The notes beneath the pieces were generated by a model. The model did not search any database, was not told where the DNA came from, and was given only the letters and a program-made list of their open reading frames with translations. A stretch of DNA of 64,000 nucleotides, from positions 124,001 through 188,000 of the forward strand of contig NZ_JAFLQZ010000009.1 of assembly GCF_017313265.1 (NCBI RefSeq), read 5' to 3'. The DNA comes from Hymenobacter telluris (lineage in GTDB: Bacteria; Bacteroidota; Bacteroidia; Cytophagales; Hymenobacteraceae). Shown here in pieces: positions 1 to 64,000 of this stretch. The stretch's first letter is position 1, and each line of letters opens with the position of its first letter. The position numbers and the translations under genes were made by a program.

Positions 1-1206
1 ATCCTGTTGCGCACCCGCTTCAAGCTGGGCCTGTTCGACCCCCAAAACACCACGCCCTACGACAAGCTGGGCCCCGAGATAGTGAACAGCCCGGCCCACC
101 GGGCGCTGGCGAAAGAAGTGGCGCTCAAATCAATGGTGCTGCTGAAAAATAACGGCGTACTCCCCCTGCGCTCCGACCTGGGCAAATACTTTGTAACCGG
201 CCCCAATGCTACCAGCGTGGAGGCGCTGCTGGGCAACTACTACGGCGTAAACAGCCAGATGACGACCATCCTCGAAGGCTTGGTAGGAGCGGTGCAGCCC
301 GGCAGCCAGATCGAGTACAAACAGGGTGCCTTGCTCGACCGCGCCAATATCAACCCCATCGACTGGACCACGGGTGAGGCCAAAACCACCGATGCTATTT
401 TTCTGGTAATGGGCATCACGGGGGTATTGGAAGGCGAAGAAGGAGAGTCGATTGCCTCGCCCCACGCCGGTGACCGAATCGACTACAACCTGCCGAAAAA
501 CCAGATTGACTTCCTGAAAAAGCTGCGTAAAAACAGCAAAACGCCTATTATTGCCATTGTGACCGGGGGCAGCCCCATGAACCTGGCGGAAGTGCACGAG
601 CTAGCCGATGCCGTGCTGCTGACTTGGTATCCCGGCGAGGAAGGTGGCAATGCCGTGGCCGATATTGTGTTCGGGAAAGTGTCGCCTTCCGGAAAGTTGC
701 CCATCACCTTTCCCCAAAGCCTCGACCAACTACCTGCTTATGAAAGTTACGGCATGCTGGGCCGCACCTACCGCTATATGTCCGCCGAACCCATGTACCC
801 GTTCGGCTACGGCCTGAGCTACGCCAAATTCGAGTATTCTGGCTTGAAGCTGCCGAAAAAGGCGGCCCGCAACAAGCCTGTAGAGGTGGAAGCTACTGTG
901 CGCAACACCGGCAAGATGGCCGGCGAGGAAGTGGTGCAACTCTATCTCACGCACCCGCCGCGCCAAGGCCAGCAGATACCACGCTACGCCCTCAAAAACT
1001 TTCGTCGTGTGGCGCTCCAGCCCGGAGCAAGTGCCACTATCAAGTTCACGCTTACCCCCGAGCAGCTGGCCCTCATTGATGCTCAAGGCAAATCGGTAGC
1101 TCCGGCCGGCCAACTCACGGTGGCTATTGGAGGCGCTTTGCCGTCGGCGCGCAGCCAGGCGTTGGGGGCTAGTCCGGCCGCTACGGCCGTGCTGGTAGTT
1201 AAGTGA
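1..1206 (+). CDS. GH3 family beta-glycosidase, 3' part (beta-glucosidase or beta-xylosidase)
   Basis: The gene enters from the left edge, so its start, signal peptide and the N-terminal barrel with the nucleophile Asp are outside the window. Frame 1 is open from base 1. The visible 400 codons cover the GH3 C-terminal alpha/beta sandwich (motifs LLKNNGVLPL, VTGPNA and WYPGEEGG) and end in a fibronectin-III-like domain (QLYLTHPP and a terminal VAIGGALPS strand). Family members release terminal beta-linked glucose or xylose from oligosaccharides, usually in the periplasm. It sits 91 nt upstream of a sugar symporter and two genes upstream of a GH10 xylanase, so a beta-xylosidase role is attractive, but sequence alone does not separate xylosidase from glucosidase. 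Confidence 0.9.
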   Translation: MLLRTRFKLGLFDPQNTTPYDKLGPEIVNSPAHRALAKEVALKSMVLLKNNGVLPLRSDLGKYFVTGPNATSVEALLGNYYGVNSQMTTILEGLVGAVQPGSQIEYKQGALLDRANINPIDWTTGEAKTTDAIFLVMGITGVLEGEEGESIASPHAGDRIDYNLPKNQIDFLKKLRKNSKTPIIAIVTGGSPMNLAEVHELADAVLLTWYPGEEGGNAVADIVFGKVSPSGKLPITFPQSLDQLPAYESYGMLGRTYRYMSAEPMYPFGYGLSYAKFEYSGLKLPKKAARNKPVEVEATVRNTGKMAGEEVVQLYLTHPPRQGQQIPRYALKNFRRVALQPGASATIKFTLTPEQLALIDAQGKSVAPAGQLTVAIGGALPSARSQALGASPAATAVLVVK

Positions 1207-1297
1207 AGTTTTCTTTCCGACTTTTGCTTTGCTTATCAAATAAGTCGATCCATCTTTTTTCGCACCAGCTCCCCGTTTGGGTGGCTTAACACTTCTC

Positions 1298-2986
1298 ATG
1301 CAGCACCAACTTTCCACGCTCGACTACGTCGTCTTTTTCATCTACTTCCTGATTGTATCAGGATACGGCATCTGGATTTACCGCCGCAAAACCGGCCACG
1401 ACGGCACCATAGAAGGCGACTCCAAAGATTACTTCCTGGCCGAAGGTTCCTTGACGTGGTGGGCTATTGGCTCATCGCTGATTGCCTCTAATATCTCGGC
1501 TGAACAGTTCGTGGGCATGTCGGGCTCGGGCTTCAAAATGGGCCTGGCCATTGCCACCTACGAGTGGATGGCGGCTCTTACGCTCATCATCGTGGCCGTG
1601 TTCTTCATTCCGGTGTACCTGAAGAACAACATTGCCACCATGCCGCAGTTTCTGCACCAGCGCTACAACGGCACCGTGGCCATGATTATGGCCGTGTTCT
1701 GGCTGGCGCTGTACATCGTGGTAAACCTGACCTCGATTCTCTACCTCGGCGCCATTGCCATCAGTAGCATTGCCGGCCTCAACCTGGAGTTCTGCCTCTA
1801 CGCCCTGGCCATTTTTGCGGTGATTATCACGCTGGGCGGGATGAAGGTAATCGGCTTCACCGACGTAATTCAGGTGTTTTTCCTGATTCTGGGCGGTTTG
1901 GCTACCACCTACCTGGCCCTGAACATGGTGGCCGACCACTACGGCCAATCGGGCGTGCTAGCGGGCTTCAACCTGATGACCGAACAGGCCGGGGATCATT
2001 TCCAGATGATTTTCAAGCGCGACAACGAGAACTACATGGACTTGCCGGGCCTCACGGTGCTACTAGGCGGTATGTGGATTGTGAACCTGAACTACTGGGG
2101 CTGCAACCAGTACATCACCCAGCGGGCTCTCGGCGCCGACTTGCCTACCGCTCGCGGCGGTCTGTTGTTTGCCGCGTTCCTCAAGCTCCTGATGCCGGTG
2201 ATTGTGGTGTTGCCCGGTATTGCGGCCTACGTGCTCTTCAAAGCCGATGTGTTCGGGGCCGCCGAATTCGGCTCGGGTGCCGATTTGAACCCCGACCGCG
2301 CCTATCCGGTGCTGCTCAATATTCTGCCAGTAGGTTTGAAAGGGTTGTCGTTTGCCGCTCTCACGGCCGCCGTAGTGGCTTCCCTGGCGGGTAAGGCCAA
2401 CTCCATTGCCACCATCTTCACTCTCGATATCTACAAGAAAGTGCTCAACCCCGAGGCTTCGGAGAAGAAGCTGGTGAACGTAGGCAAGATTGCCGTGGTA
2501 GTAGCCATGATTCTGGGCGTACTGATAGCGCCGCACTTGGGCATCGACAAAAAAGGCGGTTTCCAGTACATTCAGGAGTATACCGGCTTCGTGTCGCCGG
2601 GTATTTTCGCCATGTTCATTCTGGGTTTCTTCTGGAAGAAAACCACTTCTACGGCAGCGCTATTCGCCACCATCGGCGGTTTCCTGCTGTCGGTGCTGCT
2701 TAAGTTCCTGCCCACCATCACCGACCTTTCCTTCCTGGCGCCCTTCGGGTTTGCCGTGCCCAACGCGGCCGGCGTCTACGAAATTCCTTTCCTCGACCGG
2801 ATGGGTTTTGTGTTCGTCATCTGCATTATTATGATGGTGCTGATCAGCTTGTTTGAAACCAGCCGCGGCGTGAAAACCAACGGCCTGGAAGTGGACAGCA
2901 GCATGTTCAAAACCACCCGCGGCTTTGCCATCGGGGCCATGACCATCATGGTGCTGCTCACGGTGCTGTACACCATCTATTGGTAG
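1298..2986 (+). CDS. SSS-family sodium:solute symporter (SGLT-like sugar transporter)
   Basis: A 562-residue inner-membrane protein with about 14 hydrophobic segments. The early signature GSSLIASNISAEQFVG, followed by GSGFKMGLAIATYEW, is typical of sodium/glucose-type members of the solute:sodium symporter family. It should import a sugar with Na+. The ATG at 1298 gives the expected short N-terminus before the first membrane segment; an in-frame TTG lies 21 nt upstream and is less likely. It lies between a GH3 enzyme and a GH10 xylanase on the same strand, so its cargo is probably a xylan-derived sugar or short oligosaccharide (inference from context). A wobble-paired hairpin follows the stop codon and may reduce read-through into the xylanase gene. 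Confidence 0.9.
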   Translation: MQHQLSTLDYVVFFIYFLIVSGYGIWIYRRKTGHDGTIEGDSKDYFLAEGSLTWWAIGSSLIASNISAEQFVGMSGSGFKMGLAIATYEWMAALTLIIVAVFFIPVYLKNNIATMPQFLHQRYNGTVAMIMAVFWLALYIVVNLTSILYLGAIAISSIAGLNLEFCLYALAIFAVIITLGGMKVIGFTDVIQVFFLILGGLATTYLALNMVADHYGQSGVLAGFNLMTEQAGDHFQMIFKRDNENYMDLPGLTVLLGGMWIVNLNYWGCNQYITQRALGADLPTARGGLLFAAFLKLLMPVIVVLPGIAAYVLFKADVFGAAEFGSGADLNPDRAYPVLLNILPVGLKGLSFAALTAAVVASLAGKANSIATIFTLDIYKKVLNPEASEKKLVNVGKIAVVVAMILGVLIAPHLGIDKKGGFQYIQEYTGFVSPGIFAMFILGFFWKKTTSTAALFATIGGFLLSVLLKFLPTITDLSFLAPFGFAVPNAAGVYEIPFLDRMGFVFVICIIMMVLISLFETSRGVKTNGLEVDSSMFKTTRGFAIGAMTIMVLLTVLYTIYW

Positions 2987-3012
2987 GTTTTTAGTCGTTC
3001 CATCTGGCTCGC

Positions 3013-3057
3013 GAGGGCAGGTTGCCGCCCGTTACAAGGAGGTGGCAGCCTGCCCTC
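3013..3057 (+). terminator. Intercistronic hairpin after the symporter gene
   Basis: A 17-nt stem (3013-3029 with 3041-3057) whose only two imperfections are G-U wobbles. There is no T-run after it, and it ends 26 nt before the xylanase ATG, so it may be an attenuator or mRNA-stability element and not a full terminator. Confidence 0.5.
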
Positions 3058-3083
3058 ATGCCGTACTATGCCCTTTTACTTCT

Positions 3084-4178
3084 ATGAAAAACCCCCGATT
3101 TTCTTTCTCCCGGCTGGCAGTTGCTGCCTTGCTTATGGCTAGCGCCGGCTTGCTTACCAGCGAAAAACCCGCCCCCGAAAAGGGCCTGAAAGACTACTAC
3201 AAAAACTACTTTCCGGTGGGGGTGGCCGTGGGCGCGCGGCAGCTGCAAGGAGCCGAGGCCGAGCTAATCAAGCAGCAGTTTAACAGCGTGACGCCCGAAA
3301 ACGCCATGAAGATGGGACCCATCCACCCGGAGGAAAACCGCTACTTCTGGAAGGATGCCGACGACATTGTGGACTTTGCCCAGAAAAACAAGCTGCGGGT
3401 GCGGGGCCACAACCTGCTTTGGCATGAGCAAACGCCCCCGTGGCTGTTCAAGAATGCCGATGGCACAACGGTCAGCAAAGAGGTGCTGCTCAAGCGCCTG
3501 CACGACCATATCTTCACGGTGGTGAAGCGCTACAAAGGCAAGATTTACGCCTGGGACGTGGTGAACGAAGCCATTGCCGACAACCCCACGGAGTTTCTGC
3601 GCAACTCGGAGTGGTTGAAGATCTGCGGCGACGATTTCATTGCCAAAGCTTTCGAGTATGCCCACGAGGCCGACCCGCAAGCCGTGCTGTTCTACAACGA
3701 CTACAACACCGAGCGGCCCGAAAAGCGCGAGCGGGTGTACCGGCTGCTCAAGCAGCTGAAAGACGCCAACGTGCCCATTGATGCCGTTGGCTTACAAGGA
3801 CATTGGTCGTTGCAGGAACCCAACGAGGCGGAATTGCGCAAGGCCATCGAGCAGTATGCCTCGCTGGGCCTCAAGGTGCAGATTACCGAACTGGACGTAT
3901 CCATCTACCCCTGGGAGAAGGAGCGCCGCGAAAGACGCCCCGGCGAGTCGGATGCTTACACGCCGGAGCTGGAGCAGAAGCAAGCCGCGCAGTATAAGAT
4001 GTTCTTCCGCGTGCTCCGCGACTACAAAAACGTGCTGACCGGCGTCACCTTCTGGAACGTTTCCGACAAGTACAGCTGGCTGGATACCTACCCCGTGGCC
4101 GGCCGCAAAAACTACCCACTGCTCTTCGACCAGAATCAGAAGCCTAAAAAGGCATTCTGGGAGGTAGTGAAGTTCTAA
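3084..4178 (+). CDS. GH10 endo-1,4-beta-xylanase (periplasmic form)
   Basis: A 364-residue enzyme that cuts internal beta-1,4 xylosidic bonds with retention. The GH10 barrel is complete: NSVTPENAMKMG near residue 70, RGHNLLWHEQ near 107, the acid/base Glu162 in DVVNEAI, and the nucleophile Glu269 in QITELDVS. A signal peptide precedes it (MKNPRFSFSRLAVAALLMASAG). There is no lipobox Cys and no C-terminal sorting domain, so I expect a periplasmic enzyme working on imported xylo-oligosaccharides. The ATG at 3084 was chosen because it starts a clean signal peptide; the frame is open 42 nt further upstream. GH115 follows 102 nt downstream, consistent with a glucuronoxylan operon. Confidence 0.95.
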   Translation: MKNPRFSFSRLAVAALLMASAGLLTSEKPAPEKGLKDYYKNYFPVGVAVGARQLQGAEAELIKQQFNSVTPENAMKMGPIHPEENRYFWKDADDIVDFAQKNKLRVRGHNLLWHEQTPPWLFKNADGTTVSKEVLLKRLHDHIFTVVKRYKGKIYAWDVVNEAIADNPTEFLRNSEWLKICGDDFIAKAFEYAHEADPQAVLFYNDYNTERPEKRERVYRLLKQLKDANVPIDAVGLQGHWSLQEPNEAELRKAIEQYASLGLKVQITELDVSIYPWEKERRERRPGESDAYTPELEQKQAAQYKMFFRVLRDYKNVLTGVTFWNVSDKYSWLDTYPVAGRKNYPLLFDQNQKPKKAFWEVVKF

Positions 4179-4280
4179 ATGATACAGGCTGGAGAGCAGG
4201 TTAAAAAACGAGCCGTTTCCTCTTTTCCAAAGAGGGAAGTAGCTTCTGGCCTCACCTATTGATTGTTCTATTTCCACCCA

Positions 4281-6884
4281 ATGAAGATTCTACAATTCCT
4301 GTTTTGCCTTTTAGTCAGCCTTTCTGCCTGGGCTGGCCCCGTTGTGCCGGGGGCGGAGGTGTACGTTTCAGCTAAAAAAAGCAAGGGTAGCTTTCCGCTG
4401 GCTGCTTCCGGCAACGCAACGGCTCTCTACGCCAGCACCCAGGACTGGCCGGGCGTACTGCGCGCCGCCAAAGACTTGCAGGCCGACATCAACCGCGTTA
4501 CCAGGCTCACGCCTTCGCTCACCACCAACCAAGCGCCGGCGGGCAAGGAAGTGGTATTGATTGGGACGCTGGGCAAAAGCCCCTTGATTGATGGGCTCGT
4601 GCAAGCCGGCAAGCTTGACGCAACCGGCGTGGCCGGCAAGTGGGAAGCCTTTGTACTGCAAGTGGTGGAAAAACCTATGCCGGGCGTAGAGCGGGCCTTG
4701 GTTATTGCGGGAAGCGACAAGCGCGGCACTATTTTCGGCATTTACGACCTCTCGCAGCAAATGGGCGTGTCGCCGTGGTACTGGTGGGCCGATGTGCCCA
4801 CCAAGCCGCAAAAGGCGCTGTACGTGGCTGCTGGCCGCCATACCCAGGGCGAGCCGCAAGTGAAGTACCGGGGTATCTTCCTCAACGACGAGGCCCCCGC
4901 GCTCAGCGGCTGGGCCAAGGAGAAGTTCGGTGGTATCAACTCCAAGATGTACGTGCACGTTTTCGAGCTGATTCTGCGCCTGAAAGGCAACTACCTGTGG
5001 CCGGCCATGTGGGGCAACGCCTTCAACGACGACGATAAGCAGAGCCCGGTGCTGGCCGACGAGTACGGCATTGTGATGGGTACTTCGCACCACGAACCCA
5101 TGGTTCGGGCTCAGCAGGAGTGGAAACGCTTCGGCTCCGGCCCCTGGAACTACCAGACCAACGAAAAGACGCTTCAGGATTTCTGGCGGCAGGGCATCAA
5201 AAACATGGGCACCAAGGAAAGCATCGTGACGGTGGGCATGCGTGGCGACGGCGACGAACCCATGAGTGAGGATAGCAATATTGCCCTGCTGGAAAAGATT
5301 GTGGCCGATCAGCGCAAGATTCTGGCCGAGGAAACCGGCAAGCCCGCCGCGCAAACGCCGCAGCTCTGGGCCCTCTACAAGGAAGTGCAAGACTACTACG
5401 ACAAAGGCATGCGCGTGCCCGACGACGTAACCCTGCTGCTTTGCGACGACAACTGGGGCAACCTGCGCAAGCTGCCGAAAGTGGGGGACAAGCCCCGCGC
5501 CGGCGGTTACGGCATCTACTACCACTTCGACTACGTGGGTGGACCGCGCAACTACAAGTGGCTCAACACCAATCCGCTGCCGCGTATCTGGGAGCAAATG
5601 CACCTGGCCCACGAATACGGCGCCAACCAAATCTGGATTGTGAACGTGGGCGACCTGAAGCCGATGGAGCTACCCATCAGCTTTTTCCTGAACTACGCCT
5701 GGAACCCCGACCGTATAGGGGCCAACCAGGTAGCCGCCTACACGCAGCAGTGGGCCGCCCAGCAATTCGGCGACAAACACGCCACTGATATTGCCGACAT
5801 CCTGGCCAAGTACGCCAAGTACAACGCCCGTCGCAAACCCGAACTGCTCGATGCCAACACCTACAGCCTGACCACCGGCGAGTGGGCCACGGTGGTAGCG
5901 GAATACAACGCCCTGCTGGCCCGCGCTGAAGCCATTGAAAAGCAGCTACCAGCTGAAGTTCGCGACGCATATTATCAACTGGTGTTGCATCCGGTGCAGG
6001 CCTGCGCCAACCTTAACGAGCTATATTACACGGTGGCCCAGAACCGGGATGCTGCCAAAAACGGCTATTCCACTACCAATACCCTGGCCGATAAAGCCAA
6101 GGCGTTGTTTGCAAAGGACACGGAAATCAAGAACCGCTACCACGCGCTGGCCGGGGGCAAATGGAACCACATGATGGACCAAACGCACATCGGCTACACC
6201 TACTGGCAACAACCGCCAGTGGACAAGATGCCCGAGGTGATGACGCTGCCCGCCGATAAAGCCACTGCTACTGCGCCGCCAGCCGTTACCGCGCCACCTG
6301 CCAATGCCAGCAGCCAGTTTGTTTCCATCGACGCCGAGCAGTACACGCAAGCTGTAAATGCCGGCTCCATCACCTGGCAGCGCCTGCCCGACCTAGGCCG
6401 CACGGCGGGGGCCGTTACCACCTTTCCAGTTACGGCCGCCTCAACCGAAGCTCCAAGTGGCACCAGCCCGCATCTGGAATACCGGGTTACGCTGGCCCAA
6501 GCCGGCGAAGTAACGGTGCAGGCGTATCTGGCTCCTACCTTGAACTTTATGGGTAACCAAGGGCTGCGCTACGCCGTGTCGATTGATGATGAAGCGCCGC
6601 AAATCGTTAATCTGCACACCGGCATGGTAGCCGACAACGGCAACCGCCCCTGGGAAAAAGCCGTGGCCGAAAGCATCATTATCAAAGACTCTAAGCATAC
6701 AGTAGGCAAGGCTGGCGAGCATGTGCTCAAGTTCTGGCGCGTAGACCCCGGCGTGGTGCTGGAAAAGCTGGTGGTAGACTTTGGCGGCATGAAACCCAGC
6801 TACCTTGGTCCGCCCGCTACTTCTGGCAAACCTTCTGCTGCCCCAAAAGCTACTTCGGCGAAGGGGAGCGTCGGGCAGCGTTAA
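4281..6884 (+). CDS. GH115 xylan alpha-1,2-glucuronidase
   Basis: An 867-residue protein with a signal peptide (MKILQFLFCLLVSLSAWAG) and the full GH115 layout: an N-terminal mixed domain, then PWYWWADVP (residue ~165), YRGIFLNDEAPAL (~196), NYLWPAMWGNAF (~237), MRGDGDEPM and LCDDNWGN in the catalytic barrel, and a C-terminal beta-sandwich from about residue 680. Family members remove 4-O-methyl-glucuronic acid from internal xylose units of glucuronoxylan. The ATG at 4281 gives the signal peptide; an in-frame start 18 nt upstream would put extra residues in front of it. Its position directly after a GH10 xylanase supports a xylan role. A strong bidirectional terminator closes the operon 97 nt downstream. 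Confidence 0.93.
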   Translation: MKILQFLFCLLVSLSAWAGPVVPGAEVYVSAKKSKGSFPLAASGNATALYASTQDWPGVLRAAKDLQADINRVTRLTPSLTTNQAPAGKEVVLIGTLGKSPLIDGLVQAGKLDATGVAGKWEAFVLQVVEKPMPGVERALVIAGSDKRGTIFGIYDLSQQMGVSPWYWWADVPTKPQKALYVAAGRHTQGEPQVKYRGIFLNDEAPALSGWAKEKFGGINSKMYVHVFELILRLKGNYLWPAMWGNAFNDDDKQSPVLADEYGIVMGTSHHEPMVRAQQEWKRFGSGPWNYQTNEKTLQDFWRQGIKNMGTKESIVTVGMRGDGDEPMSEDSNIALLEKIVADQRKILAEETGKPAAQTPQLWALYKEVQDYYDKGMRVPDDVTLLLCDDNWGNLRKLPKVGDKPRAGGYGIYYHFDYVGGPRNYKWLNTNPLPRIWEQMHLAHEYGANQIWIVNVGDLKPMELPISFFLNYAWNPDRIGANQVAAYTQQWAAQQFGDKHATDIADILAKYAKYNARRKPELLDANTYSLTTGEWATVVAEYNALLARAEAIEKQLPAEVRDAYYQLVLHPVQACANLNELYYTVAQNRDAAKNGYSTTNTLADKAKALFAKDTEIKNRYHALAGGKWNHMMDQTHIGYTYWQQPPVDKMPEVMTLPADKATATAPPAVTAPPANASSQFVSIDAEQYTQAVNAGSITWQRLPDLGRTAGAVTTFPVTAASTEAPSGTSPHLEYRVTLAQAGEVTVQAYLAPTLNFMGNQGLRYAVSIDDEAPQIVNLHTGMVADNGNRPWEKAVAESIIIKDSKHTVGKAGEHVLKFWRVDPGVVLEKLVVDFGGMKPSYLGPPATSGKPSAAPKATSAKGSVGQR

Positions 6885-6980
6885 GGAAACCTGCCAACGC
6901 TCTAGTTTCGCCGCCATGGGCCAACCCTGTGGGGCTAAGAGCAGTTGAGTAGTCAGCACATTTTATGCGCATCACACAAA

Positions 6981-7010
6981 AAGGCCCGCACTTATGGTAG
7001 TGCGGGCCTT
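6981..7010. terminator. Bidirectional intrinsic terminator between convergent operons
   Basis: A perfect 11-bp stem (6981-6991 with 7000-7010) and an 8-nt loop. It is flanked by A-rich sequence on the left and TTCTTTTG on the right. It sits between the GH115 gene and the convergent GH10 gene, so it can stop transcription from both sides. Confidence 0.85.
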
Positions 7011-7036
7011 CTTTTGTTGGGCGTATGCGCTGGTTG

Positions 7037-8914
7037 TTATTCCACTATCAGCTTGCGTGAGGTTACACCTTGGGCTTCAACCACCTGTACCAGATACATG
7101 CCGGATACCAGGTCTAGATTAACTTCCGCCACTGGCTGATTGGGTACTGATACCGTCTTCAGCAAACGTCCGTTCAGGTCGAACACCTTGATGGCCTGAA
7201 TCTTCTGGCCGCCTTGCACCAAGAAATGGCCGTCGGCTGCCGGGTTGGGGTGCAGCGTGAGGTTGGCGTTCTGCTGGCCTTTGGCGGAAAGCACAGTAGT
7301 CCGGACGTAGTTCTTCAGCCACACCAGCGCCGAGCGTTCCGTATTGTCGCCGTTGGCTATATAAGCACCCTGCGCGGTACGCCAGTGGCCGGGCCGGTAG
7401 CCCCAGAGCGTGATACCACGCACCGCCGGGTGTTCCCATAGTGCTGGAAACACCCGCTGATATTCAGCTAGTTGGAGGGCATCATCGAGGGCCGGTGGCG
7501 TGGCGTTGTTTACACCGTCAATATCGAGTTCGGTGATGTAGAGCGGTTTGCCGGCCGTGGCCAGCAGGTTGAGGTTAGCCACGATGTTGGCCATCGGAAT
7601 GTTGCGGGTTTCAAAAGCATGCCCCTGAATACCAACACCATCCACCAGGTTGCGGGCCACCAGTAAGTTGATAATACCTAGGTAACGTTGCGTATTAACG
7701 GTGTAGCTAGCAACGCTATAATCGTTGATCAGCAGCTGCGTGTTAGGAAAATACTGCCGTGCCAGCTGAAACGAAGTAATCACCCAGTCCCAGCCGGTAG
7801 TGCCGGCCCCGCCTAGCGCGTTGTAGTAGTTGCCGGCGCCGCTGCCCGGTGTGTTGGGGCCATTGTTGCCGGTTGAGCCGTTGAGGGGCAGGTCGTTGGT
7901 GGGCTCGTTTACTACTTCAATCTGAGCGATGTTGGGGTAGCGCTGTGCCACGGCCGCAAACCACTCGTTGATTTCCATCAGCTGTTCCGAAGCCGGTAGG
8001 TTTTCAATCCAAATAGGCTGTTGGGCGCCCCAAATCAGGGTATGCATCTTGAACGGGTAGCCTTTGCGCTGCGCCAATGCATACGCCGAGTCCAATTCGG
8101 TCCAGTTCATCACATTGCGCGTGCTTTCCACGCTACCCCACTTGCCCGCATTTTCGGGCGTTACCTGGTTGAAGTAGTTGTTGAAAAACGGCTTTTGCGG
8201 ATTGCTGTACACGCCACCCAGATACTTGGGCTTGCCGGTGGCCATAGGCAGGCCAGTAGGCGTAAAGACGGTAGGCGGTGTGCTTGAACCCTGCGCCCCA
8301 GCATCAAGGTTGGCCACCGTGAAATATAGTCCCGTGGTGCCAAACACCAGCTTGTCGATGTCAAGGCCGTCTTCGCGGGCCCCAATCTGAAACGTCTGCG
8401 TGAGGTTGCCGGCCGGCACCGTGAAGCTGATAGGAGTCTCGCCACCGTTGAAAGCCGACAGGTTCAGCCACTTCCAAACCTGCTGCTGTCCGCCGCCAGC
8501 ACCGGCTACTACCTCGGTGGCATTGCTGTAGCCCACGTTGCTCAACTGATTGGCGGTTATCCAGTTGGTGTCGTCGGCGGGGAGCTTGGTGCCGAAACCG
8601 TTGCCGTAGTAGAAGCTGTCGTCGTTGGCGGCGGCAGCTCCTACTCTTATCCGGGCGTACAAATCGTAGGTTCCCGGCCCCGGAAACGTAACAGAGTACG
8701 TGATAATCCGGGCTGCCGTGCCCGGGTTCTGCGCGTTGATAGTAGCCGTAGGTACCACCGTTACGTACTGTACGCCGGTTTGAGTGGGGCTGGTCCAGTC
8801 AGCGCCGAGCGTGCCGGTCTCGGCCTGCTGTACTACGGGTGCGTTTTGCGCCTGAAGCGAAAAAGCAATCAGGGAGCAGGGTAATAGTAAAAAACGTAGC
8901 TTTTTCAGAAGCAT
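7037..8914 (-). CDS. Secreted GH10 xylanase with N-terminal CBM-like domain and T9SS sorting tail
   Basis: A 625-residue extracellular xylanase. Order of parts: signal peptide (ends near SLQAQ), a beta-sandwich of about 165 residues that begins QQAETG and ends GLDIDKLVFG like CBM6/CBM35-type modules, a GH10 barrel (NQVTPENAGKWG, HTLIWGAQQP, acid/base Glu337 in EVVNEP, nucleophile Glu462 in YITELDID), and a C-terminal type IX secretion domain (LTLHPNPA, VFDLNGRLLK, GMYLVQV, ending RKLIVE). The T9SS tail indicates export across the outer membrane and surface attachment or release. The ATG at 8914 is preferred over an in-frame TTG six bases upstream. It complements the periplasmic GH10 at 3084. 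A pair of CTATCACAA direct repeats lies upstream. Confidence 0.93.
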   Translation of the reverse strand: MLLKKLRFLLLPCSLIAFSLQAQNAPVVQQAETGTLGADWTSPTQTGVQYVTVVPTATINAQNPGTAARIITYSVTFPGPGTYDLYARIRVGAAAANDDSFYYGNGFGTKLPADDTNWITANQLSNVGYSNATEVVAGAGGGQQQVWKWLNLSAFNGGETPISFTVPAGNLTQTFQIGAREDGLDIDKLVFGTTGLYFTVANLDAGAQGSSTPPTVFTPTGLPMATGKPKYLGGVYSNPQKPFFNNYFNQVTPENAGKWGSVESTRNVMNWTELDSAYALAQRKGYPFKMHTLIWGAQQPIWIENLPASEQLMEINEWFAAVAQRYPNIAQIEVVNEPTNDLPLNGSTGNNGPNTPGSGAGNYYNALGGAGTTGWDWVITSFQLARQYFPNTQLLINDYSVASYTVNTQRYLGIINLLVARNLVDGVGIQGHAFETRNIPMANIVANLNLLATAGKPLYITELDIDGVNNATPPALDDALQLAEYQRVFPALWEHPAVRGITLWGYRPGHWRTAQGAYIANGDNTERSALVWLKNYVRTTVLSAKGQQNANLTLHPNPAADGHFLVQGGQKIQAIKVFDLNGRLLKTVSVPNQPVAEVNLDLVSGMYLVQVVEAQGVTSRKLIVE

Positions 8915-9017
8915 AATCAAGCATTTTGGTGGGAGAATGAAGATCGAATGCCCGAAAGCTATCCACCTCTTACTGCCCGAAAAAGCCTGATTTACAAAGG
9001 GATGTCAAAGAAAATAC

Positions 9018-9057
9018 GCAACCGGTTGTGATAGGCATGCGGCATCGATTGTGATAG
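9018..9057 (-). promoter_or_regulatory. Direct repeats upstream of secreted GH10 gene (possible operator)
   Basis: Read on the minus strand, CTATCACAAtCGatGC and CTATCACAAcCGgttGC occur 23 nt apart. Direct repeats spaced by about two helical turns are typical of AraC-type binding sites. A weak -7-like TAGCTTTC follows on the same strand at 8954-8961. Function is inferred. Confidence 0.4.
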
Positions 9058-9203
9058 ACGAGTAGCTGCTAAACCTCCAAATTTTACACTGCAGTTATTT
9101 TGGGAAGCTGTAGTGAGTACATACTTACTATATGAGAGGTGCAAGGCGAAACTGCGATGTTGGTATGGTATAATAGGAATTGGCTAGCCTCTGGTAAATA
9201 AAG

Positions 9204-9258
9204 ATATCTGCTAGCACCGAGCGCCCGAGGAACGGCAACACCCTGCACTAGCAGATAT
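9204..9258. repeat. Inverted repeat with GC-rich loop
   Basis: A perfect 11-bp inverted repeat, ATATCTGCTAG (9204-9214) and CTAGCAGATAT (9248-9258), encloses a 33-nt GC-rich stretch in an otherwise AT-rich gap. It could be a terminator, a small structured RNA or a repeat remnant. Confidence 0.35.
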
Positions 9259-9335
9259 AAGTATTTCTATTTCTCCTTGAGCTATTTTGGAGTGTTCTTG
9301 TAGTTCAGCTGATCGTTAAACCTGAAAGCGCAAGA

Positions 9336-9590
9336 CTATTGAATTTTCTTAGCGCACAATGCAGTAAAAGCCGGGCAGCAGTCATTCAGGAGGTCCACTG
9401 AATAGCCACCTGGCTCCGGAACCAATTTGATTTCGGGTATGCTGCCATGAATGGGACAATAAACGCCTTGTAGTTTTTCCTGGAAATAAGCCATGAACTG
9501 CTCTTCGGTACTTTTCACCGCAAGAGGGCGTCTGGTAGTAGCGGGAGCAGGAGTATTTTGTCGGGTAGTAGTTTTACGCATTGGTAACAT
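9336..9590 (-). CDS. Small hypothetical protein with a CPIHG motif
   Basis: An 84-residue protein I do not recognise. The N-terminal third is basic and rich in Thr, Pro and Ala (RKTTTRQNTPAPATTRRP). The C-terminal part, from EEQFMAYFQEKLQG to CPIHG and NDCCPAFTALCAKK, has four Cys and one His that could bind a metal. ATG at 9590 is chosen; a second ATG nine bases further in is also possible. It has no close same-strand neighbour. The predicted protein looks soluble and has no signal peptide. No function is proposed. Confidence 0.5.
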   Translation of the reverse strand: MLPMRKTTTRQNTPAPATTRRPLAVKSTEEQFMAYFQEKLQGVYCPIHGSIPEIKLVPEPGGYSVDLLNDCCPAFTALCAKKIQ

Positions 9591-9593
9591 CAA

Positions 9594-9947
9594 TTAAATA
9601 CAAAATGAAAACACTGAACGACTACCTTCTAAAAGCAACTTTTTCTTGGCCCCTTATAAGTGCTGGTAGAAATTGTAAGAATGCCAACAAAGAATGTGTT
9701 TTAAGGCTAAATAGACGATTTAGTGAGTTCAAATATATGATTAAACTCTGGTAGTGCGTGCAGGTTTTTTGCCTGTTTGTCTTAAATAAAGCTGCCCAAG
9801 CCATGCAGATGTATGGTATGACACCAAGGTGTGAAAAAGAAGTATCTTGCTAATAGACAACAAGTAGGCCGGGTGCAATCAGCATAATAAAACCGTTTCA
9901 TCTACTAAAAGCTCGAACTCTTCTTATAGCCTGCCGGTTGACCATAA
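9594..9947. other. Intergenic region, AT-rich, no supported feature
   Basis: Visibly AT-richer than the flanking polysaccharide genes. Short open frames exist on the minus strand, but none has a credible start or protein-like composition. Confidence 0.5.
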
Positions 9948-10160
9948 ATGTCAACACCCACTAAACGTTCCCGTCCCCGTAAAGCCAGTGAAGCTATTGC
10001 GGCCCCTGTTTCTCACGCCGACCAGTTAGTTGCCCTGCAAAGCCGGGAGGAGGGTAAAACAGTGATGTACAAGCAGGACGCCTGGGGACACGTCGAAACC
10101 CGTTTTGTTCGTACTCATAATGTCAAAGCCTGGGAGGCCAAAGGCTTTTCCGTGCGCTAG
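9948..10160 (+). CDS. Small basic hypothetical protein
   Basis: A 70-residue protein I do not recognise. It starts STPTKRSRPRKAS, a basic Pro/Ser-rich segment, and continues with a compact part (HADQLVALQSREEGKTVMYKQDAWGHVETRFVRTHN is interrupted by no low-complexity sequence). No signal peptide or membrane segment is visible. Support for it being real is the ATG start, ordinary codon use for this GC-rich genome inside an AT-rich gap, and an intrinsic terminator 34 nt after the stop. The basic start could mean nucleic-acid contact, but that is only a guess. Confidence 0.55.
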   Translation: MSTPTKRSRPRKASEAIAAPVSHADQLVALQSREEGKTVMYKQDAWGHVETRFVRTHNVKAWEAKGFSVR

Positions 10161-10193
10161 TTTTTGCTTGTTTCATAGGCTTCACAACCTATT

Positions 10194-10219
10194 GCCCCTG
10201 CTAATCAGCTGGGGCTTTT
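10194..10219 (+). terminator. Intrinsic terminator after the 70-residue gene
   Basis: A 9-bp stem with one mismatch (GCCCCTGCT with AGCTGGGGC), a 4-nt AATC loop, then TTTT. Confidence 0.65.
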
Positions 10220-10402
10220 GCGTGTACTGGTAATACGATTTCACTCTGCCAGCGGATCTATACCGGTGCGTTGTATGAGAATAAGACTATTGCCTTCGTA
10301 GTCATATTCCAGCCAAGAGGATGTAGCATGGCCTTATAGTCAATTAACAGGCCTGTGTCAGAGCCGCGCACCGGCTTTTGGTACAGCATGCGCTAATTTG
10401 CA

Positions 10403-10462
10403 TTAGATACGAAGAAGGTGCCGGGTTAACAATCGTTAAGCCGGCACCTTCTTCGTATCTAA
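10403..10462. terminator. 60-nt near-perfect palindrome, probable terminator
   Basis: A perfect 22-bp stem (10403-10424 with 10441-10462), one G-G mismatch, then a further 5-bp stem around an AATC loop. It lies 84 nt past the stop of the minus-strand glycosyltransferase and could end its transcript. Neither side has a clean T-run, so a repeat-element or mRNA-protection role is also possible. Confidence 0.65.
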
Positions 10463-10545
10463 ATATATTTTAGCTCTCAATTGATAATATGTTTCTGTAG
10501 TAGGTGTCAAACAGTTGAAAAACAGTTACACATTAAACAAACAGT

Positions 10546-11562
10546 TTATTTAAACTTCATTCTTAATATGCGTTTTATGTAAAATTTAAATAAATGGTAA
10601 TAAATATTGGGATGATTGCTTAATGCTAAAGCTTGTTTTATTTGGCTGTTAGCTAGTGCCCAATCATTACTCTCCTTGAGCAGAACATAGGCATTGCCTA
10701 CTCCTGCATTAGCGCAGTGTTGCTTCGATAAATTTAGTATTCTCTTCCTGTGCTCAGCAGGTACGTGTTGCTGAATGCGTTCCATTACCTGAAGCAAATC
10801 TGGAATAATCTGACCGGACCGAGCTTTTGCCCAGCTAATGGAATTGGTGTGGCCTCTGTATTCCGCTAAAACATCAGGATGATATGCTACTGGATAATTA
10901 GCCGCAATACGTACCCACATTTCCCAGTCTTCTCCATATGTGGTACCATAAAATGCACCTAACTTTTCGTACACCTTCCTGCGTACCGCTATTGATACAT
11001 ATTGTGTGCGTTGCCGTTCGGCAATACGCAGAATCCAGTTCGGTAGTATGCCAGGGTTTTTAGCTTCTGGTGCTGGTGTTGTGTGTGGATACCGCACACC
11101 GTTTTCATCAATTGCGGCGTAATGACTGAAGGCAGCCCCCGCTTCAGGATATTGCTGAAATAATTGCGCAAGTTTTTCGTAAAATCCTGCTAGCACTCGG
11201 TCATTACCGTGCAAAAGATGAATTAACTGTCCGCGCGCTCTATTAATACAGGTTTCAAAATTACGAAGGCTACCTACGTTTTCTGACTGTCGATAATATT
11301 CCACTCGGCCCGCCCCAAGTTGATTAACCAACACTTTTACATCGTCATCAGTACTGGCGTCATCAACTACCTGTATTTGCATTAAGTCAGGACCAAGGTC
11401 TTGGGCAAGTACACTTGCTATAGCTTCCCGTAATAAAACCGAACAGTTATACGTAGGAATCATAACGGACCATAGCGGGCGCGGCAGATTGTCCGGATAC
11501 GGTGCTATAGTAGGAGGCGAAGTAGGAATACGAATTTTACTACTCTCGGATTGTAGAGGCAT
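10546..11562 (-). CDS. GT2 family glycosyltransferase
   Basis: A 338-residue protein with the GT-A fold typical of family 2. The nucleotide-binding start WSVMIPTYNC (residue ~32) is followed by SVLAQDL, QVVDDASTDD (~64), NVGSLRNFETCINRARGQLIHLLHGND (spread over ~95-120), and GEDWEMWVRIA (~205), which supplies the usual acidic catalytic pair. GT2 enzymes transfer sugars from nucleotide donors to surface glycans or lipids in the cytoplasm; the acceptor cannot be told here. There are no export partners or other glycosyltransferases nearby, which is unusual for surface-glycan genes. The gene is visibly AT-richer than its neighbours, suggesting transfer. No membrane segment is evident. Confidence 0.88.
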   Translation of the reverse strand: MPLQSESSKIRIPTSPPTIAPYPDNLPRPLWSVMIPTYNCSVLLREAIASVLAQDLGPDLMQIQVVDDASTDDDVKVLVNQLGAGRVEYYRQSENVGSLRNFETCINRARGQLIHLLHGNDRVLAGFYEKLAQLFQQYPEAGAAFSHYAAIDENGVRYPHTTPAPEAKNPGILPNWILRIAERQRTQYVSIAVRRKVYEKLGAFYGTTYGEDWEMWVRIAANYPVAYHPDVLAEYRGHTNSISWAKARSGQIIPDLLQVMERIQQHVPAEHRKRILNLSKQHCANAGVGNAYVLLKESNDWALANSQIKQALALSNHPNIYYHLFKFYIKRILRMKFK

Positions 11563-11891
11563 AGAACTAGAGCAGGATTCTGAAATATCCTGTAATAAGC
11601 GGCTTCAATTTAGAGTACAAGCCTGTATTTCGATGCAATCAAAAATATATATTCCTGCAATTAAGTTGATTTCTAATCAGAAACGATAAAATACTCTCCC
11701 GTAAAAATTTTTAAAATGGCGTAAAATATAATTTAAGAAAGGCAACAACGTTCTGTAAGCTCAGAGTGAATGCTTGATTGCAAAATAGTAATTCCCCTGT
11801 ATGTGCATGATAAGCTATTTATTTGGAATTACTTGCTGTACATAGCTTAGAGCAGGACAGTTACCCAGCATAAATTCGTCTTGGCTTTCAT
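11563..11891. other. Intergenic region between GT2 and HTCS 1
   Basis: AT-rich. It contains the upstream region of the glycosyltransferase and the 3' flank of HTCS 1. I see no gene or clear hairpin. Confidence 0.5.
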
Positions 11892-14800
11892 CTACGCGTG
11901 GTCTTTATCCAAAGAGTCGTCGAGTAAGGCTGTTTCGTGGGTGGGTCGGTGCTGGCGGGCGTATTCCGACGGGGCAATACCGTAGATTTTCTGGAAGGTT
12001 TTGCGGAAATACTTCACGTTTTCCACGCCCACCTGAAACGCCACCTCTGATACCCGCATATGCGGCTGGGCCAGCAACTGGGCCGCGCGTTTCATGCGCA
12101 CATCCCGGATAAACTCCACCGTGGTTTGGCCGGTGATGCTTTTGATACGGCGGTACATCACCGATTGGCTCATGCACAGCGCATCGGCCAAGACTAACAC
12201 GCTAAAGGCCGGGTCGGTGAGGTGCTGCTCTACAATGTGCATGGCCTGCTCCAGAAAGGTTCGGTCGGCATCGGCAATGACTATTTCGGTGGGCTCCAGC
12301 AGAATCTGGCGCTGGTAGTACTCGCGCAGCTGAAGCCGGTTACGTAGCAACGCGGCCACTTTGGCTTGTAGCACCAGCGGGTTGAAGGGCTTGCTCACGT
12401 AGTCGTCGGCCCCGATGTCAAAGCCTTCCACTTCGTGCAGAGCGGCGGTGCGGGCCGTGAGCAGGAGCACCGGAATGTGCGCCGTGCGTGGGTCCTGCTT
12501 GAGGCGGCGGCACAGTTCCAACCCGTCGCTGCGGGGCATCATTACGTCGCTGATAACCAGGGCCGGGGCGTGGGTTAGTACGGCATTCCATCCTTCCAGG
12601 CCGTCGGGGGCCGTGAGCACCTCGTAATCCAGCGAAAACAATTGCTGAAGATACTGACACACCTCGTCGTTGTCTTCCACTACCAGCAGGCGGGGGCGAG
12701 AACTCAACGCAATTGGCTCGTTGGCAATTTCCGGGGGCACCGGTAACATCTGACTGGCAGGCTCTTGTCCTTCAGTCTGCTCAGTTTCGGGCAGTAAGTC
12801 GCTGGGCAGCAGGTGGGCCTGGCCGAACGGTAGCCGCAGCCGGAACGTGGTGCCCGCGCCTACTTCGCTCTCCACGCTCACAGTGCCGCCGTGCCGCTCC
12901 ATGAACTGCTTCACCAGCGAGAGGCCGATGCCGGTGCCCGTCATGCGCAACGTATCGGTGTGGGAGGCCTGGTAGTAGGGGTCGAAGATGTGGGCCAATT
13001 CGTCGGCTTTAATACCGGTGCCGGTGTCGAGTACGCTTACTTCCAAATAGTTGCCGCTGAGCTGGCTGCCGCTGAATACGGCGTCGCTGCCTGGGTTGCC
13101 AACTACCGTGGCAGCCAGCGCAATCCGGCCGCCTTCGGGCGTGTACTTGAAGGCGTTAGCCAAGAGGTTGGTGACAATGATTTCCAGCTTGCTTCGGTCG
13201 AAGTACAAGCCAATGGGTTCGGCGGGCACATCCAGGAAATAGTCGATGCGGCGCTCCGTGGCTTTTTGCTGGAACATTGAAAACGTTTCGGTTAGGAACC
13301 GCACCGCATTGCCGTAGCTGGCCCGCAGCGGCACGTTGCCCGATTCCACCTTGCGGAAATCCAGCAGCTGGTTCACTAAGTCGAAGAGCTTGCGCGTCTG
13401 TTTGTGCATCAGCACCACCTTGTCGCGCAGGTTATCCACGGGGCCACGGGCGGCAATCAGCTCCTCCATCGGTCCCAGAATGAGGGTGAGCGGGGTGCGC
13501 AGCTCGTGGCTGACGTTGGTGAAGAAGCCCAGCTTGAGGTTGGTGAGTTCCTTTTCCTTTTCCACTTGAAAATGCTCTAAGGCCAGCTTGTTGCGCAGGC
13601 CTTGTTGGGTCATTTCCACGCGCCGGTACAGGGCCACCGCGCCCAGCGCCGCCAAGCCGTACAGCAGGTAAGCCCACCCGGTTTTGTACCAGGGGGCCAA
13701 CACCTCGAATTGCATAGTGGCTGGCTGGCGTGACCATTTGCCTTCGCCATTATCGGCCTTCACTTCCAAGGTGTAGCGGCCCGGCGGCAGGTTGGCAAAG
13801 CTGGCCGTCCGTTGGCCCGGCCCAGGGCGCACCCAATCCTGGTTGTAGCCCAGCAGCCGGTAGGCGTAGTGGTCTTTCTGCGGATTGGTGTAGTTGAGAG
13901 CCACAAATTCCACCGAAAAATCGTTTTCCTCGGCCCGAATAGTCACGGTTTGGGGGTGGGAGAGGGCCTGGGGCAGCAACACGCGCCCGTTGAACGGCTG
14001 GCCCACGGCTACCGGCTGGTTCATCACCCGCAGCCCCGTGAGCTGCACCACTGGCGGCGTGGGGTTGGCCTGAATGGCCCAGGGCTGGAAGTAGTTGATG
14101 CCATTGATGCCGCCGAAATACAGGGTGCCATCGGTGCTGCGGGCGGCGGCTCCAATCTTGAAGGCGTTGCTTTGCAGGCCGTCGGCCACATCGTAGCGCA
14201 GGTAGCGGCGGGTGCTGGGCGTGAACCGGTAGAGGCCGGTGCCCCCAATCCAGAGGTTGCCGGCCACATCAGAAAGCAAGCTTTCCACGTCACTCTCGGG
14301 TAGGTAGCTGGCGAAGCGCCGAATGGTTTCGCGGCCCTGCGCATCGGTGGTTAGCTGGTGCAGGCCGCCGCCGATGGTGCCAATCCACAGGTCGCCGCCT
14401 TTGCCGAGCAACAGCGGCCACACATAGTTGACACGCAGGCGCTTGGTAGGCTCCGAGCGGTACGAAAACTGGTTGAGCAGGCGCAACGAATCCGGCGTGA
14501 TGCGCAGCTTGAGCAGGCCCGCGTTGCGGGTGCTGGCCCACAGTACGTCACGCTGCGCATCATACAGCAAGTAGGTGAACCGGCTGGAAGGCAGGCCGCT
14601 GGTGCCTACCTCGTAGTGAGCCAGCAGGCGCCCATCAAGTGTGAAGCGGAACAAACCTCTGGAAAACGTGGCTACCCAGAGCGTACCCTGGCGGTCTTGC
14701 GTTATGTGCTCAATACTGGTGGTAGCCAGGTCGATGCCGCCCGGCAGTAGGCGGTAGGTGCTCAGTTTTTCGCGGCCACCAGAGCGCCGCAGCGCCACCA

Positions 14801-16175
14801 GCCCATTGTCGCGGGTGCCGAACCACAAGCTACCATCGGTGGCCCGAAAGATGGTGGCCACATCAATCCCCCGCACGGTATCCGACTGCTGGTTCAGGTA
14901 GTTGCGGTAGGTGTGGCGCGCCAAGTCGTAGGCCGATACGCCGTTGCGCGAGCCTAGCCACAGGGTATTCGTGGCCTCTTCCTTATAGATGGCGTTGATG
15001 TAGTTATTGGCGTTGGAAAGGGCCGGCTTGCCGGTAAGCTGGTGCCGAAGCTGCCCGAAGGCGCGCTGCCGTAAATCCACTTTATTAAGGCCACCCGCCG
15101 AGGCGCACAGCCACATCAGCTGGTCGCGGCCCTCGAAAATCTGCTGCACCCGCTCGGAATTGAGGTTGTGGGTTTCACCGTCGCGGGGCAGAAGCAGGGT
15201 GGGGCGGGTAGTTTGCAAGGGCGGCGTTTTGCCGGTTACCACGCCCGCTTCCCAGATGTACAACCCATACAACGTGCCAGCCCACAGCCGCCCAAACGAG
15301 TCGAGGCGCAGGGTCTGGATGCGGGGGTAACGGTTGGGCAGCGGGTGCGCGGTTAGCTCGTGGCCGGTGCGCCGGTTGGCCGCCGACACCCAAAATACCT
15401 GCCGTTCGGTGCCCACCCACAAGTCGCCGCGCCGGTCGAGGTGCAGGGTTGTAACGGGTAGGCGCAGTTCGGTGGCTTCTACTGGCAGGGTGGGCTCGGC
15501 ACTACGCACCACCAGCAGGCCCGCCCGCTGGGTGCTCACCCAGGCGTTGTGGTCGGCGTCGATGGCAATACTGGTGATGTGCAGCAAGCTCGGCCGGCCG
15601 GCCACGGTAGCCGGTAGCTGACGCAGGGCCTGCGGCTGGCCCTGCTTGTTGAAGGTCAGTACAAAGATGCCATCCTGCGAAGTGCCAATCCAGAGGCGGC
15701 CTTGCGCATCGGTGGTGAGGGCCTTCACGTCGCTTTGAGCGAGTTGAGTGGCCAGTGCCCGATAAGCAGCCGGCACTGCTTGCGCATCGAGCGTCACAAA
15801 GGTGTCGTGGGCAGCATCGTAGCGGCTGATGCCCGAGCTTTCGGCGCCGGCCCACAGCTGGCCGCTGGGAGTTACCAGCAGCGTAGCAATGCGGTTGCCC
15901 GACTGTCCATTATGCGAGTTGATGGGCAGCGCGTATTGCTTGAGGTTGTAGCCATCGTAGCGGTTGAGGCCGCGGTTGGTACCCACCCAAATAAAGCCGT
16001 CGTGGTCCTGGGCCATGCACATGGCATCGGAGTGCGAGAGGCCTTGGTCCACGGTGATGTGCTCGAAGCGGAACTCATCCGGTGGAGTATCCTGGGCCGA
16101 TACGGTGCGCCCCGTCAGCGAAAGCAGGACCCCAAGCAGCAGCCATCGGTATAGAAAAACAAAAGGCACTTTCAT
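11892..16175 (-). CDS. Hybrid two-component system sensor/regulator 1 (HTCS)
   Basis: A 1427-residue one-protein signalling system. Order: signal peptide (cleavage near VSAQ, residue 28); a periplasmic two-propeller sensor of repeated GxLWxGT / IWVGTNRGLNRYDG motifs to about residue 700; a Y_Y_Y-type Ig domain ending near 830; one membrane helix (~833-850); HisKA with phospho-acceptor His890 in SHELRTP; HATPase (NLLANAFKYT, TGTGIGLSL); receiver domain with Asp1210 in SDVMMP and Lys1262; and an AraC-type DNA-binding domain (~1320-1410). Such proteins sense an oligosaccharide in the periplasm and activate the adjacent PUL. It is divergent from GH35-SusC-SusD-GH5-GH30, its likely targets. ATG at 16175 begins the signal peptide; the frame is open 66 nt upstream. 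Confidence 0.95.
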   Translation of the reverse strand: MKVPFVFLYRWLLLGVLLSLTGRTVSAQDTPPDEFRFEHITVDQGLSHSDAMCMAQDHDGFIWVGTNRGLNRYDGYNLKQYALPINSHNGQSGNRIATLLVTPSGQLWAGAESSGISRYDAAHDTFVTLDAQAVPAAYRALATQLAQSDVKALTTDAQGRLWIGTSQDGIFVLTFNKQGQPQALRQLPATVAGRPSLLHITSIAIDADHNAWVSTQRAGLLVVRSAEPTLPVEATELRLPVTTLHLDRRGDLWVGTERQVFWVSAANRRTGHELTAHPLPNRYPRIQTLRLDSFGRLWAGTLYGLYIWEAGVVTGKTPPLQTTRPTLLLPRDGETHNLNSERVQQIFEGRDQLMWLCASAGGLNKVDLRQRAFGQLRHQLTGKPALSNANNYINAIYKEEATNTLWLGSRNGVSAYDLARHTYRNYLNQQSDTVRGIDVATIFRATDGSLWFGTRDNGLVALRRSGGREKLSTYRLLPGGIDLATTSIEHITQDRQGTLWVATFSRGLFRFTLDGRLLAHYEVGTSGLPSSRFTYLLYDAQRDVLWASTRNAGLLKLRITPDSLRLLNQFSYRSEPTKRLRVNYVWPLLLGKGGDLWIGTIGGGLHQLTTDAQGRETIRRFASYLPESDVESLLSDVAGNLWIGGTGLYRFTPSTRRYLRYDVADGLQSNAFKIGAAARSTDGTLYFGGINGINYFQPWAIQANPTPPVVQLTGLRVMNQPVAVGQPFNGRVLLPQALSHPQTVTIRAEENDFSVEFVALNYTNPQKDHYAYRLLGYNQDWVRPGPGQRTASFANLPPGRYTLEVKADNGEGKWSRQPATMQFEVLAPWYKTGWAYLLYGLAALGAVALYRRVEMTQQGLRNKLALEHFQVEKEKELTNLKLGFFTNVSHELRTPLTLILGPMEELIAARGPVDNLRDKVVLMHKQTRKLFDLVNQLLDFRKVESGNVPLRASYGNAVRFLTETFSMFQQKATERRIDYFLDVPAEPIGLYFDRSKLEIIVTNLLANAFKYTPEGGRIALAATVVGNPGSDAVFSGSQLSGNYLEVSVLDTGTGIKADELAHIFDPYYQASHTDTLRMTGTGIGLSLVKQFMERHGGTVSVESEVGAGTTFRLRLPFGQAHLLPSDLLPETEQTEGQEPASQMLPVPPEIANEPIALSSRPRLLVVEDNDEVCQYLQQLFSLDYEVLTAPDGLEGWNAVLTHAPALVISDVMMPRSDGLELCRRLKQDPRTAHIPVLLLTARTAALHEVEGFDIGADDYVSKPFNPLVLQAKVAALLRNRLQLREYYQRQILLEPTEIVIADADRTFLEQAMHIVEQHLTDPAFSVLVLADALCMSQSVMYRRIKSITGQTTVEFIRDVRMKRAAQLLAQPHMRVSEVAFQVGVENVKYFRKTFQKIYGIAPSEYARQHRPTHETALLDDSLDKDHA

Positions 16176-16349
16176 GTTGCAGCAAAGATACCAGCCGCGT
16201 GAGCGAGGCCGGCTAACCCGCGCAATTTCCTGTTGCAACAAGCTGCTTTGTGTAGTGAGGCTGACAGAAAATAGTGCGCAAATTAAAGATAGAACAAGTT
16301 TGAGTAAGCGCCACAGGTAGAGGTAGCAGGCTTAGACTGAGAGTGGTTT

Positions 16350-16418
16350 TGCAGTGAATTGAAGTGCTTTTTGCCGAAAAAGAGGCCCCTGCTGTAGCTG
16401 TTTCCGCTGGTACTTTTG
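16350..16418 (+). promoter_or_regulatory. Candidate HTCS operator A plus -7 element, upstream of GH35-1
   Basis: GCAGTG at 16351, CTTTTTGCCGAAAA at 16367-16380, CCCC at 16386-16389, and the Bacteroidota -7 element TACTTTTG at 16411-16418. The GC of the core is 38 nt before the -7 element. The same arrangement recurs at sites B and C. Direction fits the GH35 gene; control of the divergent HTCS gene cannot be excluded. Confidence 0.6.
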
Positions 16419-16522
16419 CCAAGCATACCGTAGCGCCGACTACTTCCCGCGCCTTAGTGAATGGCGCATTTCCCACCCGGCCTGCTGGCTCCGCCGCGGC
16501 CGCCTTTTTACTGTTCTGATTT

Positions 16523-18406
16523 ATGGAAATGAAAGTTCCCAGCTTTTCAAAGCGTTTATTCTTATTGCTCTTTGGAGCCGGGGTAGCCACTGCCGCCCTC
16601 GCCGAAGGCAGCGGCCCCCAGAAACCAGCTAAGCCCCAGCCGCACACCTTCACGCTCGGTCCCAACCAGTTCCTGCTCGATGGCAAGCCGCTCCAGATGA
16701 TTTCCGGCGAGCTGCACTACCCGCGCATCCCGCGCGAAGCGTGGCGGGCCCGCTTGAAAATGGCCAAAGCCATGGGCCTCAATACGGTAGGTACCTACGT
16801 GTTCTGGAATGTGCACGAGCCTCAGCCCGGCAAGTACGACTTCAGCGGCAACCATGATGTGGCGGCTTTCGTGAAAATGGCCCAGGAAGAAGGTTTGTGG
16901 GTGGTGCTGCGGCCCAGCCCCTACGTGTGCGCCGAGTGGGAATTTGGCGGCTACCCGTACTGGCTCCAGAACGTGCCCGGCCTGAAAGTGCGCAGCCAGG
17001 AGCCGCAGTACGTGGCGGCCTACACCCGCTACCTCGAAGCCGTGGGCAAGCAGCTCGCGCCCTTGCAGGTCAGCCACGGCGGCCCCATTCTGATGGTGCA
17101 GGTGGAAAACGAGTACGGCTCCTATGGCTCCGATAAAGAGTACCTGGCCCTCAACAAGAAGCTGTTTGAATCGGCGGGGTTTGATGGGCTGCTGTATACC
17201 TGCGACCCGGTGAAGGACGTGGCGGCCGGCCACCTGCCCGGCCTGCTGCCCGCCGTAAACGGCACCGACAAGCCCAGCCAGATCCGGCAATTAGTGCACG
17301 CTAACCACAACGGCCAGGGCCCGTACTACGTGGCCGAATGGTACCCCGCCTGGTTCGACTGGTGGGGTACGCGCCACCACACGGTGCCGGCCTCCCAGTA
17401 CACCCCCGGCCTCGATTCGGTGCTGCGGGCGGGCATGTCTATTAATATGTACATGTTCCACGGCGGCAGCACCCGTGACTTCATGAACGGGGCCAATTAC
17501 AAGGGCGACACCTCTAACTACGAGCCCCAGGTCAGCAGCTACGACTACGATGCCCCGCTCGATGAGGCCGGCAATGCCACGCCGAAGTTCATGGCATTCC
17601 GCGGGGTTATCGAGAAATACCTGCCCGCCGGTACCAAACTGCCCGCCGTGCCCGCCGCCAAGCCCAGCACTGTGCTGCCAGTCATGAAGTTTACCAGCAC
17701 TGCTAATTTGCTGGATCGGTTGCCGGCGGCCGTGGCGAATGCCAAGCCGCTCACTTTCGAGGCATTGAAGCAGGCGTACGGCTTTGTATTATACCGTACT
17801 ACCGTTGCGGGTGGCGGCACCAAAACGCTTAAGATTAGTGATGTGCGCGACTACGCCGTAGTGCTGGTGAACGGCAAGCGAGTAGGCACCCTCGACCGGC
17901 GGCTTCGGCAGGACAACCTGAAGCTAACGCTGCCCGCAGGTCAGGTGCAGCTTGATATCCTGGTGGAAAACATGGGCCGCATCAACTTCGGTGAGTACTT
18001 ACTTCAGAACACCAAAGGCATTACGAAAAGCGCGACCCTCGACGGCGCAGAGCTAACCGGTTGGCGCATGTACGGCCTTCCGTTCGATAGCGCCCCAGCT
18101 CTTACCAAACCCAGCGTGCCGGTTATCACGGCCAGCAGCGGACCGGTGCTACGCTCCACCAGCTTCACCGTCGCCACGCCCACCGATACCTACCTCGACA
18201 TGCGGGCCTGGGGCAAAGGCGTGGTGTGGGTGAACGGCCACAACCTCGGCCGCTACTGGGCCATCGGGCCGCAGCAGACCTTGTACGTGCCGGCCGAATG
18301 GCTGAAGAAAGGCGCTAATACCGTAACGGTTCTGGAGCTAATCAAGCCGCAGCAAAACACCCTGGCTACGCTGGCGCACCCCATCCTCAGCGAGTTGCGC
18401 CCCTGA
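16523..18406 (+). CDS. GH35 beta-galactosidase 1
   Basis: A 627-residue exported enzyme that releases terminal beta-linked galactose. After the signal peptide (FLLLFGAGVATAALAEG) comes the GH35 barrel: SGELHYPRIP (~61), GTYVFWNVHEP (~90), SPYVCAEWEFGGYPYWL (~132), acid/base Glu197 in VENEYG, and nucleophile Glu272 in AEWYPAWFDWWG. The C-terminal half carries jelly-roll domains typical of the family (KGVVWVNGHNLGRYW). ATG 16523 or 16529 both fit. It is the first gene of PUL 1 and a close paralog of the GH35 at 50943, with long identical stretches around both catalytic Glu residues. Periplasmic location is expected since there is no lipobox and no T9SS tail. Confidence 0.94.
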   Translation: MEMKVPSFSKRLFLLLFGAGVATAALAEGSGPQKPAKPQPHTFTLGPNQFLLDGKPLQMISGELHYPRIPREAWRARLKMAKAMGLNTVGTYVFWNVHEPQPGKYDFSGNHDVAAFVKMAQEEGLWVVLRPSPYVCAEWEFGGYPYWLQNVPGLKVRSQEPQYVAAYTRYLEAVGKQLAPLQVSHGGPILMVQVENEYGSYGSDKEYLALNKKLFESAGFDGLLYTCDPVKDVAAGHLPGLLPAVNGTDKPSQIRQLVHANHNGQGPYYVAEWYPAWFDWWGTRHHTVPASQYTPGLDSVLRAGMSINMYMFHGGSTRDFMNGANYKGDTSNYEPQVSSYDYDAPLDEAGNATPKFMAFRGVIEKYLPAGTKLPAVPAAKPSTVLPVMKFTSTANLLDRLPAAVANAKPLTFEALKQAYGFVLYRTTVAGGGTKTLKISDVRDYAVVLVNGKRVGTLDRRLRQDNLKLTLPAGQVQLDILVENMGRINFGEYLLQNTKGITKSATLDGAELTGWRMYGLPFDSAPALTKPSVPVITASSGPVLRSTSFTVATPTDTYLDMRAWGKGVVWVNGHNLGRYWAIGPQQTLYVPAEWLKKGANTVTVLELIKPQQNTLATLAHPILSELRP

Positions 18407-18473
18407 GGCGAGTTTCCGGTGCGGCACTCCAAGGTTTGTAAGTAAGATTTTGATAACCAGGTGTAAAGAATTG

Positions 18474-18568
18474 TTGCAGGCGGTGTAATAAAAGCACTAT
18501 TGGCAGATTTTTTTCCCTTTTCTGCCGAAAACTAGTCCCCTTGCACCGCCTGCAAGCCGGTACATTTA
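18474..18568 (+). promoter_or_regulatory. Candidate HTCS operator B inside nested inverted repeats, upstream of SusC-1
   Basis: Core TCTGCCGAAAA at 18521-18531, CCCC at 18537-18540 and -7-like TACATTTA at 18561-18568, 37 nt from the core GC. A perfect 12-bp inverted repeat, TTGCAGGCGGTG (18474-18485) and CACCGCCTGCAA (18544-18555), surrounds it. A smaller GGCAGA/TCTGCC pair (18502-18507, 18521-18526) overlaps the core. Confidence 0.6.
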
Positions 18569-18690
18569 CATCACATTTTCGCGCCCCGTTCTCCAGTCAG
18601 AATGACCTTGTAACAGGCTTCTGTGCTCTTCGCTCTCCAGTCAATTTTTCCCACCTTAGCCGGCATCGGCCGGCTGTAATTCCCTTGCTC

Positions 18691-21600
18691 ATGCAAGCAA
18701 AATCTCTACTTCTGTGCGGAGCCCTGCTGCCGTTGTCGGCCGCGGCCGCACTTGCTTCCCCGCCGTCGGCTTCGGGTGCCAGCTCGAAACTCGCTTTGCG
18801 GTCCGAAGCGGTGGCAACTCCTATTTCCGGTACCATTCTCGATGAGAAAGGGGTGGGCATGCCCGGCGTAACGGTGGTGCTGAAAGGCACGACCATCGGT
18901 ACCGCCACCGACGGCCAAGGCCGCTTCACGCTGACAATTCCCGACGGCACCGAAGCCGCCACGCTCGTTATTTCGTCTATCGGTTACGTGCGGCAGGAAG
19001 TGGTAGTGGGCAGCCAAACCACCTTGTCGGTGCGGCTGGAACTCAACTCCCAGCAGCTCGACGAGGCGGTGGTAGTGGGCTACGGCAGCCAAGAAAAACG
19101 CACCCTCACCAACGCCATTACCACGGTGCAGGGAGAGGAGATTTCCAAGATTACTACCAGTGACCTGGGCGGCGCGCTGCAAGGCAAAGCCGCGGGCGTA
19201 ACGGTACTGGGCGCGGGTTCCGAGCCGGGTTCGGCTCCGCAAATCCTGATTCGTGGTATTTCGACCATCAACGGCAACAACCCGCTGTACGTGGTGGATG
19301 GATTGCCAGTGGCGAATATCAACTACTTGAACCCCAAGGATATTGCCAGCCTGAGCGTGCTCAAAGACGCCGCCTCGGCAGCTATTTACGGGTCGCGGGC
19401 CGCTAACGGCGTGATTCTGATTACCACCAAGGCGGGCGTGAAAGGCGAGCCCCGCCTGACCTTCGATGCCACCTACGGCGTATCGAACCCGACCAAGATT
19501 CCGAACATGGCGTCGGCCAGTGAGTACGCCCGCATCATGAACCTGGCGGCCACCAACTCGGGCCGCCCCGTGGTGTACCAAAACCCTGATTCGTACACCC
19601 AGACCACCGATTGGTGGAAGGAAATTGCCCAGCGCGGCATCACCCAGAACTACTCGGTGGGCCTCTCGGGCGGCAGCGACAAGGTGGTGTATTCCACCGG
19701 CCTGAGCTACTTTAAGGAGCGGGGTCTGGTAACGGGCTCTGATTTCGACCGGATTTCGCTGCGCATCAAAACCGAATATCAGGCGGCGAAGAACCTGAAA
19801 GTGGGTGAGGATTTCAACATCTCGGCCACCAACCAGAAATACCTCAACAGCGGCTCGCTGTTCCGCGACGCCTTTAACGACGACCCCATTACGCCGGCCC
19901 GCTTGCCCGGTACTTCCGGCAACCCCTACGATTACTACGGCGCTTCGCCGACTGACGTGGGCAACCCGCTGGCTACCGTGGAGCGCAACGACGACCGGCG
20001 CAAGCAGTACTTCTTGGTGGGCAACATCTACGCTAACTACGAGTTCGTGCCCGGCCTGATTCTGGAAACGCGCTTCGGCACCAACAACAACGTGTACCGC
20101 CGCAACCAGTTCTCCCCGTTCTACACCATTGATGCCAACGAGCGCAACCAAGTGAATTCGGTGCGCTGGGAGCACAACGTTGAAATCAACTGGAACAACA
20201 CCAACACGCTCAACTACACCCACGCCTTCGGCGACCATAACCTGTCGGCGCTGGCGGCCGTGACGCTGGAACGCTTCCAGACCAACACCCAAGCCACTTC
20301 AGGCCAGGCTATTCCTAGCAACGACAAGAGCTTGCGTTACCCCAATGCCGCCACTTCCGGCTTCGCCATTGAGGGCAACACCTACACCAATACCATTGCC
20401 TCGCTGATTGGCCGCGTCAACTACGACTTCAAGGGCAAGTACCTGCTGGGCGCCAGCATCCGGCGCGACGGGGCCTCGGTGTTCCCAACCAACAATCGCT
20501 GGGGCACGTTCCCATCGGTGTCGGCGGGCTGGCTGGTATCGGAGGAAAGCTTCCTGCAAGACCTAAGCGCCGTTGATTTCTTCAAGATTCGGGGCAGCTG
20601 GGGCCGGGTGGGCAACCAGAATATCACCAGCCTGACCAACAGCGCCTACACCGGCACCATCGGCAAGACGTACTACGCCACCGGCCCCGACCGGACCCTG
20701 CAGCTGGGTGCCGTACAGAGCAACGTGCCCAACCCGAACGTGAAGTGGGAAACCGTAGAAGACTACGACTTGGGCCTGGATTTGGGCTTCCTGCAAAACC
20801 GCCTCACGGCCACCTTCGACGTGTTCCGCCGCAACACCTACGACATGCTGATGTTCCAGGCGCTGCCGGGCCACGCGGCCTACGGCTACAACAGCCCCGT
20901 AACCAACGTGGGTAGCATGAAAACCAACGGCTTGGATTTCACGGTGGGCTACGCCGAAACCAAAGGGGATTTCACCTACGGCCTGAGCGTAAATGCCACC
21001 CGTGCCATCAGCAAAATCGATAAGCTGGCCAACGGACAGGCCCTGTATTCGGGCAACACCCCCATCTTCGGGCGGCCATCTAAAACCGAGGAAGGCGGCT
21101 ACGTAGGTGCATTCTACGGCTACCAAAATACTGGTATCTTCCAGAACCAGGGCGAAATTGATGCTTACAAGTCGGCCAGCGGCGCCCTGATTCAGCCCAA
21201 CGCCAAGCCCGGCGACTTCCGCTTTGCCGATCTTGATGGCGACGGCGTCATCAACGAGAAAGACCAGAAGTACATCGGCAACCCCATGCCCGACCTCTCT
21301 TTCGGCGTGAACCTGAATTTGGGTTACAAAGGCTTCGATTTGCTGGCTTCCTTGGTAGGCAGCCTCGGCAACGACGTGGTGAATGCCAACAAAGGCTGGT
21401 GGTACTCGGGTAGCTACAACTACAACAAAATCTCGGGCCTCGAAGGCAAAGCCTGGAGCGGCGAAGGCACTTCCAACGATGTGCCGCGCATTGTGGCCAA
21501 CGACAACAACCAGAACCTGACCCGCTTCTCGAATTTCTACGTGGAAAATGGCTCGTACGCTCGGTTGCGCAACCTCCAGCTCGGCTACACCTTCTCGAAG

Positions 21601-21810
21601 AACATTGCCACGGCCATGCACATGGGCAGCCTGCGCCTCTACGTGAGTGCCCAGAACCTGGCTACCATCACCAAGTACAGCGGCGTGGACCCCGAAATCG
21701 GCAACGGCCGCTCGTACACCGACGGTTCGTCGGCGCTGAACCGGGGCGTTGACCTCGGCAACTACCCCACGGCCCGCACCTTCCTGATTGGTGCCAACGT
21801 CGCCTTCTAA
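18691..21810 (+). CDS. SusC/RagA-type TonB-dependent outer-membrane transporter 1
   Basis: A 1039-residue TonB-dependent receptor for oligosaccharide uptake. It has a signal peptide (MQAKSLLLCGALLPLSAAAA), a CarboxypepD_reg-like domain (ISGTILDEKGVGMPGVTVVL, ~47-125), the SusC plug signature EAVVVGYG (~124), a plug with IRGISTINGNNPLYVVDG and ASAAIYGSRAANGVILITTK, then a 22-strand barrel ending in the aromatic IGANVAF. It works with the SusD lipoprotein encoded 107 nt downstream. ATG 18691 starts the signal peptide; the longer upstream reading frame overlaps operator B and is not credible. The signal peptide resembles that of SusC-4. Confidence 0.95.
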   Translation: MQAKSLLLCGALLPLSAAAALASPPSASGASSKLALRSEAVATPISGTILDEKGVGMPGVTVVLKGTTIGTATDGQGRFTLTIPDGTEAATLVISSIGYVRQEVVVGSQTTLSVRLELNSQQLDEAVVVGYGSQEKRTLTNAITTVQGEEISKITTSDLGGALQGKAAGVTVLGAGSEPGSAPQILIRGISTINGNNPLYVVDGLPVANINYLNPKDIASLSVLKDAASAAIYGSRAANGVILITTKAGVKGEPRLTFDATYGVSNPTKIPNMASASEYARIMNLAATNSGRPVVYQNPDSYTQTTDWWKEIAQRGITQNYSVGLSGGSDKVVYSTGLSYFKERGLVTGSDFDRISLRIKTEYQAAKNLKVGEDFNISATNQKYLNSGSLFRDAFNDDPITPARLPGTSGNPYDYYGASPTDVGNPLATVERNDDRRKQYFLVGNIYANYEFVPGLILETRFGTNNNVYRRNQFSPFYTIDANERNQVNSVRWEHNVEINWNNTNTLNYTHAFGDHNLSALAAVTLERFQTNTQATSGQAIPSNDKSLRYPNAATSGFAIEGNTYTNTIASLIGRVNYDFKGKYLLGASIRRDGASVFPTNNRWGTFPSVSAGWLVSEESFLQDLSAVDFFKIRGSWGRVGNQNITSLTNSAYTGTIGKTYYATGPDRTLQLGAVQSNVPNPNVKWETVEDYDLGLDLGFLQNRLTATFDVFRRNTYDMLMFQALPGHAAYGYNSPVTNVGSMKTNGLDFTVGYAETKGDFTYGLSVNATRAISKIDKLANGQALYSGNTPIFGRPSKTEEGGYVGAFYGYQNTGIFQNQGEIDAYKSASGALIQPNAKPGDFRFADLDGDGVINEKDQKYIGNPMPDLSFGVNLNLGYKGFDLLASLVGSLGNDVVNANKGWWYSGSYNYNKISGLEGKAWSGEGTSNDVPRIVANDNNQNLTRFSNFYVENGSYARLRNLQLGYTFSKNIATAMHMGSLRLYVSAQNLATITKYSGVDPEIGNGRSYTDGSSALNRGVDLGNYPTARTFLIGANVAF

Positions 21811-21817
21811 TTGATTA

Positions 21818-21893
21818 GTAGTTGGTTGCTAGTTGCCGGTCGTTGGTCTTTGACTTCACCGCCCACAGCTAGCCGCCGACAACTGACCACCAA
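21818..21893. repeat. GTTGCCAGTT-family repeat, copy 1
   Basis: Degenerate GTTGCTAGTTGCCGGTCGTT repeats on the left face their complement GACAACTGACCACC on the right, forming a loose inverted structure between susC-1 and susD-1. Related copies lie at 23531 and 59366. Confidence 0.55.
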
Positions 21894-21917
21894 ATTCATC
21901 CCACCGCTTCTACTGTC

Positions 21918-23462
21918 ATGAAACATATCCGCATCACACTGGCCCTGGTTATGGGCCTGGGAGTAAGTCTGCAAAGCTGCGACGACTTCCTCAATGAGCC
22001 CCCACAGGGCCAGCAAAACGTAAACAACTACTACTCCAACGCCGAGGAGTGCAAGGCCGCCGTAATGGGCTGCTACGCCACCGCCGACCAGGACGACTGG
22101 TGGAAGATTGACCGTACCCGCATGTTCGGCGACGCCGGCTCGGACGACGCCTGGAAGGGCAACGCCATTGCCGGGGACCAGCGCGAGTTCGGCGACTTTG
22201 CCCGCTTCTTCTGGTTGCCCAACAACGAGTGGTTCGATAACCGTTATGTGCATATCTATCAGTCGATTGGCAACTGCAACGCCGCGCTGGTGGGCATCGA
22301 CAAAGCCCCGATTGATGGCACGCTGAAAGCCCAGTTGCTGGGGGAAGTGAAGTTCATCCGGGCGTACAACTACTTCGAGCTGGTGAAAGGCTACGGTGGG
22401 GTGCCGCTGGTGCTCACGCCGCTGGCCCCCAGCGAGGCCCTGGCCCTGAAGCGCGCTACGGCCGCCGAAGTGTACGCCCAGATTGTAAAGGACTTGCAGG
22501 AAGCCGCTGCCGCCCTGCCCGAGAAAAGCGCCCGCGCCACCGTTGACCTGGGACGAGCCACCAAGGGTTCGGCCAATGCCTACCTGGCTAAAGCTTACCT
22601 GTTCACTGAGCAGTGGCAGCTGGCCCAGCAGGCCGCCGAAGTGGTTATGGCTTCCAACCAGTACAACCTGAACGGCGAGTTCAGCAACATCTGGAACGTA
22701 AGCAACCCGAACGGCTCGGAGTCGATTTTCGAGCTGAACTACAGCCCCGACCAAGCTTTCAACCTGGGCTCGTCCCTGACGGTGGTAATGCGCAGCCGCG
22801 CTGATGGGGGCTGGGGCTTCAACACGCCCACCAGCAACCTGGAGCAGGCTTTCATCCAGGAAAACGACCCGCGCCGCCGCTGGACCATCATCAAGCAGGG
22901 CGACAACGTAGGCGCCCGCACGGCCAGCTTCGATTACTCCAACTACGACACCAAGCCCGCCGAAAACGAGTCGGGCCGCATCAGCCGCAAGATGTTCCTG
23001 CCGCTGGCCGACCGCCCTGCCAACGAGCGGGAGCACGCGCCGCTCAACCGCATCGAAATGCGCTACGCCGACCTGCTACTCATGCACTCCGAGGCCTCGT
23101 TCCGCTTGGGGCAGGAAGCTAAAGCGTTGTCGTCGTTGAACTTGGTGCGGGCCCGCGCCAACCGCTTGCAGCCTGGCACGGTGCTGCCGCGCACGTCTAC
23201 CGGCACGGCTCTGCTGAACCACATCTGGCTGGAGCGCCGCTTGGAGCTGGCTATGGAAGGCCACCGCTACTACGACCTGGTGCGCCAGAAGCGCCTGGTA
23301 GCCGTAATGACGGCCTTCAACGCCTCGCAGCTCACCAGCACCGACCCCTATGACCGGGGCAAGGTGAAGGACCAGATTTCCGACAAGAACAACCTGTTCC
23401 CGATTCCAACCAGCCAGATTCAGCTTTCGGGCGGCAACGTTACGCAGAACCCTGGTTACTAA
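21918..23462 (+). CDS. SusD/RagB-type surface glycan-binding lipoprotein 1
   Basis: A 514-residue lipoprotein that caps the SusC-1 transporter and binds glycan at the surface. The lipobox is LQSC with Cys21, followed by DDFLNEPP; acidic residues just after the Cys fit the Bacteroidota surface-export signal. SusD features include the TPR-like helices (VKFIRAYNYFELVKGYGGVPLV), the C-terminal RMRYADLLLMHSEA-like segment (IEMRYADLLLMHSEASF), LERRLELAMEGHRYYDLVR, and the family's terminal QNPGY. It follows susC-1 by 107 nt. A strong terminator follows, so the GH5 gene downstream may depend partly on read-through or its own promoter. Confidence 0.95.
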   Translation: MKHIRITLALVMGLGVSLQSCDDFLNEPPQGQQNVNNYYSNAEECKAAVMGCYATADQDDWWKIDRTRMFGDAGSDDAWKGNAIAGDQREFGDFARFFWLPNNEWFDNRYVHIYQSIGNCNAALVGIDKAPIDGTLKAQLLGEVKFIRAYNYFELVKGYGGVPLVLTPLAPSEALALKRATAAEVYAQIVKDLQEAAAALPEKSARATVDLGRATKGSANAYLAKAYLFTEQWQLAQQAAEVVMASNQYNLNGEFSNIWNVSNPNGSESIFELNYSPDQAFNLGSSLTVVMRSRADGGWGFNTPTSNLEQAFIQENDPRRRWTIIKQGDNVGARTASFDYSNYDTKPAENESGRISRKMFLPLADRPANEREHAPLNRIEMRYADLLLMHSEASFRLGQEAKALSSLNLVRARANRLQPGTVLPRTSTGTALLNHIWLERRLELAMEGHRYYDLVRQKRLVAVMTAFNASQLTSTDPYDRGKVKDQISDKNNLFPIPTSQIQLSGGNVTQNPGY

Positions 23463-23476
23463 GTGAATGCCTTATG

Positions 23477-23530
23477 ATGCCCCATGTGCTGCCCGTTGTT
23501 GCGGGTAGGGCATGGGGCATTTGGTTTTTT
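23477..23530 (+). terminator. Intrinsic terminator after SusD-1
   Basis: A 19-bp stem with three mismatches (from ATGCCCCATG at 23477 to its complement ending 23520), a TTGTTG loop, then TTGGTTTTTT. It probably sets SusC/SusD transcript levels above the downstream GH5 gene. Confidence 0.8.
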
Positions 23531-23697
23531 CAGTTGCCGGTTGTGAGTTGCCGGTTGTGAGTTGCCAGTTGCGAGTTGTCAGTTGCCAGTGAAACGTCTA
23601 ACCGATAACCGGCAACCGATAACCGGCAACTGGCAACTCACAACCGATAACTCACAACCGATAACCGGCAACTGGCAACTCACAACCGGCAACTGTA
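23531..23697. repeat. GTTGCCAGTT-family repeat array, copy 2 (largest)
   Basis: Several tandem units of GTTGCCGGTTGTGA type run for about 55 nt, then the complementary form (ACCGATAACCGGCAACTGGC) runs for about 100 nt. The whole is a long imperfect inverted repeat. It abuts the GH5 start and creates a spurious in-frame N-terminal extension there. Confidence 0.75.
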
Positions 23698-23726
23698 CTA
23701 CTTCCTTTGCCCACCCATCCTTACTC

Positions 23727-25232
23727 ATGGAAAACTTGTACCGCCTGCTGCCGCGTTTCGGTGGCGCCGTGTTGCTGCTGGCCGCTACGCTAAGTGGCTG
23801 CTCCAAAGACGATTCGCCCGTGGCACCCGACCCGGTGGTGGACCCGGTGGTGGTGCCTACCCCCGTGGCCGGGGTAGGGGCCGCCGGCATTGCCGGCCTG
23901 AACTGGGCCGACCCGCGCGACAATTTCGTGGACGATGCCTTGGTACTCTCGGGGTTAGCCGCCGGCGACACCTACGCCACCGTGCAAACCAAAACCGAAA
24001 CCATCATCAACGGTTTCCAGAGCCGCACCAACGCCAACACCGTGCGCCTTCCCATCAACCCCACTACGGTGCTGGGCAGCAGCTGGGCGGCCTACACCGG
24101 CGCCATCGATAAGACGCTGAGCAAGGGTATGAAGGTGATACTGGCCTGCTGGGAAGGCAACTCGTCGCGCAACGGGCTGGTAGACGACAACACCCAGTTT
24201 TTTTTGATGTGGCAAACGGTAATAGCCAAATACGGCAGCAATGCCAACGTGTACTTCGAGGTGTTCAACGAGCCGCACGGTTACACGCAAGCTAACCTGG
24301 CCGCCCTTTACGCCGATTGGCTGAGCCGCTACCCCGCCGTACCACGGGGCCGCGTGCTGCTCGATGGCACCGGGTACGCGCAGGATATCAAGGGCATCGG
24401 GGCCGACAGTCGGTTCAACGGCTGCCTGCTGTCGATTCACATCTACGACTTTTTCTACAACAACCCCACCAACACGGCGGCCAGCTGGGAAAAGGCCTTT
24501 GCCGACAACCTGGGCAGCTACGGCAGCCGGGCGGTACTCACCGAGTACGGCGCCTTCCTGACGACGGGCGTGGATTTCAACAGCGCCATTGAGGGCGACG
24601 TGAAGAAGTCGTATCTGCTGGGAATCACCAATTTCTGTCGGCAGCAGGGTATTGCCAGCGTGTACTGGCCCGGCCTGCGCACCGGCGACTCCTACAGTCT
24701 GCTGCAATTCGATGGGCGGAACACGTCCATTAGTAATGCCTCGGGACTGGGACGCGTGCAGTTTGCCTGGGGCGCGGCCGTTACCGGCGGCACCGATACG
24801 TTTTACCCCACGGCCAATTACCGGCTCATCAACCGCAACAGCGGCCTGGTGGCCGACGTGAACAGCGCCGCCACCACGGCCGGAGCCAACATTATCCAGT
24901 GGTACCAAAACGGTGCCACCAACCAGCAGTGGAAGGTGCAAGCCACCAGCGGCGGCTACTACAAGCTACTGAACCGCAACAGCAACCTCGCCCTCGATGT
25001 GAACGGCGGCTCACCTATGCCCGCCGCCAACATCGTGCAGAGTGTCGATAACGGCAGCAACAGCCAGCAGTGGCAGTTCACGGCCAGCACCGATGGCTAC
25101 TACAAAGTCACGAACCGCGGCAGCAGCCAGGTGCTGGACGTAACTGGTAGTTCAACAACGGCGGGGGCCAACCTTGTGCAATCGGCGGCGGCCAGCGGCA
25201 ACAACCAGCAGTGGTTGGTGTGGCAGCAGTAA
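23727..25232 (+). CDS. GH5 glycosidase lipoprotein with C-terminal ricin-type lectin domain
   Basis: A 501-residue lipoprotein. Lipobox LSGC gives Cys25, followed by SKDDS, an acidic surface-export signal. After a Pro/Val linker comes a GH5 barrel with NTVRLPINP (~104), acid/base Glu182 in EVFNEPHG, and nucleophile Glu273 in LTEYGAF. From ~360 to the end is a ricin-B/CBM13-type beta-trefoil with three repeats (YRLINRNSG, YKLLNRNSN, YKVTNRGSS) each closing with QQW. It is likely a surface endo-hydrolase held to its glycan by the lectin. The GH5 substrate is unclear; mannan, glucan and galactan are all possible. ATG 23727 is chosen because upstream codons are only repeat sequence. Confidence 0.9.
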   Translation: MENLYRLLPRFGGAVLLLAATLSGCSKDDSPVAPDPVVDPVVVPTPVAGVGAAGIAGLNWADPRDNFVDDALVLSGLAAGDTYATVQTKTETIINGFQSRTNANTVRLPINPTTVLGSSWAAYTGAIDKTLSKGMKVILACWEGNSSRNGLVDDNTQFFLMWQTVIAKYGSNANVYFEVFNEPHGYTQANLAALYADWLSRYPAVPRGRVLLDGTGYAQDIKGIGADSRFNGCLLSIHIYDFFYNNPTNTAASWEKAFADNLGSYGSRAVLTEYGAFLTTGVDFNSAIEGDVKKSYLLGITNFCRQQGIASVYWPGLRTGDSYSLLQFDGRNTSISNASGLGRVQFAWGAAVTGGTDTFYPTANYRLINRNSGLVADVNSAATTAGANIIQWYQNGATNQQWKVQATSGGYYKLLNRNSNLALDVNGGSPMPAANIVQSVDNGSNSQQWQFTASTDGYYKVTNRGSSQVLDVTGSSTTAGANLVQSAAASGNNQQWLVWQQ

Positions 25233-25382
25233 GTGGCTCGCTACTGTTTTGTAGCACCCCAAAGAGGCGTTATTTCTCGATAAGCTCGGAATGACGCCTT
25301 CTTAAAATTCTGTGATACAATTTGGTCCGGCTATCCACCTTCACCGGCAGGGTAGCCGGGCCGCTTCTTTTAACGTTTGCCT

Positions 25383-26939
25383 ATGTGTTTCTCTTTCAAG
25401 CTAGAAGCCCTAACGCCGCTGGCCATCCTACTGTTAAGCCTGGCCGCCAGCCCTGCCCACAGCCAGGCGCCGGCCGTGGTTACGGTGCGCATTGATGCCA
25501 GAAAAACCTACCAGACTATTGCCAACTTCGGCGCGTCGGATGCGTGGTCGTGTCAGTTTGTGGGTAACTGGCCCGCGGCCAAAAAGGACGCCATTGCCGA
25601 TTTGCTGTTCAGCCAGGAAAGCGGCCCCAACGGTCAGCCGAAAGGCATCGGCCTCTCGCAGTGGCGGTTCAACATTGGGGCGGGCAGCGCCGAACAGGGC
25701 GAGCAAAGCGGCATCAAGGACGAGTGGCGGCGTGCCGAATCGTTTCTGAAGCCCGACGGCAGCTACGACTGGACGCATCAGGCGGGGCAGCAGTGGTTCC
25801 TGAAGGCGGCGCAGCAGCGGGGCGTCAAGCAGTTTTTGGGCTTCCTGAACAGTCCGCCGGTGCAGTTCACCGCCAACGGCAAAGCCTACGCCACCAAGGC
25901 CGAAACCAACATTGCGCCCGCCAACTATGCCGCGCTGGGCACCTACATTGCCAAGGTAGTAGCGGGCGTGAAGCAAACCACCGGCATCACCTTCGACTAC
26001 GTGAGCCCCATCAACGAGCCGCAGTGGGATTGGAGCGACGGGGGGCAGGAGGGAAGCCCGTTCCGCAACGAGGAAATGGCGGGCGTGGTGAAAGCCCTCA
26101 GTTCGGCCCTGGTGGCGGAGCGGCTGCCGTCTAAAATCCTGATAACCGAAGCCGGCAAGCTCGACTACCTGCTGACGATGGGCGACAAGCCCAACCGGGG
26201 CAATCAGCTGGCCGCCTTCTTCGGGGATAAAGCCGCCCCCACCTACCTGGGCAATACGCCCCAGGTGGCGCCCGTACTGGCCGGCCACAGCTATTTCACC
26301 ACCTCGCCGGCCACGCAAGCCGCGGCCTTGCGCCAGCAACTGGCGGCCCGCGTAGCTGCCGTGCCAAAACTCACCTATTGGCAATCAGAATATTGCATCT
26401 TGGGCGACAATGGCGGCGAAATCAACGGCAACCCCCGCGACTTAAGCATCACGCCGGCGCTGTATCTGGCCCGCGTCATTCACACCGATTTGGCCGTGGC
26501 TAACGCGGCGGCTTGGCAATGGTGGCTGGCGGTGTCGCCCTACAACTACAAAGACGGCCTGGTTTACATCGACAAAAACAAAACCGACGGCACCTTCCAG
26601 GCCAGCAAAATGCTGTGGGCGCTGGGCAATTACAGCCGCTACATCCGGCCCGGCGCCGTGCGGGTAGCCGCCGCCCTAGCCGATTCGGTTAGCGCCGGCC
26701 ACTTGTTGGTTTCCGCGTACCGGAGCCCCAACAGCAAGCAGCTTATCACGGTGGTAGTAAACGACGCAGCCACGCCCGCCGACCTGCGGCTGGAACTCAG
26801 TGGCCGCCGCTTGGGCGCTAGCCAGTCCTACACCACCTCCGCCACCACCGACCTGCAACCCAGCGCGCCCGTGCCCGCCGGCCAGGTGTTGCACGTAGCA
26901 CCACGCAGCATCACCACGCTGGTTAGTGAGCTGCGCTGA
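25383..26939 (+). CDS. GH30 family endo-glycosidase
   Basis: A 518-residue exported enzyme (signal peptide ending PAHSQA). It has the GH30 layout: N-terminal strand plus TIANFGASDAW (~45), IGLSQWRFNIGAG (~89), NSPPVQFTANG (~156), acid/base Glu212 in SPINEPQW, nucleophile Glu336 in WQSEYCILG, then a C-terminal beta-sandwich that packs against the barrel (RPGAVRV onward). GH30 includes xylanases, beta-1,6-galactanases and beta-1,6-glucanases. Given two GH35 and a GH43 in the linked PULs, beta-1,6-galactanase is my favoured but unproven reading. ATG 25383 is preferred to an in-frame TTG six bases upstream. It is the last gene of PUL 1; a long hairpin follows. Confidence 0.9.
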   Translation: MCFSFKLEALTPLAILLLSLAASPAHSQAPAVVTVRIDARKTYQTIANFGASDAWSCQFVGNWPAAKKDAIADLLFSQESGPNGQPKGIGLSQWRFNIGAGSAEQGEQSGIKDEWRRAESFLKPDGSYDWTHQAGQQWFLKAAQQRGVKQFLGFLNSPPVQFTANGKAYATKAETNIAPANYAALGTYIAKVVAGVKQTTGITFDYVSPINEPQWDWSDGGQEGSPFRNEEMAGVVKALSSALVAERLPSKILITEAGKLDYLLTMGDKPNRGNQLAAFFGDKAAPTYLGNTPQVAPVLAGHSYFTTSPATQAAALRQQLAARVAAVPKLTYWQSEYCILGDNGGEINGNPRDLSITPALYLARVIHTDLAVANAAAWQWWLAVSPYNYKDGLVYIDKNKTDGTFQASKMLWALGNYSRYIRPGAVRVAAALADSVSAGHLLVSAYRSPNSKQLITVVVNDAATPADLRLELSGRRLGASQSYTTSATTDLQPSAPVPAGQVLHVAPRSITTLVSELR

Positions 26940-26957
26940 AAAGATGCTGCCTAAACC

Positions 26958-27029
26958 AAACGCCAAAATGCCCGCTGTGGCAGTTGCTTCCACCCGAAGC
27001 CAACTGTAACAGTGGGCATTTCAGCGTTT
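26958..27029. terminator. Long imperfect hairpin between convergent genes
   Basis: Arms of about 29 nt (26958-26986 and 27001-27029) pair with five mismatches and continue inward through CTTC/GAAG. The right end reaches the stop codon of the minus-strand exporter gene. It can serve as terminator for both GH30 and the exporter. Confidence 0.75.
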
Positions 27030-27906
27030 AACTGTTTTGGTTTTCCGTTGTGTGAGCGGCCGGCGCAGCCGTGGTTAGCGTGGCCCCGGCGCTGGCTACT
27101 ACAATGCACGCCACCGCCAGCCACTGGCCGAGCGTGAGTTGCTCGTTGAGCAGCAGCCACCCCGACAAAGCCGCTGCTACCGGCTCCAAGCTCATCAGGA
27201 TGCTGAACGTGCGGGTGGGCATAGTCTTGAGGGCCTGCATTTCCAGTGAAAAAGGCAATACGCTGGAAAACAAGGCCAACAGTGCCGCCAACAGCAGCAA
27301 ATGTGGCGTCAAGGCCAAAAAGCTGCCGCTGGCCAAACCGAAGGGCAACACGGGTAGCGTGGCAAACAGCATCCCAATGGCCACGGCTTGCTGGCCCGGC
27401 AGCACAGCCGCCGTCCGCTGGCCTAGCACAATGTATATGGCCCAGCACCCGCCGGCTGCCAGGGCAAAAGCCGCCCCTATTAAATCGAGGCCGTTGCCGC
27501 CCCAGGGCGCAATTAGGGCAATGCCGGTGCCGGCCAGTACCACCCAAATTAGGTCGGTCCAGCGGCGTGAACCGGCTAGCGCCAACCCCAGCGGGCCCAC
27601 AAATTCCAGCGTTACGGCCAGGCCCAGCGGCACCCGAACCAGCGCGCAGTAGAACAGAAAGTTCATGAGGCCCAGCGCCAGGCCATACGGCACCACGGCC
27701 CGCCATTGAGCGGGCTGCAACCTGCCTAGTTGCGGGCGCACCACCACGGCCAATACCAGCGCCGACAAGCCAATACGCAAGCTGGTAGTACCGGCCGCGC
27801 CCAGCACCGGAAATAAACCCTTGGCAATAGCCGCGCCGCCCTGCACGCTTATTATAGATAGCAAAACGGCCAGCAACGGCGGCAGCGAAAAACGCGGAGT
27901 GTTCAT
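27028..27906 (-). CDS. EamA/DMT-family exporter, RhtA-like
   Basis: A 292-residue inner-membrane protein with ten hydrophobic helices in two EamA halves. The order and motifs (QGGAAIAKGLFP at the start, ALGLMNFLFYCALVRVPLG, LEFVGPLGLAL, and SLEPVAAALSGWLLLNEQLTLGQW) match the RhtA branch, whose characterised members export threonine and homoserine. Its cargo here is unknown. It is not obviously linked to carbohydrate use and lies convergent to PUL 1, so it marks the end of that locus. The ATG at 27906 begins the first helix. The C-terminal tail is short, Ala/Thr-rich and cytoplasmic. Confidence 0.9.
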   Translation of the reverse strand: MNTPRFSLPPLLAVLLSIISVQGGAAIAKGLFPVLGAAGTTSLRIGLSALVLAVVVRPQLGRLQPAQWRAVVPYGLALGLMNFLFYCALVRVPLGLAVTLEFVGPLGLALAGSRRWTDLIWVVLAGTGIALIAPWGGNGLDLIGAAFALAAGGCWAIYIVLGQRTAAVLPGQQAVAIGMLFATLPVLPFGLASGSFLALTPHLLLLAALLALFSSVLPFSLEMQALKTMPTRTFSILMSLEPVAAALSGWLLLNEQLTLGQWLAVACIVVASAGATLTTAAPAAHTTENQNS

Positions 27907-28121
27907 GAAAGCGCAGGATCCTCATGCTGCCAGCGGCAACGCAGGAAAGGGTGAGCCGCGAAGGTAAGCAGTAGCGCGAGGTTTAGCTGAACAGCTGCCT
28001 CTACACCACTGGCAAACGAGCTATATGCTGGCCTTGTAAGCGGCGAGCCAAGTAGCCCCAGATGTTAATCCGGCACTCAGTGGCGGCAGCGTATTATCCC
28101 CGGCTGAATTCCAGAGGCACC

Positions 28122-28370
28122 CTAGTAACAGGCTAATTCAAGTGGCTGGGCGTAGGCCTCCAAGCAGGCTTCGGAGTGGAAGGCCTGGTACCGCGGCGGG
28201 TGTACGCATTCTTGTTCCAGCCATTGCTCACAATAAAACGAACCTAAATCGTAGAGCTCAATACTGTAGTTCTCGTGCCAGCGGTGGGCAATGAATTTGC
28301 CGTGCTGCTGCACATAGCAGTCCTGTTGAGTTTCGGATAAAGCCTGAAAACGAGCGGAATCAAGTACCAT
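28122..28370 (-). CDS. Small hypothetical protein
   Basis: An 82-residue protein I do not recognise. It has an ATG start, no signal peptide and a globular-looking composition, with aromatic and Cys-containing motifs (QQDCYVQQHGKFIAHRWHENY, then LYDLGSFYCEQWL and HSEACLEAY). Base use is like the surrounding AT-richer gap. Nothing adjacent suggests a role. It may be a genus-restricted gene; the well-spread residues and clean start argue against a random open frame. Confidence 0.5.
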   Translation of the reverse strand: MVLDSARFQALSETQQDCYVQQHGKFIAHRWHENYSIELYDLGSFYCEQWLEQECVHPPRYQAFHSEACLEAYAQPLELACY

Positions 28371-28694
28371 AGAAGCAAAGCGGTGTGCAAAGCAGCAGAT
28401 AGACGCCTTGAGGCAGTGATTATCTGAATACTCCGCTCGGTAGAAGAGCAGTATGCCACAAAGCTACATGCTTCCATTGTATTTTATGATTACGGTATGA
28501 TTATGTTATAGATAATGTTTGATAATGAATACTTATAGCTGCCCTCATTGGCGCTTCCCCTTTGTAGCAACGCTGTTTGTAGAGAAGTAGCTAGCGTGTG
28601 CGAATACTAAAAAGACGTAATCAAGCTACGGAGAGGTTGTGGCCTAACCAGGTTTCATGGTAAAAAAGGCTGTAGCGCGCTACTGGATAGTGGT
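28371..28694. other. Intergenic region, AT-rich
   Basis: No gene seen. It includes the upstream region of the 82-residue gene and ends at the LytTR remnant. Confidence 0.5.
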
Positions 28695-28818
28695 TTACTT
28701 CCAGCGGCTGAAAAATTGGTCGAAGGTGTCGCGGTACCGCTCACTCACCGGAATGGTCTCATCACCAATTTGCACGGTGCCGCGCGTGACGGATTTAATT
28801 TGGCGGAGGGCAATGACG
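28695..28818 (-). pseudogene. LytTR response-regulator DNA-binding domain, C-terminal remnant
   Basis: Minus-strand codons read VIALRQIKSV, then RGTVQIGDETIPVSERYRDTF and a stop at 28695-28697. This is the C-terminal strand-turn-strand end of a LytTR DNA-binding domain (typical pattern VALxxIxxV...IGxxxIPVSxxYxxxF). Only about 41 codons survive. Upstream sequence switches abruptly to the antisense of a beta-barrel gene near 28815-28830, so a recombination or deletion removed the rest. There is no start codon and it cannot function. Confidence 0.7.
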
Positions 28819-29233
28819 GTTTCTACGCCGGCCGCATCAACGATACCACCCGCACCCAGGTTGATGTGCTGCTAACGGCGTATCCGCTGGGTGCGGCCCG
28901 GCTGTACACGTTCGGGCGCGGGAGCCTGGTTACCTCGAATGGCCGTACCTTCCCAAACGCTCTACTGGGGGCTGGGGGCCGGTGTACGCCAGTTTTTCGG
29001 TGGAGGCGTTTGTAAGCGGGGGCGAAGTGCCCGTACTTTTCGAGCGGGACGCGGCCGATGTGTACAACCTGCTCGACCCACTCCGCCGCCGCCTTGGGGT
29101 GAGTGCCTACCGGCAATTCGGGCCACATTGGCGGGGGCAGCTGTATTACGTGAATGCCCGTTACCAGCAGCTGAGCCTGCACACCATTTACACTCAACAT
29201 TCCCTGACGGGAAGCCTCCTATGGACCTGGTAA
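28816..29233 (+). pseudogene. Frameshifted outer-membrane beta-barrel fragment (YaiO-like)
   Basis: Plus-strand reading frames continue one protein across two frame changes. GFYAGRINDTTRTQVDVLLTAYP and YTFGRGS are in one frame to about 28960; LYWGLGAGV is in a second frame; YASFSVEAFVSGGEVPVLFERD to the terminal LLWTW is in a third, ending at 29233. Alternating hydrophobic strands, the YP...YTFGRGS turn and the final aromatic residue suggest a YaiO-type outer-membrane barrel. The N-terminal half is missing and two frameshifts lie within about 25 nt, so it is a pseudogene unless there are assembly errors. Its stop overlaps the start of the TPR gene by 13 nt, a typical operon coupling. Confidence 0.6.
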
Positions 29234-29832
29234 GAGCCTTCTGCGCCGCCGTTTCTCTAGTATATGTCTCGGTTGTTTCGGCGGCGGCGCAGGATTTGTC
29301 GTCGGCTTTTGCCAGCAGCTATGCCGCCGAGGTCAAGGCCGATTATGCAGCGGCTATTTCGGCGTTGCGCACGGGCTACGTGGGCACATATGAGTAGAAC
29401 CTGCGCCTGGGCTGGCTGTATTTTCTGTCCAAAAACTACACGGTGTCCAGCACCTACTACCAGAAAGCCGTGGAGCAGCGGCCCAACGCCGTGGAGCCGA
29501 AATTCGGGCTGGTGAAGCCGTTGAATGCCCTCAATCAGGTTAGCCAGTTGCAGGCCACCTACCAGGCCATCCTGAAAATAGACCCGCAAAACACCCAGGC
29601 CAATTATTGGACCGGGGTGTTTTTGCTTAACCAGAAAGCCTACGACAAAGCCGCCCGCTACATCGAGCGGGTGGTTGGCCTCTACCCATTCGACTACGAC
29701 GCCAACCTTTCCCTGGCTTGGTGCTACCTGAACCTGGGCCGCAAAGCCGACGCCCGGTTGCTCTACGGCAAGGCCCTGCTCGTGCGCCCCAACGACCCCA
29801 CCGCCTTGGCCGGTCTAAAGTGTGCTTCGTAA
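29221..29832 (+). pseudogene. TPR-repeat exported protein interrupted by one in-frame amber codon
   Basis: From ATG 29221 the frame encodes a signal peptide (FCAAVSLVYVSVVSAAAQ) and the first TPR helices (YAAEVKADYAAAISAL). It then meets TAG at 29395-29397, and continues without any other defect for 144 codons of clear TPR sequence (NLRLGWLYFLSKNYTVSSTY, AILKIDPQNTQANYWTGVFLL, LSLAWCYLNLGRKADARLL) to TAA at 29830. A single C-to-T change from CAG would explain it. Members usually pair with YaiO-type barrels, and the barrel fragment just upstream is also broken, so decay is the simplest reading. Confidence 0.75.
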
Positions 29833-30481
29833 AACGCCTTGGTGTTGCAGGGCCCGCACTCAGGAGTAAGAGCAGAAGCTACAGCAGAAGTGCCAGGCGT
29901 GCAGGACAGACAACAGAAAGTTGTCTGGATAAGCCGCTAAAGGTCAAGTGCTACGCCGCGTAGTTAGAGCAGCTCAAAGGACTGTTGGCGCCAAATGTGC
30001 CAACAAGCAGGTCGCCAACGAGTATGGCGTGCCCATTGCGGAGTGCGGCGGTGCCATCGACGTGTGAAACGTGAAATCCGTCGATGGTCATAAAGTCAAG
30101 TAGGTTTTCTAAGGATTGAGAAGAAGACGCTAAGAATAGGGCAACTGCGGTTAATTCCATGAGGTGTGGCAACGGTGAGGTGAGGGGCGCGGAAATTTGA
30201 TGGAATCAAAATTCGGGGCATTACACTCTAAAGTAAAGGCCACTTCATGTGTAGTTATGACTGGTATTTTATTTATATAATATGATTATATAAATAATAT
30301 CGGTGTAACAATAAGCCTAGAAATGAGCTTATGTAAAAGTTATAAGGAGCAGTAACTATGCAATTAGTGACATTGGCTCATGCTCAACTGACAAGCAAGA
30401 GGTTCATTCAAACCCTTTCTATTAACTTCAATAAATGCTATTTATGATACATAAAAGGCAGCTGATGCCGCCAGATGCCGC
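29833..30481. other. Intergenic region, AT-rich towards the right
   Basis: No supported gene. A 69-codon minus-strand frame (ATG 30160) lacks recognisable features. From about 30230 the sequence is strongly AT-rich up to the HTCS 2 stop codon. Confidence 0.5.
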
Positions 30482-33400
30482 CTATTGGGGCGAGGTGGTA
30501 GCAGTTTGGCGCTGGCGGTGCTGCTTGGCGTATTCGGAAGGGGAGAGGGTGTATATTTTCTGAAAGGCTTTGCGGAAGTACTTGGCATCTTCAATACCCA
30601 CCTGAAACGCCACTTCCGATACCCGCAATTGCGTGTTAGCCAGTAGCTGAGCGGCCCGTTTCATGCGCACATCCCGGATAAACTCCACTGCGGTTTGGCC
30701 GGTGATGCTTTTGATGCGGCGGTAGAATACCGATTGGCTCATGGCCATTTCTTTCACCAGCACCTGCACGCTAAATTCTGAGTCGTCGAGGTGGCGCTCC
30801 ACGATGCTCATGGCGGTTTCCAGGAAGGTTCGGTCGGCGTCGGCTACTACTATTTCGGTGGGTTCCAGCAGAATCTGCCGCTGGTAGAACTCGTGCAGCT
30901 TGCGCCGGTTGCGCAGCAGTGCGGCCGCCTTGGCGTGCAGCAGCGTGGGATTGAACGGCTTGCTTACGTAGTCGTCGGCACCCATGCCGAGGCCTTCCAG
31001 CTCGTGGGTTTCGGCGGTGCGGGCCGTTAGGAGCAGCACCGGAATGTGCGCCGTTTTGGGGTGCTGTCTGATTTTCTGGCACAACTCCAGTCCGTCGCTA
31101 CGGGGCATCATCACATCCGAAATGATGAGGTCGGGCAGCTGAGCCAAGGTTTGTTCCCAGCCCAGCAGGCCGTCTTCGGCGGTTATCACCTCGTAGTCGG
31201 CCTCAAATAGCTGTTGCAGGTACTGGCGCACCTCGTCGTTGTCTTCTACCACCAACAAGCGTGGCGGGCCGGCGGGCACTGCCGGAGCTTCGGGCAGGGT
31301 CAGCAAATCGGCCTCCAACTGGTGCAGCGGCTGGTCGTCGGAAGTGGCAGGCAGGAGCGTATCGTCGTCGTCCTGAATGTCTTCGGGGCGCAGGTGCTGC
31401 TGGCCGAACGGCAGCCGCAGCTCGAAGGTGGTGCCCACGCCCTGGGTGCTGGCCACCGTGAGCAAGCCGCCGTGCCGCTCAGCAAACTGCTTGGCCAACG
31501 ACAACCCGATGCCCGTGCCCGTCATGCGCAAGGTGTTGGTGTGCGAAGCCTGGTAGTAGGGGTCGAAGATGTGCTCCAACTCGCTGGCTTTGATGCCAAC
31601 ACCGGTATCCGTAACGTTGATTTTCAAATAGTTGCCCGTGAGCCTGCCGTTGCTATACACGGCGTCCTGGCTCGGGCTGCCCACCACCGATGCCGACAGC
31701 TCCACCCGGCCTTTGGTGCGGGTGTACTTGAAGGCGTTGGCCAGCAGGTTGGTCAAAATGATTTCCAGCTTGCTCCGGTCGAAGTACAGCAGCACGGGTT
31801 CCTCGGGTAGTTCCAGCCGGTACTCCACCTCCCGCTCTTGCGCCTTCAGCTGGAAGATGGAGTGGATTTCGGTTAGAAACCGGGTGGCATTGCCGTAGCT
31901 GGCCCGCAGCGGCACGTTGCCCGATTCCACCTTGCGGAAGTCCAGCAGCTGGTTTACTAGCTCCAGCAGCTTACGGGCCTGCTTGTGCATGAGGTGCACC
32001 TTGGCCCGCAGGTCGGCTACGGGGCCAGCGCTGCGCACAATTTCTTCCATCGGCCCCAGAATGAGGGTGAGCGGGGTGCGCAGCTCGTGGCTGACGTTGG
32101 TGAAGAAGCCCAGCTTGAGGTCGGTGAGTTCCTTTTCCTTTTCGGCCTGAAACTGCTCCAGCACCAACCGGCTCTTTAGCTGCTGCTGGGCCATTTCGAA
32201 GCGCCGGTACAGCGCCACCGCACCCAGCGCGGCCAAGGCGTACAGCAGGTAGGCCCAGCCGGTTTTGTACCAGGGTGCCCGCACGTCAAACTGCATGGTA
32301 GCCATTTTCTTCGACCACACGCCTTCGCCGTTGCTGGCCTTGACTTGCAGGGTGTAGTGCCCGGCGGGCAGGTTACCGAAGCTGGCCGTCCGCTGGCCCT
32401 GGGCTGGGTACACCCACCCTTTATTGTACCCAAGCAACCGATACGCGTACTGGTTTTTCTGCGGGTTGGCATAGTTCAAGCCCACAAATTCCACCGAAAA
32501 ATCGTTTTCAGAAGCCTTGATTACTACCGTTTGGGGAGTGGAAAGCGGCTGTTTCAAGACCACCCGGCCGTTTAGCTCCTTGCCTACGGTTACGAGCTGG
32601 TTGGCAATGCGCAACCCCGTAATCTGCACCACCGGCGGATACGGGTTGGGCTGAATGGCGTGCGGCTGGAAGTAACTGATGCCGTTGATGCCCCCAAAAT
32701 AGAGCGTGCCATCCTGCGCGCGGGCGGCGGCCCCAATCTTGAAAGCGTTGCTTTGCAGGCCGTCCGTAACATCATAGCGCAGGTAGTGGCGGGTGCTGGG
32801 TGTGAACCGGTAGAGGCCGGTACCCCCAATCCAGAGGTGGCCTTCGTCATCGGTGAGCATGCTTTCTACGTCGCTCTCCGGCAGCCACTTGCGGTAGCTT
32901 TGTATGACTTCCTGGCCTTGGGCGTTGGTTGTGAGCTTGTGCAGGCCCCCGCCAATGGTACCAATCCAGAGGGTGCCTTGGCGGTCGAGCAGCAGGGGCC
33001 ACACGTAGTTGACGCGGAGGCCATCCGGAGCACCCGGCGTGTACTGAAACTGCTTGAGTAGCTGCAACGAATTGGGGGTGATGCGCAGCTTGAGCAGACC
33101 CGCATCGGTGGTGCTGGCCCACAATACATCCTGCCGCTTGTCGTAGAGCAGATTGGTGAAGTTGTTGGTGGGCAAGGTACTGCTGCCCGTCTGGTAGGCG
33201 GCCAGAAACTTGCCTTCCGCCGTGAAACGCAGCAAGCCGGCATTGAACGTAGCCACCCACAACGAACCATACCGGTCCTCGGCCATGCTTTCGATGCTGG
33301 TCGAACTCAGATTAGGACCCTGCGGCAACTTATTGTAGGTGGTGACCTTGTCTTGGGTCCCTTGTATTGACAAACTTTTGAGGCCGTAGCCGCGGGTGCC

Positions 33401-34750
33401 AAACCAGAGCGTGCCGTTGCTGGTCTGAAAAATAGTTGCCACATCCACCCCGCGGGTGTTGTCTATCTTGGTCTTGTTTAGGTAGTTCCGGTACGTTTTG
33501 CGGGTAAGATCGTAGCCCGATACGCCGTTGCGGGTGGCCAGCCACAGGATGTTGCGGTCCTCCTCCTTATACAGCGCATTAACGTAGTTGTTGGACAAAG
33601 TAGCCTGCCCTTGGAGCTGCCGCCGCAACTGCCCAAATGGCTTCTGGCGCAGGTTCACCTTGTTGAGGCCGCCCGCCGAAGCGCACAGCCAAACCACTTG
33701 GTTACGGTCTTCGAAAATCTGGTGAATCCGCTCGGAGTTGATGTTAAACGACTCACCGTCTTTGGGCAGCAACAGAGTGGGAGGGGCCGTACGCAAAGGA
33801 GGAGCCGAGCCGGTGGCGGTACCGGCTTCCCACACGTACAACCCGTAGATGGTGCCCACCCACAGACGGCCAAACGAGTCCATGAGAATAGACTGAAGCT
33901 GCGGATACGCCAGCGGCTGGGGGTGGGCCGTTAGCTCGCGCACGGTGCGCCGGTTGGCATTGCTCACCCAAAACAGCTGGTTATCGGTGCCCACCCACAG
34001 GTCGCTGTGCGGGTCGAGGTAAAGCACCCGAATAGCCTCCGTTACGGCAGTAACTTCCAGGGCCAAGTCTGGGCTTTCCGGGCGTAAAACCCGCAGCCCG
34101 TAGTTGAACGTGCCCACCCAGATTTTACTTTCACCGTCTACTACAATGCTGCTTACCTGGTAGTTGTCGTGCGGGTGCTCGGTAGGTGCTGCCAGTTGTT
34201 GCAGGTTGGTTAGTTCACCCTGTTTGTTGAAAGTCAGCCGAAAAAGGCCTTCCCGGTAGGTGCCCACCCATAGCCGGCCCTGCTTGTCGGAGGTGATGGC
34301 CGACACGCTGATTTGCGACATGCGCCGCATAAGCGCCCGAAAACGGGCCGGTACTCGGTCTTCATCGAAGTTCAAAAGCTGGTCGGCGGCGGCATCATAC
34401 AAACTCAGGCCGGCCCGCTCGGTACCCACCCACAACCGCCCGCCGGGGGCTACGTGCAATACCTTAATCCGGTTGGCCGAAATGCCGTTGCGGCGGTTGA
34501 TGGGCAACGAATACTGCTTGAGATTGTAGCCGTCGTAGCGGTCAAGCCCCCGGTTGGTACCCACCCAGATAAAGCCCGCTTTGTCCTGGGCCACGGCCAT
34601 GGCATCGGAGTGCGACAGGCCCTGGTCAACGGTCAGGTGCTCGAACCGGAACTCACTCGGCGCCACATTCTGCGCCAAACCCGACTGGGTACTTAAGCGC
34701 AAAATGGAAAGTAGAGTGAGTAGACACTTAATAAAATGCTTGGCTTGCAC
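30482..34750 (-). CDS. Hybrid two-component system sensor/regulator 2 (HTCS)
   Basis: A 1422-residue paralog of HTCS 1 with the same parts: signal peptide (ends SGLAQ, ~27), two periplasmic Reg_prop propellers (IWVGTNRGLDRYDG, LWVGTERAGLSLYD and others), Y_Y_Y domain, one membrane helix, HisKA (SHELRTPLTL), HATPase (NLLANAFKYT, TGTGIGLSL), receiver (VVEDNDEVRQYL, ISDVMMPRSDG) and AraC domain. The AraC helices are nearly the same as in HTCS 1 (SITGQTAVEFIRDVRMKRAA), whereas the sensor differs more, suggesting related operators but different ligands. The start is GTG at 34750, since no ATG lies before the signal peptide. It is divergent from the tandem SusC/SusD operon, its expected target. Confidence 0.94.
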   Translation of the reverse strand: MQAKHFIKCLLTLLSILRLSTQSGLAQNVAPSEFRFEHLTVDQGLSHSDAMAVAQDKAGFIWVGTNRGLDRYDGYNLKQYSLPINRRNGISANRIKVLHVAPGGRLWVGTERAGLSLYDAAADQLLNFDEDRVPARFRALMRRMSQISVSAITSDKQGRLWVGTYREGLFRLTFNKQGELTNLQQLAAPTEHPHDNYQVSSIVVDGESKIWVGTFNYGLRVLRPESPDLALEVTAVTEAIRVLYLDPHSDLWVGTDNQLFWVSNANRRTVRELTAHPQPLAYPQLQSILMDSFGRLWVGTIYGLYVWEAGTATGSAPPLRTAPPTLLLPKDGESFNINSERIHQIFEDRNQVVWLCASAGGLNKVNLRQKPFGQLRRQLQGQATLSNNYVNALYKEEDRNILWLATRNGVSGYDLTRKTYRNYLNKTKIDNTRGVDVATIFQTSNGTLWFGTRGYGLKSLSIQGTQDKVTTYNKLPQGPNLSSTSIESMAEDRYGSLWVATFNAGLLRFTAEGKFLAAYQTGSSTLPTNNFTNLLYDKRQDVLWASTTDAGLLKLRITPNSLQLLKQFQYTPGAPDGLRVNYVWPLLLDRQGTLWIGTIGGGLHKLTTNAQGQEVIQSYRKWLPESDVESMLTDDEGHLWIGGTGLYRFTPSTRHYLRYDVTDGLQSNAFKIGAAARAQDGTLYFGGINGISYFQPHAIQPNPYPPVVQITGLRIANQLVTVGKELNGRVVLKQPLSTPQTVVIKASENDFSVEFVGLNYANPQKNQYAYRLLGYNKGWVYPAQGQRTASFGNLPAGHYTLQVKASNGEGVWSKKMATMQFDVRAPWYKTGWAYLLYALAALGAVALYRRFEMAQQQLKSRLVLEQFQAEKEKELTDLKLGFFTNVSHELRTPLTLILGPMEEIVRSAGPVADLRAKVHLMHKQARKLLELVNQLLDFRKVESGNVPLRASYGNATRFLTEIHSIFQLKAQEREVEYRLELPEEPVLLYFDRSKLEIILTNLLANAFKYTRTKGRVELSASVVGSPSQDAVYSNGRLTGNYLKINVTDTGVGIKASELEHIFDPYYQASHTNTLRMTGTGIGLSLAKQFAERHGGLLTVASTQGVGTTFELRLPFGQQHLRPEDIQDDDDTLLPATSDDQPLHQLEADLLTLPEAPAVPAGPPRLLVVEDNDEVRQYLQQLFEADYEVITAEDGLLGWEQTLAQLPDLIISDVMMPRSDGLELCQKIRQHPKTAHIPVLLLTARTAETHELEGLGMGADDYVSKPFNPTLLHAKAAALLRNRRKLHEFYQRQILLEPTEIVVADADRTFLETAMSIVERHLDDSEFSVQVLVKEMAMSQSVFYRRIKSITGQTAVEFIRDVRMKRAAQLLANTQLRVSEVAFQVGIEDAKYFRKAFQKIYTLSPSEYAKQHRQRQTATTSPQ

Positions 34751-34923
34751 GGGTGGGGGAGTTGCGTGGGAATAAAGCTAAGCGAAAAGGCAACGGGGGT
34801 GGTAGTAAAGCTGTGAAAAGTTGCCGGGGGCCTACGCACGCCCCGGCGGCCCCGAAGGTAGCGTACTGTTGAGTATACCCCAAATTCTATATAAAAGCCG
34901 CAAATCGGAAACGCCAGACAAGT

Positions 34924-34983
34924 TACCCCCCTCTTTTTGGTGGATATGCCCCCGGCGCTGGGGGTACCTAAGCGCTACTTTTA
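34924..34983 (+). promoter_or_regulatory. Candidate HTCS operator D plus -7 element, upstream of SusC-2
   Basis: TACCCC (34924), CTTTT (34933), GTG (34940) and GCCCCC (34948-34953), with -7-like TACTTTTA at 34976-34983. The first four blocks have the same spacing as in site E at 55470. Start codon of susC-2 is about 165 nt beyond the -7 element. Confidence 0.6.
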
Positions 34984-35149
34984 CCCCTACTTAACTGCTC
35001 AAAAAACAAGCAGCCAACGGGTTTTCAAGGCCTTTATAAGATAGGCTCTATGAACGACGCCCCGGCTTGCTTGGTGGTGGTTGAAGCTGCCTAGTGTCCC
35101 TAATTTCCCACCCATGCCCGGCGCAGGCCGGCATGATAACGCACCATCT

Positions 35150-38100
35150 ATGGGAGTAAAACGTTTACTCTTTTACGGGGCTCTCACCTCGTTGCCCCTT
35201 ACTGCCACCCAGCTAGCCCACGCCCAAACGCCGGCCGCCGTGCCTGCGGATTCGGCCAGCTCCGCCACCACTGCTGCCCCCGCCGACACGGCTACTACCA
35301 AGCTGTTGCGGCCGTTGGTAATTGATGAAAACCAGGAGCCGCTGCCCGGCGTCACCGTCGTCAACCGGCGCACCAGTGCTACGGTAGTTACCGACCGGGG
35401 CGGCATTGCCAAACTCACGGCCGAGCCCGGCGACCTGCTGGAGCTGCGCGCTTTCGGTAGCGTGGTGCGCGAGTACAGCGTGGCCGCCGACCGTGACCCG
35501 GTGGTGATGCTCAGCACCAAGCACCCGGCCGTGGCCCGCCTCAAGCCAGTGCGCCTGCTCAACAGCCTGCAAACCCGCCCCGACCTGACAGCCGCCTCCA
35601 CCCAAACGATTTACTACAACGACCTGCAAAAGCTGCCGGTTACCTCGTTCCAGAGTGCGTTGCAGGGGCGCGTGGCCGGCTTGGCTACCTTCCAGGGCTC
35701 GGGCCAGCCCGGTGCCGACGGCGTGGGGGTGGCCCTGCGCGGTAGTGATTCGCCACTGGTTGTTATCGACGGGATTCCGCGCCAGCTGACGGTGTTCGAC
35801 CTGGAGGAAATTGAGTCGGTGACGGTGCTGAAGGATGCGCTGAGCACGGCCATGCTGGGCGTGAAGGCCTCTAACGGGGCGCTGGTGGTAACCACCCGCC
35901 GGGGTACGCCCACGGTGCCGCGCATTTCGTTTACGGCGCAAAGCGCGCTCCAGCAGCCGCTTAGCTTGCCGAAGGGCCTCGATGCCTACAACTACGCCCT
36001 GCTCAACAACGAAGCCCGCCGCAACGACGGCCAGGCCCCGGCCTACACCGATGCCGACCTGCAAGCCTACCAAGACGGCTCCGACCCCATCGGGCACCCC
36101 AACGTGAACTGGCGCGACCAGGTGCTGAAAAAATCGTCGCGGCTGGACCGCTACACCTTCAGCGCCACCGGCGGCAACGACTTCTCGCAGTATTTCGTGT
36201 CGCTGGAGCACCTCAACCAGTCGGGCCTGCTCAAGGAGAGCGACATCAACAAGTACAACACCACCAACTACTTCAAGTCGTACACGCTGCGCTCCAACGT
36301 GGAGCTGCAACTCAACTCCAAGCTCTCGGGCGGGGTGGGGCTGCTCGGCCGGATTCTCAACGGCAACGAGCCCGGCTTCGGCACCGGCTCCATCCTGAGC
36401 ACCATCTTCAACACCCCCGCCAATGCCTACCCCGTGTACACCGAGGACGGGCGCTACGCCGGCAACCAGCAGTACCAGCAAAACCTGTGGGGGCTGGCCG
36501 TGGGCTCGGGCTACCAGCAGAACTACAAGCGCGACATGCTGGCCGACTTCCACCTGAAGCGGACTCTTGACGAAATAACGCCCGGCCTCTGGGTGCGGGC
36601 CATCGGCTCGTACTACGCTACGCTGTCGGAGAACCTGTTCCGCACCAAGAGCTTCGCGGTGTTTCAGCCCACCGGCAGCACCTACCAGCAGTACGGCGTA
36701 AACAGCGACCAAACCAACTCCTCGTCCATCGAGTACCAGGGCCGCACCGACTACGTGGAAGCCACCCTGGGCTACGACCGCACGTTTGGGGCGCACGGCA
36801 TCAGCGCGGTGGTGCTGGGCAACCGCAACAACTCGGTGAGCAACTCCGAGCTGCCCTACACCATCACCGGGGTTTCGGGGCGGGTGGCCTATAACTTCCA
36901 GGAGAAATACGTGCTGGAAGGCTCCTTTGGCCTGAACGGCTCGAACCGCTACCCCGACGACGGCCGCACGCTCTACACCTTCCTGCCCGCCGTGGGCGCC
37001 GCCTGGAACCTGCACCGCGAAGAGTTCATGCAAAGCCAGCCGTGGTTGTCGCAGCTGAAGCTGTTCGGCTCGTACGGCCTGACCGCCAACGACAACCCCG
37101 GCTACTTCCGCTATTTCCAAACCTACTTCGACTCGCCGAGTGCCATTATCGGTACCAGTGCCGGCAGCAACACCTCCATTACCGAGCAGCCGCTGGCCAA
37201 CCCCAACATTCGGCCGGAGCGGGCCCGCAAGCTGAACCTGGGCGTGCAGGGCGCGCTGTTCAACAGCCACCTGGGCTTCACGGTGGAGTACTACCGCGCC
37301 AATTTCTACGACCTGCTCATGCAGCGGGGGCGCAATACCACCATCCTCGGCAATACCTATCCTACCGAGAACATCGGGCGTAACCTGTTCAGCGGCTGGG
37401 ATTTCCAGCTGAACTACCAGAAAACCACCGGCGACTTCAGCTACTTCCTGGCCGCCAACCTGAGCTTGCAGAACAGCGAGGTGCTGTACATGGACGAAGT
37501 AACCCGCGACTATCCGTGGATGCAGCGCACCGGGCAGCGGGTGGGGCAGAGCTTCGGCTACCTGGCCGAAGGGCTGTTCCAGAACCAGGAAGAAATCAAC
37601 GGCAGCGCCACCCTGCAAGGCTACGTGCCCCAGCCCGGCGACATCAAGTACAAAGACCTGAACGGCGACGGAGTTATCAACCAGCTCGATGAGGCCCCGA
37701 TTGGCAGCACCAAGCCCCGGATACCGCTGGGCGCTACGCTGGGTGCTCGCTGGAAAGGCTTCGATGCTTCGGTGCTGCTGCAAGGCCTGCTGAACCGCAA
37801 CCGGTACCTGCAAGGCGCCAGTGAGTACGCCTTCCTGAGCGGCGGCTTCGGGCAAGCCTTCGAGCAGCACCTGGACCGCTGGACGCCCGACAACCCTGGT
37901 GCCAGCTACCCGCGCTTGGGCATCGGCAACCAGGTAAATAACTACGCCACGTCCTCTTACTGGATGCGCTCCGGCAATTACGCCCGCCTCAAGAACGTGG
38001 AAATTGGGTACACGGTGCCGCTGACGCTAACCAAACGGTTCCGGGTGCAAGGACTGCGCGTGTTTGCCAGCGGTACCAACCTGCTGACGTTCAGCTCTAT

Positions 38101-38182
38101 CGACCGTCTCGACCCGGAAGCTTTCAACGGCGCCTATCCGCAGCAGCGCCTCTTCAACCTGGGGTTGAACCTGCAACTCTAA
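35150..38182 (+). CDS. SusC/RagA-type TonB-dependent transporter 2, divergent plug
   Basis: A 1010-residue TonB-dependent receptor. A signal peptide (MGVKRLLFYGALTSLPL... to AHAQ) precedes a CarboxypepD_reg-like domain (LVIDENQEPLPGVTVVNRR, ~60-140). The plug keeps LQGRVAGLATFQGSGQPG and VTVLKDALSTAMLGVKASNGALVVTTRRG but lacks the usual VVVGYG segment: this position reads AVARLKPVRLLNSLQ. The barrel ends GLNLQL, without a terminal aromatic. It is followed 21 nt later by susD-2 and then a second SusC/SusD pair. ATG 35150 gives the signal peptide; earlier in-frame starts (35114, TTG 35081) do not. Confidence 0.93.
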   Translation: MGVKRLLFYGALTSLPLTATQLAHAQTPAAVPADSASSATTAAPADTATTKLLRPLVIDENQEPLPGVTVVNRRTSATVVTDRGGIAKLTAEPGDLLELRAFGSVVREYSVAADRDPVVMLSTKHPAVARLKPVRLLNSLQTRPDLTAASTQTIYYNDLQKLPVTSFQSALQGRVAGLATFQGSGQPGADGVGVALRGSDSPLVVIDGIPRQLTVFDLEEIESVTVLKDALSTAMLGVKASNGALVVTTRRGTPTVPRISFTAQSALQQPLSLPKGLDAYNYALLNNEARRNDGQAPAYTDADLQAYQDGSDPIGHPNVNWRDQVLKKSSRLDRYTFSATGGNDFSQYFVSLEHLNQSGLLKESDINKYNTTNYFKSYTLRSNVELQLNSKLSGGVGLLGRILNGNEPGFGTGSILSTIFNTPANAYPVYTEDGRYAGNQQYQQNLWGLAVGSGYQQNYKRDMLADFHLKRTLDEITPGLWVRAIGSYYATLSENLFRTKSFAVFQPTGSTYQQYGVNSDQTNSSSIEYQGRTDYVEATLGYDRTFGAHGISAVVLGNRNNSVSNSELPYTITGVSGRVAYNFQEKYVLEGSFGLNGSNRYPDDGRTLYTFLPAVGAAWNLHREEFMQSQPWLSQLKLFGSYGLTANDNPGYFRYFQTYFDSPSAIIGTSAGSNTSITEQPLANPNIRPERARKLNLGVQGALFNSHLGFTVEYYRANFYDLLMQRGRNTTILGNTYPTENIGRNLFSGWDFQLNYQKTTGDFSYFLAANLSLQNSEVLYMDEVTRDYPWMQRTGQRVGQSFGYLAEGLFQNQEEINGSATLQGYVPQPGDIKYKDLNGDGVINQLDEAPIGSTKPRIPLGATLGARWKGFDASVLLQGLLNRNRYLQGASEYAFLSGGFGQAFEQHLDRWTPDNPGASYPRLGIGNQVNNYATSSYWMRSGNYARLKNVEIGYTVPLTLTKRFRVQGLRVFASGTNLLTFSSIDRLDPEAFNGAYPQQRLFNLGLNLQL

Positions 38183-38203
38183 GCCCGCCCTTCTTTCTGA
38201 ATC

Positions 38204-39886
38204 ATGAAGCATAACCTACGCATCAGTGCGCTGGCCCTGGGGCTGGCTTGGGCGACTTCCGCCTGCGAGCGGGTGGAAACCGAGCCCCGCGACTATATCC
38301 GGGAAGATTTGGTGTGGGACGAGAAAGACCGCAACGCCACGCTGGCTATATTCTTCCTCAACGACGTGTACAACTACCTGCCCGGCGGTTTCAACCGCAT
38401 TGGCAGTGGCAGCGGCGACTTCCTGGATGCCGGCGCCGGCGACGCGGTGCCTTCGCGCATCAACCGGCCGGTGGAGTTCTACACCAACGGCAGCGTCAGC
38501 TCCATCAACAACCCCGACCCGTACTGGGCCAACAGCTACGCCGGCGTGCGGCGGGCCAACATCTTCCTGGCCAACGTGGACAAGGTGCCCACCACGGCCA
38601 TCAACCTGCAATACTGGAAAGCCGAAGTGCGCTTTATTCGGGCCATGCTGTGGTTTGAGCTGCTGAAGCGCTACGGCGGCGTGCCCCTGATTGGGGACCG
38701 GATTCTGACCGTGGACGACGACCTGGAGCTGCCGCGCAACACCTACGCCGAAGTGCTCGACTACATCGTGAGTGAGTGCGACGCCATCAAGGGTTTGCTG
38801 CGGGTGGAGCCCATTGCCGACAGCGACTGGGGTCGGATTCCGCGCGGGGCGGCTATGGCTTTAAAAGCCAGGGCGTTGCTATACGCCGCTAGTCCGCTTT
38901 ACAACGGCGGCGCCATCAATAGCTCGCCGATTAATGGGCTGCCCACCGCCGACGCCAGCCGCTGGCAGAGCGTGGTGGCCGCCTGTGAGGAACTGCGCGC
39001 CCTCAACTACTACGCCCTCCAGACCCCGTTCAACAACGTTTTCACCGTCAAGAAGAACACCGAAATCATTCTAGCCAAGCAGTCAAGCAACAGCACCAAC
39101 ATTGAAAGCTTGAACGCGCCCGTCGGCTACGGGGCGCCCACGGCCAGCCAAGGCCTCACCAGCCCCACCCAAAACCTAGTGGATGCCTTCCCGACCCTTA
39201 CCGGCCGGTCCATCACCGAAACCGGCACCGACTACAACGCCGCCACGCCCTATGCCAACCGTGACCCGCGCCTGGCCCTGACGGTGTTTGCGAATGGCTC
39301 GCGCTGGCTGAACCGCAGCGTGGAAACCTTCGACGGAGGCCGCGACCGGCCCGGCGGCACGCCCGTGCAAACCCGCACCGGCTACTACCTGCGCAAGTTC
39401 ATGGCCGACTTCAGCAACAACACCACCTACACCAACCAGAGCCACAACTTCCCGATTTTCCGCTACGCCGAAGTCCTGCTCACCTACGCCGAAGCCCTCA
39501 ACGAAGTGGGGGGGCGCACCGAAAACGCGGTAACCCAGCTGATTGAGCTGCGCCGCCGGGCAGGCATTACGGCGGGCACCAACAGCCGCTACGGCATCAA
39601 GGCAGGTATCACGCAGGCCGAAATGCGGGAGCTGATTCGGAACGAGCGGCGCATTGAGCTGGCGTTTGAGGAGCACCGCTTCTGGGACGTGCGCCGCTGG
39701 AAGATTGGCGAAACCGCCCTGAGCGGGCCGCTCTACGGCGTGCAAATCACCCGCAACGGCACCGCCCTGACCTACAACCGCCAGCAGGTGACCACCATGA
39801 CGTTCAAGCCCAACTTGTACTACATGCCCATCCCGTACGACGAAACCACCAAAAACCGCAACCTCACCCAAAACCCCGGCTGGTAG
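38204..39886 (+). CDS. SusD/RagB-type lipoprotein 2
   Basis: A 560-residue lipoprotein partner of SusC-2. Lipobox TSAC gives Cys21, followed by ERVETEP, an acidic stretch fitting surface export. SusD features are VRFIRAMLWFELLKRYGGVPLIGDRIL, RGAAMALKARALLYAASPLYNGG, a C-terminal IFRYAEVLLTYAEALNE segment, RNERRIELAFEEHRFWDVRRWKIG, and the terminal TQNPGW. It binds glycan at the cell surface as lid of the transporter. It lies 21 nt after susC-2 and 50 nt before susC-3, so translation of the four genes is probably coupled on one mRNA. Confidence 0.94.
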   Translation: MKHNLRISALALGLAWATSACERVETEPRDYIREDLVWDEKDRNATLAIFFLNDVYNYLPGGFNRIGSGSGDFLDAGAGDAVPSRINRPVEFYTNGSVSSINNPDPYWANSYAGVRRANIFLANVDKVPTTAINLQYWKAEVRFIRAMLWFELLKRYGGVPLIGDRILTVDDDLELPRNTYAEVLDYIVSECDAIKGLLRVEPIADSDWGRIPRGAAMALKARALLYAASPLYNGGAINSSPINGLPTADASRWQSVVAACEELRALNYYALQTPFNNVFTVKKNTEIILAKQSSNSTNIESLNAPVGYGAPTASQGLTSPTQNLVDAFPTLTGRSITETGTDYNAATPYANRDPRLALTVFANGSRWLNRSVETFDGGRDRPGGTPVQTRTGYYLRKFMADFSNNTTYTNQSHNFPIFRYAEVLLTYAEALNEVGGRTENAVTQLIELRRRAGITAGTNSRYGIKAGITQAEMRELIRNERRIELAFEEHRFWDVRRWKIGETALSGPLYGVQITRNGTALTYNRQQVTTMTFKPNLYYMPIPYDETTKNRNLTQNPGW

Positions 39887-39936
39887 GAGAGGCCAGCCTC
39901 TCCACCTATTTCCCACCGCTTTTTATTGGAATTTAT

Positions 39937-42900
39937 ATGCATAAAATTGTACTAACGATGGCCGCCTGCGGGGCTTCTCTGCTGATGAGCCCCGTGGCGC
40001 AGGCGCAGGGCCAGGTGGTGCGGGGCGTGGTGTCGGATGGCAAGCTGCTGCTGCCGGGCGTTACCGTTATTGAGAAGGGTACGCCTTCCAACGGGGCCTC
40101 TACCGATGCCGAGGGCCGCTACCAGCTTACGCTGCGCGGCAAAACCGGCGTGCTGGTGTTCAGCTTCATCGGCTACGAGTCCAAGGAAGTGGCCGTAGGC
40201 GGCCAGACTGCCATCAACGTGTCGTTGCGCTCCAGTGAGCAGAAGCTCAACGAAGTAATGGTGGTGGGCTTTGGCGAGCAGAAGAAGATTACGTCCACGG
40301 GTTCGGCCAGCTCGGTGAGCGGGCGCGAAATCCGGGAAAACCCCACGGCCAGCCTCCAGAACTCGATTGTGGGCCGCATGCCGGGCTTCTTCTCGCAGCA
40401 AACCTCGGGGCGGCCCGGCCAGGACGGCGCGGCCTTCTACATCCGGGGCCAAAGCTCCTACAACGGCAACAACCAGCCGCTCATCATCGTCGATGACATT
40501 GAGTACACCTACGAGCAGTTCTCGCGCCTCGACCCCAACGAAATCGAGAGCCTGACCATTCTCAAAGACGCTTCTACCACGGCCATTTACGGGGTGCGCG
40601 GCGCCAACGGCGTAATGGTGGTAACCACCCGCCGCGGCCAGAGCGGCCCGCCCAAAGTGAGTGTCCGGCTGGAAAGCGCCATGCAGCAGCCCACCACCCT
40701 GCCGAAGTACCTGGATGCCTACCAGAGCGCTTCGCTCTACACCCAGGCCCAAATCAACGACAACGCCGCCAACCCCAACCCCAACTTCAAGCCACGCTTC
40801 TCGGAAGAGGATTTGCGCTTGTTTCAGACCGGCGAAGACCCCTACGGCCACCCCAACGTGAACTGGCGCAAGGTGCTGTTCCGGGACTTCAGCCAGCAGT
40901 ACCGCGCCAACCTTGACCTGTCGGGTGGTACCGACCGGGTGAAGTACTTTGTGTCGGCGGGCTATCTGTACCAGAACGGGCTGCTGAAGGATTTCGGCAA
41001 GGGGCAGGGTGTAAACAACAACTTCTTCCACCAGCGCTACAACTACCGCTCGAACCTGGACATCAGCGTCACGAAATCCACCGACGTGCGGGTGGATTTG
41101 TACGGCAACTTTGCCCAAACCAACGACCCGGTTTTCGGCAACATTCAGGGCAAGCAGGACATTTTCTACGAGTACAGCAGCTTCCTGGCTTTGTCGCCGT
41201 TTGCCTACCCGATTTACAACCCCGACGGCTCCTACGGCTTCAGCCAGTGGCAGATCGACCAGACCGGCTACAACGCCAACAACGTTATCGGTCGCCTAAC
41301 GCACTACGGCTACAGCCGCACCAATGCCAACAACATCAACGGTATTGTGTCGGTGAAGCAGAAGCTGGATTTCCTCACGAAAGGCCTCCAACTGACGGGC
41401 CGGGTAGCCTATACCAGCGACTACGCCTACGGCCGGGGTATGAACCGCAGCGAGTTCCCCTCGTTCATCTACGACCCCACAAAGGCCCCCGACGACCCCA
41501 CCGCCTACCGTCCGCGCGACCCCAACGTGTACCGGGTGCGCCGCTTCTTCCTGAGCTACGGCGCGGGTAGCACCCGGCGCGCGCTCAACGTGCAAGCCAT
41601 TCTCAACTACGACCGGACTTTTGGCAAGCACCACGTAACGGGCCTGGGCTTGCTGAACCGCAACTCGGTATCAGCCGCGTCCGGCGACGTCGTGTACAAC
41701 TTCATTCCCAACAACTTCCGGGGGTACTCGGGGCGCTTTGGCTACGACTATGCTCAGAAGTATCTGTTTCAAGTGAATGCCGGCTACAACGGCTCGACGC
41801 GCTTCACCAAAAACAACCGCTACGGCTTGTTTCCGGCCGTATCGGGCGGGTGGGTGCTGTCGGAGGAAGGCTTCTACAAGAACCACATCAAGGCCGTGGA
41901 CTTCCTGAAATTCCGGGGTTCCTACGGCATTGTGGGCAACGACGCGCTGGGCTCGGGCTTCAGCTATTACTACCAGCAAACCTACAACAACGCCGGCGGC
42001 GTGAACCTGGGCTACTCCAGCAACAACTACGGCGGTATTGAAGAAGGCCGGCTGGCCAACGAAAACGTAACCTGGGAAAAGGAAAAGAAGCTGGACCTGG
42101 CCGTGGAATTTGGGCTGTTCAACAGCGCCATTACCGGCAACGTCAACTACTTCAACAACGAGCGGTACGACATCCTGACCAACCGGGGCACCATTTCGGC
42201 CATTTTCGGGCAGGCGCTACCACCCGTGAACCTGGGCCGGGTGAACAACCGCGGTATCGAGTACGAGCTGGGCTTCAAGAAGCAGCTCACCGCCGACTGG
42301 TTTGTGGGCGTGCACGGGCAGTATTCCATTGCCAACAACAAGATTCTGTTTCGTGATGAGCCCCAGCAGCAGTATGGCTACCAGCGCTTTACCGGCAAAG
42401 CCATTGGGCAGGAGCTGCTGTACGAGGCCATTGGCTACTACCGCGACCAGCAGGATATTGACAGCAGCCCCCGGACGCCCGTACCGGCCCGCCCCGGCGA
42501 CCTGAAGTACAAGGACCTCAACGAAGACGGGGTTATCAACGAGTTCGACCGGGCCGTAATCGGCTTGCCCAACCTGCCTACCAACGTGTACGGGTTTGAT
42601 TTCAACGTGCGCTACAAAGGCATCACCCTTAGTGCGTTGTTTCAGGGCGTGCACGGCGGCAGCACCCGCCTGATTCGGGAAGGCATCAAGGCGTTCAGCT
42701 CCAACCTCACCGAAATCCACACCAAAGCCTGGACCCCCGAGCTGGGCGACGCGGCCGAGTATCCGCGCCTCACGCTGCTGGCCGGCCTCAGCGACGCCGA
42801 CGTGTACCCGTCCACGTTCTGGCAGATTCCCAACGACTTCCTGCGCATGCGCAACGCCCAAATCAACTGGGACCTGCCGGCCGGCTTCACGCAGCGCCTG

Positions 42901-43062
42901 GGTATTCCGCAGATGCGGGTGTACGCCAACGGCTCCAACCTGCTGACGTTCACGCAGCTAACCAAGCGCTACGAGGTGGACCCTGAAATCTCGCTCAACA
43001 ACGACCGGGTAGCGTATCCGCCGCAGCGCGTGCTGAACCTGGGCGTCAGCGCCACTTTCTAA
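39937..43062 (+). CDS. SusC/RagA-type TonB-dependent transporter 3
   Basis: A 1041-residue TonB-dependent receptor. Signal peptide ends VAQAQ (~24); CarboxypepD_reg-like domain (VVRGVVSDGKLLLPGVTVIEKG, ~26-105) is followed by the SusC signature EVMVVGFG (~106), plug (YIRGQSSYNGNNQPLIIVDD, ASTTAIYGVRGANGVMVVTTRRG) and a barrel ending LGVSATF. It follows susD-2 by 50 nt and has its own SusD 21 nt downstream. No enzyme gene lies among these four transporter genes. Having two complete pairs in tandem under one operator suggests uptake of two fragment sizes or linkages of the same polymer (inference). Confidence 0.95.
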   Translation: MHKIVLTMAACGASLLMSPVAQAQGQVVRGVVSDGKLLLPGVTVIEKGTPSNGASTDAEGRYQLTLRGKTGVLVFSFIGYESKEVAVGGQTAINVSLRSSEQKLNEVMVVGFGEQKKITSTGSASSVSGREIRENPTASLQNSIVGRMPGFFSQQTSGRPGQDGAAFYIRGQSSYNGNNQPLIIVDDIEYTYEQFSRLDPNEIESLTILKDASTTAIYGVRGANGVMVVTTRRGQSGPPKVSVRLESAMQQPTTLPKYLDAYQSASLYTQAQINDNAANPNPNFKPRFSEEDLRLFQTGEDPYGHPNVNWRKVLFRDFSQQYRANLDLSGGTDRVKYFVSAGYLYQNGLLKDFGKGQGVNNNFFHQRYNYRSNLDISVTKSTDVRVDLYGNFAQTNDPVFGNIQGKQDIFYEYSSFLALSPFAYPIYNPDGSYGFSQWQIDQTGYNANNVIGRLTHYGYSRTNANNINGIVSVKQKLDFLTKGLQLTGRVAYTSDYAYGRGMNRSEFPSFIYDPTKAPDDPTAYRPRDPNVYRVRRFFLSYGAGSTRRALNVQAILNYDRTFGKHHVTGLGLLNRNSVSAASGDVVYNFIPNNFRGYSGRFGYDYAQKYLFQVNAGYNGSTRFTKNNRYGLFPAVSGGWVLSEEGFYKNHIKAVDFLKFRGSYGIVGNDALGSGFSYYYQQTYNNAGGVNLGYSSNNYGGIEEGRLANENVTWEKEKKLDLAVEFGLFNSAITGNVNYFNNERYDILTNRGTISAIFGQALPPVNLGRVNNRGIEYELGFKKQLTADWFVGVHGQYSIANNKILFRDEPQQQYGYQRFTGKAIGQELLYEAIGYYRDQQDIDSSPRTPVPARPGDLKYKDLNEDGVINEFDRAVIGLPNLPTNVYGFDFNVRYKGITLSALFQGVHGGSTRLIREGIKAFSSNLTEIHTKAWTPELGDAAEYPRLTLLAGLSDADVYPSTFWQIPNDFLRMRNAQINWDLPAGFTQRLGIPQMRVYANGSNLLTFTQLTKRYEVDPEISLNNDRVAYPPQRVLNLGVSATF

Positions 43063-43082
43063 TGACTTCTGGCTTCCCATCC

Positions 43083-44822
43083 ATGAAAAAGCTATTCCCT
43101 TACCTATTGGTTGCCCTGGCGGCGTCGTCCTGCAAAGACTCCGACGACTTCCTGGAGCCCAAAACCAATGCCCTCACCGAGGAAACGGTATTCGCCGACA
43201 GCATCCGGACCATGGGGTTCCTCTCGCGCATCTACAGCAGCTCCGGCTACAGCTTCGACAAAGGCCGCTGGAGCAGCCACGGCAACAGCGAGCAAGCCAC
43301 CGACGATGCCGAGTATGCCTACAGCGGTGCCTTCCAAACGGCCGTGACGCTCTACAACGGCTCGTTGAGCGCCTTGTCGGGGCAGGCCAACGGGCTGATT
43401 GCCGACATCTGGAACATTCCGTACACCAATATCCGGCGCACGAATCTGTTTCTGGAAAAGCTGCCGACTACGCCGCTTTCCGCCCGCACCCAGCAGCGGG
43501 TAGCCGCCGAGGCGCGCTTCCTGCGGGCCTGGTACTATCATCACCTGCTCATCAACTACGGCGGCGTGCCGCTGATTGGCGACAAGGTGTTTGAAATCAC
43601 CGACTTCCCCGACTACCCGCGCAGCTCCTACGCCGACTGCGTAGACTACGTGGTGAGCGAGCTGGACGCCGTGGCGGCCATACTGCCCACCGTGGCCGGC
43701 TACTCCGAGCAGGACTACGGCCGGGCCACCCGCGGCGCGGCCCTGGCCCTCAAGGCGCGGGTGCTGCTGTACGCGGCCAGCCCACTCTTCAACGGCGGCG
43801 CCGAAACCACCGACCCCGCGCTGGCCGCCATTATCAGCTACCCCACCACCAGCACCACCCACTGGCAGCGGGCCGCCGATGCGGCGCTGGCCGTTATCAA
43901 CTCCCGGCAGTATTCTTTGTACACCGACAACACCCGGCCCGGCAACGGCTTCTATCAGGTGTTTCTGCGCCGTGTGAATCCGGAGTACATCTTTGCCGTG
44001 AACCGGGGAGCGAACAAGGACTTCGAGGTGTTTTACCTGCCTTCCAGCCGGTCGGGCCAGGCTAACTCCATGCCCACCCAGAACCTGGTAGATGCCTTCC
44101 CGATGAAGAACGGCAAGGCCATCACCGACCCCACCTCCGGCTACGACCCGCGCAACCCCTACCTAAACCGGGACCCTCGGTTTGGGTACAGCATCATTTT
44201 CAACACGGCCCGCTACTTCCTGCAATCCTCGGGGCAGCAGGCGGAAGTGCTGACGTATGACGGAGCCCCTACCGACGGGTTTACGGCCGCCGGGCAGCGC
44301 ACCGGCTACTACAGCCGCAAAATGTGCGACGAAACCCTGGCCGCCAACAGCCCCGGCAACACCGAGCGGGGCTGGCCGCTGCTGCGCTACGCCGAGGTGC
44401 TGCTTGGCTACGCCGAGGCCATCAACGAAACCGGCCAGACCACTCTGGCCTACGACAAGCTGAAGGAGCTGCGCAGCCGCGCCGGTATTGATGCCGGTAC
44501 CGACGGCATGTACGGCCTGACCCCCAACATGACGGTAGCGCAGATGCGGGCCGTAATTCAGAACGAGCGCCGCGTGGAGCTGGCCAACGAAGACCACCGC
44601 TGGAATGACATCCGGCGCTGGAAAATTGCGGTGGCCGTCAACAACGGCTTCAACAAGCGCATGCAGATTACGCGCGGCGGCACCTCGCCCAACTTCACTT
44701 ACACCTACACCATCACCAACTCGGTGCGGCAGCACGTGTTCCAGCCCAAGCAGTACCTGATGCCTATCACCGACAGCGAGATTCGGAAGATGCCCTCGAT
44801 GCTGCAAAACCCCGGCTACTAA
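43083..44822 (+). CDS. SusD/RagB-type lipoprotein 3
   Basis: A 579-residue lipoprotein partner of SusC-3. ATG 43083 starts a compact signal peptide with lipobox ASSC (Cys17) and then KDSDDFLEP, matching a surface-export signal. An ATG overlapping the susC-3 stop (43062) adds seven residues ahead of it and is less likely. SusD features include AEARFLRAWYYHHLLINYGGVPLIGDKV, RGAALALKARVLLYAASPLFNGG, LLRYAEVLLGYAEAINETG, QNERRVELANEDHRWNDIRRWKI and the terminal LQNPGY. It is similar to SusD-2, consistent with duplication of a pair. A terminator follows 40 nt after the stop. Confidence 0.94.
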   Translation: MKKLFPYLLVALAASSCKDSDDFLEPKTNALTEETVFADSIRTMGFLSRIYSSSGYSFDKGRWSSHGNSEQATDDAEYAYSGAFQTAVTLYNGSLSALSGQANGLIADIWNIPYTNIRRTNLFLEKLPTTPLSARTQQRVAAEARFLRAWYYHHLLINYGGVPLIGDKVFEITDFPDYPRSSYADCVDYVVSELDAVAAILPTVAGYSEQDYGRATRGAALALKARVLLYAASPLFNGGAETTDPALAAIISYPTTSTTHWQRAADAALAVINSRQYSLYTDNTRPGNGFYQVFLRRVNPEYIFAVNRGANKDFEVFYLPSSRSGQANSMPTQNLVDAFPMKNGKAITDPTSGYDPRNPYLNRDPRFGYSIIFNTARYFLQSSGQQAEVLTYDGAPTDGFTAAGQRTGYYSRKMCDETLAANSPGNTERGWPLLRYAEVLLGYAEAINETGQTTLAYDKLKELRSRAGIDAGTDGMYGLTPNMTVAQMRAVIQNERRVELANEDHRWNDIRRWKIAVAVNNGFNKRMQITRGGTSPNFTYTYTITNSVRQHVFQPKQYLMPITDSEIRKMPSMLQNPGY

Positions 44823-44862
44823 CGCTGGCTGCACGCTGGGCTAACGCCTGCCGTCATCACCC

Positions 44863-44904
44863 CCAACGGGCTGCTTTCCCTGCAAAGAGAGAGCAGCCCG
44901 TTGG
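44863..44904 (+). terminator. Intrinsic terminator closing the tandem SusC/SusD operon
   Basis: A perfect 13-bp stem (44863-44875 with 44892-44904) around a 16-nt loop. The next operon has its own promoter (site C). Confidence 0.7.
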
Positions 44905-45030
44905 CGTAAAAAGCTTGGCTGAGCAAGGGAAAACGAGTTGGTTAGTGAGGGCTTACGGTACTAGGATAGCTCGCCAGCGGTAGGAGAGAGGGCACAAGAA
45001 GCCACCTGCGGGCGGAAAGAACCGGCTGCT

Positions 45031-45105
45031 GGCAGTGTAGTGAAAATGCCCCCCTGTTTTGCCGAAAATGGAACCCTCAACGCGTCTGGCAACCGCCTAG
45101 TTTTG
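45031..45105 (+). promoter_or_regulatory. Candidate HTCS operator C plus -7 element, upstream of SusC-4
   Basis: GGCAGTG at 45031, TTTTGCCGAAAA at 45057-45068, CCC at 45074-45076, and a perfect -7 element TAGTTTTG at 45098-45105, 37 nt from the core GC. The flanking GCAGTG...TGAA...TGC also matches site A. Confidence 0.65.
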
Positions 45106-45224
45106 AGATTAAAGCAGGATAGAGTTGCAATTGCTTGGGGTTGCTACTACTGCATTTGTACCTCTATCCAGATGAGCCCATCAACCACACTCTTCCCACA
45201 CTAACTGGCTCCGGCCATTTTTGT

Positions 45225-48224
45225 ATGCAACTGAAACCTCTACTTCTATGCGGAACGCTGGTGCCTTTGCAGGCGGCCTTCGCGGCTCCCATTTCTGGTA
45301 GCATCCCAAGTACCGAGCCTACCCTCTCGGTTGCCACTCCCGTTGCCGACGTCACCATCACTGGTCAGGTGCGCGACGAAAAAGGAGAGGCCCTGCCCGG
45401 CGTAACAGTGGTAATAAAAGGAACCACCATCGGGGCTAGCACGGATGCTCAGGGTAATTTTTCGCTCCGGGTACCCGAGGCCAATGCCAACGGCACGCTG
45501 CTGGTTTCCTACGTGGGCTACCAGGCTCAGGAGGTGCCCCTAAGTGGCCGCACCACCCTGAACGTGGCCCTGAAGCCCGATGCCCAGGCCTTGAACGAAG
45601 TAGTAGTAGTGGGCTATGGCACCCAGAAACGCTCCGACGTGACGGGTTCGGTGGTATCGGTGCCGCAGGACCGGCTGGAGCGCCTGCCGGTGTCCAACAT
45701 TGCCCAGGCCCTGCAAGGAGCCGTGGCGGGGGTGCAGATTACGGCACCCTCCAGCGTGCCGGGCAGCCAGCCCAACATCAACATCCGGGGTGTCCGCTCG
45801 ATTACGGCCAACACCAACCCCTACGTTATTCTGGACGGGGTGCCGTTTCCGGGCAACTTCAACGACATCAGCCCTTCGGACATTGCTTCTATTGAAATCC
45901 TGAAAGACGCGTCGGCCACGGCCATTTACGGTACGCGCGGCTCGAACGGGGTTATTCTGGTGACCACCAAGCGCGGCAAAAACGGCAAGGCCCAGATTCG
46001 GTACAACGGCTACGCTGGCATCGATAAAATGAACAATACCCTGCGCCCCATGAACGGCGCCGAGTACGCCGCCAAGTACCGTGCCTTCACCATTCAGCGC
46101 AACATCAACCAGGACCCCGTGCCCAACTTCGGGGAGCGGGCCAACTACGATGCGGGCCGGGAAACCGACTGGATTGACCTGATTTCACAGAACGGCTACA
46201 TTCAGGACCATAACGTGGCTGTTTCGGGGGGTACCAACGACGTGAAATACTACGTGTCGGGCGACTACTTCAAGCAGCGGGGTATTTTGCAGGGCTACCA
46301 GTTCCGGCGCGTTTCGCTGCGCTCCAACCTCGATGCCAACCTCACGCCTTGGCTACGCATCGGCACGTCGGCATTCTACGCCAACTCCAACGACGACGGG
46401 GGCCGCGTAGACCTGGCGCTGGCGCAGGCCGCCAGCCCCTACGGCACACCCTTCAACCCCGACGGTACCTATAACATCTTCCCGCAGTTTCCGGAACTGC
46501 TCTACGTGAACCCGCTACTGGGCCTGACCACCGACCGGACGAGCCGCGTGAACCAGCTAACCGGTACGGGCTACGCCGAGGTAACGCCGACTTTCGTGAA
46601 AGGCCTGACGTATCGCCTCAATGCCAGCTACTCGTACCGGCCCTATAAGTCAACCTCTTACGTAGGACGGGCCGCCAACAATCTGATTGGGGCCGCACAA
46701 ATCCTCAACGACGAGCGCCACAACTACACCATCGAGAACATCCTGACATATAACAAGGATATTGGCAAGCAACACTTCGACCTGACGGCCCTCTACAGCG
46801 CCCAGGAAAACACCTACTTCACGGCCACTACCAACGGCAGCAACTTCATCAACGACGAAATCGGCTACAACGGTATTGGCTCGGGCGGCGGTATTCCTAC
46901 CATCAGTTCCTACGATGAGCGCCGCTCGCTGCTCTCGCAGATGGGCCGCCTCAACTACTCCTACGACAGCCGCTACCTGTTCACGGTAACGGCCCGCCGC
47001 GACGGCTCGTCGGTGTTCGGGGCCAATACCGACAAGTACGCTACCTTCCCATCGGTAGCCTTGGGCTGGAACGTTGCCAACGAAGCCTTTCTGAAAAGCG
47101 TATCGGCGGTGAATTTGCTGAAGCTGCGGGCGTCGTACGGCATCACCGGCAACGAGGGCATCAATCCGTACCAGACTATTACGGGGCAAAGCTCGCTGCA
47201 GTATACGTATAACGGAGTTTCGGCCACTGGCTTACGGGCCAACCGCATTGGCAATTCCAGCCTGAAATGGGAGCAGACCGGCAGCCTGAACCTGGCCGTG
47301 GATTTCAGTGTGCTCGACAACCGCATTGGCGGTACGGTGGAATATTATAAGGCCAAAACCGAAGACCTGCTGCTCAACCGTAACCTGCCCATCGTGACGG
47401 GCTACGGCTCCATCCTCGACAACATTGGGGAAGTGGAGAACCGCGGCATTGAGGTGACGCTGAACACGGTGAACGTGAAAGCCGGCGACTTTACCTGGTC
47501 GACCAGTGCCAACTATACCCGCAACCGCAACGAAGTTCTGGCCCTCAACGGCACCGACGACATCGGCAACCGCCGCTTTATTGGGAAGCCGCTGAACGCC
47601 ATTTACGACTACCGGCTGGTGGGCGTGTGGCAGGTTGGGGAAGACCCCACCGGCCTGGACCCCGGTGCCCGCCCCGGCGACCTGAAATTTGCCGACCTCG
47701 ACGGCAATGGCGTCATCAACAGCCTCGACCGGGAGTACCTGGGCACCCAGCTGCCCAAGTACACCGGCGGTATCACCAACACCTTCGAGTACAAGGGCCT
47801 GAGTTTGCGCGTGTTCTTCCAGACGGCCCAGGGCATTCTGCGCAACAACCCGCTGCTGAACCGCGCCGACTTTGCGGGCCGCATCAACCAGCCGGCCGCC
47901 ATTGGCTACTGGACGGTGGAAAACCCTAGCAACGACCGGCCAAGCCTGGTGTACACCAACCCGCGGGGCTACGGCTACCCTAAAGATGCCAGCTACACCC
48001 GTCTCAAAGACATTACCCTCAGCTATACCTTCGGGCAGAGCCTGCTGGACCGCGCCAAGCTGGGCGCCGTAACGGCCTACGTGAGCGGCCGCAACCTCTA
48101 CACCTGGACCGACTGGCTGGGCTGGGACCCGGAGCAGACCTACAACGCCGGCACCGACACCAACAACAACAACTTCCCCAACGTGGCTACCTACGTGTTC
48201 GGTTTGAACCTGACCCTGCGCTAA
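45225..48224 (+). CDS. SusC/RagA-type TonB-dependent transporter 4
   Basis: A 999-residue TonB-dependent receptor. Signal peptide MQLKPLLLCGTLVPLQAAFA is close to that of SusC-1. It has a CarboxypepD_reg-like domain (ITGQVRDEKGEALPGVTVVIKG, ~45-125), the SusC signature EVVVVGYGTQ (~125), plug (NIRGVRSITANTNPYVILDG, ASATAIYGTRGSNGVILVTTKRG) and barrel ending YVFGLNLTLR. ATG 45225 is chosen for the signal peptide; the frame is open 90 nt further upstream. It heads an operon with SusD-4, GH43, GH35 and DUF2264 and is preceded by operator C, of the same class as PUL 1 sites. Confidence 0.95.
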   Translation: MQLKPLLLCGTLVPLQAAFAAPISGSIPSTEPTLSVATPVADVTITGQVRDEKGEALPGVTVVIKGTTIGASTDAQGNFSLRVPEANANGTLLVSYVGYQAQEVPLSGRTTLNVALKPDAQALNEVVVVGYGTQKRSDVTGSVVSVPQDRLERLPVSNIAQALQGAVAGVQITAPSSVPGSQPNINIRGVRSITANTNPYVILDGVPFPGNFNDISPSDIASIEILKDASATAIYGTRGSNGVILVTTKRGKNGKAQIRYNGYAGIDKMNNTLRPMNGAEYAAKYRAFTIQRNINQDPVPNFGERANYDAGRETDWIDLISQNGYIQDHNVAVSGGTNDVKYYVSGDYFKQRGILQGYQFRRVSLRSNLDANLTPWLRIGTSAFYANSNDDGGRVDLALAQAASPYGTPFNPDGTYNIFPQFPELLYVNPLLGLTTDRTSRVNQLTGTGYAEVTPTFVKGLTYRLNASYSYRPYKSTSYVGRAANNLIGAAQILNDERHNYTIENILTYNKDIGKQHFDLTALYSAQENTYFTATTNGSNFINDEIGYNGIGSGGGIPTISSYDERRSLLSQMGRLNYSYDSRYLFTVTARRDGSSVFGANTDKYATFPSVALGWNVANEAFLKSVSAVNLLKLRASYGITGNEGINPYQTITGQSSLQYTYNGVSATGLRANRIGNSSLKWEQTGSLNLAVDFSVLDNRIGGTVEYYKAKTEDLLLNRNLPIVTGYGSILDNIGEVENRGIEVTLNTVNVKAGDFTWSTSANYTRNRNEVLALNGTDDIGNRRFIGKPLNAIYDYRLVGVWQVGEDPTGLDPGARPGDLKFADLDGNGVINSLDREYLGTQLPKYTGGITNTFEYKGLSLRVFFQTAQGILRNNPLLNRADFAGRINQPAAIGYWTVENPSNDRPSLVYTNPRGYGYPKDASYTRLKDITLSYTFGQSLLDRAKLGAVTAYVSGRNLYTWTDWLGWDPEQTYNAGTDTNNNNFPNVATYVFGLNLTLR

Positions 48225-48252
48225 TTACTTCCCACGCCCACACGCATTCCAC

Positions 48253-49845
48253 ATGAAACGTTTTTCTCTTTATATGCTGGGCCTGCTTGGTGCCGCCCAG
48301 CTGCTTAGTTCCTGCGCCAAAGACTACCTCGACGAAGACCCCAAGTCGCTCTACACGCCGTCTACCACGCTGGTTGACTCGCTGGGGTTTGAGGCGGCTA
48401 TGGTGGGGTTGCAATCCGTAGTGCGCGAGCAGTACACGGCCAGCGACCGGCAGGGCCTGCTCAGCACCATGCAGGTAGGCACCGATGCCGCCATTCCGGT
48501 GCTCTCGGCCATTGAGGGCATCGAGGTACCGTACTACAACTACACCCTCATGAACTCGCAGGATGGCGGGGCCGCCTATTACTGGAGCTGGGCCTACCGC
48601 ACCATCAACAATGCCAACCAGATTATTGCGGGCACTACTACCACGGCCAGCCCCGCGCTGCGCCAAGGCTACAAAGACCGTATCAGTGCCGAGGCCCGCT
48701 TTTTCCGGGCCTACGCTTACAACCTGCTGGCTACGCTCTACGGCGGGGTGCCGCTGGTGGAAACGCCCGTTACCAGTCCGCGCATCGACTTCACGCGGGC
48801 TTCGCTGGAGCAGGTAAATGCGCTGATCATTAGTGATCTGACTACTGCCGTAGCCAACCTGCCCCAGGTAAGTTCCCGGGCCGTTAGCCAGCAGTCGCGC
48901 ATCAACCGGGGGGCGGCGCAACAGCTGCTTGGGGAGGTGTACCTACGCACCAACCAGCCCGCGCTGGCCCAAACCCAGCTCCAGAACGTAATCAGCGGCA
49001 ACCAGTACCGCTTGATTACGGCCCGCTACGGCGTGAAATCCTCGCAGCCCGGCGACTATTACTCCGACATGTTTGTGGTGGGCAACCAGCGCCGCAGCCA
49101 GGGCAACACCGAGCTGATCTGGGGCATTGAACAGCAGCTCCTGGTGCCCGGCGGCGAAACCTCGGCGCAGCAGCGCCGGGTGTGGGTGCCGGGCTACTAC
49201 AACATCAACGGCATGCTGGTGGCCGACTCGCTCGGGGGCCGGGGCGTCGGCCGTTTGCGGCTTAGCGACTGGGTGATTTACCGCCTGTACCGCAACCTGC
49301 CCAACGACATGCGGAACTCCAGGTACAACATCCGGCGCCGTTTCTACTACAACAATCCGGCCTCGGCCAACTACGGCCGCCGCGTGGTAGTCACCGGCTC
49401 CGATACCCTGCGGATTGCGCCCCACACCACCAAGTGGAACCAGTTCAACCCCAACGACGTGTTCGGTTTCGGTACCATCAAGGACCTGACCATGATGCGC
49501 CTCGGCGAAACTTACCTGCTGCTGGCTGAAGCCCAGTTCAAGCAAGGCAATACGGCCGGCGCCGCTACCAGCATCAACGTGCTGCGCACCCGCGCCCAGG
49601 CGCCGCTGGTTACCGCCGCCGACATCACCCTTGATTTCATTCTGGATGAGCGCGCCCGGGAGCTGATTGGGGAAGAGCAGCGCCGCCTCACGCTGTTGCG
49701 CACCGGCACCCTCATCGACCGGGTGACGCGCCTCAACCCCACCTTCGTGACCGGCCTGACCACCAAAAACCTGCTGCTGCCCATTCCGCAGGCAGAAATT
49801 GACCTGAACACGCAGGGCCGTCTGGAGCAAAACCCCGGCTACTAA
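48253..49845 (+). CDS. SusD/RagB-type lipoprotein 4
   Basis: A 530-residue lipoprotein partner of SusC-4, 28 nt downstream of it. Lipobox LSSC (Cys21) is followed by AKDYLDEDP, an acidic surface-export stretch. SusD features are AEARFFRAYAYNLLATLYGGVPLVETPV, INRGAAQQLLGEVYLRTNQ, MMRLGETYLLLAEAQFKQGN, FILDERARELIGEEQRRLTLLR and the terminal LEQNPGY. It is more distant from SusD-2 and SusD-3 than those are from each other. It should bind the galactan-type glycan handled by the downstream GH43 and GH35 enzymes. Confidence 0.94.
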   Translation: MKRFSLYMLGLLGAAQLLSSCAKDYLDEDPKSLYTPSTTLVDSLGFEAAMVGLQSVVREQYTASDRQGLLSTMQVGTDAAIPVLSAIEGIEVPYYNYTLMNSQDGGAAYYWSWAYRTINNANQIIAGTTTTASPALRQGYKDRISAEARFFRAYAYNLLATLYGGVPLVETPVTSPRIDFTRASLEQVNALIISDLTTAVANLPQVSSRAVSQQSRINRGAAQQLLGEVYLRTNQPALAQTQLQNVISGNQYRLITARYGVKSSQPGDYYSDMFVVGNQRRSQGNTELIWGIEQQLLVPGGETSAQQRRVWVPGYYNINGMLVADSLGGRGVGRLRLSDWVIYRLYRNLPNDMRNSRYNIRRRFYYNNPASANYGRRVVVTGSDTLRIAPHTTKWNQFNPNDVFGFGTIKDLTMMRLGETYLLLAEAQFKQGNTAGAATSINVLRTRAQAPLVTAADITLDFILDERARELIGEEQRRLTLLRTGTLIDRVTRLNPTFVTGLTTKNLLLPIPQAEIDLNTQGRLEQNPGY

Positions 49846-49907
49846 GCATGTATTTGGCGGCCTGCTACCTAACTGGTAGCAGGCGGCTATTTATCCTTCG
49901 AGTTTCT

Positions 49908-50936
49908 ATGAAATACGTATTTCCGGCCCTGCTTGGGCTATGCCTGGGGGTGGTGAGTGCCCCAGTTGCCATGGCGCAAGGCCCGTCGTCGGTTGCTGCA
50001 ACAACGGCGGCGGGCTTCCGGCCCGGCCAGCTCTGGTACGACACCGAAGGCAACGTCATCAACGCGCACGGCGGCGGGGTGCTGCTGGTGGGCAAGACGT
50101 ATTATTGGTACGGTGAAAAGCGCGCCCAGCACGAAGAGGAAGGCGTAACCGTGTACTCGTCGAAGGACCTCTACAACTGGAAGTACGAAGGCGTGGCCCT
50201 CACGCCCTCCCCCGACCCGCAACACGATATTGCGGCCGGCTGCCTGATGGAACGCCCCAAGGTCGTCTACAACAAGAAGACCGGCAAGTACGTGATGTGG
50301 TTTCACCTGGAGCTGAAGGGCAAAGGCTACAGTGCCGCCCGGGCCGGCGTGGCCGTGTCCGACAAGCCCACCGGCCCCTTCCAATACGTGAGTAGCTTCC
50401 GGCCCAACGGCAACATGTCGCGCGACATGGGCCTGTACGTGGACGACGACGGCGCGGCCTACCACATCTACTCGTCGCGGGAAAACTACGATTTGCGCCT
50501 GGCCCGCCTTTCGCCCGACTACCTGACGGCTACCACCCAGGACTCGTTGCTGTTTGCCAACCACCGCGAGGCCCCAGCGCTGTTTAAAACCGGCGGCAAA
50601 TACTACCTCATCACCAGCGGCTGCACCGGCTGGGCGCCCAACCAAGCCACCCTGCACGTGGCCGATAAACCGTTCGGACCCTGGACCTTACTCGGTGACC
50701 CCATGACCGGCCCGAACGCCAAGCTCACTTACGGCGGGCAGTCAACCTACGTGCTGCCGGTGCCGGGCAAGAAGGATGCCTTTATCTTCATGGCCGACAA
50801 GTGGAACCCCAAAGACCTGAAGGATAGCCGCTATTTGTGGCTGCCGGTGCAGTTCAAAGCCGGCCAGCCCACTATTGATTGGTTGGACCAGTGGGACCTG
50901 AGTTTTTTCAATAAGGCATCCAATAAACAGCTATAG
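49908..50936 (+). CDS. GH43 glycosidase, probable exo-beta-1,3-galactanase type (subfamily 24-like)
   Basis: A 342-residue single-domain five-blade propeller enzyme with a signal peptide (ends VAMAQG). It lacks the usual N-terminal GH43 base Asp: the position reads NVINAHGGGVLLVGKTYYWYGE. Glu115 (MERPKVVYN), Glu221 (HREAPALF) and Gln278 (GGQSTYV) have almost the same spacing as the Glu, Glu and Gln catalytic residues I recall for fungal GH43_24 exo-beta-1,3-galactanase, which uses Gln in place of the base. That enzyme removes galactose, with or without side chains, from the beta-1,3 backbone of arabinogalactan. ATG 49908 starts the signal peptide. It is 62 nt after susD-4 and 6 nt before GH35-2. 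Confidence 0.85.
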   Translation: MKYVFPALLGLCLGVVSAPVAMAQGPSSVAATTAAGFRPGQLWYDTEGNVINAHGGGVLLVGKTYYWYGEKRAQHEEEGVTVYSSKDLYNWKYEGVALTPSPDPQHDIAAGCLMERPKVVYNKKTGKYVMWFHLELKGKGYSAARAGVAVSDKPTGPFQYVSSFRPNGNMSRDMGLYVDDDGAAYHIYSSRENYDLRLARLSPDYLTATTQDSLLFANHREAPALFKTGGKYYLITSGCTGWAPNQATLHVADKPFGPWTLLGDPMTGPNAKLTYGGQSTYVLPVPGKKDAFIFMADKWNPKDLKDSRYLWLPVQFKAGQPTIDWLDQWDLSFFNKASNKQL

Positions 50937-50942
50937 CTCGTT

Positions 50943-52820
50943 ATGTATAAGCACGTTGTAGGCGCTCTGCTACTCGCTGGGCTGGGGCTGACCCCGGCTA
51001 CGCAAGCCCAAACCAAGGCCGCGGCCGCCAAGCACACCTTCGCCCTCGGCGACGAGAATTTCCTGCTCGATGGCAAGCCGTTTCAGATGATTTCCGGCGA
51101 GCTGCACTACCCGCGCATTCCGCGCGAGGCGTGGCGGCACCGCATGAAAATGGCCAAGGCCATGGGCCTGAACACCATCGGCACCTACGTGTTCTGGAAC
51201 GTGCACGAGCCCGAGCAGGGCAAGTACGACTTCTCAGGCAACAACGACATTGCCGCCTTCGTGAAAATTGCCCAGGAGGAAGGCTTATGGGTGGTGCTGC
51301 GGCCCAGCCCGTATGTGTGCGCCGAGTGGGAATTTGGCGGCTACCCGTACTGGTTGCAGAAGGATAAGAACCTGGTAGTCCGCAGCAAAGACCCCAAGTA
51401 TTTGGCCGCGTATGGCCGCTATTTGAAGGCCGTGGCCCAGCAGCTGGCGCCGCTGCAAGTCAACCACGGCGGGCCGGTGCTGATGGTGCAGGTGGAAAAC
51501 GAGTACGGCTTCTATGCCAGCGACAAAGACTATTTGGCCCTCAACCGCCAGATGTTTGTGGATGCCGGCTTCGATGGGTTGCTCTACACCTGTGACCCCG
51601 GCGAGAAAGTGAAGGAAGGCCACCTGCCGGGCTTGCTGCCGGCCGTAAATGGCTGGGACGACCCGCGCAAAGTGAAGCAGCTGGTGCGCACCTACCACGA
51701 AGGCAAAGGCCCCTACTACATTGCCGAATGGTACCCCGCCTGGTTCGACTGGTGGGGCACGCCGCACCACACGGTACCCGCTTCCAAGTACACGCCCCGC
51801 CTCGATTCGGTGCTGCGGGCCGGTATTTCCATCAACATGTATATGTTTCATGGTGGCACCACCCGGGGCTTCATGAACGGCGCCAACTACAAAGGCCCCG
51901 GCACCCGCTACGAACCCCAAACCAGCAGCTACGACTACGATGCCCCGCTGGATGAGGCCGGCAACGCCACGCCGAAGTTTATGGCGTTCCGCGGGGCCAT
52001 TGAGAAATACCTGCCCGCCGGTACCAAGCTACCCGCCGTGCCTGCGGCCAAGCCCACTATGCGCACGCCGGTAATTACCCTGAGCAGCGCCACCAATTTA
52101 TTGAGCGTGTTGCCGAAGCCGGTGGTGAGTGCTGCGCCCCAAACGTTTGAAGACCTGAACCAGGACTACGGTTTCGTGCTCTACCGCACCACGCTAGCGG
52201 GTGGCCGCACCGGCACGCTCCAGCTCAAAGACCTGCGCGACTACGCCGTGGTGCTGGTAAACGGCCAGCGCGTAGCCACCCTGGACCGCCGCCTGGAGCA
52301 GGACCAAACGGAAATCACGCTGCCCAAGGGCACTGTCACGCTCGATATTCTGGTGGAAAACCTGGGCCGCCTGAACTTCGGGCCGTTCCTGAACCAAAAC
52401 CGCAAGGGCATCACCGAGCAGGTGAGCTTCGCGGGCACTGAGGTGAAGAACTGGCAGCACTTCCGCCTGCCCTTCAACGACATCAGCAAAGTAGGCAAGG
52501 CGCCCGCCGGCAAAGCCGCCGCCGCCAACGGCCCGGTGCTGCGGCGTGGCTCCTTCACCGTAGCCACCCCTGCTGATACGTACTTCGATATGAGCCAGTG
52601 GGGTAAGGGGTGCGTGTGGCTGAACGGCCACCACCTGGGCCGCTACTGGGAAGTGGGGCCTCAGCAAACCCTGTACGTGCCCGCCGAATGGCTGAAAAAA
52701 GGCGCCAACGAAGTGGTGGTGCTGGAAATGTTGAAGCCCCAGCAAGACAAGCTGGTAGGCCTGGAAAAACCCATTCTTGATGTAGTGAAAGCTGATGGCG
52801 AAGCCCGCCGCACCAACTAG
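50943..52820 (+). CDS. GH35 beta-galactosidase 2
   Basis: A 625-residue exported enzyme (signal peptide ending ATQAQ) that removes terminal beta-galactose. It aligns almost without gaps to the GH35 at 16523: SGELHYPRIP, CAEWEFGGYPYWL, acid/base Glu187 in VENEYG, nucleophile Glu262 in AEWYPAWFDWWG, SSYDYDAPLDEAGNATPKFM and the C-terminal jelly roll with LNGHHLGRYW. Differences cluster in the linker after the barrel and around VPGLKV/DKNLVV, so the two may differ in linkage preference. It starts 6 nt after GH43, implying one transcript and joint action on galactan side chains and backbone. No sorting tail; periplasmic location expected. Confidence 0.94.
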   Translation: MYKHVVGALLLAGLGLTPATQAQTKAAAAKHTFALGDENFLLDGKPFQMISGELHYPRIPREAWRHRMKMAKAMGLNTIGTYVFWNVHEPEQGKYDFSGNNDIAAFVKIAQEEGLWVVLRPSPYVCAEWEFGGYPYWLQKDKNLVVRSKDPKYLAAYGRYLKAVAQQLAPLQVNHGGPVLMVQVENEYGFYASDKDYLALNRQMFVDAGFDGLLYTCDPGEKVKEGHLPGLLPAVNGWDDPRKVKQLVRTYHEGKGPYYIAEWYPAWFDWWGTPHHTVPASKYTPRLDSVLRAGISINMYMFHGGTTRGFMNGANYKGPGTRYEPQTSSYDYDAPLDEAGNATPKFMAFRGAIEKYLPAGTKLPAVPAAKPTMRTPVITLSSATNLLSVLPKPVVSAAPQTFEDLNQDYGFVLYRTTLAGGRTGTLQLKDLRDYAVVLVNGQRVATLDRRLEQDQTEITLPKGTVTLDILVENLGRLNFGPFLNQNRKGITEQVSFAGTEVKNWQHFRLPFNDISKVGKAPAGKAAAANGPVLRRGSFTVATPADTYFDMSQWGKGCVWLNGHHLGRYWEVGPQQTLYVPAEWLKKGANEVVVLEMLKPQQDKLVGLEKPILDVVKADGEARRTN

Positions 52821-52851
52821 AAGTTAACTCAGACGCAGTCAGAACGGGGTA

Positions 52852-52935
52852 GAGACGCATACGTGCGTCTCGTCGTTGAACGGAATCAGTTGAACGGCGC
52901 GCCCAACGAGACGCGAGTGTGCGTTTCTCCCCCCC
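52852..52935. repeat. GAGACGC hairpin repeat element
   Basis: A perfect 8-bp hairpin (GAGACGCA, loop TACG, TGCGTCTC; 52852-52871), two copies of GTTGAACGG (52875, 52889), and a second GAGACGC...GCGTTTC hairpin (52908-52927). It resembles short dispersed REP-like elements and sits between GH35-2 and the DUF2264 gene. Confidence 0.55.
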
Positions 52936-53085
52936 TGATGCACAGCTTCAGATTCCGCAAATAGCTTCTCAGACAACACGCCACCTTCCCGATTTACCTG
53001 TTTTCCACCCGTGCCAATTCCCATCTTGCTTTGTTCTGTTTCACCCAGACCTGCCCGCTCAGGTGCTCGGCACGGGCGCTTCGGC

Positions 53086-55122
53086 ATGCGTAATCTTGGT
53101 GGTGCTTTTCTGCTGAGTGTACTGCTGGCTGGTAGCGCGCAGGCGCAATCCACCGCTCCTGCTTTCTTCGACACCAACGTGGCACCGGCCACTACCAAGC
53201 TGCCTCCGTTCGTAGTCACCCAGCCCGACAAAACGCTGAGCCCATTCACCGGCATGACGCGCAAACACTGGCAGGAGGCGGCCCGGTATCTGCTGGCGGG
53301 TGCGTTCAGCTACGTCCGGACCCTCGACGACCCCATGCAGTTCCCGAAGGAGCCCGGCAAAAGCTACCCCCGCAACCCCGGCCAGGTGCCCACCGAAAAG
53401 CTGGAAGGCTTGTGTCGCACGCTGTTTATGGCCGCACCGCTGCTCAAGGAAAACCCCGCGCTGGCGCTGAACAACGTGAAAGTGGCCGACTATTACCGGC
53501 ATCAACTCACTGAACTGGTGAACCCAGCCAGCCCAACCTACATCAAGCCCCGCGCGGCCAATGGCGGCCCCAGCCAGAACCTGGTGGAGTTTGGCGGGCT
53601 GGCCGTGGCCCTGTTTGCGGCCCCCGAAATCCTGTGGAATCCGCTGCCAAAGGCCACCAAAGATGCATTGGTAGCCACCATGCTCAGCTACGGCGACGGC
53701 CCCACAGTGCCCCAGAACTGGCGCTACTTCAACATCTTCATCCTCAGTTTCTTTGAAAGCCAGGGCTACCCGGTCAATGAGAAGCTGTTGGAAGAGTACC
53801 TGCAAAAACAGCTCACGCACTACCGCGGCGCGGGCTGGTATGATGATGCGCCCTCGTTCGACTACTACAGCATGTGGGCGTTTCAGATGTACGGCCGGTT
53901 GTGGAGCGAGTACTACGGCCGGCAGCACTACCCGCAGATAGCCCAGCAGCTCACTGCCAATTTCGCGCCGCTTGCCGACGGGTATCCCCGTATGTTTGGG
54001 CGTGATGGCCAGATGATTATGTGGGGCCGCAGCATCACCTACCGCTTTGCGGCGGTGGTACCCTTCCCGCTGATGGGGTTGCAGCCCGACGCAGCTACCA
54101 ACTTCGGCTGGATGCGGCGCATTGCCTCGGGGGCCATGCTGCAATTCCTGGAAAACCCTGATTTCCTGGAAGACAACGTGCCCACGCTGGGGTTCTACGG
54201 CTCCTTCGAGCCGGCCGTGCAGCCGTATAGCTGCCGGGGCAGCGTGTACTGGATGGGCAAGGCGTTTCTGGGGCTGCTGACCCCGGCCGACAGCCCCTTC
54301 TGGACTGCCCCCGAAAACGAAGGCCCCTGGGCGAAGGAGCTGGCGCCGGGTACGGTGTTCAACAAGTTGGAAACCGGCCCTAACCTGCTGGTAACCAACT
54401 ACCCCAACACGGGCGCGGCCGAACTGCGCACTGCCCCCCACCAGCCCTTCAGCGACCCATACCGCCACGACGAAAATTACAACCGCCTCAGCTACAACAG
54501 CGCCTTCCCGTGGCAAGCCGACGGCCCCAACGGCGAGGTGGCCATGAACTACGTGTTCAAAAACAAGGAAAACCAGTGGGAGCCGCTGCGCCTCTACACC
54601 TTCGAAGGGTTCGAGGATGGCGTGTACTACCGCAACGCGGTGCTGGAAAGTAACAAGAACATCAGCCTGCACCTGGCCGATATGCCCTTGCCCAACGGCA
54701 TCCTGCGCCTCGACCAAAACACCAGCACCGAAGCCGCCGCCGTGCGCCTGGGCCACTACGCGCTGCCCAACCTGACCGGCACCATCAAGCGCAGCACCCG
54801 CAAAGTGAAAGGCCACGAAGTCCGCATCATCGACAACGGTACCTACCAGCTGGCCTTGGTTTCGCTCAGCGGCTGGCAAAACCTGGAAACCCTGGATACC
54901 AACGGCCTACATCCCGTGAAGCCTGGCAGCACTGTACTTAACGTGTCGGGCAACCTGGCCCCCAACCAACCCACGCTGTATGCTACGCTTATGCTCTGGA
55001 AGAAGTCGGGGGCCAGCTGGAGCACCAAGGAGCTGCTACCGGTGAAAAAGCTGACCCCTGCTGCCGCCGGCGTGCTGGTGGAAATGGCCAACGGCGACAA
55101 AAAGACTGTGAAATTCAAGTAG
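53086..55122 (+). CDS. DUF2264 family protein, probable glycoside hydrolase
   Basis: A 678-residue exported protein (signal peptide ending GSAQAQ). The N-terminal ~400 residues have DUF2264 features, an alpha/alpha-barrel-like set of helices with KHWQEAARYLLAGAFSYV, GPSQNLVEFGGLAVALFAAPE, NWRYFNIFILSFFESQGYPVN, YDDAPSFDYYSMWAFQMYGRLW and FGRDGQMIMWGRSITYRFA; the C-terminal part is a beta-sandwich. I recall that some DUF2264 proteins from Bacteroides arabinogalactan loci were found to be beta-glucuronidases (placed in GH154), but that assignment is from memory. The position after GH43 and GH35 fits. ATG 53086 starts the signal peptide. The 265-nt gap upstream holds a repeat but no clear promoter. 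A terminator follows. Confidence 0.8.
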   Translation: MRNLGGAFLLSVLLAGSAQAQSTAPAFFDTNVAPATTKLPPFVVTQPDKTLSPFTGMTRKHWQEAARYLLAGAFSYVRTLDDPMQFPKEPGKSYPRNPGQVPTEKLEGLCRTLFMAAPLLKENPALALNNVKVADYYRHQLTELVNPASPTYIKPRAANGGPSQNLVEFGGLAVALFAAPEILWNPLPKATKDALVATMLSYGDGPTVPQNWRYFNIFILSFFESQGYPVNEKLLEEYLQKQLTHYRGAGWYDDAPSFDYYSMWAFQMYGRLWSEYYGRQHYPQIAQQLTANFAPLADGYPRMFGRDGQMIMWGRSITYRFAAVVPFPLMGLQPDAATNFGWMRRIASGAMLQFLENPDFLEDNVPTLGFYGSFEPAVQPYSCRGSVYWMGKAFLGLLTPADSPFWTAPENEGPWAKELAPGTVFNKLETGPNLLVTNYPNTGAAELRTAPHQPFSDPYRHDENYNRLSYNSAFPWQADGPNGEVAMNYVFKNKENQWEPLRLYTFEGFEDGVYYRNAVLESNKNISLHLADMPLPNGILRLDQNTSTEAAAVRLGHYALPNLTGTIKRSTRKVKGHEVRIIDNGTYQLALVSLSGWQNLETLDTNGLHPVKPGSTVLNVSGNLAPNQPTLYATLMLWKKSGASWSTKELLPVKKLTPAAAGVLVEMANGDKKTVKFK

Positions 55123-55142
55123 CTACCTGCTACCCATATACT

Positions 55143-55323
55143 AAACTACGCAACGTGCGGTGCCGGCCGCAGTATTTAAATCTGGATTGTTCGCCTGTTG
55201 AAATGGGAGGCGAAACGGTGCCAGATTAGGTGAAAAAGGAAGTGCTGCGCTTCTTCGGGAGTGACGGTCGGAGAGGAGTGGGAACCTTGCCGGCCAGTAG
55301 TTGGCACCGCACGTTCGTAGTTT
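55143..55323. repeat. Possible MITE-like element with 21-22 nt terminal inverted repeats
   Basis: AAACTACGcAACGTGCGGTGCC (55143-55164) is repeated inverted at 55303-55323, differing by one extra base. The 138-nt interior has no gene. No clear target duplication is visible. It could also be a folded 3' untranslated region. Confidence 0.45.
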
Positions 55324-55340
55324 TAAGTAGTTGCCAAACC

Positions 55341-55395
55341 AGCCCGTGGCGCCATCAGGAAGACATTTTTCCTGGCGGCGCCACGGGCTTTTGTG
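55341..55395 (+). terminator. Strong intrinsic terminator closing the SusC-4 operon
   Basis: A perfect 13-bp stem (AGCCCGTGGCGCC at 55341-55353 with its complement at 55377-55389), an inner CAGGAA/TTCCTG pairing, and a TTTTGTG tail. Confidence 0.85.
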
Positions 55396-55469
55396 TTTTA
55401 CGCCACATGTGAGGCGCCCCGCTAGAACGACAATAGAGGCCATTTTCAGCTAAGCTTAGTAGCCGAATA

Positions 55470-55528
55470 TACCCCTGGCTTTTGCGTGAAATAGCCCCCG
55501 CCGGCGCGGAGGGAGGTGGGTACTATTA
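55470..55528 (+). promoter_or_regulatory. Candidate HTCS operator E plus -7-like element, upstream of the GH128-like gene
   Basis: TACCCC (55470), CTTTT (55479), GTG (55486) and GCCCCC (55494-55499), each spaced as in site D. A weak -7-like TACTATTA starts at 55521, 37 nt from the core GC at 55484. Confidence 0.5.
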
Positions 55529-55611
55529 CGAGTAGTTACGTCGGGCGGCCACTGCACAAGCAGGCGCCGGTAGTAGCTTCTGGTTCTGCTTTCCTCCCCA
55601 AATCCCCACAT

Positions 55612-58600
55612 ATGATGACCAACTTTACCTCTCGATGGGCCCCCAAGCGCCCACCATTTACTGCCCTGCTTTTTCTGCTGGGCTGGCTGTCGGCCAGCGC
55701 CGGGTTTGCGCAGTCCGGCTCCGACCTCACGGCGGCCTGGCTGGGCACCGTTGATCAGGCCAACTTACAGGTAACCAATCTGCCTGCCAACGGGCGCGTG
55801 GTGCAGCTGACTTCGGCCACGCGGGTAGCGGCGGGCGCCACGTTTCGGGTGCTGACCAGCGGTGGGCAAGTAGCCGCCAAGCAAGCCCTGCTAACTACCG
55901 ATATGGCGCTGGAAGTGCGCTCGGCCGGCGGCGACGTTACCACCTACGACCTGGAGTTGGGCGCCGTCTTGCCCGTAACCACCGTTTCGGGCGCAACCAG
56001 CACCGTAACCAGCCTCAACAACCAGATTCTCAACATCAGCGGCAACTCGGAATACCACGTTAGCGCCTCGGTAGAACCCCTGGCGGGCAGTGTGCTGAAC
56101 CTACAGTCTGAAGACGTGTGGCTGTATTTCGAGGGCATCCGGCCGTCGGTGTTCAGTAAGCGCTACCTGCCACACATCTTGGTGAACGGGCAGCGGGCCC
56201 AGCCCGATACCACCGTGCGGCTGGTGCAGTACCTGCAAGGCTGCGTACTCATCAGCCAGCCCGCCACCTACCAGCCGCTTACGGCCTTCACGGCCGGCAA
56301 TTTTGGTGGTAGTTCGCAGAGTCTGGGCTTGTACACCTTTTATAAGACCACTGAGCTGGGCCAGCTCAACAACGCCATTGCCTCGTTCCGACTAAAGAAA
56401 GGCTACATGGTTACGTTTGCTGAAAATGACAACGGTACCGGCGCCAGCAAGGTGTACATTGCCGACAACGAGGACGTGGAAATCAACCAGTTGCCCGCTA
56501 CCCTGCAAGGAAAAATATCCTTTGTGCGGGTGCTGCCCTGGCGCTGGGTGCACAAGAAAGGCTGGACCAACGGCTACAACCTTGCTGATACGCTGCGCTG
56601 CTCCTGGAACTACAACTGGAACAACAACGGCAACTCCACGCTCGACCAGGAATACGTACCGATTCGGCAGACGCAGTGGTGGCCTTCGTACTCGGGTACC
56701 AGCGCCAAACGCAACGTGACCCACTACCTGGGCTTCAACGAGCCCAACGGCGCCGACCAGGCCAACATGACTGTGAAGCAGGCCCTGGCCGAGTGGCCTA
56801 ACCTCATGCAAACCGGCCTGCGCCTGGGCTCCCCGGCCCCCACCGACGGCGGCACGGGCTGGCTGTACCAGTTCATGGATAAGGCCGATTCGGCGGGCTA
56901 CCGCGTGGACTTTGTGGCGGTGCACTTCTACCGGGGCTGCAACTCGGCCCGCCAGTACTACGATTTCCTGAAAGCCATCCACGACCGAACCGGCCGGCCC
57001 ATCTGGATTACCGAGTGGAACAACGGCGCCAACTGGACCACCTCTACCAGCTGCCCCAAACCCACCTACGCCGAGCAGGCCCTCAAGATTCAGCAGTTCC
57101 TGACCATGCTCGACACCACCAGCTTCGTGGAGCGTTACTCCTTATATGAGTGGGTGCAGGATACGCGCCAGATGTTTTACAACACGAATCCTATTTCCCT
57201 GACTCCCGCCGGCGTAGTGTACCGCGACAAAGTGTCGCCGATGGCCTACAACCCGAACCTGCGGATTCCTACGCCGCCGCCGGCCGTGCCATTCGGGCCG
57301 GGCAACCTGGCCGTGGTACGCTACGGCAGCACCACCACCAGCCAGAGCGGTACGCTGCCTATTTTCCTGGACGAGTACACCACCAGCGGCACCTTGGTAC
57401 GCAGCATTCCGCTGCCCACGGCGGGCCGGGGCGCCAACTTCGGTATTGTGGGCTCCCTGAGAACCGGCAACGGCGACGGGCCGATTGGCGTGTCGCCTGA
57501 CCGGAGCAAGATTGCGCTGGCCGGCTTCAACCTCGGCGTCGGCAACACCAACCCCAACGGCTCGACGGCCGCCCGGGTGGTGGCGGTACTGGATGCCCAG
57601 GGCAACGTAGACACCCACACGGCGTTTTCTGATGGGGGAGGGCAGCCGTTGCGTAGTGCCCTCGTAACCACTACCGGCGCCTACATTGCCTACGGCGCCA
57701 ACAACCTGGGGCTGCGTTACCAGCCCATTCGGCCGGCAGTAGCCAGCGCTACGGCCCGTACTTCCACGGAAATCTTCAAAACCATCAGCCCCAAAAAGCT
57801 AACCACTTTCGACAACGACCTGTATTTCAGCTCCTCGACTACGACCAGCGCAAAGGTGATGAAGCTGGCCGGCATGCCTACCACGGCCACGGCGCCGGCC
57901 GCACTGCCAGGGGTGCCACTGCCTACGGCCACCAGCCAGCCCAGCGGCATGGTGCTCTTCGACATGGACCCCACCGTGCCCGGCCCCGATTTGCTGTACT
58001 ACATTGATGAAATTTCGGCGCCGGTACTCAACAAGTACTCGTTCAACGGTACCACCTGGACCTCCCGTGGCAGTTTCGTCATCAGCTCCCTCACCGACAA
58101 TACCGTGCGCGACCTGACTGGCTCGTTGGTGAAAGGCGTGCCCACGCTCTTTGCCGTCACGTACACGTCGCTGGCTAAGTTCACGGATGCAGCCGGCTAC
58201 ACTAGTCCGCTGGCCGCCACCCAAACTACCCTGCTCAACGCGGCCACTACCACTGGCACCTACGCTTACCGCGGCGTATCCTTCGCGCCCGGCACCCAGG
58301 ATACGCTGGTAGCCCGTGTACCCCAAACTATTACGTTCAATGCCATGCCGGCCAAGGAGTTAGGCACAGCCGATTTCGAGGCGGGGGCTACGGCCAGCTC
58401 CAACCTGCCCATCCGCTACACCAGCTCCGATACCACGGTAGCCAAAATTGTAGGCGGCCAGATTCGGATGGTAGGCGTGGGAACTACCACCATCACAGCC
58501 GCGCAGGAAGGAGCCACCGCCTACCTGCCCGCCGCGGCCGTAACGCAGCTGCTCACCGTAGTGGATACCACGGCGCCCAACGTGCTGGCTGCCGGCCTGG

Positions 58601-59364
58601 AAGCGGAGCTGGACGAAAACGGCACCCGCACATTGGAAGCCGCCGACATCGACTACGGCAGCACCGACGGCGGCACGGGCGTGACCTCGATAACGCTCAA
58701 CAAAACCCGCTTCACCTGTGCCAATATGGGGGCTAACAACGTGACCCTCACCGTAACGGATAAGGCCGGCAACACCGCCACCGAAACCGTAACGGTGATG
58801 ATAACCGACAAGATGGCCCCCGTTGTGAAAGCGGCCGGCTTGGCTGTCACGCTGCAAAACGGCACCCGCACGCTAGTAGCCGCCGACGTGGACTACGGCA
58901 GCACCGACAACTGCGGCGTGGCTTCCATGAGCATCAGCCCCAGCACCTTTACCTGCGCCAATGTGGGAGCCAACGACGTAACCCTCACCGTAACCGACAA
59001 CGCCGGCAACGTGTCCAGGCAGACGGTAACGGTGCTTGTGCGGGCCGATGCTACGTGTACCACCCCGGCCCGGCCCCTGGCCAGCCGCCCGGCTGCCACT
59101 GAGCGGCATGCGTTGCAGGTGTACCCAAACCCAGCGCGGGAGCAGGCTACGCTCAGCTTCGAGGCAGAGCAGGCTGGTCCGGCTCAGGTGCTAGTATACA
59201 ACGCCTTGGGCAAGGTGGTAGCCACGCTGTACGCCGGTCCGGTGCAGGCCCAGCAGCACTACCGCTTCACCCTCGACGGCCACGCACTGCCCGCGGGCGT
59301 GTATACCTGCCGCTTGCTGCTCGCCGGCAAAACGCAAACCCAACGGCTGGTCCTGTTGAAGTAA
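55612..59364 (+). CDS. Large multidomain T9SS protein with GH128-like (Asl1-like) catalytic domain
   Basis: A 1250-residue secreted protein. Order: signal peptide (ends SAGFAQ, ~34); an N-terminal beta-rich domain to ~310; a TIM barrel of the Asl1-like/GH128 type with LGFNEPNG (likely acid/base Glu377), VDFVAVHFYRGC and WITEWNNG (likely nucleophile Glu468); a long beta-propeller-like stretch (~555-900) starting GNLAVVRYGSTT; a Big-like domain (QTITFNAMPAK); two HYR-type repeats (TRTLEAADIDYGSTD and TRTLVAADVDYGSTD, ~985-1160); and a type IX sorting domain (VYPNPA, VYNALGKVV, ending RLVLLK). Characterised GH128 enzymes cut beta-1,3-glucan; the target here is uncertain. ATG 55612 is chosen. It has its own operator-like site E. 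Confidence 0.88.
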   Translation: MMTNFTSRWAPKRPPFTALLFLLGWLSASAGFAQSGSDLTAAWLGTVDQANLQVTNLPANGRVVQLTSATRVAAGATFRVLTSGGQVAAKQALLTTDMALEVRSAGGDVTTYDLELGAVLPVTTVSGATSTVTSLNNQILNISGNSEYHVSASVEPLAGSVLNLQSEDVWLYFEGIRPSVFSKRYLPHILVNGQRAQPDTTVRLVQYLQGCVLISQPATYQPLTAFTAGNFGGSSQSLGLYTFYKTTELGQLNNAIASFRLKKGYMVTFAENDNGTGASKVYIADNEDVEINQLPATLQGKISFVRVLPWRWVHKKGWTNGYNLADTLRCSWNYNWNNNGNSTLDQEYVPIRQTQWWPSYSGTSAKRNVTHYLGFNEPNGADQANMTVKQALAEWPNLMQTGLRLGSPAPTDGGTGWLYQFMDKADSAGYRVDFVAVHFYRGCNSARQYYDFLKAIHDRTGRPIWITEWNNGANWTTSTSCPKPTYAEQALKIQQFLTMLDTTSFVERYSLYEWVQDTRQMFYNTNPISLTPAGVVYRDKVSPMAYNPNLRIPTPPPAVPFGPGNLAVVRYGSTTTSQSGTLPIFLDEYTTSGTLVRSIPLPTAGRGANFGIVGSLRTGNGDGPIGVSPDRSKIALAGFNLGVGNTNPNGSTAARVVAVLDAQGNVDTHTAFSDGGGQPLRSALVTTTGAYIAYGANNLGLRYQPIRPAVASATARTSTEIFKTISPKKLTTFDNDLYFSSSTTTSAKVMKLAGMPTTATAPAALPGVPLPTATSQPSGMVLFDMDPTVPGPDLLYYIDEISAPVLNKYSFNGTTWTSRGSFVISSLTDNTVRDLTGSLVKGVPTLFAVTYTSLAKFTDAAGYTSPLAATQTTLLNAATTTGTYAYRGVSFAPGTQDTLVARVPQTITFNAMPAKELGTADFEAGATASSNLPIRYTSSDTTVAKIVGGQIRMVGVGTTTITAAQEGATAYLPAAAVTQLLTVVDTTAPNVLAAGLEAELDENGTRTLEAADIDYGSTDGGTGVTSITLNKTRFTCANMGANNVTLTVTDKAGNTATETVTVMITDKMAPVVKAAGLAVTLQNGTRTLVAADVDYGSTDNCGVASMSISPSTFTCANVGANDVTLTVTDNAGNVSRQTVTVLVRADATCTTPARPLASRPAATERHALQVYPNPAREQATLSFEAEQAGPAQVLVYNALGKVVATLYAGPVQAQQHYRFTLDGHALPAGVYTCRLLLAGKTQTQRLVLLK

Positions 59365-59365
59365 T

Positions 59366-59435
59366 AGTTGCGGGTTGTGAGTTGCCAGTTGCCAGTGCCG
59401 TTCTGAACTGGCAACCGGTAACCCACAACTGGCAA
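59366..59435. repeat. GTTGCCAGTT-family repeat, copy 3
   Basis: GTTGCGGGTTGTGAGTTGCCAG units followed by complementary ACTGGCAACCGGTAACCCACAAC units, directly after the T9SS gene and before a terminator. Confidence 0.65.
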
Positions 59436-59490
59436 CTGAAAACGCAACGAGCTGGCCGGTACATTACCGGCCAGCTCGTTGCGTTTTCAG
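59436..59490. terminator. Perfect 26-bp bidirectional terminator hairpin
   Basis: CTGAAAACGCAACGAGCTGG... (59436-59461) pairs without mismatch to 59465-59490 across a 3-nt loop. A and T runs in the outer stem make it work in both directions, between convergent genes. Confidence 0.85.
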
Positions 59491-59532
59491 GAAGATGTAA
59501 AAATGAATTGCGTGTCTGCTGCCGGGGCAGTG

Positions 59533-60135
59533 TTACCAGTCCTGAGCGGTGGTAGTGGTCAGGGCGTCGGTCAACGACTTCACGATTTCCGCCAGCTGCT
59601 CCTGCACGGCGGCATCATACGGCTTAACTGGTTTGGCGGGCTGCGCTTTGCCTTTACGGGCCGCGCTGGCTACTGGCGGGCGGGCTGCCGGCGCGGCAGT
59701 AGCTGGGGCTGGAGCTTCTTGCGGCTCAACAACCGCAACCTGGGTTGTGGTGGTATCCCGCTGGTTGGGCAGGTCGTGGAGCCGGTACCGGTAGCGGCCG
59801 TCCTGGGCTTCCAGCGTCAGCATAAACCACACCCGGTGGCTGCGGCTCATGTCGGCGGGGCCCCACTTCACGCGGGTCGAGCCCTTGCCGATTAAGGAGC
59901 CGTTGTCGGTGTTGGTGAGCATGAGCGGGTTGCCGGCATCAATAAACCGGTCGGCAAACCACGCTTTGGCCCGGTCCTGCAACGCCGCGCGCGATACGCC
60001 CGGCACCTGCACGACGCCTTCTTTGGTGACTTGTTTGCTAGTGCTGGCCGCGGCCAATGCGCTTGGGGTGGCAACCTGCTGCGCCTGAACCAAACCACCG
60101 CCCATCAAGCAGAGAGAAAGAAAGAGGGTTTTCAT
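59533..60135 (-). CDS. DUF4468-containing exported protein
   Basis: A 200-residue protein with a signal peptide (MKTLFLSLCLMGGGLVQAQ). Residues ~45-125 carry the DUF4468 pattern: VPGVSRAALQDRAKAWFADRF, then NTDNGSLIGKGSTRVKW and HRVWFMLTLEAQDGRYRYRLHDL, a TBP-like fold common in Bacteroidota exported proteins of unknown role. A Pro/Ala-rich linker (PAPATAAPAARPP) leads to a short C-terminal helix. It is not obviously connected to polysaccharide use. ATG 60135 is used; an in-frame TTG lies nine bases upstream. It sits alone between the T9SS gene and the GH13 gene. Confidence 0.8.
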   Translation of the reverse strand: MKTLFLSLCLMGGGLVQAQQVATPSALAAASTSKQVTKEGVVQVPGVSRAALQDRAKAWFADRFIDAGNPLMLTNTDNGSLIGKGSTRVKWGPADMSRSHRVWFMLTLEAQDGRYRYRLHDLPNQRDTTTTQVAVVEPQEAPAPATAAPAARPPVASAARKGKAQPAKPVKPYDAAVQEQLAEIVKSLTDALTTTTAQDW

Positions 60136-60300
60136 AGACCCCAAATCTACAAATCACAAACGAAAAAGTATATCCTATCTGATTATCCTTCAATAAGTGC
60201 AGAAAGCATACGCTCTATTGCGAGTGACAAGGCCTTGCCGTTTGGAATTGTACACCTGGCACCTTTGCGTGTACTTCCCCGCTGATTCCTGTATTGCTCC

Positions 60301-61710
60301 CTACTTTTTCAGCACCAGATACCCGTAGGCCGGCAATGCCACCTGGCTGCCCAGCGTAACGGTGCCGCCTTGCAGCACGTTGGTCCAGGTGGTGCCGGCC
60401 AGGGCGGCGGGCACGGGGTAGGTGGTAGCGGAGTTGCGGACGTTCACCAGCACGAAAGCCTGGTCGGGGCCGGCGGTTTTGGTGAAGGCGCACACGTTGG
60501 TTGAGCTGTAAGCCGTGGGCGTACCACTGCGCAACGCAGGACTGGCGGCGCGGGCCGCGAGCAACTGCTTATAAGCGAGGGTGATGGCTCGGTTGCCGTT
60601 CCAGTTCACTTTCACCGAGGTGAAGGGGAAGGTGATAGGCGTGGTCATGCCCACTTCCTGGCCGTTGTAAATCATGGGAATACCCCGGTAGCAAGACGCA
60701 ATAACGAAGGCCGACATGGCACCCGCATTGCCCCCAAACAAGCCAACTGGCGTGCCGTCGGAGCCATTTACGTCGTGGTTGGTGATGTAGCGCACCACTT
60801 GCTGGGTACCCGTGGCGCCCACGTATTCGCTGGTGTTGAGGTTGTCGAACACGGTGGCGGGCTGGCCGTTGCGGTACACGTTGTAGATGCCGCCGTAGAA
60901 GTTGAAGCCGAAGTTGTAGTCGAAGCCCGAGGCGAAGTTGGTGCTGCGGGTGCCTTCGGCCATGAGCAGCAGCTTGTGGGTTTTGATGTTGCGCAGGGTG
61001 TCGGTGGCTTGCTTCCAGAAGTCGTTAGGCTGAAAGTCGGCGTAGTCGAACCGGAACCCGTCCACGTTGGCGGTGTACACCCACGACTTCAAAGCCGAAA
61101 TCATTTCCAGCCGCATGGGCGCGCTGTTGAAGTTGAGCTGGGCCACGTCGTTGTAGGTGGTGCCGTTGTTGGACGGCGACGCAATGGCACCGGCCGCGTT
61201 TTTCTGGTACCAGTCGGCGTGAGCGGTTATCCAGGGATGGTCCCAGCTGGTGTGGTTGGCCACCCAGTCGAGCAGCACGGTCAGGCCGCGGGCGTGAGCG
61301 GCGTCCACCAAGGTCCGCAAATCGGTGAGGGTACCAAACTCCGGGTTCACCGCCCGGTAATCCTTCACGGCGTACGGCGAATTCACCGATTTGCTGTCGG
61401 TGCCGATGGGGTAAATGGGCATCAGATACAGCACGTTCACGCCAATGGCCTTAATGGAATCGAGCCGAGCCGTGACGCCCGCAAAGTTGCCGGCCTGGCT
61501 GAAGGCACGCATGTTCACCTGGTACATCACGGCATTCTCGCGGTTGGGCACCCCCGCGAAGGGCGTGCCGTACTGCGGCGGCGTGGGCGTAGTGGGGTTG
61601 GTCGGCGTTGGGGTGGGGGGCTGGGGTACGTCGGGCTTGCAGCTGGCTACCAGGCTAACGGTGAGCAGGAGGGCAGTGCTGATTTGGAAGAGGTTGCTTC
61701 GAACAGACAT
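60301..61710 (-). CDS. GH13 alpha-amylase lipoprotein
   Basis: A 469-residue enzyme cutting alpha-1,4 glucan. Lipobox VASC gives Cys24, followed by a Pro/Thr linker (PPTPTPTNPTTPTPP) that would hold it off the membrane. The GH13 barrel is complete: VLYLMPIYPIG (~93), LLDWVANHT (~146), nucleophile Asp222 in GFRFDYAD, acid/base Glu252 in LMAEGT, and transition-state Asp313 in ITNHD, ending in a beta-sandwich with VLVNVRN. This matches surface amylases of starch loci such as SusG, though it is shorter and has no inserted CBM58-like module. It follows GH97 by 45 nt, so the two are one transcript. Confidence 0.93.
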   Translation of the reverse strand: MSVRSNLFQISTALLLTVSLVASCKPDVPQPPTPTPTNPTTPTPPQYGTPFAGVPNRENAVMYQVNMRAFSQAGNFAGVTARLDSIKAIGVNVLYLMPIYPIGTDSKSVNSPYAVKDYRAVNPEFGTLTDLRTLVDAAHARGLTVLLDWVANHTSWDHPWITAHADWYQKNAAGAIASPSNNGTTYNDVAQLNFNSAPMRLEMISALKSWVYTANVDGFRFDYADFQPNDFWKQATDTLRNIKTHKLLLMAEGTRSTNFASGFDYNFGFNFYGGIYNVYRNGQPATVFDNLNTSEYVGATGTQQVVRYITNHDVNGSDGTPVGLFGGNAGAMSAFVIASCYRGIPMIYNGQEVGMTTPITFPFTSVKVNWNGNRAITLAYKQLLAARAASPALRSGTPTAYSSTNVCAFTKTAGPDQAFVLVNVRNSATTYPVPAALAGTTWTNVLQGGTVTLGSQVALPAYGYLVLKK

Positions 61711-61755
61711 GGTGGGAAGGATAAGGGGAGTGAAATGCAGCGTTAAAGCCTGACT

Positions 61756-63867
61756 TTATTTTGCAACGGGTTTGAAGCTCACCGCCGCGCCGCCGCCGGG
61801 TGCCAGCTGCAAGCTCAGCGACGACCGGCTGGTAACCACCTGCCGGGAAATGCGGTAGGCCGCGGGGTTTGTCTGCCAGTCGGCACCTTTGCCATCGGCG
61901 TAGATAATGGCTTCGTAGCGCTGGCCGGGCGTTAGGAAATCCAGCTTCACAGGCTGTTTGCGGGCTTGCTCGTCGGTGATGCTGCCCAGGTACCACTCGT
62001 CACGGCCCTTGGCTTTGCGCACGGTGGTGATATAGTCGCCGGGCTCGGCGGCCAGAATGCGGGTGTCGTCCCAGTCCACGGGCACATCTTCAATGAACTG
62101 GAAGGCATCGAGGTGCTGCTCGTAGTTTTCGGGTAGGTCGGCGGCCATTTGCAGAGGCGAGTATAAGGTCACGTACAAGGCCAGTTGCTTGGCTAGGGTG
62201 CTATGCATCTGACGCTTGGGGTCAGCGGCGGCGTAGCCTTGCAGCTTGAAAATGCCGGGCGTGTAGTCCATGGGGCCGCCCATGTAGCGGGTGAAAGGCA
62301 GGATGGTTTCGTGCTCGGGGGCGCTGCCTTCGGCAAAGGCGTTGAACTCGTTGCCCCGCGCCGACTCGCAGGCCAGCCAGTTGGGGTAGGTGCGGTGCAA
62401 GCCGGTGGGGCGCACGGCCTCGTGCATGTCCACCATAATGCGGTGGTCGGCGGTGTTCTGGGCGGTGCGCACGTAGTGGTTCACCATCCACTGGCCGTCG
62501 TGGTGCTCACCGCGCGGGATGATGCGGCCCACATAGCCGGTTTTCACGGAGATGTAGCCGTGCTCGTTCATGAAGCGGTAGGCAGCATCTTGGCGGCGCT
62601 CATAGTTGGTAGCCGAGCCCGAAGTTTCGTGGTGCATGATGATGTTGACGCCCTTGCTGGCGGCGTAGCGCTGCAACTCCTGCACGTCGAAATCGGGGTA
62701 CGGCGTCACGAAGTCGAACACGTCTTCCTTCCAGTTGCCTACCCAGTCTTCCCAGCCCACGTTCCAACCTTCCACCAGTACGCCGGGGATGTGGTGCGCG
62801 GCGGCAAAGTCGATGTAGCGCTTCACGTTGGCGGTGGTGGCGCCGTGGCGGCCGTTGGGCTTGAGTTTGCTCCAGTCGGTGCCGGCCAGCCGGATGTTGC
62901 TGCTGTCGGAGTAGTTCCAGCTGCTTTTGCCCACCTGCATTTCCCACCACACGCCCACAAATTTCTGGGGCTTGATCCAGTTGGTATCGGGGAGCTTGCT
63001 GGGCTCGTTGAGGTTCAGAATCAGCTTGCTAGCCAGCATATCGGGTGCTTTGTCGCTCACTACTATGGTGCGCCAGGGCGTGTGTTCGGGCGCTTGCAGG
63101 TAGGCCTTGGCGCCCGTGCCGGTACCGTCGGGCACGAGCTGGCTGCTGAGGCAGAAGGTCTGGGTATCCACGTTCAGCATCATGGCCGGGTAGTTGACCA
63201 GCGCCGCCTCGTGAATGTTGATGTACAGCCCATCATCCGACTTCAGCATGAGCGGCGTTTGGATGCGGTTGGCGGGGGCCTTCAGCTCGATGGCCTTGAT
63301 GGGCGTGGTGTTCACCTCGCTCAGCCGGCTGGTAGTGTAGGCGTACTCGTTGGAATCGTAGTCGCCCGGAATCCAGAAGGATTTGTGGTTGGCGGGCAGG
63401 TTGAACTCGGTGTGCTCGTCCTGCACCGTGAAGTATTGCAGGCCGGCCTGGCGCGGAAACTCGTAGCGGAAGCCCACCCCATCAGCAAACACCCGAAACA
63501 CCACGTCGAGGCGGCGGCCGTTGGCGTCGGGCTGGCGCAGGTGCACCGTGAGCTGCTGGTAGTGGTTGCGGATGGTTTTCACCTCGCCCCACACCGGCTG
63601 CCAGGTTTCGTCCACGCTCTTGGTTTCGCTGCCGGTAAGCACCAGCGGGCCGTCGAAGCCCCTGCCATCGGCAAAGCTCAGCCCCAGGCGGGAAGGCTTG
63701 ATAACCGTTTTCGACCCGAAGGAAACGGCGTACGTGGGGTGGCCATCAGCGCCCACCGCAAACGTCAAGCTAACTTTATCAAGGCGGGCCGTGAGGGGTG
63801 AGGTGGTTTGGGCTTCAACCTGGTAGGCAGTTATCAGCAGGAGCCCCGCCAGCAAAAATTTTCTCAT
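61756..63867 (-). CDS. GH97 alpha-glucosidase (SusB-like)
   Basis: A 703-residue periplasmic enzyme (signal peptide ending YQVEAQ). GH97 layout: N-terminal beta-supersandwich, barrel and C-terminal beta-domain. Residues expected of inverting, SusB-type members are present: Glu414 in HHETSGS, Glu483 in MHEAVRP, and Glu501 in CESARG; retaining alpha-galactosidase members lack this set. It should convert malto-oligosaccharides to glucose. IPRGEHHDGQWM and MGGPMDYTPGIF also match SusB closely. ATG 63867 gives the signal peptide. GH13 follows it; other starch-locus genes (SusC, SusD) are expected to the right of the window. Confidence 0.95.
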   Translation of the reverse strand: MRKFLLAGLLLITAYQVEAQTTSPLTARLDKVSLTFAVGADGHPTYAVSFGSKTVIKPSRLGLSFADGRGFDGPLVLTGSETKSVDETWQPVWGEVKTIRNHYQQLTVHLRQPDANGRRLDVVFRVFADGVGFRYEFPRQAGLQYFTVQDEHTEFNLPANHKSFWIPGDYDSNEYAYTTSRLSEVNTTPIKAIELKAPANRIQTPLMLKSDDGLYINIHEAALVNYPAMMLNVDTQTFCLSSQLVPDGTGTGAKAYLQAPEHTPWRTIVVSDKAPDMLASKLILNLNEPSKLPDTNWIKPQKFVGVWWEMQVGKSSWNYSDSSNIRLAGTDWSKLKPNGRHGATTANVKRYIDFAAAHHIPGVLVEGWNVGWEDWVGNWKEDVFDFVTPYPDFDVQELQRYAASKGVNIIMHHETSGSATNYERRQDAAYRFMNEHGYISVKTGYVGRIIPRGEHHDGQWMVNHYVRTAQNTADHRIMVDMHEAVRPTGLHRTYPNWLACESARGNEFNAFAEGSAPEHETILPFTRYMGGPMDYTPGIFKLQGYAAADPKRQMHSTLAKQLALYVTLYSPLQMAADLPENYEQHLDAFQFIEDVPVDWDDTRILAAEPGDYITTVRKAKGRDEWYLGSITDEQARKQPVKLDFLTPGQRYEAIIYADGKGADWQTNPAAYRISRQVVTSRSSLSLQLAPGGGAAVSFKPVAK

Positions 63868-63893
63868 GAAGGTGTGTGTCAAACGTAGTCTTA

Positions 63894-63989
63894 GGTTCAG
63901 GACTTAGTGCCTGGCATCACTCGACAAGCTGGCGCCGGGCGCCGGGCTTGGGGTCCCCACCCTGAGCACCAGGCACTAAGTCCTGAACC
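63894..63989. repeat. 96-bp element with perfect 21-bp inverted ends
   Basis: GGTTCAGGACTTAGTGCCTGG (63894-63914) is perfectly inverted at 63969-63989 around a 54-nt GC-rich interior. It lies just upstream of the GH97 start on the minus strand, so it may be an intercistronic hairpin or a mobile repeat. Confidence 0.65.
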
Positions 63990-64000
63990 GTGTATGTTCT

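Follow-up and report, generated by a model that had tools for sequence, protein, structure and literature searches.

Predicted operators of hybrid two-component regulators (HTCSs) in Bacteroides thetaiotaomicron are described as direct repeats with a mean spacing of 21 bp, located 5' of susC and other genes of polysaccharide utilization loci (PULs) beside an HTCS gene (Ravcheev et al. 2013, PMC3878776). The same work proposes that paralogous HTCS pairs share one motif (HTCS_Rgu-1 and HTCS_Rgu-2). B. thetaiotaomicron also possesses two arabinogalactan-related PULs, PUL5 and PUL65, which are described as having their own HTCSs and showing signs of interplay, and the PUL5 regulator BT0267 is an example of an HTCS that activates a susC promoter (PMC6874557, PMC3878776). 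For the xylan PULs of Bacteroides xylanisolvens, it was shown with a mutant that one HTCS controls two clusters, directly or indirectly (PMC4855328). One narrow literature search returned no paper on hybrid two-component regulators with polysaccharide utilization loci in Hymenobacter, passing mention apart.

The operator set of Hymenobacter telluris presented here is a well-supported new example of this known type of control. It has the geometry that has been predicted for the operators of 16 Bacteroides HTCSs (PMC3878776), and two paralogous regulators again appear to share one motif; the likeness is one of geometry. Unlike the B. thetaiotaomicron operators, those described here belong to another order and genus, consist of GnCnAATTTnnCCCC followed by GCYGAAAAWnnCCCC with a 22-bp period, and would form a joint regulon across two PULs that each have their own HTCS. 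The B. xylanisolvens account is mutant-based and, as far as it is described there, gives no operator, whereas here the operator is defined from sequence alone. PUL5 and PUL65 are likened to the present pair by description.

All coordinates refer to the window, that is, the whole analysed stretch of 64,000 nt on contig NZ_JAFLQZ010000009.1 (GCF_017313265.1). Half-site limits were set by hand from the consensus.

11892..16241, minus strand: HTCS1, proposed regulator, with Reg_prop repeats, Y_Y_Y, HisKA, HATPase_c, receiver, and AraC-type HTH_18 domains
16351..16418, plus strand: site A, putative promoter-operator 5' of the GH35 gene, divergent from HTCS1; downstream half-site 16373-16387, -7 element TACTTTTG at 16411-16418, upstream half-site 16351-16365 degenerate and without C-run
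16523..18406, plus strand: GH35 beta-galactosidase, proposed target of A
18502..18568, plus strand: site B, putative promoter-operator 5' of PUL1 susC; half-sites 18502-18516 and 18524-18538, -7 element TACATTTA at 18561-18568
18541..23462, plus strand: PUL1 susC and susD, proposed targets of B
23562..26939, plus strand: GH5-like enzyme with ricin-type lectin domain and GH30 enzyme
30482..34750, minus strand: HTCS2, proposed regulator, with the same domains as HTCS1
34917..34983, plus strand: site D, putative promoter-operator 5' of PUL2 susC 2a, divergent from HTCS2; half-sites 34917-34931 and 34939-34953, -7 element TACTTTTA at 34976-34983
35081..44822, plus strand: two PUL2 susC/susD pairs, proposed targets of D
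45039..45105, plus strand: site C, putative promoter-operator 5' of PUL2 susC 2c; half-sites 45039-45053 and 45061-45075, -7 element TAGTTTTG at 45098-45105
45135..55122, plus strand: susC 2c, susD 2c, GH43 (exo-beta-1,3-galactanase-like), GH35, and DUF2264 genes, proposed targets of C as presumed members of one operon
55462..55528, plus strand: site E, putative promoter-operator 5' of the glycosyl hydrolase (Glyco_hydro_cc) gene; half-sites 55462-55476 and 55484-55498, -7 element TACTATTA at 55521-55528
55516..59364, plus strand: Glyco_hydro_cc protein with Por secretion tail, proposed target of E

The PUL1 susC gene probably starts later than its open reading frame, at the ATG at 18691, and the GH5-like and GH30 genes probably belong to the PUL1 susCD operon, judging by their spacing. 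The enzymes present suggest type II arabinogalactan as the substrate.

In an initial annotation of this DNA, each of the five sites had been described as a core followed by a C-run after 10-13 nt and a -7 element after 37-38 nt. The cores and -7 elements are found in the sequence exactly where they had been placed, and, with the core G as reference point, the C-run begins at +13 in A, B, and C, at +10 in D, and at +11 in E, while the TA of the -7 element lies at +38 in A and at +37 in the other four. The claimed distance of exactly 13 nt in A, B, and C is thus real, yet it marks one sub-variant of the sites (the other being +10/+11 in D and E) rather than a rule. This picture of the operator was nevertheless only half complete because the upstream half-site of a direct repeat had been overlooked. 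The C-run of that half-site starts 9-13 nt 5' of the core G in all sites except A, which lacks it; in site C, GAAAATG is repeated exactly with the 22-bp period. Nor is the TTTTGCCGAAAA core the repeating unit, which is instead AA(T/A)(T/A)(T/A)nnCCCC every 22 bp. The TTTTGCCGAAAA core occurs four times and its reverse six times, and the core alone is therefore not the signal.

The repeat was analysed together with its spacing and promoter elements in 77 non-redundant sites, after removal of 13 of 90 sites that were at least 85% identical to others. When offsets from 8 to 30 were scanned, 22 alone gave a positive summed column similarity, and its best stretch was reached by none of 2000 column permutations. 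Reading TTTTGCYGAAAA as an inverted repeat was rejected, the score being below zero in all registers tried (best -3.7). The operator thus consists of two like half-sites in direct orientation with a period of 22 bp, compared with the published mean of 21 bp. It is held at a near-fixed distance from a TAnnTTT[AG] box: a TA occupies the -7 place in 74 of the 77 sites (the other three matches stop before it), and the distance from the A-run to this TA is 32 nt in 65/74 sites and 31 or 33 nt in the remaining nine. The box corresponds to the TAnnTTTG element at -7 of Bacteroidota sigma-A promoters as described (PMC7366714, PMC9723704), from which the sites differ in that the last base is A or G about equally often and the -33 TTTG is missing in 72/74. 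The initial annotation had already noticed the lack of a clear -33 TTTG, and no TTTG was found in the -33 window of any of the five sites A-E; among the related sites, TTTG occurs in 2/74 and TTG in 13/74. Such an absence is as expected of an activated promoter.

Since the pattern used to collect training sites had been modelled on the finding itself, this genome and its nearest relative were excluded from the profile, and the discovery was repeated pattern-free. The relaxed gapped pattern gave 25 matches across 40 loci (~780 kb) and none when the loci were reversed; as two of the loci overlap and share one match, the 25 correspond to 24 distinct places. A similar pattern without the -7 part was far less specific (41 matches vs 19 reversed). 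Three of the 25 matches (from L036/L037 in G050, one site being double-counted) were kept out, so that training used 22 sites, drawn from 16 further Hymenobacter genomes. The five best matches of this held-out profile in the 6.0-Mb genome, computed with a shortened calibration, are D, B, A, E, and C, in that order (E-values 2e-8, 1.9e-5, 1.9e-4, 7.9e-4, and 0.011), followed by a sixth at 0.16; site D is the best match of the genome and site C the lowest-scoring of the five. The pattern-free EM search used 340-nt regions 5' of susC and GH35 homologues of other species, on the gene strand alone, and recovered the same motif in 40/44 regions, with a log-likelihood of 940 vs 145 and 163 after letter shuffling in two control sets, which were given 60 seeds instead of 150.

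A genome scan with a single strict pattern was less telling. TTTTGS-N5..13-CCC-N16..28-TANNTTTR matches six times in the genome (three being A, C, and D) vs three times when reversed and fails to pick up B and E; it was discarded as a decisive test. These counts are what a resemblance picked by eye might produce, but such a chance origin retains almost no probability, as it is contradicted by the profile ranking, the recovery by EM, the co-occurrence with HTCS genes, and the matches in two other families. It is likewise very improbable that the sites represent a general promoter element of Hymenobacter, serving susC genes or a sigma factor, and are not HTCS operators. The -7 part is indeed an ordinary box of the sigma-A type (PMC9723704, PMC7366714), yet the genome contains 39 SusC genes above the family cut-off and only five matches at E < 0.1, three of them 5' of susC and all within PUL1 and PUL2. 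Presence at only 3/39 SusC genes led us to reject a general susC element, and conservation is low between the operator and the -7 box.

The distribution of the motif follows that of the regulators. A match at E <= 1e-4 was found in 39/44 genomes with the HTCS clade vs 3/76 without it (40/44 vs 5/76 at 1e-3), and, when the 16 training genomes are left aside, in 23/28 vs 3/76. These counts are not independent events because sites and HTCS genes mostly share clusters and the genomes share ancestry. The match in G025 (741 bits) was the lowest for which a genome was scored as HTCS-bearing, and lower-scoring fragments, for example the one in G078, were taken as absence; four candidates were scored per genome, and a deeper survey covered 65 each in nine genomes. 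The stricter-filter site listing reached E near 0.0075, and the thresholds used lie below this value. Five HTCS-bearing genomes have no match at 1e-4 (G025, G030, G065, G101, and G118), and three genomes have a match without an HTCS (G078, G011, and G102), with a broken HTCS remnant adjoining the site in G078 alone.

Outside the window's genome, 74 of 85 sites precede homologues of PUL genes, nine have no assigned gene, and two precede another gene; the 61 sources of these sites (one G050 site being counted twice) were chosen by hand and comprise the window, PUL-side stretches, and stretches round earlier matches, without L133, L137, and L138 (whose matches are not 5' of PUL homologues) and L035, so that this proportion leans toward the reading as HTCS operators. 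Free of such selection are 17 sites on contigs without such an HTCS: 14 lie 5' of a gene homologous to one in PUL1 or PUL2, with identities of 63-79% in 12 cases and 37% in two, and 14 belong to genomes that possess the HTCS. In two other families of the order, each of the 10 matches with E <= 0.001 has an HTCS homologue within a distance of 6 kb, and 6 of the 14 genomes examined there (those with 48-58% homologues, among 23 listed outside the genus) have no match at 0.001. Co-occurrence cannot separate the HTCS from any gene that is always linked to it, and the operator might therefore belong to another transcription factor that merely accompanies the PULs. We consider this improbable, given that tandem 15-bp half-sites at a distance of two helical turns fit an AraC-type dimer and correspond to the Bacteroides HTCS pattern, that the sites adjoin an HTCS gene in three families, and that so many of the sites on other contigs occur in HTCS-bearing genomes.

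HTCS1 and HTCS2 are each a single polypeptide that joins a periplasmic Reg_prop/Y_Y_Y sensor to HisKA, HATPase_c, a receiver, and an AraC-type HTH, as is characteristic of the HTCS family. The regions which we take to be their recognition helices, placed by reference to the AraC structure, are nearly alike and differ by few residues (SQSVMYRRIKSI / SQSVFYRRIKSI and VKYFRKTFQKIY / AKYFRKAFQKIY). At the position of the receiver S/CHIP motif, which is described as contacting the DNA-binding domain and as having Ser/Cys first in 84% and HIP in over 90% of cases, both regulators read AHIP. The third full-length HTCS of the genome (C11) is 30-33% identical to them and has other helix residues; no pattern match was found in the adjoining 20 kb and no profile match on its contig.

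Because the two regulators are paralogues (67% identical), each beside its own PUL, the sites might also form two separate regulons with look-alike operators inherited from an ancestral HTCS-operator pair, HTCS1 acting on A and B only and HTCS2 on C, D, and E only. The sub-variants of the C-run could be taken in support of this, but site C lies in PUL2 and carries the sub-variant of A and B, so the split fits poorly. Furthermore, G053, G044, and G063 keep a site 5' of the PUL1-type susC while possessing the HTCS2 type only (other matches at most 41% among those listed), which supports one joint regulon; conversely, the HTCS1-only genomes G081 and G045 have sites 5' of genes nearest to PUL2 susC 2c. 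Together with the similarity of the presumed recognition helices, these cases make separate regulons rather unlikely, if still the alternative to be weighed most seriously.

It is therefore highly probable that sites A-E are operators of the sister regulators HTCS1 and HTCS2, set at a near-fixed distance from a Bacteroidota -7 promoter, and form one regulon, with binding, activation, transcription start sites, and shared use of the sites by both HTCSs in H. telluris being predicted. The proposal of a single HTCS regulon across PUL1 and PUL2, made in the initial annotation, is thereby strengthened by the genome-wide ranking, the de novo rediscovery, the direct-repeat geometry, the co-occurrence with the HTCS clade, the similar recognition helices, and the one-HTCS genomes with sites at the target of the other type. 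As the same double docking site occurs at five promoters, the two neighbouring clusters are probably induced together.

With half-sites in the same orientation and 22 bp, or two turns, apart, two AraC-type domains could bind next to each other on the same face of the helix. Assuming that the -7 box occupies -12 to -5, the near half-site would extend from roughly -49 to -35 and the far half-site from roughly -71 to -57, so that the near half-site would abut the place of the missing -33 element, where a bound dimer could recruit RNA polymerase in a class II-like activation. A galactan fragment would be bound by the periplasmic sensor domains, upon which the kinase would phosphorylate the receiver, and the dimer would then activate the GH35 gene, PUL1 susCD and enzymes, the PUL2 susCD pairs and enzymes, and the secreted hydrolase as one regulon. 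HTCS1 and HTCS2 may sense different pieces of one polysaccharide and both act on all five operators, giving an OR-gated regulon whose wiring would be old in the genus and tolerate the loss of either regulator, with the remaining one reading all sites; we regard this proposal as evenly balanced between right and wrong.

A precise, testable operator and regulon is thus available for HTCSs in Hymenobacter. The sites on other contigs offer a means to list the HTCS regulon from sequence, the one-HTCS genomes are natural experiments on the exchange of regulators between PULs, and the 22-bp repeat with its 32-nt spacing to the -7 box could serve in reporter designs for laboratory strains.

Among individual sites, A-D are kept in the nearest relative, H. 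norwichensis (A 20.0, B 36.7, D 29.7, and C 17.0 bits), whereas site E was not found in the stretch examined there. A homologue of the site E gene in G104 (57% identity) is preceded by a matching site (L141).

The window genome (6.0 Mb) carries here two polysaccharide utilization loci (PULs), each with its own hybrid two-component regulator beside it:

11892-16241, minus strand: HTCS1, with Reg_prop, Y_Y_Y, HisKA, HATPase_c, receiver, and AraC-type HTH domains
30482-34750, minus strand: HTCS2, with Reg_prop, Y_Y_Y, HisKA, HATPase_c, receiver, and AraC-type HTH domains

The HTCS2 counterpart in H. norwichensis, the nearest relative, is 90% identical. PUL1 combines susC/susD with a GH35, a GH30, and a GH5-like enzyme carrying a ricin-type lectin domain. 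PUL2 has three susC/susD pairs and, besides a GH43 and a second GH35, encodes a DUF2264 protein and a large Glyco_hydro_cc protein bearing a secretion tail. The nearest structure chains of the PUL2 GH43 are named "beta-glucanase" (6eug, 6euf), followed by galactan 1,3-beta-galactosidase and exo-beta-1,3-galactanase. The PUL1 GH30 is nearest to an unnamed exported protein (3clw), with several xylanases and one endo-beta-1,6-galactanase ranking lower. Together with the two GH35 enzymes, these matches point to type II arabinogalactan as the probable substrate. The flanks hold alpha-amylase-family and GH97 genes (60301-63882, minus strand) and a GH10 with a Por secretion tail (7037-8920, minus strand), without a matching operator. 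The receivers of HTCS1 and HTCS2 have AHIP in place of the S/CHIP of most Bacteroides HTCSs, a loop that is said to keep the DNA-binding domain shut (PMC11253607), and the restraint on that domain might be weaker in these two proteins.

The initial annotation had proposed five operator-promoters of one layout, in which a TTTT(T)G-type core, a C-run, and a -7 box follow each other at near-constant distances. All five, A and B on the PUL1 side (GH35, susC) and D, C, and E on the PUL2 side (susC 2a, susC 2c, Glyco_hydro_cc), were recovered with these distances on re-reading the sequence. The layout stands, with the addition of an upstream half-site that had been overlooked: B, C, D, and E each have another C-run, starting 9-13 nt ahead of the core G, and in C the seven letters GAAAATG are repeated exactly 22 bp apart. 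The upstream half-site of A is poor.

The anatomy was derived from 90 matches from 61 sources, or 77 once near-copies were removed. Their consensus reads GnCnAATTTnnCCCC - nYTTTTT - GCYGAAAAWnnCCCC - about 23 poorly conserved nt - TACTTTT(A/G)CC, and column-by-column comparison gave a single repeat, which is direct and has a 22-bp period. From A-run to the TA of the -7 box, 65 of 74 sites measure 32 nt and the remainder 31 or 33 nt; a TTTG at -33 is present in just 2/74. If the -7 box is set at -12 to -5, its mapped place in Flavobacterium psychrophilum (PMC9723704), the near half-site would span roughly -49 to -35, the position from which a class II activator contacts RNA polymerase; from this position we infer the class II label.

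That the sites exceed chance was seen in several ways. HTCS2 was used as query against 120 genomes of the genus, yielding 40 loci: for 39 homologues from other genomes the PUL-side flank (at most 20 kb) was taken, and the fortieth adjoins a distant HTCS of the window genome. A gapped-motif scan of these loci with a relaxed pattern gave 25 matches (24 distinct places) and none in reversed sequence; by automatic assignment, 22 lie directly before genes homologous to susC or GH35 of the window and three have no gene assigned. Because the relaxed pattern had been modelled on the finding itself, a pattern-free expectation-maximisation search was also performed, and recovered that motif from 40 of 44 non-redundant upstream regions of other species, far exceeding two letter-shuffled sets. 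A sequence-only profile was built from an alignment of 22 of the relaxed-pattern matches (16 other genomes, H. norwichensis left out). Over the whole window genome it ranks D, B, A, E, and C, in this order, as the top five, C being the weakest of them (E = 0.011); the sixth match has E = 0.16.

The profile also tracks the regulator, with figures that are inflated by co-inheritance of regulator and cluster and by shared ancestry: matches at E <= 1e-4 occur in 39/44 genomes with an HTCS of the clade vs 3/76 without (40/44 vs 5/76 at E <= 1e-3), and in 23/28, including the window genome, vs 3/76 when the 16 training genomes are excluded. Five HTCS-bearing genomes (G025, G030, G065, G101, and G118) have no strong match. 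At 1e-4, 69 of 86 matches have such an HTCS within 50 kb. The contigs of the remaining 17 matches carry none, and some belong to draft assemblies that do not give the real spacing. Fourteen of these 17 precede a gene homologous to one of PUL1 or PUL2, with 63-79% identity in 12 cases and 37% in two, and another overlaps a predicted GH31 gene start (L137 of G018, near 4119), a possible further regulon member absent from the window. The last two (G102, G011) do neither. The G102 site (L133 near 4557, minus strand; E 6.7e-7) is strong in a genome without this clade, and the next long same-strand reading frame, about 850 nt off, encodes a penicillin-amidase-family protein. Among 85 sites beyond the window, in sources whose choice favours the count, automatic assignment places 74 ahead of a gene homologous to one of the window's PULs, and the other 11 not. 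In the wider order, 10 matches (E <= 0.001) were found in 8 of 14 genomes with a 48-58% identical HTCS, all within 6 kb of it as read from listings, and a direct scan of 15 such HTCS loci was concordant (four matches below 1e-4).

Whether the sites form one regulon or two was examined through the regulators. HTCS1 and HTCS2 are 67% identical, with few residue differences in their putative recognition helices; many homologues are clearly closer to one or the other, and others are about equidistant. In a fuller search of nine genomes, G053, G044, and G063 have the HTCS2 type alone among the matches listed and carry a site before a PUL1-type susC (75-76% identical), while G081 and G045 have the HTCS1 type alone among the matches listed, with sites before genes nearest susC 2c (best BLAST matches to the window). 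Since single-type genomes keep sites before the other PUL's genes, each type can probably serve the other's targets, at least in the other's absence. For the window genome, with both present, sharing of sites is predicted as likely.

Bacteroides offers precedents: each of the motifs predicted for 16 HTCSs is a direct repeat, spaced 21 bp on average against 22 bp here, and close paralogues such as BT4111/BT4124 are proposed to have a common motif (Ravcheev et al., PMC3878776). Moreover, mutation of an HTCS was shown to lower genes of two PULs in B. xylanisolvens (PMC4855328), and in vitro, fragments of HTCSs bind the promoters of susC genes (PMC11253607). The Hymenobacter case is therefore a further member of a known operator type, with its own consensus and a predicted regulon spanning two PULs. 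In the literature searched, no paper brings together Hymenobacter, hybrid two-component regulators, and PULs, and one brings together Hymenobacter, PULs, and arabinogalactan.

Conservation of E was followed in H. norwichensis, where similarity to the window stops in a hairpin-like repeat ahead of the E promoter, and the 8 kb stretch after PUL2 (L251) has no E-like site. Support for E comes from a homologue in G104, whose site matches, though modestly (L141, 19.4 bits).

G078, one of the three exceptions without an HTCS, has a broken one beside its site: at L127 2215-5796, a remnant of two fragments, about 50% identical, adjoins a short susC frame (445 aa) and a strong site, a decaying PUL that has retained its operator. 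Plasmid p_unnamed1 of H. qilianensis (L214/L175; matching G061:C2 in length) carries an HTCS of the clade with an in-frame stop and two model matches on the same contig, so that a PUL of this type may move on plasmids.
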